Source: a virus. From it: DNA of 31,409 nt. Below the pieces are notes generated by a model, which had not been told where the DNA came from, did not search any database, and worked only from the letters and a program-made list of their open reading frames with translations. The translations under genes and the position numbers were made by a program. Below are positions 1 through 31,409 of the stretch, in pieces. Where the stretch lies: the IMG/VR virus record IMGVR_UViG_3300010885_069197, positions 1 through 31,409 of that record; one strand, 5' to 3'. Numbering within the stretch: position 1 is the first letter of the stretch; each line of letters opens with the position of its first letter.

Positions 1-1
1 A

Positions 2-1927
2 AATTCTACTTCATTTATTCTACCCACATCAGATTGGATAAGGTATACTTATAAAAATACTGGCCTTGTTTCTTCTGTAGGTAGAGGATTTCAAACTTAT
101 ACTCAAGTTTCGGGTGCAACTTATTTTGTCTGGGGTCCTCAACTTGAAATAGGCCCAGGGGATCCTGGTCCCTATGTTGCAACTACAACAATGGGAGTTA
201 ATAGTGGCAGAGGATTTGTATATAATGGAACGCTTTATAGTGGCGACAAAAATATGTCGTCTTATTGGGTAAATACTGGTCAAACTGGAGTTTTCGTAAC
301 AACAAATCAAACCGGTAGTTTTGTAACGACAAATCAAACTGGAGTTTTCGTAACAACAAATCAAACCGGTAGTTTTGTAACGACGGGTCAAACAGGAACA
401 TTTTATCCTGTATCAAATCCTAGCGGATATATAAATTTTACTGGAGTATTAATTTATTCTGGAATTCAAGTCCTTGGATTTTCAAATGCAAGTGGAAGTT
501 TGATTAATCTAGGACAATTAAATACTGTTTATTCTGTATCTGCGCTGAATCCAGCGACAGTAATTGGTTATAATTCGACATCTTCTGGTAATTCAAGTCT
601 TGCAATAGGAAATGTTGCCAAAGCACTTAATACTTCGGCAATAGCAATTGGAGGATCGACATTAACTTCTGCTTCATTTGGATTAGCAATTGGAGATTCT
701 TCAATTGCAAGCGGAGGCGCATCAATTTCAATAGGAAGAGCGGCTACATCTTATTCAGCTTATTCAACTGCAATTCAAAATGGGGCATCTGCTTCTGGAA
801 GTCAATCAATAGCTATTGGAAGAAATGCTACTACGACTAATGATAATTCAATAGCTATAGGATACAATAGCAGTGCAAAAGGAACTGGTGCTGTAGCTTT
901 AGGCAATGGAGCTTCTGCTCCTAATAGCAATACAATAGTTTTAGGCGGAGTTGGTTATCAAATAGGAATTGCTAATTCTACCCCTCAATATACTTTAGAC
1001 GTTAGTGGTTTTGGAAATTTTTCAAGTGGACTTTATGTAAGTGGAAATTCAGTATTAACTGGAGTTGCCACTGGAAATTTTGTAACAACAAGTCAAACTG
1101 GAGTTTTCGTAACGACAGGTCAAACCGGTAGTTTTGTAACGACAAATCAAACTGGAGTTTTCGTAACAACAGGTCAAACCGGTAGTTTCGTAACGACAAA
1201 TCAAACTGGAGTTTTCGTAACGACAAATCAAACAGGGCAATTTGCTTCTTCTTCTAAAGTTATTTCTGGATTAACAATAACTGGCTTAACTTCTTATGGA
1301 ACATTAACTTTATCTGGATTGGGAAGTGCTTCAGTTACTTCTTCTGGACAATATATTTATATTAGTGGAGCAGCATCTACTAGTTCTTCTGCGGGTGGAG
1401 TTAATTATTTAAATGTAACTGGATTAAATGTTTCTGGAAATATTATTTTAACTGGCGTTAATGGTATTAGCCTTTATACTGGAATTAATAATACAATTTA
1501 TTTTAGTGGAGGTGGCGCTTCTGTTTCAAATGCTGTTTATACAAATGTAGCAAATCAGACAATCAGTGGTAATTTAACTGTTACTGGATCTTTTTCAGCC
1601 AATACAAAATCCTTTTTAATTGACCATCCAACAATTTCTGGAAAGAGATTGCAATATGGAGTTTTAGAAGGCCCAGAACATTCTGTGTATTTGAGGGGTA
1701 GAACAAATAATGATTTTATTAATTTTCCGCATTATTGGAGTGGATTAATTGATCAAAATTCTGTGACCGTATCTCTTACTCCAATTGGAGAATATCAAAA
1801 ACTATTTGTTGAATATATTAATATTTCGGGGGTAAAAATTGGTAAACATTATTTTGATAATGTTAATTATTATTATCATATATTTGCAGAAAGAAAAGAT
1901 GTAGCAAAATTAGAGGTTGAATTTTAA
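2..1927 (+). CDS. Tail fibre / adhesin, 5'-truncated by window edge
   Basis: The reading frame is open from base 2, so the ATG at 191 is internal and the true start lies upstream. The first residues contain YFVWGPQLEIGPGDPGPYVAT, a form of the W-G-x-Q-L-E-x-G signature common near the ends of carbohydrate-binding modules in phage tail proteins. Then come 8-residue repeats (QTG-V/S-FVTT-N/G), a YadA-like head region (about 580-960) with recurring A-I-G units every 14 or so residues as in trimeric adhesins, and a second block of 8-residue repeats. The end (about 1600-1927) has KSFLIDHP, LEGPEHSVYLRG and HIFAERKDV, matching a C-terminal domain known from T4-like marine phage fibres. Inference: a trimeric receptor-binding fibre. 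It ends one base before the next gene's ATG. The fibre role is well supported; the receptor is unknown. Confidence 0.88.
   Translation, partial: NSTSFILPTSDWIRYTYKNTGLVSSVGRGFQTYTQVSGATYFVWGPQLEIGPGDPGPYVATTTMGVNSGRGFVYNGTLYSGDKNMSSYWVNTGQTGVFVTTNQTGSFVTTNQTGVFVTTNQTGSFVTTGQTGTFYPVSNPSGYINFTGVLIYSGIQVLGFSNASGSLINLGQLNTVYSVSALNPATVIGYNSTSSGNSSLAIGNVAKALNTSAIAIGGSTLTSASFGLAIGDSSIASGGASISIGRAATSYSAYSTAIQNGASASGSQSIAIGRNATTTNDNSIAIGYNSSAKGTGAVALGNGASAPNSNTIVLGGVGYQIGIANSTPQYTLDVSGFGNFSSGLYVSGNSVLTGVATGNFVTTSQTGVFVTTGQTGSFVTTNQTGVFVTTGQTGSFVTTNQTGVFVTTNQTGQFASSSKVISGLTITGLTSYGTLTLSGLGSASVTSSGQYIYISGAASTSSSAGGVNYLNVTGLNVSGNIILTGVNGISLYTGINNTIYFSGGGASVSNAVYTNVANQTISGNLTVTGSFSANTKSFLIDHPTISGKRLQYGVLEGPEHSVYLRGRTNNDFINFPHYWSGLIDQNSVTVSLTPIGEYQKLFVEYINISGVKIGKHYFDNVNYYYHIFAERKDVAKLEVEF
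278..396 (+). repeat. 24-bp in-frame tandem repeats, block 1
   Basis: About five 24-base units encode QTG-V/S-FVTT-N/G. Two subtypes alternate, GGAGTTTTCGTAAC and GGTAGTTTTGTAACGAC, giving a 48-base higher-order period. Copy-number change would stay in frame and change fibre length by 8 or 16 residues. Confidence 0.9.
1075..1240 (+). repeat. 24-bp in-frame tandem repeats, block 2
   Basis: A second array in the same gene has about seven of the same 24-base units as block 1, with the same alternation of V and S subtypes. The two blocks are about 0.7 kb apart and flank the YadA-like region, so recombination between them would delete that region in frame. Confidence 0.9.
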
Positions 1928-1928
1928 T

Positions 1929-2618
1929 ATGTCAATTAATCGCGGGCCAAAAATTGTTACTAATGGTTTAGTTTTATTGCTTGATGCTGCAGATAAAAAT
2001 TCATATTCTGGAAGCGGAACTTCTTGGAAAGATTTGAGTGGAAATAATAATTCGGCGACTTTAACTAATTCTCCGACTTTTAGCTCTAATAATAATGGAG
2101 TAATATCATTCAGCTCTGCAAGTTCACAATACGCATTAATTAATAATTCTATATTAACTTCTCCAACTAATCAATCTGTATTTGCATGGTTTTATCCAAC
2201 TACTGCTGGGCAAATTGTTGCTGAACTTGGGCAGTCTGCTATTAATACTAGCTATCATGACTCTAATATAGAAATATCATCGGGTGGTGTGTTTTCTTTT
2301 TCTTGTTGGCACGGTAGTTTAACCAATAAAGTTACTTCTACACAATCTTTTAATTCGTGGTATTATTTAGGATTCACATATTCAGGAACTTTATTAACTG
2401 CATATATAAATGGAATAAACGTAGGCACAACAACATTTACTAGGAGTGCCCCGAGTTCTTTATATTATGGATTATGTTCTACAGATAGTACAAATATGGG
2501 AACGCAAGGATATGCGGGTGGTAATTTGGGATCTTTTAAAGTATATAATAGAGCATTATTTGCAATCGAAATATTACAAAATTATAATGCTATAAAAGGG
2601 AGATTTAATTTGCAATGA
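1929..2618 (+). CDS. LamG-like (concanavalin A fold) lectin-domain protein
   Basis: A 229-residue protein made of a single laminin-G-like domain. It opens with NGLVLLLDAAD, NSYSGSG and WKDLSGN, the usual N-terminal strand of phage LamG proteins, and closes with KVYNRALFAIEILQNYNAIK, the usual last strand and tail of this family. Such domains bind sugars and occur as virion appendages or adhesins. The ATG at 1929 follows the upstream stop by one base; the in-frame TTG at 1917 lies inside the previous gene and is less likely. It shares 25 identical bases (1997-2021 and 2677-2701) with the next gene, so the pair arose by duplication. The ligand is unknown. Confidence 0.85.
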   Translation: MSINRGPKIVTNGLVLLLDAADKNSYSGSGTSWKDLSGNNNSATLTNSPTFSSNNNGVISFSSASSQYALINNSILTSPTNQSVFAWFYPTTAGQIVAELGQSAINTSYHDSNIEISSGGVFSFSCWHGSLTNKVTSTQSFNSWYYLGFTYSGTLLTAYINGINVGTTTFTRSAPSSLYYGLCSTDSTNMGTQGYAGGNLGSFKVYNRALFAIEILQNYNAIKGRFNLQ

Positions 2619-3385
2619 GATATGGACCTTCAATAATTACTGATAATTTAGTTTTACATTTAGATGCCGCTGATTTAAATTCATATTCTGGAAGCGGAAC
2701 TACATGGGCAGATTTAAGTGGTAATAAAAACCATTTTACTTTATACAATGGTCCTACATTTGTTGGTAATTATAATGGCGAATTACAATTTGATGGTGTA
2801 AATGATTATGCTAGAAGTAGAAATAACACTATTGTAAATAGTATAGCAGCTAATGGAACCGTGGAAATTTGGTGTAGAAGTTATAACGGTTCTTTTACTG
2901 GCACCACAAGTGCTTATTCTAGATTAATAAGTATAGCAAATGACACTGGTACAGGGTCTGATACTACAAGTACTCAGGGAACAAATAACGATTATATTAA
3001 TTTCTTTTGTATTGCTCAAAATAACGGAACGCAGTATTATAACTTATATTATGTAAATCCTTCGGTTAGTCCATTTGGTTTAACGACCAATATAAATACT
3101 AATTTATATGTTCAATTAATTATGAGTTGGAGTACAAATGGTTCTAATATGACTTTTAATCATTATATTAATGCTTTTAATGTCACTTCGCAAACTTATA
3201 CAAAAACCGCTTATTCTTCGGCTAATAATATTACACTGGCAATGAATTCTAATGGTTCGGTTTCTAGTACACTTGAAAATTCTACTACTGCTTATTCAAT
3301 AGTTAGGTTATATAACAGAGCATTATCTGCAACTGAGATATTACAAAACTATAATGCAACAAAAGGCAGATTTAAATTACAATAA
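2615..3385 (+). CDS. LamG-like lectin-domain protein, paralogue of upstream gene
   Basis: A 256-residue LamG-like protein. The start overlaps the upstream stop as ATGA, so translation is probably coupled. It keeps the family landmarks: DNLVLHLDAADLNSYSGSG, WADLSGN, FDGVNDYA in the central sheet and LYNRALSATEILQNYNATK at the end. The middle is more diverged from its neighbour than the two ends, the pattern expected when ligand-binding loops vary and the scaffold is kept. Family knowledge: sugar-binding beta sandwich. Inference: a virion surface lectin acting with the neighbouring fibres. Confidence 0.85.
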   Translation: MRYGPSIITDNLVLHLDAADLNSYSGSGTTWADLSGNKNHFTLYNGPTFVGNYNGELQFDGVNDYARSRNNTIVNSIAANGTVEIWCRSYNGSFTGTTSAYSRLISIANDTGTGSDTTSTQGTNNDYINFFCIAQNNGTQYYNLYYVNPSVSPFGLTTNINTNLYVQLIMSWSTNGSNMTFNHYINAFNVTSQTYTKTAYSSANNITLAMNSNGSVSSTLENSTTAYSIVRLYNRALSATEILQNYNATKGRFKLQ

Positions 3386-3393
3386 ATAATAAA

Positions 3394-3408
3394 GTGTAAA
3401 AAATATAT
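3394..3408 (+). promoter_or_regulatory. GTGTAA-type motif, candidate late promoter
   Basis: GTGTAAAAAATATAT runs directly into the ATG at 3409. It lies in the 23-base gap after the LamG pair and matches motifs before six or seven other genes here. No TTGACA-like -35 is seen upstream. Confidence 0.45.
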
Positions 3409-4323
3409 ATGTCTAATATCGTAATATATCCAACTTCAGGAATTTTGGAGTTTAATACAGGAGTGGCAGGCTCATCAACTCTTGACAACTCTCTTTCTGG
3501 TGCATCTAGATTTACCTTTAATAGCGGCGAAACAAATATTACGAGTTATGCTACCGGAAATTTAAATCGCTTAACAATTGATGGCGCACAAGGAAGATTA
3601 TTTTTGATAGATGATTTATTATCTGGTAATCTTTTTAGCGTAAATACAATTGCTGGATTACCAGTCATTCAAGCAAACTCTGATTATACGATTATTATGG
3701 GTCAGTATAATCAAAATAATTTAGTTATTACAGGGGGTAGTATTGGAATTGGCGGCTTACCAACTACAGGAATTCAAAAATTATATGTATCTGGCAATGT
3801 ATATGTTTCTGGAAATATATATTTGAGTGGCAATTCTGTAATGACTGGGAGTAGTTCAAGTTTTATTACTACTGGACAAACTGGTTCCTTTTATACGACT
3901 TCAAATCCTAGTGGATATATTACAAGTTCAAACGTTGTTTATCAAACAGGAATTCAAACAATTTCTGGAGTAAAAACATTTAATGATAATATTGCAGCAA
4001 ATTATGTTACATTATCTACTGGAGCAAATGCAATTGTTTCATTTAGCTTTCAAACTGGTGAATATTATTTAACTATCTCTTCCTCAATAACTAATGTTAC
4101 TGGATATACTTTTACTGGTACAAATGCCCCAAGTTCTCCACAAATATTATCTAGCTCAGTATTTATTTATAATACAGGATATACAGGATATTTAACCTTC
4201 CCAACTGGGTGGACATTTATGGGCAGTCAGCCTTCAACATTAGCTTCTGGTAAGTCGGCTTTATTAACAGTTAAAGCTTATGGCGGTGGCGCAACAGTTG
4301 CGGGATATAGCGTCCAATATTAA
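3409..4323 (+). CDS. Short tail-fibre-like protein
   Basis: A 304-residue protein rich in Gly, Ser, Thr and Asn with no charged core. The middle contains LYVSGNVYVSGNIYLSGNSV, a beta-repeat of the Y-V-S-G-N type, then FITTGQTGSFYTTSNPSGYI, the same element found in the first and last fibre genes. VVYQTGIQTISGVKTFNDN is the hinge-like sequence seen in many phage fibres. The C-terminal 110 residues look like a small beta-sandwich tip. A candidate promoter motif abuts its start, so it probably heads a transcript with the LamG gene that follows. The fibre role is inferred from composition and shared repeats. Confidence 0.75.
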   Translation: MSNIVIYPTSGILEFNTGVAGSSTLDNSLSGASRFTFNSGETNITSYATGNLNRLTIDGAQGRLFLIDDLLSGNLFSVNTIAGLPVIQANSDYTIIMGQYNQNNLVITGGSIGIGGLPTTGIQKLYVSGNVYVSGNIYLSGNSVMTGSSSSFITTGQTGSFYTTSNPSGYITSSNVVYQTGIQTISGVKTFNDNIAANYVTLSTGANAIVSFSFQTGEYYLTISSSITNVTGYTFTGTNAPSSPQILSSSVFIYNTGYTGYLTFPTGWTFMGSQPSTLASGKSALLTVKAYGGGATVAGYSVQY

Positions 4324-4326
4324 TTT

Positions 4327-5754
4327 ATGAAAGGTTTTTCATTTGATCAAGTAGAGTTAGCAAATTCTGTAGATGAATCTGCCATTATTACAAATGGATT
4401 ATCTTTCTTTTTTGACGCCAGTAATAGTAAAAGTTTTTTTAAAAGTCCCACTGTCATATCAGATTTAAGTGCTAATAGAAATAACTTAATACCTATTATT
4501 GGTACAATAGGAGCTCCAGGTTTTTATCAAGAGAATCCTTCTAAAAGCTCAACATTTTCATGTATTAATGCTGCTACTCAAGGTACTGCTGTTCAATATT
4601 ATAAAGGAGCAAATACAGCTTTACAAAATGCTTCTTCAATAACTATTTGTTTTTGGGCTAATTCTACTGCGGCTGGAAATGGAGGAGTTAATGTGGTAGC
4701 TTCTTTAGGCACAACAAGTGCTTTTGTTTTACAAGTGGCTATTTATCAAAATGGAGTTAATACAGGATTAAATTTTAAAAATAATACAATAAATCAATAT
4801 TCTACAAATCAATCAACTGTTAATGGTTGGTTTTTTTGGTCAATAACATATAATTCTGGAAATTTGAGTTTTTATAAAAATGGAGTTTTAATAAATACGG
4901 TTACTGGATTAGCCGCCTTAACCACTTCCACAATAACTACTTTATGTATTGGTTCTCAATTTGGAAGTTCTACTACATGTTTTCTAGGACATATTGGAGA
5001 TGTAATAATTTATAATAGAGCATTATCCGCAGCAGAACTTCTTAAAAATTATAATGTTACAAAAAATAAATTTTCAAGGACTTCTCCTTTAGATAATTCA
5101 TCTTTAGCTCAAGGACTTTTTGCTTATTATACAATGGATGCATCCAATACTAGTTCGGCGGCAGATTCTGTAGCTTCTAATAATTTGACTTTTACTGGAG
5201 ATACTGGAGGTTTTTCAGGGCCAATAGACTCAATAATAAAAAAAGGAGCCCAATTATGGGAGGTTCAAAATTTCTTAAGTTTAGGATATACTTCAAATTT
5301 TATTACTCCTTCTGGAACAACATGGTCAATTTCTTTATGGAGCAATCATAATAATTATGATATAGGTATAAATGAAACAATTATTGGAGTTTCAAATCTT
5401 TTTGTTATGTCTGCAAATGGGAGCTCGACTTATGGAATAAATTTATTTGATGGCACAGGTAATACACAAATTATAACTGGCACATCAAACTTAAATCTTA
5501 GTTTATGGTATCATTTAGTATTAGTTTATAATGCTGGTTCAATTACAATATATGTTAATGGTGTATCTTATGCTACGGCAACTTCAACTTTAACTTCTGT
5601 TTCTTCGCAAACATTTAATGTTAATACTGGAACATCTGGCAGTGGAGGAACCGATGGCAATCAAATTGTAGATGAAATTGGTATTTGGAACAGAGCTTTA
5701 TCACAAACAGAAGCACTAAAACTTTATAATAATGGAGTAGGAAGAGCATATTAA
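4327..5754 (+). CDS. Double LamG-domain protein
   Basis: A 475-residue protein with two LamG-like domains. Domain 1 (about residues 20-245) runs from IITNGLSFFFDASNS to IYNRALSAAELLKNYN. Domain 2 (about 260-475) runs from GLFAYYTMDAS to IWNRALSQTEALKLYNNG. Each has a central strand with a WYHLVLVYN or WFFWSITYN sequence followed by Y-V/K-N-G-V, typical of the family. The two domains are distant from each other, so the fusion is old or came from separate sources. It starts three bases after the upstream stop with no SD. Likely a virion lectin; the receptor is unknown. Confidence 0.82.
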   Translation: MKGFSFDQVELANSVDESAIITNGLSFFFDASNSKSFFKSPTVISDLSANRNNLIPIIGTIGAPGFYQENPSKSSTFSCINAATQGTAVQYYKGANTALQNASSITICFWANSTAAGNGGVNVVASLGTTSAFVLQVAIYQNGVNTGLNFKNNTINQYSTNQSTVNGWFFWSITYNSGNLSFYKNGVLINTVTGLAALTTSTITTLCIGSQFGSSTTCFLGHIGDVIIYNRALSAAELLKNYNVTKNKFSRTSPLDNSSLAQGLFAYYTMDASNTSSAADSVASNNLTFTGDTGGFSGPIDSIIKKGAQLWEVQNFLSLGYTSNFITPSGTTWSISLWSNHNNYDIGINETIIGVSNLFVMSANGSSTYGINLFDGTGNTQIITGTSNLNLSLWYHLVLVYNAGSITIYVNGVSYATATSTLTSVSSQTFNVNTGTSGSGGTDGNQIVDEIGIWNRALSQTEALKLYNNGVGRAY

Positions 5755-5758
5755 TTTT

Positions 5759-6241
5759 ATGGCAATATCAAAAACAAATTCAATAACAACGGCGGCAATA
5801 TTTGACACTTGGTGGATTAGAAGCTTAAAGTCTTTTTCTCCAACGTTTATTCAATTAATGTTTGCCCCATCTAATCGAGAATATTTATTGGTATCAGAGA
5901 CAAAATCTTTAAATTTAAACATTTCTGAGTTAATGATAAATGATTCTATTTTTGCAGAAATAATGAGCTCTTTTTATACTGAAGCTCAAAGACAGTATTC
6001 ATTACAAAATAATAATCCTATATTCACTAATTTTTCAGTTGAAATTTTTACTGTAGCATCTATTAGTCCCACAAATCCTACTTGTATTAATTTTAGATTA
6101 TTAATTGATGAAAATTTGGTTGATTTTAACATTCCAGATATATTTAAATTAGCTATGTCAGATTCAACTTTTGCAGGAATTTTAGATAATTTTATAAATG
6201 AAATGGGAAGACAAGGAAAATTAGCTGGAATTATAGATTAA
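5759..6241 (+). CDS. Unknown protein with an internal duplication
   Basis: A 160-residue protein I do not recognise. Residues 54-79 (ISELMINDSIFAEIM, then EAQRQ) and 124-152 (IPDIFKLAMSDSTFAGILD, then EMGRQ) look like two copies of one helical unit separated by a beta-like stretch. It starts four bases after the LamG gene in the same direction and is the last gene before phoH, so it may be a virion or assembly factor. No signal peptide or membrane segment is evident. The coding call rests on position, length and composition. Confidence 0.7.
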   Translation: MAISKTNSITTAAIFDTWWIRSLKSFSPTFIQLMFAPSNREYLLVSETKSLNLNISELMINDSIFAEIMSSFYTEAQRQYSLQNNNPIFTNFSVEIFTVASISPTNPTCINFRLLIDENLVDFNIPDIFKLAMSDSTFAGILDNFINEMGRQGKLAGIID

Positions 6242-6257
6242 AATATAAAATAAAAAT

Positions 6258-6983
6258 ATGATAAAAAAAGACAATATTAAAAAAGATACATCTCCTTTAA
6301 TTCATCAAAGAGATAAAATTAAAAACTATTTGACAATTAAGGAATTAAATTGGTCTGAAAAGCAAAAAGAGTTTATTAAATTGGCTCTTGATAAAAAAAC
6401 GAAAGTTATTTTTATAACTGGCCCTGCTGGTAGCTCCAAATCAATTTTAGCTGTATATTCTGCTTTGAAGCTTCTTAATGAAAAAAGAATTTCAGATATT
6501 ATTTATATAAGATCTGCTGTAGAAAGTTCTGAAAAAGGACTTGGTTATTTGCCAGGATCTCTTGATGAAAAAATGCATTTTTATAATCTTCCATTTCTTG
6601 AAAAATTGGATGAGCTTCTTCCTAAAAACGAAATTCAAATTCTTCAAAAAGATGAAAGAGTCAAAATGTTTCCAGTTAATTATGCCCGTGGATTAAATTG
6701 GAATGCAAAATGTGTAATTATGGATGAAGCGCAAAATTCTTCTCATAAAGAAATTGTTACTATTTTAACTCGTTTAGGAGAATTTAGTAAATGTTTTATT
6801 CTTGCAGATCCTATGCAAACAGATCTTTTTAAAAATCAAGCAGGTTCGTTTGAAAGATTATCTATATTTCTTGATGATGACGAAAGCAAAGAGCAAGGTA
6901 TTTTTGCTTTTGCTTTTAGCGATGAAGATGTTAAAAGATCTGCTCTTGTTAAATATTTAACTAAAAAGTTAAAAAAACTTTGA
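6258..6983 (+). CDS. phoH: PhoH-like P-loop ATPase
   Basis: A 241-residue protein of the PhoH family, common in marine and other environmental phages. It has a P-loop GPAGSSKS (residues 55-62), RSAVESSEKGLGYLPGSLDE after it, Walker B CVIMDEAQN (D156, E157) and a sensor-like ILADPMQTD (181-189), all in the PhoH order. The P-loop is unusual: Ser replaces the Gly that normally precedes Lys. Phage PhoH proteins are thought to be RNA-related or stress-linked ATPases, and their role in infection is unsettled. Its end overlaps the 3' end of the convergent minus-strand gene by 15 bases. Family assignment is confident, function is not. Confidence 0.9.
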   Translation: MIKKDNIKKDTSPLIHQRDKIKNYLTIKELNWSEKQKEFIKLALDKKTKVIFITGPAGSSKSILAVYSALKLLNEKRISDIIYIRSAVESSEKGLGYLPGSLDEKMHFYNLPFLEKLDELLPKNEIQILQKDERVKMFPVNYARGLNWNAKCVIMDEAQNSSHKEIVTILTRLGEFSKCFILADPMQTDLFKNQAGSFERLSIFLDDDESKEQGIFAFAFSDEDVKRSALVKYLTKKLKKL

Positions 6984-7415
6984 ACTAAACTTTTGTAGAT
7001 TATAAAATTTAAACTTACCTTCACGGGAAAAAGATATTTTTTCAATTTTATTTTCTAATTGTTTTTCAATTAATTGTTTAATATCAGTTTTTTGACGATC
7101 AAAAGTCGCAAATATTATAAATATGGTATTGCCATCATCATCAGATGGCTTATCATATTTTTTATATAATTCACTAAGACCATCTTGTAAATTAAATATT
7201 TTATAAAATATTAAACAATCTTGGTCAAAATAAACATTACCATTAAATTCTTTATATAGTTTTATTAAAGTTTCTAATGATTTATTTCTAATAGTTAAAA
7301 AACTCTTTCTTATTATAAATTCGCTATCAGGATGATCTCTAATTAATAGTTCTTGGCATCTTTTAAATATATTAATTTTTTCATCTTGAGATAAGGATTG
7401 ATATACACTATTCAT
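6969..7415 (-). CDS. Unknown protein, only minus-strand gene
   Basis: A 148-residue protein with a balanced, charged composition and clear amphipathic helices (QSLSQDEKINIFKRCQELLI near the start, LETLIKLYKEF, and IKQLIEKQLENKI near the end). It fills a stretch with no credible forward gene. It converges on phoH with a 15-base overlap at the stops and diverges from the zinc-ribbon gene across 52 bases. I do not recognise the family. Its lone orientation suggests separate expression, perhaps early, or a late acquisition. Overlapping convergent transcripts could affect phoH. Coding status is likely; function is unknown. Confidence 0.7.
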   Translation of the reverse strand: MNSVYQSLSQDEKINIFKRCQELLIRDHPDSEFIIRKSFLTIRNKSLETLIKLYKEFNGNVYFDQDCLIFYKIFNLQDGLSELYKKYDKPSDDDGNTIFIIFATFDRQKTDIKQLIEKQLENKIEKISFSREGKFKFYNLQKFSSKFF

Positions 7416-7445
7416 CTGTTATTTATTTTAATAGTTAAGAGTATA

Positions 7446-7460
7446 TTGTATAATAAATTA
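7446..7460 (+). promoter_or_regulatory. TTGTATAATAAATTA, candidate promoter of packaging operon
   Basis: This sits in the divergent gap (7416-7467) before the zinc-ribbon gene. It contains TATAAT preceded by TG, a good -10-like element and a looser match to the GTGTAA-type motif. Placed about 14 bases from the ATG, it would drive the five-gene terminase operon. Confidence 0.4.
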
Positions 7461-7467
7461 TATTAAT

Positions 7468-7893
7468 ATGCAATACTGTCATAATTGTGGGAAAAAAATG
7501 CCGCAAAGTTCGCTAAAATTTTGCCCATTTTGCGGAACTGATTTGGGAAATTTATTATCCAAAGCCCCTGTTCAACAACAGGCCGCTGCTCCTCAAAAGG
7601 CTAGGGCAAATTCTTTTGCCCCTTTTTCAAATCAAGGTGAGGATGATGACGATTCTTATATTGATCGCATAGAACGATTACAAATTAATATTTCTGAATT
7701 GGATGTTGAAATTGGTAAGCCCTATTTTAATAAAGAAACAATTGGTGGTTTAATGGCTCAAGGTCCAACTAATGAAGAAAAAAGATTTAATCCTATTGCA
7801 GATCCTAATCAAGTTATAGAAAATTTTAAAAAAGAAGGCTCTGCAATTAGACCCAAAGTAAATAGTAGACAAAATATTCAAAATGAAGAGTAA
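7468..7893 (+). CDS. Small zinc-ribbon protein
   Basis: A 141-residue protein. The N-terminus has a zinc ribbon with C4-x2-C7 and C19-x2-C22 (YCHNCGKKM and FCPFCGTDL). A disordered Ala/Gln/Pro linker (about 32-60) and an acidic stretch EDDDDSYIDRIERL follow. The rest is polar with no recognised domain. Zinc ribbons of this type often serve as nucleic-acid or protein contact modules. It overlaps the sigma-like gene by 11 bases and heads a tight five-gene run ending at terL, so a role in late transcription or packaging is plausible. That role is inference from context. Confidence 0.82.
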   Translation: MQYCHNCGKKMPQSSLKFCPFCGTDLGNLLSKAPVQQQAAAPQKARANSFAPFSNQGEDDDDSYIDRIERLQINISELDVEIGKPYFNKETIGGLMAQGPTNEEKRFNPIADPNQVIENFKKEGSAIRPKVNSRQNIQNEE

Positions 7894-8569
7894 TCAAAAA
7901 ATATCTTTTGAAGATTGCTACGATGTAATTAGCCGAGAAATTAACAAAAAGAAATTTAAATGGACTCTTAATTCATTAAGTTGGTTATCATGGGAAGATG
8001 TCGCGCAAATTATATTAATTCATATTAACGATAAATGGGCACAATATGATACTTCAAAACCTCTTCAGCCTTGGTTAAGTGCTATAATATCAAATCAAAT
8101 AAAAAACATTATAAGAAATAATTATAGTAATTATACTCGTCCATGTTTAAAATGTAAAGCTTCTGAAGCTAGTGATGGATGTAAAATTTATCAAACACAA
8201 TGTTCAGATTGTCCTCTTTATGCAGAATGGGAAAAACGTAGAAAGCCAGCATATAATGTAAAAATTCCAGTCTCTATTGAAAATCATGTAAATGAAATTC
8301 AAGAGATTTCTGAAGAAGGGTATGGACTAGAAAGGAATATACAAGAAATTCATAGTAAAATGAAAGAAATTTTAAAACCTATTGAATATAAAATCTATGA
8401 AGGAATCTTTATTAATAATGAGCCTGAAGAACATTTAGCCAAAAGACTTGGTTATATTTCTAATGAAAAAAATAGAACTCCTGGTTATAAACAAATTAAA
8501 AATATTAGAAAAGCTATAATTATAAAAGCTAAGAAATGTATTGCAGAAGAACAAGTGGATATATATTAA
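7883..8569 (+). CDS. Putative phage sigma-70-like factor with Cys cluster
   Basis: A 228-residue protein. Residues 36-79 (SWEDVAQIILIHI, then YDTSKPLQPWLSAIISNQ and IKNIIRNNY) follow the sigma region 2 pattern: E-D-x-x-Q helix, then f-D-x-x-x-p-W-L-x-x-I-x-x-N and R. Residues 157-217 look like region 4, a helix-turn-helix with EHLAKRLGYIS and YKQIKNIRKAI. Between them is an unusual cysteine cluster, C88-x2-C91, C100, C107-x2-C110, likely to bind zinc. Family knowledge: many phages encode a small divergent sigma for late genes, such as T4 gp55. Inference: this one may direct transcription from the GTGTAA motif. It follows the zinc-ribbon gene with an 11-base overlap and sits upstream of terL. 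Confidence 0.68.
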   Translation: MKSNQKISFEDCYDVISREINKKKFKWTLNSLSWLSWEDVAQIILIHINDKWAQYDTSKPLQPWLSAIISNQIKNIIRNNYSNYTRPCLKCKASEASDGCKIYQTQCSDCPLYAEWEKRRKPAYNVKIPVSIENHVNEIQEISEEGYGLERNIQEIHSKMKEILKPIEYKIYEGIFINNEPEEHLAKRLGYISNEKNRTPGYKQIKNIRKAIIIKAKKCIAEEQVDIY

Positions 8570-8570
8570 A

Positions 8571-9665
8571 ATGGAGACAGGAGATATAATTTTAACACAA
8601 GAGCAGATGGATAAAATATTGGAAATTTGGAAATCTAATCCAAAAGCTCCACCATTTTTAAAAGATATTTCTAAAACTGTTTTTGATAAAGAAGTTGATG
8701 GCAGAAGTAGAGAAGGTAAAGCTATAAAAGAATTTTTAGCTTCTCAAAATTTGGTTCCAAAAGTTACTCAAGATTATATTCCAAAAGAAGAAATTATTTT
8801 AAATGAAGAGCAAAAAGAATATTTAATAAATAATTCTTCTACAATGAACGCTCTTGAAATGTCGAGAATTTTATTTAAAAATAATCATTTATCTAATTTA
8901 AGCAAAGAAGCTAGATCTGTTAATGATTTTTTAAAGACTATAGATAAAAAAGTTTTATATGGCGATGTTGATGATGTTCCTCCGGACATAGCTTATAGGC
9001 CGCCGAAAACTTTTGAAAGAATGTTATTTAAAATTAATAAATATATTCATGAAAGTATAGATAAAGAAAAATTAACATCTCGGCAAAAGAAAGAGATTAA
9101 CGCTACCATAGGATATGTAAATACATATCGTTATATTCATCAAATTAATACATATACTACTCAAACAGATAGAGAGCTTTTTGAGAGCAGCTTTATTCGT
9201 TACACTCATGATAAATCAGATTTGACAGAAGAAGAAGTTGATCAATATATTATTTTAAGTACAGAAGTAGTAATTTCTTCTAGCATTCAAGCTAGTATTG
9301 TTAGACTTCAAGAATTACTTGATGATGCAACTGATAATCCTGATAATGTAAAGATCTCTATGAGCTTAGTTGAAGCTATCAATACCGCAAGGACAGAATA
9401 CAATCAATGTGTAATTCGTCAGCAAAAACTTAATAATGATTTAAAACAAAAACGTAGTGATCGTTTAAAAAATCAAATCAAAGAAAATGCCAGTATTTTA
9501 AATCTTGTTCAAATGTGGAAAGAAGAAGATTCTCGGCAAAAGCTTATTAAGCTCGCAGATCTTCGTAAACAAGTTTTGAAAGATGAGATTGAAAGATTAA
9601 CTACAATGGACGAAGTAAAATGCCGAATTATGGGTATAAGTCCAGAAGAGGTACTAAATGGTTGA
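8571..9665 (+). CDS. Tandem HTH-like protein, candidate small terminase
   Basis: A 364-residue protein taken from the ATG one base after the upstream stop; the in-frame TTG at 8541 lies inside the previous gene and is less likely. Residues 6-62 and 75-125 look like two copies of a helical DNA-binding-like unit, each ending in a similar helix (SREGKAIKEFLAS and SKEARSVNDFLKT). The remainder is helical, including a probable coiled coil from about residue 280 with many Lys, Arg and Gln. It lies two genes before terL in a coupled run, close to where small terminase genes occur. DNA recognition for packaging is a reasonable guess, not shown by a family signature. Alternative: a transcription accessory factor. 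Confidence 0.6.
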   Translation: METGDIILTQEQMDKILEIWKSNPKAPPFLKDISKTVFDKEVDGRSREGKAIKEFLASQNLVPKVTQDYIPKEEIILNEEQKEYLINNSSTMNALEMSRILFKNNHLSNLSKEARSVNDFLKTIDKKVLYGDVDDVPPDIAYRPPKTFERMLFKINKYIHESIDKEKLTSRQKKEINATIGYVNTYRYIHQINTYTTQTDRELFESSFIRYTHDKSDLTEEEVDQYIILSTEVVISSSIQASIVRLQELLDDATDNPDNVKISMSLVEAINTARTEYNQCVIRQQKLNNDLKQKRSDRLKNQIKENASILNLVQMWKEEDSRQKLIKLADLRKQVLKDEIERLTTMDEVKCRIMGISPEEVLNG

Positions 9666-10593
9666 ATGTAAAATCTGTAAAGCTTTTTTTGAAGATGATA
9701 AAAGCCTTCATCATCATCTAAAAGCTCATAAACTTCATGTCTTTGAATATTATCAAACGACAAGCCCGCGATATGATTTGTATGATAAAAATTTAATTCT
9801 TTTTAAAAATAAAAAACAATATTTTGAAACAGATTTCAATTCTGCAAAAAATATGAGATTATGGTTAGATCAGCAGCTTCCTGAAAAAAGAATAGATTAT
9901 TTAAAAAATATCCTTTTAAAAAGAAGAGACGAAAAAAGCTTAATTTATACTTTAAGTCAAGTTGAGCTTAGATCTTTAAAAATTCCTGGACTTAAATATT
10001 ATAATAAAGTTTTCGAAAATTATTATACTTTTTGTGAATCTTTAGGATTTAAAAATAAATATTCTTTTCCTAAAAAAGTGGCTATTAAAAATATTTTTGA
10101 AGATTCTGCTGCAAAAATTTATATTGATACTCGGGAACAATTGCCTCTTGAATTTGATTGCCCTTCGGAAGTTAAAACTTTAAAATTTGGAGATTATGCT
10201 TTTAGTTTATCAGAAAAAGCTGGCAGATGTTATGTAGAAAGAAAATCTCTTAACGATTTTATTGGAACTCTTTCTGGCGGTTTTGAAAGATTTGAAAATG
10301 AAATAATTCGCGCAAAAGAAGCTGGAGCTTATTTAGTTATATTAATAGAAGATGATTTAAATAATGCTTTAAGATTTAATACTCTTGAGCATTTATATAA
10401 AAAAGGAATGAAAGTCACTCCTGAATATATATTTCATAATGTAAGACAGCTTATTCAAAAATATGATCATATTCAGTTTCTTTTTGTAAAAAATCGACAA
10501 GAAGCTTCTCAAATGATAAAAAAACTTTTTTCTAATCAAAATCAAGTTAAAAAAATGGATTTGCAATTCCATTATGATATGGGGGTTTTATAA
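9658..10593 (+). CDS. C2H2 zinc finger + ERCC4/XPF-type nuclease
   Basis: A 311-residue protein. The N-terminus is a textbook C2H2 finger, C4-x2-C7-x12-H20-x3-H24. A helical linker follows. Residues about 153-290 form an ERCC4-type nuclease: IDTREQLPLEF (D157), FGDYAF (G178, D179), VERKSLNDFIGTLS (E194, R195, K196, D200) and the helix ERFENEIIRA, then a LVILIEDD strand. All expected metal-binding acidic residues are present. It overlaps the previous gene by 8 bases and shares one base with the terL start. AGAAGAGG six bases before its ATG is one of the few SD-like sites. Such nucleases cut branched or flap DNA. The position suggests trimming or resolving DNA for packaging, which is inference. 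Confidence 0.87.
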   Translation: MVECKICKAFFEDDKSLHHHLKAHKLHVFEYYQTTSPRYDLYDKNLILFKNKKQYFETDFNSAKNMRLWLDQQLPEKRIDYLKNILLKRRDEKSLIYTLSQVELRSLKIPGLKYYNKVFENYYTFCESLGFKNKYSFPKKVAIKNIFEDSAAKIYIDTREQLPLEFDCPSEVKTLKFGDYAFSLSEKAGRCYVERKSLNDFIGTLSGGFERFENEIIRAKEAGAYLVILIEDDLNNALRFNTLEHLYKKGMKVTPEYIFHNVRQLIQKYDHIQFLFVKNRQEASQMIKKLFSNQNQVKKMDLQFHYDMGVL

Positions 10594-12413
10594 TGTGGTA
10601 TTCTTCTGATAAATATACTAAAAATGTTGTTGATCTTAATGCTCAATTCATGGATTTAAAAGGAGATCTTGAAGACAAAGAAGCTAAGATTTCACTTGCA
10701 AAATTTTTAAGAGCAAACCTTGGATTTACTACAGAATTATTATCAGGAGTAAAACTTGCGCCATATCAAGAAATAGTTTTAAAAGGAATGTTAAATAGAA
10801 ATTTTTCTATGAATGTTTGGGGGCGTGGTTGTGCTAAAACATTCGTGGCAAGTATTTTCTGTTTTTTACAATGTATTTTTGAACCCAATTCCAAAATTCT
10901 TATAGCTGGCCCAACTTTTCGTACTGCGCGATTTATATTTAATAATTTAGAAAAAATAGTTGATTCTAAAGGAGGAGAATTACTTCAGCAGGCATTTGGA
11001 GTAAAAGCTAAAAGAAATGATCAATTTGAATGGCAAATTAATGGTGGATCTATTACAGCTATTCCGCTTAATGGAGAAAAGATTCGCGGTTTCCGTGCAA
11101 ATATTCTAGTACTTGATGAGTATCTTTTGCTTCCAGAGGATATTATTAAAACTGTTTTGATGCCATTTCTTGTAGCTCCTCAAAATATGAAAGAGCGTCT
11201 TGAGGTAAGAGAAATTGAAGATAAACTTATTAAAGACGGATTAATGAAACATGAAGATCGTTATGTTTTCGAAAATAATTCTAAAATGATAGCATTGTCC
11301 TCTGCTTCATTTACTTTTGAAAATCTTTATAAAACCTATCAAGAATGGAGCGAAAAAATTTATAATAAAGAGCGAGGAGATGCTACTTATTTTATAAGTC
11401 AATTAGGTTATGAAGCTCTTCCTTTAGAGATGATAGATAAAACTATTATTGAAGAAGCTCAAAGTGGGGGGTTATCTAACTCTTCTTTTTTAAGAGAATA
11501 TTGCGCTCAATTTACTGATGGATCAGATTCTTATTTTAGTGGTAAAAAAATGCATGATTGTACTGTTCCAGATGGACAAGAACCCACTTTAAGGTTGCAG
11601 GGCAGTCCTGGGAAAAAATATTTAATTGCAATTGATCCTAGCTTTAGTAATTCTCCAAGTTCAGATTACTTTGCAATTGCAGTAATAGAATTTGATTCTC
11701 AAGAATCAGAATGTACTTTAGTACATAATTATGCAGTTCCTGGCGCAGACTTAAAAGATCATATTGTTTATTTTTCTTATTTAGTGGATGCGTTTAAACC
11801 TGAGATGATTATTATTGATAATGCAGGTTTTCAATTTATTGATTCCTGCAATGAGTCTGAATTGTTTAGAAATAAATCATTATCATTTTTTGATTTTGAT
11901 AGTGAATTAGAAGGAGATAATTATCAGGCTGTTTTAAGAAAAGCCAGAAATGATTACAACAGAGAGAAAGGCTCTATCTGTTTTAAACAAAATTTTACAA
12001 GTGATTTTCTACGTAAAGCTAATGAGCATTTGCAGGCGAGCATTGATTATAAAAAGGTCTGGTTTGCTTCAAGAATTTCTCCTAATAGTGAAGCTTATGA
12101 TAGAATAACATCTTCTTCTTTTAAAACTCCAGTAAAACAAGGTGAAACAATTATTGATATAATTGATGAGCAGGATGATTTAATTTATCAAGTTAAAAAA
12201 CAATGTGCTTTGATAGAAGTTAAATCTACAATTAAAGGAAATCAATCTTTTGATTTGCCTCAGCATCTTAAACGAAATACTTCTGCTAATAGGGCAAGAA
12301 AAGATAATTATACAACCTTAATGCTTGGAAATTGGCTATTCCGATGCTATAAAGATATCAAGAATGCCCCTATTGAGCAGAGAAATGAGTCTTTTACCCC
12401 TTTTATAATATAA
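10593..12413 (+). CDS. terL: Terminase large subunit
   Basis: A 606-residue packaging motor. The ATPase half has an adenine-motif-like APYQEIVLKG (56-65), P-loop GRGCAKT (77-83), Walker B NILVLDE (D175, E176) and coupling motif ALSSAS (234-239). The nuclease half has KYLIAIDPS (D348) and MIIIDNAG (D409), two of the expected acidic metal ligands; the third is probably in the acidic stretch near the C-terminus. The P-loop has Ala where Gly normally precedes Lys. The start is coupled to the nuclease gene (TAATG). Family knowledge: it docks on the portal, translocates DNA and cuts the concatemer. Identification is secure; headful versus cohesive-end cutting cannot be told. Confidence 0.95.
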   Translation: MWYSSDKYTKNVVDLNAQFMDLKGDLEDKEAKISLAKFLRANLGFTTELLSGVKLAPYQEIVLKGMLNRNFSMNVWGRGCAKTFVASIFCFLQCIFEPNSKILIAGPTFRTARFIFNNLEKIVDSKGGELLQQAFGVKAKRNDQFEWQINGGSITAIPLNGEKIRGFRANILVLDEYLLLPEDIIKTVLMPFLVAPQNMKERLEVREIEDKLIKDGLMKHEDRYVFENNSKMIALSSASFTFENLYKTYQEWSEKIYNKERGDATYFISQLGYEALPLEMIDKTIIEEAQSGGLSNSSFLREYCAQFTDGSDSYFSGKKMHDCTVPDGQEPTLRLQGSPGKKYLIAIDPSFSNSPSSDYFAIAVIEFDSQESECTLVHNYAVPGADLKDHIVYFSYLVDAFKPEMIIIDNAGFQFIDSCNESELFRNKSLSFFDFDSELEGDNYQAVLRKARNDYNREKGSICFKQNFTSDFLRKANEHLQASIDYKKVWFASRISPNSEAYDRITSSSFKTPVKQGETIIDIIDEQDDLIYQVKKQCALIEVKSTIKGNQSFDLPQHLKRNTSANRARKDNYTTLMLGNWLFRCYKDIKNAPIEQRNESFTPFII

Positions 12414-12416
12414 TAT

Positions 12417-12430
12417 GCGTAATATATTTA
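12417..12430 (+). promoter_or_regulatory. GCGTAATATATTTA, candidate late promoter
   Basis: GCGTAATATATTTA lies in the 35-base gap between terL and the collagen-like fibre. It matches the GTGTAATATAT motif with one change. Its distance to the ATG (32 bases) is the longest in the set, so support is weaker. Confidence 0.35.
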
Positions 12431-12448
12431 TAATGATTGGCTTAAGGT

Positions 12449-14998
12449 ATGGCTACTAGCTTAATTAAAGTAAGGCAAATTGATCAAACAGAATTATCTG
12501 GATATGTTCAACAATTTGTTGTTGGATCTCCCACTTCTTCTGGTAGTGCTTTTAATACCAACGTTATTCCTGTTGGCTCTGGAGTTTATAATCTAGGTAA
12601 TAGTGGAAATTATTGGAAAAATGTTTATACTAATCAAATAAATTTACCTTCTGGATCTGGAGTATATTTTGGAAATCAATTTTTTACAACTAGTGGAAAT
12701 TCTTTATTAATTAGTGGTCCAGGTGGTACTACTGCAATATCTTCCACTACAAATTATGTAACTTATGTTGGACCAACAGGCCCAGTTGGAGCTACTGGAG
12801 CCAGTGGAGCAAAAATTACAGGAGTTACTGGAAATTCTCCTTATGTAACTTTTCTTTTAAATGACGGTTCTCAAACAAATCAAATTTTATTACCTTCTGG
12901 AGCAACTGGAGCTCAAGGATTAGTTGGTCCATCTGGAGTTTCTGTAACTGGAGCTTTAACAGGAATAAATTCTACAGGAACTTATTTTAGATTTTTATTT
13001 TCTAATACTGGAACTGGTGGATATATATATGTTCCTAGTGGAGTTCAAGGAGCTGATGGTCAAGTAGGCGGCGCGACTTTAACTTTTTTAAATTTAACAG
13101 GTTTATTTTCAGGACAAGCAACTCCAACTATAACAGTTGATGGAATTTCTTCTTCTTATATAAATGGTGGTCCAGATATTAATCTTATAAAAGGATTTAG
13201 TTATAAATTTAATTATGAGGGAATTAATACTTTAAGATATACTGACGCTACTTATACTAATAAATCAACTAATTTTATTATATATGGGAAAAATGATACA
13301 GGTTTATATTCTCAATATAATTATCTTACTGGCCCGTTAAATGGCGCAGGAGCAGCTTTAACTGGAATTCAAAATTCTGGAGCATTGCTTTTTACAATTT
13401 TCACAAATTCTGCTCAGACCGGAAGATATATTTGGAAAGAATCTTCCTCTGCGGCAATCAATACAATTTCAGGGCAGGTAGTTTCTCCAACTGGAATTTT
13501 TGAAAATTATTCTTATTTATACGATACAATAACTGTTAATTCTACTGGTTATAATTTTTATTGGAAAACTCAGGGTACATTAAAATTTTCTAATAACATT
13601 TCTGATACTTATAAATATGGATTTGCATTATATAATTCAGATTCTTTAGTATATCCGCCAGTTCTTCAAAGTCCTCAGGCTTATTATGTTTTGGGTACTT
13701 TAAATTTATCTTATGCCCCTCTTGCAGGCCCAATTGGTCCACAGGGTAATCAAGGAATTCCTGGGCCCGCAGGCCCATCTGGATTAGCAGGATCAGTTGG
13801 AGCCACAGGCGTGGGAGTTAGTGGAGTTAATACAATAATTACTGCCGGAATATTAAGCGGTTTTCAATTAGTGTTAACAAATGGTCAATCAGTTGGGCCT
13901 TATATGATTCCAACTGGAGGGCCTCAAGGAGCTACAGGTTCGGCAGGATCAACTGGTCCAACAGGACCCACAGGAATATCAGTAACTGGAGTTAATCAAA
14001 TTTCTTCTAATTCGATTAATTTTTTATTATCTAATAATTCTTCTACTAGTGCAGTTACATTGCCAGCAGGGCCTCAAGGCCAAGCTGATACTTATTATTC
14101 TTATTTTGACCCAGTAAATTTAAGAATTTCAGGCCAAAGCTCTTATCCAACTGGATTTCAAGTAAGTACAAATGGAACAACTTGGACAAATGCAACAGGA
14201 GCGGGGAGATTACTTACTACAGGGCAATATGTTAAAATTTATGGAGCCCCAACTCTTCCTTTTGCAAATAGAAGCTATTCATCTTCTCAAAATTTAATTC
14301 TTTCTAGAAGATCTGTTACTGGAGAATTTTTTGGGGCACAAGTTACTAATTTTGATGGTATAAATTTAACTTTTTATGTAAATCCTCAAATAGGATTTTG
14401 GACTACTAATGGATTAAATATTTTAACTCAAGAAGGCAGTACCATTGATGTAAATTTAGGAGCTATAACTACAGTTGGACCTACAGGGCTTTCTGTCACA
14501 GGAGTAATTACTTATCAAGGAGATCCAGGCAATGGAATTGCTACTTCAAATACTGGCATTCAATTTCAATATTCTAATTCAACTACATCTCCAATAGTAG
14601 CTTTGCCACAAGGACCAAGAGGTTATTCTGGTGCAGCTCAAATATTTAAAGTTACTGGATTAAATGTCAATAGTAGTGTTGATATAACAGGTAATTTTAA
14701 TAAAAGTGATTTAATTGAATATAATTTGACAGGATCATCTACTGCTAATTTTTATATTGATTCTGGAACAGTAGTTACAGGGCAGACTTGCATGGTTTTA
14801 ATTAGAAATAGTGGCTATTCGCCAAGTACATTTAATTTTATGCCTGCTAATCAATTTTATTTTGTAAATAGTATCATGCCGGCTCCTCCAATTACTCTTT
14901 ATTCTTTTAATATTTATACATTTATAAGGTCAATGAACTATAATAGTCATCCAGTGTACTATTGTACATATGCAGCAAATTATCCAGCATTAAACTAA
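12449..14998 (+). CDS. Collagen-like tail fibre
   Basis: An 849-residue protein. Short Gly-X-Y collagen-like runs occur near residues 108-121, 151-163, 198-208, 425-455, 490-508 and 725-735, for example VGPTGPVGATGASG and GIPGPAGPSGLAG. Between them is a recurring beta unit of about 40 residues that begins with a form of V/I-S-V-T-G-V and ends L-P-x-G, often followed by PQG (about 121-153, 164-205, 455-494, 510-545, 682-727). The C-terminal 120 residues look like a tip domain. Collagen-like phage fibres form trimers on the virion surface. It sits between terL and portal, an unusual place for a fibre. SD support is only AAGG one base from ATG. Confidence 0.83.
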   Translation: MATSLIKVRQIDQTELSGYVQQFVVGSPTSSGSAFNTNVIPVGSGVYNLGNSGNYWKNVYTNQINLPSGSGVYFGNQFFTTSGNSLLISGPGGTTAISSTTNYVTYVGPTGPVGATGASGAKITGVTGNSPYVTFLLNDGSQTNQILLPSGATGAQGLVGPSGVSVTGALTGINSTGTYFRFLFSNTGTGGYIYVPSGVQGADGQVGGATLTFLNLTGLFSGQATPTITVDGISSSYINGGPDINLIKGFSYKFNYEGINTLRYTDATYTNKSTNFIIYGKNDTGLYSQYNYLTGPLNGAGAALTGIQNSGALLFTIFTNSAQTGRYIWKESSSAAINTISGQVVSPTGIFENYSYLYDTITVNSTGYNFYWKTQGTLKFSNNISDTYKYGFALYNSDSLVYPPVLQSPQAYYVLGTLNLSYAPLAGPIGPQGNQGIPGPAGPSGLAGSVGATGVGVSGVNTIITAGILSGFQLVLTNGQSVGPYMIPTGGPQGATGSAGSTGPTGPTGISVTGVNQISSNSINFLLSNNSSTSAVTLPAGPQGQADTYYSYFDPVNLRISGQSSYPTGFQVSTNGTTWTNATGAGRLLTTGQYVKIYGAPTLPFANRSYSSSQNLILSRRSVTGEFFGAQVTNFDGINLTFYVNPQIGFWTTNGLNILTQEGSTIDVNLGAITTVGPTGLSVTGVITYQGDPGNGIATSNTGIQFQYSNSTTSPIVALPQGPRGYSGAAQIFKVTGLNVNSSVDITGNFNKSDLIEYNLTGSSTANFYIDSGTVVTGQTCMVLIRNSGYSPSTFNFMPANQFYFVNSIMPAPPITLYSFNIYTFIRSMNYNSHPVYYCTYAANYPALN

Positions 14999-15001
14999 TA
15001 T

Positions 15002-16906
15002 ATGAAGCCAAGAAAGAAGAAAATTGATAAAATTGAAGAAACTACACCATTAATGATTTCAGAAGCTTCTGCTTCACCAACAACTTCTACTAGAAGAAAT
15101 GCATCTGGCAATATAGATCGAACAGATCGTTATAAAAATATTGATGATGGTCTTGTTCCTTTTAAAATTAATACTGGATATGGCAATGGTCAGTCAACTG
15201 TTGATATTAAAGATGCGATTATCCTTTGTCAAAAAGCTTACTATAATTTTTCTCAATTTCGTAATGTTATTGATATGATGACAGAATTTTCTGTCTCTAA
15301 TATTTATTTTAGAGGAGGAAGTTCTAAATCTAGAGATTTTTTTGATGCATTATTTAAGAAGATTAATTTAACGACTTTACAAGATAAATATTTTAGAGAA
15401 TATTATCGTTCTGGAAATGTTTTTACTTATCGTTTTGATGCAGTTATTCAACCAGAAGATTTAAAAAAGATTACTCAAACATTTGGATCAGAACAGCCTA
15501 ATAATAATATTAATAATATTAAACCTACTGATGATGAAAATGAATTAAAAATTCCAATCCGATATATAATTTTAAATCCTGCTGATATTCGTCTTTTAGG
15601 TACTGCAAATTTTGGTATAGCTATTTATCAAAAAATTCTTACAGAATATGAATTGATGAGACTTCGTTATCCTCAAACTCCTGAAGACGAAGAGTTGTTT
15701 CAAGCTCTTCCTGATGATACAAAACGTCTTATTGAAAATAAAAAGATGACTTTCGTTCCATTATTTTTGCAGCCTGGAAAAATGTATATTTCTTTTTATA
15801 AAAAGCAAGATTATGAGCCTTTCGCAGTTCCAATGGGTTTTCCAGTTTTAGAAGATCTTAATTATAAATATGAATTGAAAAAAATGGATATGGCCATTAG
15901 CCGTACTATGCAACAAATGATTCTTCTTGTAACCGCTGGGACAGATCCTGAAAAAGGAGGAATCAATCAAAAGAATCTTGAGGCTTTGAGAAAACTTTTT
16001 GAAAATCAATCTATTGGTAGAATTTTGGTTGCAGATTATACTACTAAAGCTGAATTTGTAATTCCTCAAATTGCAGATATTCTTGATCCTAAAAAATATG
16101 AAATCGTTGATAGAGATATTAATAATGGATTAAATAATATTCTTCTTGGAGGAGAAAAATTTGCAAATCAAGTGCAAAAAACTGATGTTTTTCTTGCTAG
16201 ATTAAAACAAGCTCGTCAAACCTTTTTAAATGATTTTTTATTCCCAGAAGTTAAAAGAATATCTCAACAATTAGGATTTAAAAATTATCCAACTCCTTAT
16301 TTTGAAGATTTCTCATTGAAAGATGACGCTTCTCATGAGAAAATTTATACAAGATTAATGGAATTGGGTATTTTAACTCCAGAAGAAGGAGTTCGCGCAA
16401 TTGAATCTAACGTGCTTCCTTCTTTGCAAGAAAGTTTAGAAGCTCAAAGAGCTTATAAAACTTATAGAGAAGATGGCCTTTATCAACCTTTAATTGGCGC
16501 TCCAAAAGATGGAGAATTATCTGCCGGAAGACCTCCAGGAACAAAAGCTCCTCAGACTACTAAAAAAATTAGCCCAATTGGAACAAAAGCTTCTGAAATT
16601 TATAGTTTATCCAAAATAAAAGAGAATATGATTTTGGCTCAAGATCTACAAGCAACTGTTGAGGGGCATTTAAAGAAAAAGTTTAAAATTAAAAAGTTAA
16701 ATGAGCAACAAAATGAAGTTTTAAATGGATTAACTTCTTTAATCATGACGAATGAAAGTCCTGATAAATGGAGTACTAGCATTGCGACTTATTGTGAAAA
16801 TCCTCTTGATTCTAATCCCGATAGAGTCAATGAAATAAATGAAATCGCAGCAATTCATGGAGTAGATAATTATTTAGCTAGTTTATTATATATAAGTAAA
16901 AAATAA
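15002..16906 (+). CDS. Portal protein
   Basis: A 634-residue protein. It has portal features: DIKDAIILCQKAYYNFSQFR and VIDMMTEFSVSNIYFRGGS near residues 60-100, then IRYIILNPADIRLLG, a long helical stem region, KKMDMAISRTMQQMILLVTAG, KYEIVDRDINNGLNNILLGG and a helical C-terminal region, DDASHEKIYTRLMELGILTPEEG, as seen in portal clip/crown halves. The length fits. It forms the dodecameric ring at one head vertex through which DNA enters and to which the terminase and neck bind. It starts three bases after the fibre stop with no SD. Secure by sequence pattern plus neighbours (terL, protease, capsid). Confidence 0.87.
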   Translation: MKPRKKKIDKIEETTPLMISEASASPTTSTRRNASGNIDRTDRYKNIDDGLVPFKINTGYGNGQSTVDIKDAIILCQKAYYNFSQFRNVIDMMTEFSVSNIYFRGGSSKSRDFFDALFKKINLTTLQDKYFREYYRSGNVFTYRFDAVIQPEDLKKITQTFGSEQPNNNINNIKPTDDENELKIPIRYIILNPADIRLLGTANFGIAIYQKILTEYELMRLRYPQTPEDEELFQALPDDTKRLIENKKMTFVPLFLQPGKMYISFYKKQDYEPFAVPMGFPVLEDLNYKYELKKMDMAISRTMQQMILLVTAGTDPEKGGINQKNLEALRKLFENQSIGRILVADYTTKAEFVIPQIADILDPKKYEIVDRDINNGLNNILLGGEKFANQVQKTDVFLARLKQARQTFLNDFLFPEVKRISQQLGFKNYPTPYFEDFSLKDDASHEKIYTRLMELGILTPEEGVRAIESNVLPSLQESLEAQRAYKTYREDGLYQPLIGAPKDGELSAGRPPGTKAPQTTKKISPIGTKASEIYSLSKIKENMILAQDLQATVEGHLKKKFKIKKLNEQQNEVLNGLTSLIMTNESPDKWSTSIATYCENPLDSNPDRVNEINEIAAIHGVDNYLASLLYISKK

Positions 16907-17598
16907 TGGCATCCCCATTTAATTTTTACGGTCAAGATTCGGGAAGCTTACTTTATTATTATTCTCAAGTCTTAACTCATTTGTCTTATGACTATTATAT
17001 AATATCTTATGATGTTAATAGCAATCCTTATTTAGTTCTTTATAGTAATAATCAACCTACTACAGTTGATTTTAAAGAAAATACTAATTATCAGATCTCT
17101 TTGAGCGGAGACTTTTTTGGAAATATAGATGAGTCTACTTATTCTTTATCTATTAAAGCTGGTGATGTTTATGCATCTTATAATGATCAATCCCAATTAA
17201 ATAATAAATTTTTAGGACAAATTTCAGGTATTTTATTAGATGCTCCAAGCTTAAATTTTAGACCTTATGGAAATATTGAATCTGGGTTAAATGATTTTCC
17301 TAATTATAATTTAACAATTAAATCTTCAGAGATAACTGGAATTTTATTAGATTCATCTAGCTATGGTATAAAATTAAACTCTACAGTTTCTGGGATTATT
17401 TCAGAAAATTCAAATTATTCTTTAAAATTTATTAACTCTAATATTGATAAAATATATAAAGATTCTATAAATTTAAATTTTAATTTTTTTAGTGGATCTG
17501 TTGGTAGAGGAATAGTATCCTTTAATACTTCAACTGGCGATAAATTAAATATTAATTTTAATCTTTTTGCTGGTACAATATACAAATCTATAACTTAA
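16906..17598 (+). CDS. Unknown beta-rich virion-like protein
   Basis: A 230-residue protein sharing one base with the portal stop (TAATG), so translation is probably coupled. It is rich in Asn, Ser, Tyr and Ile with alternating hydrophobic residues, suggesting a mostly beta structure. GQISGILLDAPSLNFRPYG and SEITGILLDSSSYGIKLNS look like repeat copies (about 103-170), each carrying I-x-G-I-L-L-D, and a diverged third copy VSGIISENSNYSLKF follows. I do not recognise the family. Coding is supported by coupling and uninterrupted length. A minor structural or appendage protein is the likely role. Confidence 0.7.
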   Translation: MASPFNFYGQDSGSLLYYYSQVLTHLSYDYYIISYDVNSNPYLVLYSNNQPTTVDFKENTNYQISLSGDFFGNIDESTYSLSIKAGDVYASYNDQSQLNNKFLGQISGILLDAPSLNFRPYGNIESGLNDFPNYNLTIKSSEITGILLDSSSYGIKLNSTVSGIISENSNYSLKFINSNIDKIYKDSINLNFNFFSGSVGRGIVSFNTSTGDKLNINFNLFAGTIYKSIT

Positions 17599-17613
17599 GC
17601 TAATCAGATTATT

Positions 17614-17628
17614 GTGTAAAATAACTAT
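17614..17628 (+). promoter_or_regulatory. GTGTAA-type motif, candidate late promoter
   Basis: GTGTAAAATAACTAT leads directly into ATG at 17629, with the same 15-base distance as the site before 3409. It lies in a 30-base gap. No -35-like hexamer is seen upstream. Confidence 0.45.
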
Positions 17629-19197
17629 ATGGATATCAAAGCGAATGTTAATTACGCCTTAGAAGGCAAATTTAAAGTCGATATTTTTAATAAAAAAGGC
17701 GAGTTAATTGAGACGACTGACTGGTTTAATAATTTTATTACGCCAAGTGGGCTTTCTTATATTTATAATTATAATTTTGCAGATTGTTTTAGATATTTAT
17801 CTTTAGGAATAGGGACTACAAGTAATTATGGTAATAATCCACCTTCTGCTAATGAAACTACCGGCCTATCTTCTCCTATAACTTCAATTCCTACAAATTT
17901 AAACGCAATAAGCATAAGCGGCTCTCCAGGAGTTATTTTTGGTACAAGTAATTTAAGCGGTCAATATATTGGGTCTTGGGCTTATCAAGAAGGTGGATGT
18001 GGAATTGTAGAAGATAATGATGGGCCTAGATTTTATAGGTCTTGGAATATTCCATTTTATAATGGATATTTATTAAATGATCTTACTATTAATGAATTCA
18101 TGGTTTCTCCTTCTACTGGTGGATCAAATGGGGCTTTAGCTTTTAGTAGAGTAAAAAAGAATATAATTATTCCTCAAGGTACTTTTTCTACAATATCATA
18201 TCAATTAAAAATTAAACTTGGAAGTGTTAATATCCAAACTTTTAGTGGAGGAACTTTTCAAACTGGAAATGCAGACATAACAAATGAAGTTAATGAAGTA
18301 GCTCAATGGAATACTCTTTCTGGATGTTATAGACAAACTTATCATGGTTTAGCATGGATTGATTCTATTGGAACTACTTTTGTACCAAGATATGGTAATT
18401 TAATGGAACCTAGCTTTACTGGATTGGCTGCAAGTAGATTTTATCTTTCTCCTGATAATAGTCAATTTAATGTTAATGTTAGTGGTGGAGCAAATTCTTC
18501 TGAATCCAGCTCTTATCTTGCTGATGGATTGCTAAAATTTATTGTACAAAATCCTCCTTACCAACAAATATATGATAATAGCACAAGTGTGCCAAATACT
18601 CAAAATCTTCCAAATAATATTAGAATAAAACTTAGTACAGCTGCAACTTCTGAATTTCCAGCAATGTATAATTCTCAATATTCATCTGTTTCCACTAATC
18701 CAGATTATTCTTCTTTAGCTGTTTATGATTTTCAAGGATATTCTACTGCCACTCCTGGATCTTCAGGATATGATTCTTCTAAGGCTCAATTTGGAAATAA
18801 AATTTTAGTTTCTACGCAAGGATTTAATATGCCTCATACTGGGGCAGTTACTGGAAGAAGCAGAGTTTTAACTAGAAGGCATTCATTTTTACCTGCCCAA
18901 TCTTTGGGAAAAAATACAAGATTTGGATCTCTTGTATATGCTTATAAAAATCCTATTAGTAACGATTATTATCCAATGGTTGATTCAATGTTTTTTGATA
19001 CTTCTGGGCAATATATGATGGCTCATTATAGACAAATTACAGGAATTTATTTTACAAATCGTGGAAGTGGAATTGTTGCATGTTCCACTTATACAGTTCC
19101 ACAAATTGATATGCCTTTTAATCATAAAACATTTCAAGGTCCAGGAACTGGAAGTTTAACAAATCATCCAGCTTTAAATGGAATAGGAGGAATATAA
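17629..19197 (+). CDS. Family A virion protein (copy 1)
   Basis: A 522-residue protein paralogous to the gene at 22016-23494. Both open with a beta strand unit (GKFKVDIFNKKGELIETTDW here), then N-F-I-T-P-S-G-L and the diagnostic ADCFRYLSLGIG (51-62). Further shared landmarks are GGCGIV with RSWNIP, NEFMVSPS, ALAFSRV and an EPSF block followed by FYLSPDNSQF. The family itself is not one I can name, but this type of opening is common in phage baseplate or neck-attached proteins. No signal peptide. It starts after a GTGTAA motif and probably leads the A-B-B'-C-A' transcript. A structural role is likely; the exact place in the virion is unknown. Confidence 0.72.
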   Translation: MDIKANVNYALEGKFKVDIFNKKGELIETTDWFNNFITPSGLSYIYNYNFADCFRYLSLGIGTTSNYGNNPPSANETTGLSSPITSIPTNLNAISISGSPGVIFGTSNLSGQYIGSWAYQEGGCGIVEDNDGPRFYRSWNIPFYNGYLLNDLTINEFMVSPSTGGSNGALAFSRVKKNIIIPQGTFSTISYQLKIKLGSVNIQTFSGGTFQTGNADITNEVNEVAQWNTLSGCYRQTYHGLAWIDSIGTTFVPRYGNLMEPSFTGLAASRFYLSPDNSQFNVNVSGGANSSESSSYLADGLLKFIVQNPPYQQIYDNSTSVPNTQNLPNNIRIKLSTAATSEFPAMYNSQYSSVSTNPDYSSLAVYDFQGYSTATPGSSGYDSSKAQFGNKILVSTQGFNMPHTGAVTGRSRVLTRRHSFLPAQSLGKNTRFGSLVYAYKNPISNDYYPMVDSMFFDTSGQYMMAHYRQITGIYFTNRGSGIVACSTYTVPQIDMPFNHKTFQGPGTGSLTNHPALNGIGGI

Positions 19198-19201
19198 TTT
19201 T

Positions 19202-19798
19202 ATGGCTTATTATTCTAATGAATTAACTGGAGTGAGTATGTTGAGCGGAGTTGGCCTTGGAGGTATTTCATATACTGGTTCAACTGGAGTTGTAAATTTA
19301 TTTGGAAGTGGATATTCTGGCGGCTATGGCCAAGTCTATGGTATTTATTGGAATACAAGCGCAAATCCAGCTTTTGGTTTAGCTGCTGATGGCACAGGAA
19401 TAACTTCTTCTCCTGGAATCACTGGTACAATTTATTATCCTAGGCCATCTCCTTTTGGAAGTGGTATCAGTTTAAAATTTTTAGTTACAGCTTTTTCAGG
19501 AAGTGTTGGAGGAGTATCAATAGCATTGACTGGCGATCAACTTATTGGAATTAATTCTGGGACAGCTCCAGGAAGTGGATATATTCTTCCTTCTGGATAT
19601 TTTATTCATCAAGAATCTTTTGTGCTACTTCCAAATTATGCTAATCCTACTTCTCAAATTTATCAAAGTCTTGGGACTCCTTATAGTTATACTCCTGCCG
19701 CAGGGGGATTTTATCCTTCCATGTTAAATGATAATATTGTTAACATTAATTTAGAAATAACTTGGAGCGGCGCAAGTGGAGATGCATTAAATTGCTAA
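19202..19798 (+). CDS. Family B virion protein (complete two-module form)
   Basis: A 198-residue Gly/Ser/Tyr-rich protein. Module N (residues about 1-100) contains GGYGQVYGIYWNTSAN and YYPRPSPFGSGI. Module C (about 128-198) contains PSGYFIHQESFVLLPNYA, GGFYPS and INLEITWSGASGD ending in NC. Module N recurs at the start of the next gene, and module C is the whole of the gene at 21725. An AGGAGG-like string before the start encodes Gly-Gly of the upstream protein and is 11 bases away, so its use as an SD is doubtful. Unknown family; a partner of family A is suggested by their pairing. Confidence 0.7.
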   Translation: MAYYSNELTGVSMLSGVGLGGISYTGSTGVVNLFGSGYSGGYGQVYGIYWNTSANPAFGLAADGTGITSSPGITGTIYYPRPSPFGSGISLKFLVTAFSGSVGGVSIALTGDQLIGINSGTAPGSGYILPSGYFIHQESFVLLPNYANPTSQIYQSLGTPYSYTPAAGGFYPSMLNDNIVNINLEITWSGASGDALNC

Positions 19799-19802
19799 TT
19801 AA

Positions 19803-21719
19803 ATGTCATACTATAATAATGAACCATCTGGTATATCTTTTTCAGGAGTAATTTTAGATCCTCTTGCTTCTGGATCAATAGATACTGGGCGCTTTATTAA
19901 TGGTTATGGTCAAGTTTATGGCATTTATTGGAATACAGGGGCAAATGTTTCTTACGGTTTAGCTAAACATACTTTAACTCAAAATTCTGCCCCAACTATA
20001 AGTGGAGATATTTATTGGACTGCTCCATCACCTTTCGGAAATAAAATTCAACTAGGATTTAGTGGTATAAAATATCTTGATCCACAATCTAATAGAACTT
20101 TTGTTGACAATAGTGGAATTTTAGGAATTGGCAATGCAATGATTGCTGATTTTGAAATTAAACCAATCAAAAGTGGATTAGAAGATATTGTTGAAACTTC
20201 AATTGCTCCTTCTTTATTTTATTTAAATGGTGTAAAATTGGGATCTATAAATGAAGGAATTTTCATTACTAATCAGCGATTTAATAGAACTGGGAATTTT
20301 TATTCAGGCAGTTCTCCAAATGGTCAACAAACTCTTTCTGGATTATTAAATTCTTTAGCAGTTGTTAATCCTTTGATTACTGGCTATGTAGCATATGCAA
20401 GTGGCGAAGGTATGCAAATGTTTGATGGTGGAGGCAATTTTAAAAGCTACATGAATGGAGGGATATTAAAAACTCCAATTGAAAAAAGCGATTTATATTT
20501 AAAACCTTTTACTGTATATATTAAACCTGATAAAGTTTATTATGGAACAGGAGATTTTATTGATTGTTGGAGAGTAACAGATTTTTTTAGCAACAATCAA
20601 GAAAGAATGACTGATTTGAAAAGAAGATTAGAGGTTTCAATTTCAAATCAAAGTAAATATGTAACGTTTTTTACTGGATATGATTCTGGTTCAAATACTG
20701 GACTGTATCTTACTTATATAAAAGGAAATAAATCATTTTATTGCCCTGCTGGTACTTCTTTAAATTATCCATCTTCATGTACTACTTCAGTTGCATCTGG
20801 AATATTTACTAACGATAATGGCTTAACTGGAGTATGTTATAGATGTAAAAATTGTGATCCTTGCCCATCTGGAACATTTTCAACCGCTGGATACAGTAGC
20901 AATGGAGATGTAAATCAAACTATTGCCAGTATTTATTGTAGTAATCCTGGATATTCAGTATTTTCTTATGTAAATGACTGTGGGCAAACTGGCAATTGTC
21001 TTTCATGTACAGATTCTCGTTGTGAAAATAAAGGATTATATACCGATTGGCTTTCTGCCGCAAATTCATGTTCTCCTTTGGGCAAAGATATAGGATCCGC
21101 TCCTAACGCTTATCAAAATCAAGTTTTTGGTATGCCATATAAAGCAGATGATACTCAATGGAATTGGTGGAGAGATGGTAATACTCCTATAGCTTATTAT
21201 TGTTGGGAATGTTCTAAATGTGATAGTTGTAAAAACTATTTAGCCTATAATATTCCTTTTAATCCTTCTACTTGTAGCGCTGGTTATGCTTATATAGACG
21301 TATATTCTAATATATATAATGTATGCGGTCCTCTTTCATGCGGTTGGTGCAATGATAATGGATCTTTTACTTGGCCTCCTACGGGAATTCCTCAGCCTCC
21401 TTATTCTTGTGTTGATGCATCTACTAATATTGATACTCCAGTATTTACATTTTGTGGAACTCCAGCTGGTTTAAGATCTCAAGCTGATTATTATACGGCG
21501 TTTAGTATACATGCCTCGACTGATTATTATTATAACACGTTACAAGTTACTCAAGATCAGTTTTATGCACTAAAATTAGATAAAATGATAGCAAATTGTT
21601 TTGCAGATAAATATATTTGCGTAAAAGCAGTGGATGCTGGTTGTGGAGGTTCTGATTCAATATTTATGGATATTTATTCATGGGCCACTCTTTATGATTA
21701 TAATTTAAATTGTGTATAA
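19803..21719 (+). CDS. Family B' protein with cysteine-rich domain
   Basis: A 638-residue protein. Residues 1-90 match module N of the preceding gene (GYGQVYGIYWNTGAN, IYWTAPSPFGNKI). Residues about 90-312 are a beta-rich region I do not recognise. Residues about 313-638 hold 26 of the 27 cysteines in clusters such as CYRCKNCDPCPSGTF, CGQTGNCLSC, YYCWECSKCDSC and CGPLSCGWC. The C-P-x-G-T spacing recalls eukaryotic TNFR/EGF-like Cys modules, but no named family fits. Such cysteine density is rare in virion proteins folded in the cytoplasm; disulphides after release or metal binding are possible. Module C is missing here but present as the next gene. Confidence 0.72.
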   Translation: MSYYNNEPSGISFSGVILDPLASGSIDTGRFINGYGQVYGIYWNTGANVSYGLAKHTLTQNSAPTISGDIYWTAPSPFGNKIQLGFSGIKYLDPQSNRTFVDNSGILGIGNAMIADFEIKPIKSGLEDIVETSIAPSLFYLNGVKLGSINEGIFITNQRFNRTGNFYSGSSPNGQQTLSGLLNSLAVVNPLITGYVAYASGEGMQMFDGGGNFKSYMNGGILKTPIEKSDLYLKPFTVYIKPDKVYYGTGDFIDCWRVTDFFSNNQERMTDLKRRLEVSISNQSKYVTFFTGYDSGSNTGLYLTYIKGNKSFYCPAGTSLNYPSSCTTSVASGIFTNDNGLTGVCYRCKNCDPCPSGTFSTAGYSSNGDVNQTIASIYCSNPGYSVFSYVNDCGQTGNCLSCTDSRCENKGLYTDWLSAANSCSPLGKDIGSAPNAYQNQVFGMPYKADDTQWNWWRDGNTPIAYYCWECSKCDSCKNYLAYNIPFNPSTCSAGYAYIDVYSNIYNVCGPLSCGWCNDNGSFTWPPTGIPQPPYSCVDASTNIDTPVFTFCGTPAGLRSQADYYTAFSIHASTDYYYNTLQVTQDQFYALKLDKMIANCFADKYICVKAVDAGCGGSDSIFMDIYSWATLYDYNLNCV

Positions 21720-21724
21720 TTTAT
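21712..21724 (+). promoter_or_regulatory. GTGTATAATTTAT motif before 95-residue gene
   Basis: GTGTATAATTTAT abuts ATG 21725 and overlaps the last codons and stop of the upstream gene. It contains a perfect TATAAT. It is the only member of the set that lies mostly in coding sequence, so the match could be partly chance. Confidence 0.3.
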
Positions 21725-22012
21725 ATGCCTATACCATCAGGAGTAAATAATTCTGGTAATTTGTGGACAGGATGGAGCTATCTCCAATTTTATCCATCTA
21801 TTCCTGCTTTTTGTCAACCTTCTGGATATTTATTGCATCAAGAATCTTATAAGCTTTTACCTAATTATGCAATTCCAAACTCTCAAGATTTCCCACAATA
21901 TTCTCCACAAAGAGGAGGATCTTATCCCTCTGCTTCTAAAAATAATGTTTTAAATGTATATTTAAATATAATATGGAACGCGGACTGTGGCGATTCTAAA
22001 AATTGCCAATAA
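21725..22012 (+). CDS. Family C: stand-alone C module of family B
   Basis: A 95-residue protein from ATG 21725; an in-frame TTG at 21710 is inside the upstream gene. PSGYLLHQESYKLLPNYA, GGSYPS, LNVYLNIIWNADCGD and the NCQ end match the last 70 residues of the 198-residue family B protein. The first 30 residues are unrelated. It follows the Cys-rich family B' gene by five bases, so together the two genes carry the N and C modules that family B holds in one chain. The parsimonious reading is that an ancestral B copy was expanded by insertion and then split. A structural role is inferred. Confidence 0.72.
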   Translation: MPIPSGVNNSGNLWTGWSYLQFYPSIPAFCQPSGYLLHQESYKLLPNYAIPNSQDFPQYSPQRGGSYPSASKNNVLNVYLNIIWNADCGDSKNCQ

Positions 22013-22015
22013 TAT

Positions 22016-23494
22016 ATGTCTAATTTAAATTTAAAATTAAAAGGTCAATACAGATTAAAATTATTTGACAAAAATAATCAATTAAAATCTGATACTGATT
22101 TTTTAGATAATATAATTACTAATTCTGGTTTGCTTTTTCCATTTGATGTAGCTTATGCAGACTGCTTTAGATATTTAAGTGTTGGCAGTGGAAATACTAC
22201 AGTAAATATTACCAACACAGGATTAGCTTCAGGAATATCAGAATTCCAATATTTGGGAATTTATAAAGCATTAGAGCAAGATACTCAAAACATTTTAAAT
22301 CTAGACTATCAAGGAACTTATAATTATTATGTTCCAGAAGGTTGTGGAACAGTTTTTAATTCAGATTCAGTTGATTTGTCTAGAACTTGGAGATTGCCAA
22401 CTGGTTCTGATTATTTTTCTAAAAACTATTCAATTAAAGAGTTAATGACTTCTCCTTCTTCTCCAATTGAAAAAGTCATGAATGCCAATGTAGATCTTGT
22501 TAACTATTTACCTTTTACTCCTGTAGATTATCAAAATCTGGCATTTTCACGGCTAGTGTTAAGTTCTGCGTTTAATGTTTCTGTTGGAGATTACGCTTTA
22601 ATAACTTATAAATTATCAGTTTATCCTAATACTGGAGTTTCATTTTTTAATTTTAGATTTAACTCTGCAAATTTTGGAGGAAGCGCTGGATCTCTAATTG
22701 CTTGTACTGGATGGACAGGTTATATTTCTGGAGTATCAAGTTTAGTTCAGCCTGGAATAAAATTAATTTCTAATTTAACTGGCCCAACAAGTTATACTCC
22801 TATAGAATTAAATGATCCTTATAAATTTCCCACAAATAAAGATATTGGATCAAGATTTGGACTTAGTTATACTCCTTTAACAAGTTGTCCTTTGGAGCCT
22901 TCTTTTGATTATACTAAATATTATTTTTATTTATCAGATGATAATACTCAATTTTTAGCAAATCCAAGTGGCGCAAATTTACCAATTTCTGCAACAGGAA
23001 GTTATTATCCTTTTAAATCTAATGGTATAAAATTAAGCGGAACTTGTGGATATAGATATTCTATGCCAATAGATGCCGCTCCTCTTGAGTGTATTAGAAC
23101 AAATAACACTCAATATGGTCTTCTTTTACCTGACTCAACAAATATTACTCAAACGATTACTCAGGCAAATATAAAAACTATTGATACTACAACTGCTACT
23201 AGTTATACAATTTCTAAAACATTAGGAAATGTTCATAAAGATTTTGCTTTTACTTGGGGAACTATTAAATCTGGACCAGTTTCTTCTTTAGTTGGATCTG
23301 TAAAAGATAAAGATATTTCTGACATCTCTTATCCATTTGTAGATTTAATATTCTCTTCTATAGGAACAGGAGTAGTTCCTGCTTTGCTTAAAAATGGGAC
23401 AACAGGATATTTTACTCCATTCTCTACTAATAATAAATTATATTTAGATGGAATTAATACCTTAAATTTATCTTTCAGATTAACTTGGAGTTAA
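22016..23494 (+). CDS. Family A virion protein (copy 2)
   Basis: A 492-residue paralogue of the gene at 17629. Matching landmarks in order: GQYRLKLFDKNNQLKSDTDF, NIITNSGL, YADCFRYLSVGSG (residues 47-59), EGCGTV, SRTWRLP, IKELMTSPSS, NLAFSRL, EPSF and FYLSDDNTQF. The two copies diverge strongly elsewhere, so the duplication is not recent. It starts three bases after the family C stop in an A/T-only leader (AATAATATATG). It ends in NLSFRLTWS, similar to the strand that ends family B proteins. A virion structural role is likely; its place (neck, baseplate or appendage) is not determined. Confidence 0.72.
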   Translation: MSNLNLKLKGQYRLKLFDKNNQLKSDTDFLDNIITNSGLLFPFDVAYADCFRYLSVGSGNTTVNITNTGLASGISEFQYLGIYKALEQDTQNILNLDYQGTYNYYVPEGCGTVFNSDSVDLSRTWRLPTGSDYFSKNYSIKELMTSPSSPIEKVMNANVDLVNYLPFTPVDYQNLAFSRLVLSSAFNVSVGDYALITYKLSVYPNTGVSFFNFRFNSANFGGSAGSLIACTGWTGYISGVSSLVQPGIKLISNLTGPTSYTPIELNDPYKFPTNKDIGSRFGLSYTPLTSCPLEPSFDYTKYYFYLSDDNTQFLANPSGANLPISATGSYYPFKSNGIKLSGTCGYRYSMPIDAAPLECIRTNNTQYGLLLPDSTNITQTITQANIKTIDTTTATSYTISKTLGNVHKDFAFTWGTIKSGPVSSLVGSVKDKDISDISYPFVDLIFSSIGTGVVPALLKNGTTGYFTPFSTNNKLYLDGINTLNLSFRLTWS

Positions 23495-23507
23495 GTGTAA
23501 TATATAT
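23495..23507 (+). promoter_or_regulatory. GTGTAATATATAT motif, candidate late promoter of head module
   Basis: GTGTAATATATAT starts right after the family A' stop and lies 24 bases from ATG 23519. The same core occurs at 25745 and 29561, and like those it precedes a functional block, here the head-assembly genes. Confidence 0.5.
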
Positions 23508-23518
23508 TGATTTTATAT

Positions 23519-24031
23519 ATGTTTTTCAATGTTGAAATAAACTTTTTAGAAGTTGAGAAGCCTTTAGAAAAAATTTTTAAAAATAAAATTTCTACAGCAG
23601 AACAGGCTATTGAATTTTCTGCAAAAGTTACTCAAGCTCTCAAATATAAAGTTAAGGATTATAATAGTAAAAATGAAGAAAAAGTAACCCTTGCTCAATT
23701 AAAAAAAGTTTATCGTAGTGGCTCATTGGCATTTAATAAATTTAATAATTTACAAAAAACTAAAGGACATTGGGCAATGGCTCGTATAAATATGTTTTTA
23801 AGGATGGTCTCTGGCAAACCAGTAAAAGATGCTTATAAAAAAATTGAGCAAAAAGCTTGTAAAGCTGCTTTTGAATTAGATATTACAGAATCTTGGGAAC
23901 CTTCAAGGCAGGATTTTGAAGCTGCCGAAGAAGATGTTTTTAATTTTGATATAGATCATAACTTTTTAGACGAAGATTTATATATTGATGAAGAAGCTTT
24001 CGGTTTTGAACATATTAAAAATTTATTATGA
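23519..24031 (+). CDS. Conserved phage head-region protein
   Basis: A 170-residue protein from ATG 23519; the in-frame TTG at 23507 falls in the promoter-like motif. It is helical and basic in the middle: VTLAQLKKVYRSGSLAFN, GHWAMARINMFLRMVSGKP, then an acidic tail with FDIDHNFLDEDLYIDEEAFGF. The L-K-K-V-Y-R-x-G and W-A-x-A-R-I-N-M-F-L pattern is one I associate with small conserved proteins near prohead genes of environmental phages, but I cannot name a function. It overlaps the next gene as ATGA. A head assembly or accessory role is inferred from position. Confidence 0.72.
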   Translation: MFFNVEINFLEVEKPLEKIFKNKISTAEQAIEFSAKVTQALKYKVKDYNSKNEEKVTLAQLKKVYRSGSLAFNKFNNLQKTKGHWAMARINMFLRMVSGKPVKDAYKKIEQKACKAAFELDITESWEPSRQDFEAAEEDVFNFDIDHNFLDEDLYIDEEAFGFEHIKNLL

Positions 24032-24789
24032 ATGATATAGAAATTGATTTACTTGCTGTAGACAAGTCACCTAAGCATAAAGCTTTAAATAAACCTTTTA
24101 GAACTCCAAAGGGCCCTAAAAAGTTTTCTGTTTATGTAAAAAATGATAAAGGTAATATCGTTAAAGTTAATTTTGGCGATCCTAACATGGAAATTAAACG
24201 AGATGATCCTGCTCGTAGGAAAAGTTATCGTGCCCGTCATCATTGTGAAAATCCTGGACCCAAATGGAAAGCCAATTATTGGAGCTGCAAAATGTGGTCA
24301 GCTAAGCCAGTTAGCAAAATAACAGCTTCTGATTCTGATTTGAAAAATTACATGTTTTTCCAAAATTTAAAGACCATTAAACGCCATGTAGATGAATTGC
24401 TCTCTATGGATGAAAAAATGGTTGATGCAGTATTATCTGATGGTCATGACTGGGCAAGCGACCATATTTCCACTTCAACAGATGATATCATGGAAGTTCA
24501 TCATTTCTTAATTAATAAACGCGATTATCCCGAACAAAAGGAATCAAATGCAGAAAATAAAGGACTTTGGCATAATATCCAGAAGAAAAAGGAAAGAATG
24601 GGTAAAAATTATCGCCCTGCTAAACCTGGTAGCGAAGCTTATCCTGATAAAAAATCTTTTGAAAAAGCTCAAGCAGAAGAATGGGATGGAGAAACTTTTG
24701 TAGAAGAAGCTGATATATTAAAAGAAAGTCCTCTTTTAGCATTTATTTCTGAAGAAGTCACTGAAGAGGATTGTGATTGTGAAAATTAA
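24028..24789 (+). CDS. Conserved phage protein with H/C and YWSCKMW motif
   Basis: A 253-residue protein. Residues 25-90 contain FSVYVKNDKGNIVKVNFGDP, RRKSYRARHHC and YWSCKMW, a compact conserved unit that recurs in many marine phage genomes, often near head genes. R67-H72, C73 and C87 could form a metal site. The C-terminal half (about 113-165) is helical, and the end is acidic with EEDCDCEN. Its start overlaps the previous stop (ATGA) and its end overlaps the next gene, so three genes are translationally linked. The function of the family is not established to my knowledge. A head-assembly link is inferred. Confidence 0.75.
   Translation: MNDIEIDLLAVDKSPKHKALNKPFRTPKGPKKFSVYVKNDKGNIVKVNFGDPNMEIKRDDPARRKSYRARHHCENPGPKWKANYWSCKMWSAKPVSKITASDSDLKNYMFFQNLKTIKRHVDELLSMDEKMVDAVLSDGHDWASDHISTSTDDIMEVHHFLINKRDYPEQKESNAENKGLWHNIQKKKERMGKNYRPAKPGSEAYPDKKSFEKAQAEEWDGETFVEEADILKESPLLAFISEEVTEEDCDCEN
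24764..24770 (+). promoter_or_regulatory. Shine-Dalgarno site deciding a GTG start
   Basis: AAGAGGA lies eight bases before GTG 24779 and only two before GTG 24773. The spacing favours 24779. It is one of very few SD-like sites in the window and serves one of the only genes without an ATG start. Confidence 0.5.
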
Positions 24790-25750
24790 GCCTATAGAGC
24801 TTGAAATTGTAACTTCTTCAGCTTATAATAAAACTTTTAAAGCTGAAAAAGAAGGTGATTGCTATGCTTATGTAAAACATAAAGGTGGCAAAACTTATAA
24901 AGCTACATTTTCTTGCTCAAAAAGTGATGAAATTTCTCAAGATTGGAATGGCGAATTGATGTGGGATCAAGTTGACTTGCTTCGCTCCAATCCAGCATTA
25001 TTAGGATTTAAAGAAATTGATGAAGCAGAACAAATATATGTTGATGGATTAGGTGGGCCTGATCCAGAAGAAAGAATGAGAAGAGGAGAAGATGATAGTA
25101 AAGATAGTCGTTTTCAAAACATGCAAATGGCTAGTTTAGATCCTAAAAGTCAACTTTCTAATTGGAATACTTTTGATAAATGGAAAGAGCAATATTGGAA
25201 ACGCGAATATCCAGCTTATTCTCCAAAAACAGATACTTCTAAAAAATATCCACCTACTGAAAGCCCTGTTGGAACTCCTGGAAAATGGAAGCCTATGGTT
25301 TGGAGGCAAGAATTTCCAGATTATGCTCCAAAAACTACAGAATCTGTTCCTAAAAATGTAGATCAAGAGTTTTCCAAAAAAAATAAAGAACAATCTATTC
25401 AGAGTCCCAAAGAGCCAGATGGTAGAATGAAAGTTCCTATGGCAAGCTCTACGCCAGTTCATTATGAGTTTGATTTAGAAAAATATGCTGAAAAAGACTT
25501 TTATAAACAACAGTATCCTGGATTAGGCCCAAATTCTAAAACTGCCAAAGCTGATGAAGTTACTCATTACAATGGTCTTTATCAAGATGAGTATCAAGGG
25601 ACTCCTCAACAGCCTATTAATATTCCTAAAAAATTTAAATATAAGATTGGCGAAAAAAAGACATATGATAATCAATGGAAACTATTAACTTCTGCTCCAA
25701 TGCAGTTATATAAAGAGTTTTTGGTCGCAGAAGACCTTAAAAAGGTGTAA
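24779..25750 (+). CDS. Unknown head-region protein with YWKREYP-type repeats
   Basis: A 323-residue protein starting at GTG 24779 (GTG 24773 is the alternative). No ATG occurs before residue 61, yet the N-terminal unit GDCYAYVKHKGGKTYKATFS is clearly structured, so a GTG start is needed. Residues about 100-280 are polar and probably disordered. They carry four related short motifs: QYWKREYPAYSPKT (138-151), MVWRQEFPDYAPKT (173-186), DFYKQQYPGLGPNSKT (240-253... in part) and LYQDEYQGTP (267-276). Such spaced motifs suggest repeated binding to one partner, for example scaffold or capsid. I do not recognise the family. It overlaps the upstream gene by 11 bases, and its stop lies within a promoter-like motif. 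Confidence 0.7.
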   Translation: MKIKPIELEIVTSSAYNKTFKAEKEGDCYAYVKHKGGKTYKATFSCSKSDEISQDWNGELMWDQVDLLRSNPALLGFKEIDEAEQIYVDGLGGPDPEERMRRGEDDSKDSRFQNMQMASLDPKSQLSNWNTFDKWKEQYWKREYPAYSPKTDTSKKYPPTESPVGTPGKWKPMVWRQEFPDYAPKTTESVPKNVDQEFSKKNKEQSIQSPKEPDGRMKVPMASSTPVHYEFDLEKYAEKDFYKQQYPGLGPNSKTAKADEVTHYNGLYQDEYQGTPQQPINIPKKFKYKIGEKKTYDNQWKLLTSAPMQLYKEFLVAEDLKKV

Positions 25751-25757
25751 TATATAT
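25745..25757 (+). promoter_or_regulatory. GTGTAATATATAT motif, candidate late promoter
   Basis: GTGTAATATATAT has the same 13 bases as the site at 23495. It includes the stop codon of the upstream gene and lies 19 bases before ATG 25764 of the protease-scaffold gene. Confidence 0.5.
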
Positions 25758-25763
25758 AAGATT

Positions 25764-27296
25764 ATGGATTTAGAATTTCCTTTTTACTCAAGTTTTAGTT
25801 CAATGATAAAGCCTCTTGTCTCAGAAGAAAAAGACAAGTATTTAGCAATGGCCAGCCTCATTGACGTAGGAAATTTTATTCCTAAGATTGATACAAAAAG
25901 TAACATTGATTTGTTGCCTGTTGCTTTTAATGCTTGTGTAATTAATCGCGCCAATAAAAATGGCGATGTTATTGATACAGATTCAGCAATTGCTGTTTAT
26001 AAGAACTTTATCAATAAGCCAATCAATATTGAGCATAATCGCCAAAAAATTATAGGAACAATTTTATCTGCAGGTTTTAGTGAATTTGGATCAGATCTTC
26101 CCCTTACTGAAAATCAAGTAAAAGATTTAAAAACTCCTTTTAATATTACTCTTGGTGGAGTTCTTTGGAAAATCGTTAACCCCGAAATCACAGATCAAAT
26201 TGAAGATTCTAATGATGAATCTAGTGATTATTATCAATCAATTTCTGCCAGTTGGGAACTTGGTTTTAGTGAATATCAATTGGTCTGGACTGATAATGAT
26301 AGCAAAAATTTAGAAGATTCAAAAATTGCTGGAGAAATTGAAGCCTCTACATTAAAAGATTATTTAAAAGCTTTTGGCGGAACTGGCAAAACAAAAGATG
26401 GTCGTTCTGTTTATCGTAAAGTGGTAGGAACTGTTGTTCCTCTTGGCATTGGATTGACTGAAAATCCTGCCGCCGAAGTCATTGGAATTGCCGTAAATAA
26501 AGAAAAAACTCCTGATATTAAATTAGATGATCAAAAAGCTGATATTCAAGAACAAAAAATTTCACAATCTAGTGATTCAAATGTAAATAAAAATAGCAAT
26601 AAAATTATGAAAATTAATTCTTTGGAAGATATTAATGATAAAAATTGGAAAGAACTTTCCGCCTCTGCCGTTACGCTCTTCATTGCTGAAGAGATAAAAA
26701 AAGCAAGTGAGTCTTACGTTACTGAAAAAAATAAAACAGAAACTATGTTCAAGGCCACAGAAGCTGCTTCTAAACAATTGCAAGATGATTATGCTGGTTT
26801 GAAGACTGCTCTTGAAGGAGTTCAAGGTGAGCTTTCTAAACTTCAAGAAGAAAAAGCTGCCAGAGAACAAACTGACACTTTTAATTCGCGCATGAACGAG
26901 GTGTGCAGTACTTACGCCCTTAATGATGAAATGGCCAAAGTTGTTGCTGAACAATTAAAAACTTGTAAATGTGATGAGGATTATGCCACTTATAAAACTA
27001 ATATGGCTGTATTCTTGAAACCTTATGAAAGAAAGGCCAATGCTGCTGCATCCCCAAGTGATGAAAAAAATGTTGCTGGGCCCACAAAACAAGCTCCCGA
27101 CACTAAAATGAAAGACCCAAAAGATGAGCAAGCTTATGCTTCAACTCAAGTGGTTGATCAAGCTCTTGACAACGCTGCTCAAGAAAAAATTTCCCTCCCG
27201 AACTCTGTTGAGACAAAGAAGCCTAGTTTGATTGAACAATATAGTCAAGCTTTTTCTTTGGAGGAAGGATTTACAGTTAACAAAAATAGGAGATAA
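25764..27296 (+). CDS. Prohead protease fused to scaffold
   Basis: A 510-residue protein. Residues 1-250 resemble a prohead serine protease: FNACVINRANKNGDVID, then NKPINIEHNRQKIIGTI (H91 as candidate catalytic His) and YYQSISASWELGF (Ser in 159-163, S161 the best candidate). Residues about 285-510 are highly charged, with a coiled-coil segment (about 315-370, LQDDYAGLKTALEGVQGELS) and a Pro/Asp/Lys-rich stretch, as in scaffolds. Family knowledge: the scaffold shapes the prohead and the protease then removes it. An in-frame ATG at 26607 (M282), just before the scaffold half, could give a scaffold-only product, as lambda C/Nu3 does. No SD precedes it, but most genes here lack one. Confidence 0.83.
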   Translation: MDLEFPFYSSFSSMIKPLVSEEKDKYLAMASLIDVGNFIPKIDTKSNIDLLPVAFNACVINRANKNGDVIDTDSAIAVYKNFINKPINIEHNRQKIIGTILSAGFSEFGSDLPLTENQVKDLKTPFNITLGGVLWKIVNPEITDQIEDSNDESSDYYQSISASWELGFSEYQLVWTDNDSKNLEDSKIAGEIEASTLKDYLKAFGGTGKTKDGRSVYRKVVGTVVPLGIGLTENPAAEVIGIAVNKEKTPDIKLDDQKADIQEQKISQSSDSNVNKNSNKIMKINSLEDINDKNWKELSASAVTLFIAEEIKKASESYVTEKNKTETMFKATEAASKQLQDDYAGLKTALEGVQGELSKLQEEKAAREQTDTFNSRMNEVCSTYALNDEMAKVVAEQLKTCKCDEDYATYKTNMAVFLKPYERKANAAASPSDEKNVAGPTKQAPDTKMKDPKDEQAYASTQVVDQALDNAAQEKISLPNSVETKKPSLIEQYSQAFSLEEGFTVNKNRR

Positions 27297-27307
27297 AATA
27301 AAAAAAT

Positions 27308-27919
27308 ATGCCACAATTAGGACCATTTAGAGATTATAATGAGCATGACGTTCTTAACGTCTTTGCTGTTAGCGGTTATACCGCTGATACTACTACAATT
27401 TTACCAAGAGGAACTCTTGTTAAATTAGCTGGAAAAGGGTTTAAATTAGATGAGCCCAATTACATTGAATACCTTGGAAATCCAAGTGCATTCACACCAA
27501 CTAACGTTGTTTCTCAACGTTATGGAGCAATTCCTAAAGTTGTTCCTACTACAACTGGAACTGAATTTCCTGTTGGAATGACGCTTTTTGATATTCGTGA
27601 AACTGATGAAAATGGCGAACTCTTAAAATTCAGACCTCGTAAAGCTGCTGAGTTGGAAGCTGTTATTTCTGGCCAAGCTTGCCCACTTGTTCGCAAAGGA
27701 CTTTTTGCTTACAGCGGAATTACTACTGGCATTGGACAAACTGCAGTTACTGGAGCTGGACAAATTACTGCCGGAACTCTTCTTTATCCTGGAGCCGGAG
27801 CGCTTTCGTCTTGGGCTGTAACTGGACAAGGTGGGTATCAAACCCATAATAAGATTGGTATTGCATTAGGTGATACTGATTCTCGTGGATATACTGTTGT
27901 TTTTCTTAATATCGTCTAA
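27308..27919 (+). CDS. Putative head decoration / stabilisation protein
   Basis: A 203-residue protein directly upstream of the major capsid gene, where decoration proteins usually lie. The sequence is beta-rich: an early strand region with ILPRGTLVKLAGKG, then VVPTTTGTEFPVGMTLFDIRE and a Gly/Ala/Thr-rich end with NKIGIALGDTDSRGYTVVFL. The turn LVRKGLFAYSGIT in the middle is of a type seen in capsid-decorating small beta proteins. AGGAG stands 15 bases before the ATG, too far for a standard SD. The sequence does not match a named family strongly enough to exclude another head role. Confidence 0.68.
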   Translation: MPQLGPFRDYNEHDVLNVFAVSGYTADTTTILPRGTLVKLAGKGFKLDEPNYIEYLGNPSAFTPTNVVSQRYGAIPKVVPTTTGTEFPVGMTLFDIRETDENGELLKFRPRKAAELEAVISGQACPLVRKGLFAYSGITTGIGQTAVTGAGQITAGTLLYPGAGALSSWAVTGQGGYQTHNKIGIALGDTDSRGYTVVFLNIV

Positions 27920-27940
27920 TATTAAAGGATTTATAAAAAT

Positions 27941-29116
27941 ATGAGCTTAATTAAATTAAAAGAAACGCCTGAGCAAATCGAGTTGATCAAGGCTATGGGT
28001 TCTAAGAACCTTCAAGTCTCTCGTGAGGCTACAGAAGCTGTCGCTGCATTTTTGGGACCGGTAATTCGTAAAGTCCTCTTGACTCTCGGCACTTCGTCTG
28101 CTATCTATCGTGATGCAGAATTTGATGAGGATGCAGATCCTTCACTTCCTTTGGACTTGTTTTATGATCAAGGCGAAGGATTTGTTACCACTTGGTCGCA
28201 AAGCCAAGCTGGAGGTTTGCCTACTTCCACTGTTAATGGTATTTCTGAATTGAAATTCCAAACATATCGCCTTGATTCTGCTGTCAGTTTCAATAAGCGT
28301 TATGCCCGTAAACATCGTTTGGATGTTGTTAGTAAAGCTATTGAGCGCATGGTTAACGAAGTGCTCATCAAGCAAGAACGCAATGCTTGGGCTGTTATTT
28401 TGAAAGCCCTTGCTGAAGCTACTACCACTATTCCTACTACTGCTGGTGGCGGAATTGCTTCTCCTCAGTCTTATAAGCACGTTATTAGTTCTTCTAATAG
28501 CGGAAGCTTTTTGTTGAACGATCTTAACAAATTGATGACTCGCGTTAAAAGAATCAATGAGTCGTATTCTGCTAACACTCCTATTCAGCCTTATTCTAAT
28601 GGTCCTACTGACCTTTATGTGAGTCCTGAAATTAAAGAGCAAATCAGAGCATTTGCTTACAATCCAATCAATACTGCTAGTACTGCTAGTATTACTCGCC
28701 AAGGTGCCGAACAATATCTCAGCGATGACTTGCGCAACGATATTTATCGTAACGCTGGTATGCAAAGTATTTTTGGTGTTGTGATCAATGAGCTCGTTGA
28801 GCTTGGTGATACTACTGCTGGTGGTAAATACAATACTTTGTTTAGCCAATTTGCAGGAAGTTCAGTTCCTGGTGGCGGTGGCAATGCCTCTTGGCAGTCT
28901 GCCGTGGACGAAATTGTTATTGCTATTGATAATTCTCGCGGAGCATTTATTCGCCCTGTGTCTCGTCAAGCTGAATCTGGTGGCACATTCTCTGTGCTCC
29001 CTGATGGTCAGTGGGATGGATATGGAGCTCGTGTAGAGAAAGTCGGATTCTACGGATTCGTGGAAGAGGGCCGCCTTTGTATTGATGCTCGTGCCATTGC
29101 CGGTATCGCTGTGTAA
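27941..29116 (+). CDS. Major capsid protein
   Basis: A 391-residue protein, last gene of the head module and followed by a strong terminator. Features fit an HK97-fold capsid: a helical N-terminal region, a long central helix VVSKAIERMVNEVLIKQERNAW (spine-like), DLYVSPEIKEQIRAFAYNP (A-domain core strand and helix), IFGVVINELVELG and a C-terminal strand region ending RLCIDARAIAGIAV. Codon use differs from its neighbours, with more C-ending codons and higher GC, as expected for the most abundant phage protein. AAAGGA lies 11 bases before ATG, a weak SD. Identification rests on order, size, sequence pattern and codon bias together. Confidence 0.87.
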   Translation: MSLIKLKETPEQIELIKAMGSKNLQVSREATEAVAAFLGPVIRKVLLTLGTSSAIYRDAEFDEDADPSLPLDLFYDQGEGFVTTWSQSQAGGLPTSTVNGISELKFQTYRLDSAVSFNKRYARKHRLDVVSKAIERMVNEVLIKQERNAWAVILKALAEATTTIPTTAGGGIASPQSYKHVISSSNSGSFLLNDLNKLMTRVKRINESYSANTPIQPYSNGPTDLYVSPEIKEQIRAFAYNPINTASTASITRQGAEQYLSDDLRNDIYRNAGMQSIFGVVINELVELGDTTAGGKYNTLFSQFAGSSVPGGGGNASWQSAVDEIVIAIDNSRGAFIRPVSRQAESGGTFSVLPDGQWDGYGARVEKVGFYGFVEEGRLCIDARAIAGIAV

Positions 29117-29137
29117 TCTAAGATTAATCTAAACTTT

Positions 29138-29172
29138 AGAGGGGAGCGAGAAATCGCTCCTCTCTTTTTTTT
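29138..29172 (+). terminator. Rho-independent terminator after capsid gene
   Basis: A 12-bp stem (AGAGGGGAGCGA with TCGCTCCTCTCT, one G-U pair) closes on a GAAA tetraloop at 29150-29153. Eight T residues follow at 29165-29172. It is the only strong intrinsic terminator I see in the window and ends the head-gene transcript. Confidence 0.93.
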
Positions 29173-29204
29173 GTTTTTATATTAAAATTTTTTATAATAT
29201 TTAC

Positions 29205-29558
29205 ATGACTAAGAAAAAAGATATTGAACAGCTTTCTCAAACGAATGCTAAAGTGGAAAAATTTGCTCCCACAACTCTTGACCAAATTTGGGGAGATCGC
29301 GGCTCTGCAAAATATAATACTCTTGATCCTATTGAATATGAAGCAAAACTAAAAGGCATGAATAAAACAGATTTATATTCTCATGCTCGTTCATTGGGAA
29401 TCATGCCAAATGACAATTATGATTTGTTGATTCGTAAATTGCGTCAAGAATTTTTAGCTCATATTAATGCATATCGCCGCCCTAATGTTGTTAATAACGC
29501 AAATGGTGCAAAAAAAGTTTCTACAGAAGTATTAAAGATTCTTTCTGAAGGTCGATAA
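29205..29558 (+). CDS. Small protein with SAP-like helical domain
   Basis: A 117-residue protein, first gene after the capsid terminator. Residues about 44-86 (LKGMNKTDLYSHARSLGIMP, then LLIRKLRQEFLAHI) follow the helix-extended-helix pattern of SAP-like domains: L-x-x-M-x-x-x-D-L-x-x-H-A, G, P and L-x-x-x-L. SAP domains bind DNA in cellular proteins; similar small proteins occur just after capsid genes in several phage groups with unclear roles. The leader (29173-29204) is A/T only, with no SD. A neck or head-completion role is possible by position. Family level is moderate, function uncertain. Confidence 0.72.
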   Translation: MTKKKDIEQLSQTNAKVEKFAPTTLDQIWGDRGSAKYNTLDPIEYEAKLKGMNKTDLYSHARSLGIMPNDNYDLLIRKLRQEFLAHINAYRRPNVVNNANGAKKVSTEVLKILSEGR

Positions 29559-29560
29559 TT

Positions 29561-29573
29561 GTGTAATATATCA
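29561..29573 (+). promoter_or_regulatory. GTGTAATATATCA motif, candidate late promoter
   Basis: GTGTAATATATCA begins two bases after the upstream stop and lies 18 bases before ATG 29579. It has the same 11-base core as the sites at 23495 and 25745. It would restart transcription for the virion genes after the capsid terminator. Confidence 0.5.
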
Positions 29574-29578
29574 TATAT

Positions 29579-29941
29579 ATGGCAAATGTATATGATATTT
29601 CTATAGAGCAAGGCTCCAGTTTAAATTTAACTTTAACAGCCACAGATTCAACTAGCTCTTATTTGAATTTAACTGGTTATGCCGCTAGAGGTAAAATTAA
29701 ATATGGTTATGGATCAAGCGGATATTTATTAAGTATCAATCCACAAATTGACTTAAGTTTAATTAGCGGATTAATCAACATTTCTTTAACTGCAGATCAA
29801 ACTTCTCTTCTTCCTGTAACAAAAGCTGTATATGATATAGAAGTTTATGCTACAGGAAGTAATATTTCTGTTCCAAGTGGATATACTTTTAAAGTATTAA
29901 AAGGATACGCAGATATTTCTCCAGAAGTAACTACAAGTTAA
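29579..29941 (+). CDS. Small Ig-like virion protein
   Basis: A 120-residue beta protein. The pattern D-I-S-I-E-Q-G-S-S-L-N-L-T-L near the start, YLNLTGYAARGKIKYGYGS, a middle strand with GLINISLTADQTSLLP and VYDIEVYATGSN near the end, then VLKGYADISPEVT, matches a small beta-sandwich type frequent in phage baseplate-upper or tail-associated proteins, where D-L-T-G-x-x-A-x-x-x-I-R is typical. It follows a candidate promoter and precedes a small collagen-tagged protein by one base. A virion structural role is likely; exact position unknown. Confidence 0.75.
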   Translation: MANVYDISIEQGSSLNLTLTATDSTSSYLNLTGYAARGKIKYGYGSSGYLLSINPQIDLSLISGLINISLTADQTSLLPVTKAVYDIEVYATGSNISVPSGYTFKVLKGYADISPEVTTS

Positions 29942-29942
29942 T

Positions 29943-30311
29943 ATGTCAGATATAAATGTGACAGTTCGAACTGCTCCTCTTAATATTAATGTTAATACAA
30001 GCCCAACTGTTTTAGTTTCTGCTGCAACTGCTGGCGTTCAAGGGCCAGTTGGAATTCAAGGGGCTGGAGTTTTATCTTTTTCTGGCTTATGTACAAGCGG
30101 CGTAGATAGTGAATTTATAAAATTTTCTTCTAATGGATCTAATTATACTTTTTATTCTATACCAAAAGTTGTATGTTCTTTTCAAAACACTATAGATAGT
30201 AATTTGTACAATGTTGTTATTAACGCAATTAAAACATCAGGCATAAATGTTAGCTATAGTGATAATATAGTTAAAACAGGCTACGGCTTAAGTATAATTA
30301 CAAATTTATAA
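29943..30311 (+). CDS. Short collagen-tagged fibre-tip-like protein
   Basis: A 122-residue protein. The first 30 residues are a beta stretch (INVTVRTAPLNINVNTSPTV). A very short Gly-X-Y run (GVQGPVGIQGAG, about residues 31-42) follows, and then a compact domain with PKVVCSFQNTIDSNLYNVVI and SGINVSYSDNIVKTGYGLSI. That last pattern is a common C-terminal tip unit of phage fibres. It starts one base after the preceding stop. It could be a miniature fibre or an adaptor that co-assembles with the large fibre that follows. The assignment rests on architecture, not on a named family. Confidence 0.7.
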   Translation: MSDINVTVRTAPLNINVNTSPTVLVSAATAGVQGPVGIQGAGVLSFSGLCTSGVDSEFIKFSSNGSNYTFYSIPKVVCSFQNTIDSNLYNVVINAIKTSGINVSYSDNIVKTGYGLSIITNL

Positions 30312-30326
30312 AAAAATAATTACTTT

Positions 30327-31409
30327 ATGTCATATACGCCGCCAGCGCCAACTTATGTTAGTCTTCCTTTAAGTGGAAATGTAAATTTATTTAAAAATAT
30401 AAAGGCTGGTTATATTGACATTAGCGGGGCTATTATTAATAGCTCCATTGCTCATGGTAATGTAGAATTTAAACAGCGTCCTACAGTTAGTGGAGTTGAT
30501 GTAGCATTATATACTGATGTACTTTGGATTCCTATAGTTGCAACTTCTCCTATAATAACTCCTGCAATTGTTCCAAATGCTTTAGGGGGATCAGGAACTA
30601 CTATTAGCTCTAATGAATATACTTATTTTACAGGACTAGTAGGCATTAATAATACTGCGCCTTTTTATACTTTAGATGTTAATGGGCCAATAGGAAATAG
30701 TTTAGGAGGCTTAGAAATTACCGCTGGGACTTATACAAATATAGAAAATTCTATTCCTGGATATGTTTTTATTCATGGAGGAAATGGTGTTGCATCAGCT
30801 TGGAATCGCAATGGAGGAGATGTTTATATTGATGGTGGAAATTCTTATGGACAAACAGCAGGAAATGTTATTATTGCCGGTGGACATTCAAACACTTATT
30901 ATGAATCATTTCCCGCTGGATATGTAAATTTGTTGAGTCAAGTTTTAATAAATCAAAATATTAATTCTGGAACGGCTCCAAAATTTGATCTTGAAGTTAT
31001 AGGCTCAGGTAATTTTTCAAGTGGGCTTTACGTTAGCGGAGTTAGTGTTTTAACTGGAGTAAATTTAACAAATTATGTTACAGTTAATCAAACAGGATCT
31101 TTTGTAACTACTTCTAATGCTTCATTTATAGTTCGTCCAACTGTTAATGGTACAGGAATTTTATTGAGTGGAGAAGCTGCTTCTATAATTGCGAATATAG
31201 TTTATACAACTGGCAATCAAAATATTTCTGGAGTTAAAAATTTTTATTCAAGACCAACTGTTAATGGTACAGGAATTTTATTGAGTGGAGAAGCTGTTTC
31301 AGTACAAACTGGAACTCTAACTGGAGTATTTTATCCTCTTCTTACAAATCCTAGCGGATACATTACGACAGGACAAACTGGAACTCTAACTGGAGTATTT
31401 TATCCTCTT
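30327..31409 (+). CDS. Tail fibre, 3'-truncated by window edge
   Basis: An open frame of 361 codons from ATG 30327 to the last base with no stop. It begins MSYTPPAPTYVSLPLSGNVN. Residues about 105-125 read YFTGLVGINNTAPFYTLDVN, then comes a glycine-rich beta stretch (VYIDGGNSYGQTAGNVIIAG) and then the element FSSGLYVSGVSVLTGV, nearly identical to FSSGLYVSGNSVLTGV in the first gene. VNQTGSFVTT and the hinge VYTTGNQNISGVKNF follow, as in the other fibres. The end carries direct repeats. It clearly belongs to the same fibre family as the genes at 2-1927 and 3409-4323. The real length is unknown. Confidence 0.85.
   Translation, partial: MSYTPPAPTYVSLPLSGNVNLFKNIKAGYIDISGAIINSSIAHGNVEFKQRPTVSGVDVALYTDVLWIPIVATSPIITPAIVPNALGGSGTTISSNEYTYFTGLVGINNTAPFYTLDVNGPIGNSLGGLEITAGTYTNIENSIPGYVFIHGGNGVASAWNRNGGDVYIDGGNSYGQTAGNVIIAGGHSNTYYESFPAGYVNLLSQVLINQNINSGTAPKFDLEVIGSGNFSSGLYVSGVSVLTGVNLTNYVTVNQTGSFVTTSNASFIVRPTVNGTGILLSGEAASIIANIVYTTGNQNISGVKNFYSRPTVNGTGILLSGEAVSVQTGTLTGVFYPLLTNPSGYITTGQTGTLTGVFYPL
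31137..31296 (+). repeat. 43-bp direct repeat pair in last fibre gene
   Basis: Bases 31137-31179 recur exactly at 31254-31296, a period of 117 bases or 39 codons. Each copy encodes PTVNGTGILLSGEA. Near-perfect identity suggests recent duplication or ongoing gene conversion. Confidence 0.9.
31304..31409 (+). repeat. 37-bp direct repeat pair at window end
   Basis: Bases 31304-31340 recur exactly at 31373-31409, a period of 69 bases or 23 codons, encoding QTGTLTGVFYPL. The window stops inside or at the end of the second copy, so more copies may follow. Confidence 0.9.

Follow-up and report, generated by a model that had tools for sequence, protein, structure and literature searches.

Promoters read by phage sigma factors

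The gp36 promoters of phage phiEco32 consist of a single -10-like element without a -35 element and are read by the host core polymerase together with a phage sigma factor, with transcription starting 6-8 bp downstream of the element (PMC8948821). The late promoters of phage 7-11, which are read by gp47, are bipartite, with the consensus GTAAtg-(16)-aCTA (PMC8948821).

Here we analysed a phage genome fragment of 31,409 nt (IMG/VR record IMGVR_UViG_3300010885_069197, the window hereafter), in which an initial annotation had noticed a recurring sequence ahead of gene blocks. We conclude that the recurring GTGTAATATAT-like sequence is no artefact and is, with good computational support, the late-gene start signal of a large uncultured aquatic phage group. 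It is very probable that GTGTAAT is a -10-like, -35-independent late promoter of this clade, with a divergent sigma factor encoded near the terminase (SigA) most likely its reader. In function, the middle and late promoters of phiEco32 come closest. Searches of the open-access literature turned up no earlier description of GTGTAAT as a promoter in phages.

The motif in the window

GTGTAA occurs 13 times in the window, and five of these occurrences fall 3-35 nt before an ATG on the same strand, a zone that makes up 1.6% of window positions (binomial p = 1.1e-6). Sites were ranked with a weight matrix built without the window, from other genomes, with which about 62,800 window positions were scored; the five strong sites take ranks 1, 2, 3, 6 and 7 in this out-of-sample comparison.

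3394..3404, plus strand: predicted late-promoter site GTGTAAAAAAT, ATG of gene 3409 9 nt past GTGTAA (rank 6)
7448..7458, plus strand: weak, degenerate site GTATAATAAAT preceding the Zn-ribbon and sigma genes (rank 31, background level)
12417..12427, plus strand: predicted late-promoter site GCGTAATATAT, 26 nt before ATG 12449 (rank 11)
17614..17624, plus strand: predicted late-promoter site GTGTAAAATAA, ATG 17629 9 nt past GTGTAA (rank 7)
21712..21722, plus strand: weak site GTGTATAATTT preceding ATG 21725 (rank 22, background level)
23495..23505, plus strand: predicted late-promoter site GTGTAATATAT, ATG 23519 18 nt past GTGTAA (rank 2)
25745..25755, plus strand: predicted late-promoter site GTGTAATATAT, ATG 25764 13 nt past GTGTAA (rank 1)
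29561..29571, plus strand: predicted late-promoter site GTGTAATATAT, ATG 29579 12 nt past GTGTAA (rank 3)

The initial annotation had singled out the sites at 3394, 17614, 23495, 25745 and 29561, and all five hold. As it had also stated, exact GTGTAATATAT occurs three times in the window, each time upstream of a gene, and the first G lies 13-32 nt from the ATG. Its looser sites fared unevenly: 12417 stands, having an ortholog in the relative G001 with a perfect AAAAAGTGTAATATA 25 nt before gene 29841, whereas 21712 and 7446/7448 do not rise above background. The counterparts of the Zn-ribbon and sigma genes that follow 7448 are nevertheless preceded by perfect GTGTAA sites in G006, G010, G014 and G015. 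TAAGG stands directly before ATG 12449, the 25745 site overlaps the stop codon of the preceding gene, and the predicted leader at 3394 is 0-1 nt. The motif lies at an equal distance from the G001 ortholog (35118) of the 17629 gene, and upstream of the orthologs of the 25764 gene in G001, G003 and G004.

GTGTAA is also found inside genes (at 2796, 6712, 9409, 20230 and 25936, plus two occurrences on the minus strand), which the initial annotation had overlooked, so the core alone does not define a site. With up to two mismatches to the motif allowed, the window holds 34 matches against 21.4 ± 4.0 expected, a number that none of 100 shuffles reached. Signal and A/T-rich background are lumped together in this loose count; the GTGTAA core splits the two.

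Enrichment and conservation among relatives

Relatives were gathered by a terminase scan of IMG/VR; a scan with the window's own sigma factor gave no matches, its short peptide patterns being too specific.

10593..12413, plus strand: terminase large subunit gene (TerL), which served to find relatives

In a first set, 181 of 515 upstream 50-nt regions contained GTGTAA; the complementary strand gave 25, and coding sequence would predict 2.7. Across nine genomes (the window and relatives) it is 28-fold enriched 3-35 nt before ATG (106/273), and in 76 further loci 44.5-fold (175/411, in 62 of the 76 loci; controls 0-1.7). Reversed, complementary or altered hexamers reach only 0-3.4 fold in the two sets. 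Per base the motif is 28- to 44-fold rarer outside the upstream zone. Equal frequency inside genes or on the wrong strand, named at the outset as refuting the initial reading, was therefore not observed. Unseeded expectation maximization returned t.GTGTAATt as its top motif, and the site consensus is approximately WWWNGTGTAATWW, that is, GTGTAAT with A/T-rich flanks on both sides. The initial concern that part of the match might be compositional can be set aside, given that the motif is kept in G001 at 49% G+C. It precedes the portal gene in eight genomes and PhoH in six, and stands upstream of the ortholog of gene 29579 in 10 of 10 genomes at varying distance.

No column upstream of -5 is significant in 109 dereplicated sites, which agrees with the lack of a -35 element first noted in the window and with the single -10-like element of phiEco32. 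A C-rich patch 17-20 nt upstream in the first profile was lost on dereplication and was attributed to relatedness among the loci. With the GTGTAA sites taken out, a renewed search for phage-specific motifs yielded only a host-type TTGAC; this run was not exhaustive, as its random seeds failed to recover GTGTAA even from the full set. The de novo consensus differs from the tAATGTAtA of phiEco32, and about 20 sites are predicted per long genome here, compared with six mapped gp36 promoters.

Placement at the heads of predicted late operons

GTGTAA precedes 30 of 87 genes with upstream gaps of 12-29 nt but 3 of 294 with gaps of at most 4 nt, and so marks operon heads. The sites of the long relatives cluster in the structural block, with TTGACA/TATAAT promoters elsewhere; phiEco32 likewise has host sigma70 promoters for early genes. 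The structural block holds 9 of 24 GTGTAA sites and 2 of 39 sigma70-like sites in G001 (Fisher p = 0.0017), and 19 of 27 against 7 of 37 in G003 (Fisher p = 7e-5). No clear early/late partition was apparent by eye in G014 and G015. Enrichment and structural-block placement together give the initial reading as a phage late promoter good computational support. Many gene blocks are without a good site, the block with the window's capsid-like protein among them, and read-through therefore has to be assumed.

A candidate sigma factor

7468..7893, plus strand: gene for a Zn-ribbon protein, immediately ahead of the sigma gene
7883..8569, plus strand: SigA, divergent phage sigma factor (sigma2, Cys-rich linker, sigma4)

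By profile and model, SigA is a sigma factor and a member of the Sigma-70 superfamily through its sigma2 domain. All 31 homologues match Sigma70_r2 (PF04542; best 8.5e-8), the window protein itself scoring 23.6 bits, slightly below the 24-bit cut-off. The AlphaFold model places sigma2 at 6-84 (rmsd 2.4 Å, Z 8.1) and sigma4 at 148-224 (rmsd 2.8 Å, Z 8.3), separated by a linker with four cysteines that are invariant in the alignment. No cultured phage yielded a relative of SigA at E <= 1, and a profile search of solved structures gave a spurious match only. That SigA has a sigma4-like domain although the sites have no -35 element counts against the preferred reading.

Among known sigma factors, gp36 of phiEco32 is said to be without region 4, in contrast to the SigA model with its sigma4-like domain and four-cysteine linker. 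Phage 7-11 shares with the present system a phage sigma factor with region 4, late genes and GTAA in the consensus, but its promoters are bipartite where we see a single element. ECF sigma factors (sigmaE, SigH, SigL) resemble SigA by fold, with sigma2 and sigma4 domains. ECF promoters have a -35 element, whereas none is seen here, and the SigA linker carries the four invariant cysteines.

The initial annotation had been reminded of T4, and this stands as an analogy: T4 late promoters (TATAAATA; gp55, gp33 and gp45) also have no -35 element, serve late structural genes and use a phage sigma factor. It fails for the promoter element and the gp55-type sigma factor. TATAAATA is 1.2- and 0.6-fold enriched in the nine genomes and 76 loci, against 89-fold in the T4 control, and the gp55 family (phrog_234) has no match in G001, G003, G014 and G015 (T4 control E = 2.5e-70), which rules out the T4 gp55/TATAAATA system. 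The profile matches of SigA do not list phrog_234, and the gp45-type sliding clamp domain PF02916 had no match, nor did any control. The spacing to ATG in the same test differs as well, being 14-28 nt (mostly 24-28) for T4 sites and peaking at 8-9 here.

SigA is the most likely reader of GTGTAAT, but the same promoter could be read by SigB, a second phage sigma factor (phrog_351 type), with SigA a product or helper of late transcription; we consider this unlikely, if worth weighing. Each of the four long genomes that were checked encodes SigB at a distance from the structural block, and no GTGTAA site lies directly upstream of it, as expected for a sigma factor made before the late genes. SigA lies under a GTGTAA site in G014 and G015, so that the first SigA would need another maker, and there are two sigma factors for one visible phage-specific motif. 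Against SigB, SigA is present in every relative tested (72 of 72 with at least 4 kb upstream of TerL), and G001 and G003 have the identical motif, yet in region 2.3-2.4 their SigB proteins are only 36% identical and their SigA proteins 62%. For the distant SigB relative MT835476, 0 of 29 GTGTAA occurrences fall in the upstream zone, which says little at 27% identity.

Predicted start point and leaderless messages

Among 75 sites with a more distant ATG, 40 have an initiator-like pyrimidine/purine step at bases 13/14, counting the first G as 0 (p = 3e-9 against other positions); in a larger set the count is 44 of 92. The pooled set supplies most of this signal, which does not reach significance in G001 by itself, nor in G014/G015. 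The step, 8 nt past GTGTAA, agrees with the start 6-8 bp downstream in phiEco32, although ours is a predicted start only. Eight nucleotides is also the commonest distance from GTGTAA to ATG (45 of 234 sites, with only 6 shorter; gene starts were called mechanically at ATG codons). A pyrimidine precedes the ATG in 44 of these 45 sites, compared with 366 of 611 motif-less genes. As the ATG clusters exactly where the step lies, leaderless late mRNAs are predicted. This near-leaderless placement was not looked for in phiEco32.

The strong preference for 8-9 nt before ATG might also suggest a translation-initiation element or another mRNA-level signal in place of a promoter. We think this highly improbable, considering that the motif is nearly absent within operons and present at their heads, and that its distance to the same homologous start ranges from 6 to 22 nt among genomes. 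Conservation before one gene in all ten genomes at varying distance likewise speaks against a ribosome-binding site, and a separate Shine-Dalgarno-like sequence follows in 29 of 43 sites at 18-40 nt from ATG.

A phage-encoded RNA polymerase, whether multisubunit (phiKZ/AR9 type) or T7-like, would also fit a promoter with a lone short element and no -35, but none of the analyses gave a sign of such an enzyme and we give this reading very little credit. The beta'-type domain PF04998 is absent in G001 and G003 (control matched in 14 genomes); the T7-type PF00940 had no match, nor did its control, so that these searches speak against the multisubunit half only. Chance similarity in an A/T-rich genome, suggested by looser matching that gives only 34 against 21 expected, is refuted by the replicated enrichment, the 49% G+C genome and the flat controls.

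Proposed mechanism and significance

Under the preferred reading of a phage-sigma promoter, host core RNA polymerase would carry a phage sigma factor, most likely SigA from beside the terminase, open the DNA at GTGTAAT and start transcription 8 nt past GTGTAA. The ATG lies 8-9 nt away at about a third of sites; the mRNA from these would have no leader or a single extra base, and thus about a third of messages probably start at the first codon or one base earlier, judging from sequence. Where the ATG is further off, there would be a leader, often with a Shine-Dalgarno-like sequence. Positive feedback on SigA is likely, because SigA itself lies under such a site in relatives. More tentatively, this widespread clade may place both host-sigma early and phage-sigma late promoters onto the start codon, with much of its mRNA leaderless and SigA belonging to a new family of sigma factors whose linker binds metal. 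If so, the host (or phage-altered) ribosome would take leaderless mRNA efficiently.

The clade is known only from environmental DNA, with hundreds of contigs found via one protein and no cultured relative detected. One relative is contained in a Flavobacteriales metagenome bin; the bin was not adopted as the host, because Bacteroidota-type promoters (TTTG/TAnnTTTG) are not enriched in the relatives while TTGACA/TATAAT are. The predicted coincidence of start point and start codon hints at host type. For an uncultured clade, the analysis offers a switch for late genes, together with a named candidate sigma factor and a precise predicted start, and the promoter can be used to recognise late operons in any newly found contig. 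Where the predicted start point coincides with the start codon, leaderless translation in an abundant environmental phage becomes directly testable.

The window and its relatives

The window is a 31.4 kb virus contig from IMG/VR, with 32% G+C and almost all of its genes on the plus strand. It has a packaging and structural gene block.

Genes of the window, by position
6258, PhoH, in the packaging and structural block
7468, Zn-ribbon protein, in the block
7883-8569, divergent sigma factor (SigA), in the block
9658, ERCC4 nuclease, in the block
10593, terminase large subunit, in the block
15002, portal-like protein, weak match
27941, capsid-like protein, weak match
Fibre-like proteins, in the block

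From its position, the product of gene 25764 could be a protease or scaffold. The sole clear minus-strand gene (6969-7415, 148 aa) lies between PhoH and the Zn-ribbon gene. Repetitive fibre-like proteins at 2-1927, 12449-14998 and 30327-31409 carry TGxFVTTxQTG repeats along with collagen-like GPxG stretches, and 1926-2618, 2615-3385 and 4327-5754 encode what appear to be tandem related lectin-like proteins. No close cultured phage was found; terminase matches there have ~24% identity, and the capsid and sigma factor had no matches in cultured phages. Searched against viral contigs, the terminase returned 449 relatives (the best 80 of the 449 at 65-76% identity). Only four relatives exceed 130 kb. 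One contig with a close relative of the window phage (L124) is binned as Flavobacteriales. All results were computed from sequence, with gene starts called mechanically at ATG.

A probable GTGTAA promoter upstream of genes

The site coordinates in the initial annotation are all correct, and three sites share the 11-base core GTGTAATATAT. Its caution about A/T content was justified, because a loose form of this 11-mer has 34 matches against 21.4 +/- 4.0 expected, only moderately above chance. It is the GTGTAA core, not the loose 11-mer, that decides the reality of the window sites: 5 of its 13 occurrences lie 3-35 nt upstream of a same-strand ATG, a zone covering 1.6% of positions (p = 1.1e-6). 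A matrix trained on other genomes only placed the five strong sites (3394, 17614, 23495, 25745 and 29561) at ranks 1, 2, 3, 6 and 7. Among the sites called looser, 12417 came 11th, and 21712 (22nd) and 7448 (31st) are at background level.

The signal recurs throughout the relatives. Taking the window together with the first 80 loci, 181 of 515 upstream regions contain GTGTAA; on the complementary strand 25 do, and coding sequence would predict 2.7. Related genomes are not independent of one another. Across nine larger sequences, namely the window plus eight relatives, GTGTAA is enriched 28-fold (106/273), compared with 1.7-fold for the reversed hexamer, 2.2-fold for the complement and 1.0-3.4 for other variants. 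An unseeded EM search returned t.GTGTAATt as top motif, followed by a distinct host-type class, CTTGaCa. In 76 further loci that had no part in motif discovery, enrichment was 44.5-fold (175/411; controls 0-1.7). A compositional artefact is excluded, because the relative G001 (202,882 bases, 49% G+C) retains AAAAAGTGTAATATA-like sites.

The sequence evidence argues that the motif is a promoter, not a translation signal. It precedes 3 of 294 genes (1%) with a same-strand upstream gap of at most 4 nt, versus 30 of 87 (34%) with gaps of 12-29 nt. In 10/10 genomes it precedes the homologue of gene 29579, at distances that vary from 6 to 22 nt from the homologous start. As first noted, there is no detectable -35 element, here in 109 dereplicated sites, where the only flanking signal above threshold is that positions -5 to -3 favour A/T. 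Applied to a 40 kb T4 late region, this test recovered TATAAATA (9/15 upstream, 89-fold) and no upstream GTGTAA; the method therefore picks up an established late promoter, and the GTGTAA signal is not its product.

Probable late use

The label 'late' is deduced from which genes the sites serve. The structural block of G001 (18-70 kb) holds 9 of 24 GTGTAA sites versus 2 of 39 sigma70-like promoters (Fisher p = 0.0017), and that of a second relative, G003, 19 of 27 versus 7 of 37 (p = 7e-5); these p-values are indicative, because block limits were drawn by eye after the map was seen. GTGTAA sites are also densest near packaging genes in the relatives G014 and G015.

Sigma70-like early promoters (TTGACA-17-TATTAT) occur in sequence pieces L087-L097 (G001), L098-L104 (G003) and L205-L221 (G014, G015). 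Despite the Flavobacteriales bin, early promoters in the clade resemble the sigma70 type rather than the Bacteroidota type.

Candidate readers

SigA is present in 72/72 relatives whose sequence extends 4 kb or more upstream of the terminase, and its homologues match Sigma70 region 2 in 31/31 cases. When its AlphaFold model is superposed on domains of known sigma factors, sigma2 fits with an rmsd of 2.4 A over residues 6-84 and sigma4 with 2.8 A over 148-224; the domain arrangement is uncertain given the mean pLDDT of 73.6 and pTM of 0.38. Since Foldseek E-values are weak (best 0.03), the identification is carried by the sequence match. Cysteines C88, C91, C100 and C110 (CxxC-x8-C-x9-C), invariant in 31 aligned homologues, lie in the sigma2-sigma4 linker and possibly form a zinc site, an uncommon feature in sigma factors.

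A serious rival as reader is SigB, a second sigma factor related to phrog_351 and found in G001, G003, G014 and G015.

SigB genes
L092:3468-4067, minus strand, phrog_351 type, conserved
L103:2820-3449, plus strand, phrog_351 type, conserved

Between G001 and G003 the DNA-binding stretch is 36% identical in SigB and 62% in SigA. On this ground we weakly favour SigA, giving it somewhat better than an even chance and SigB a minor one; the argument is weak because SigA is also better conserved overall. Given that a perfect GTGTAA site lies directly upstream of the Zn-ribbon/SigA genes in G014 and G015, positive feedback on SigA is suggested.

G001 has a third, ECF-like sigma factor of possible host origin (L092:10474-11061). 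Neither SigA nor SigB belongs to the gp55 family, which gave a match in T4 only. G001 and G003 lack a beta'-type phage polymerase; a T7-type search gave no match, but its control was silent too.

Comparison with known systems

In phiEco32, transcription starts 6-8 bp downstream of a single element, tAATGTAtA, which is recognised by the sigma factor gp36; the related phage 7-11 has a bipartite element (PMC8948821). By analogy, phiEco32 is the closest functional analogue of the putative GTGTAA system; the plan is common, whereas consensus, sigma architecture and placement differ. The likeness to T4 late promoters proposed initially holds in that the system works alike, as it does for phiEco32, but by the tests run it is a member of neither.

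Predicted start points and leaderless transcripts

When bases are numbered from 0 at the first G of GTGTAA, a pyrimidine-purine step, which usually marks a transcription start, is enriched at exactly bases 13/14 (40 of 75 sites with the ATG at least 11 nt away, p = 3e-9 versus other positions; 44/92 in a larger set at distances of at least 14). The pooled genomes show the signal clearly, as do G005-G010; in G003 it is suggestive, and G001 or G014/G015 taken alone do not reach significance. Independently of this, the ATG most often lies 8 nt after GTGTAA (45/234), which puts the A of the ATG at base 14; 30 more sites are at 9 nt and only 6 are closer than 8. The base before the ATG is a pyrimidine in 44/45 cases at 8 nt, versus 366/611 in genes without the motif. 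Shine-Dalgarno-like leaders are found at none of 62 sites at 8-9 nt, where there is no room, at 3/25 at 14-17 nt and at 29/43 at 18-40 nt.

Leaderlessness as such is not new, because the AR9 authors describe phage transcripts as frequently leaderless (PMC5312081); the literature searched contained no case of a promoter consensus tied to the start codon throughout a clade. We infer that about a third of GTGTAA promoters would yield mRNAs with no leader or a one-base leader, among them the window sites 3394 and 17614 (9 nt); predicted leaders would be about 4 nt at 29561, 5 at 25745 and 10 at 23495. Among host-type, sigma70-like sites within 150 nt of a start in the same genomes, 36/80 end 4-11 nt before the ATG, a spacing which suggests that early mRNAs may be leaderless too.
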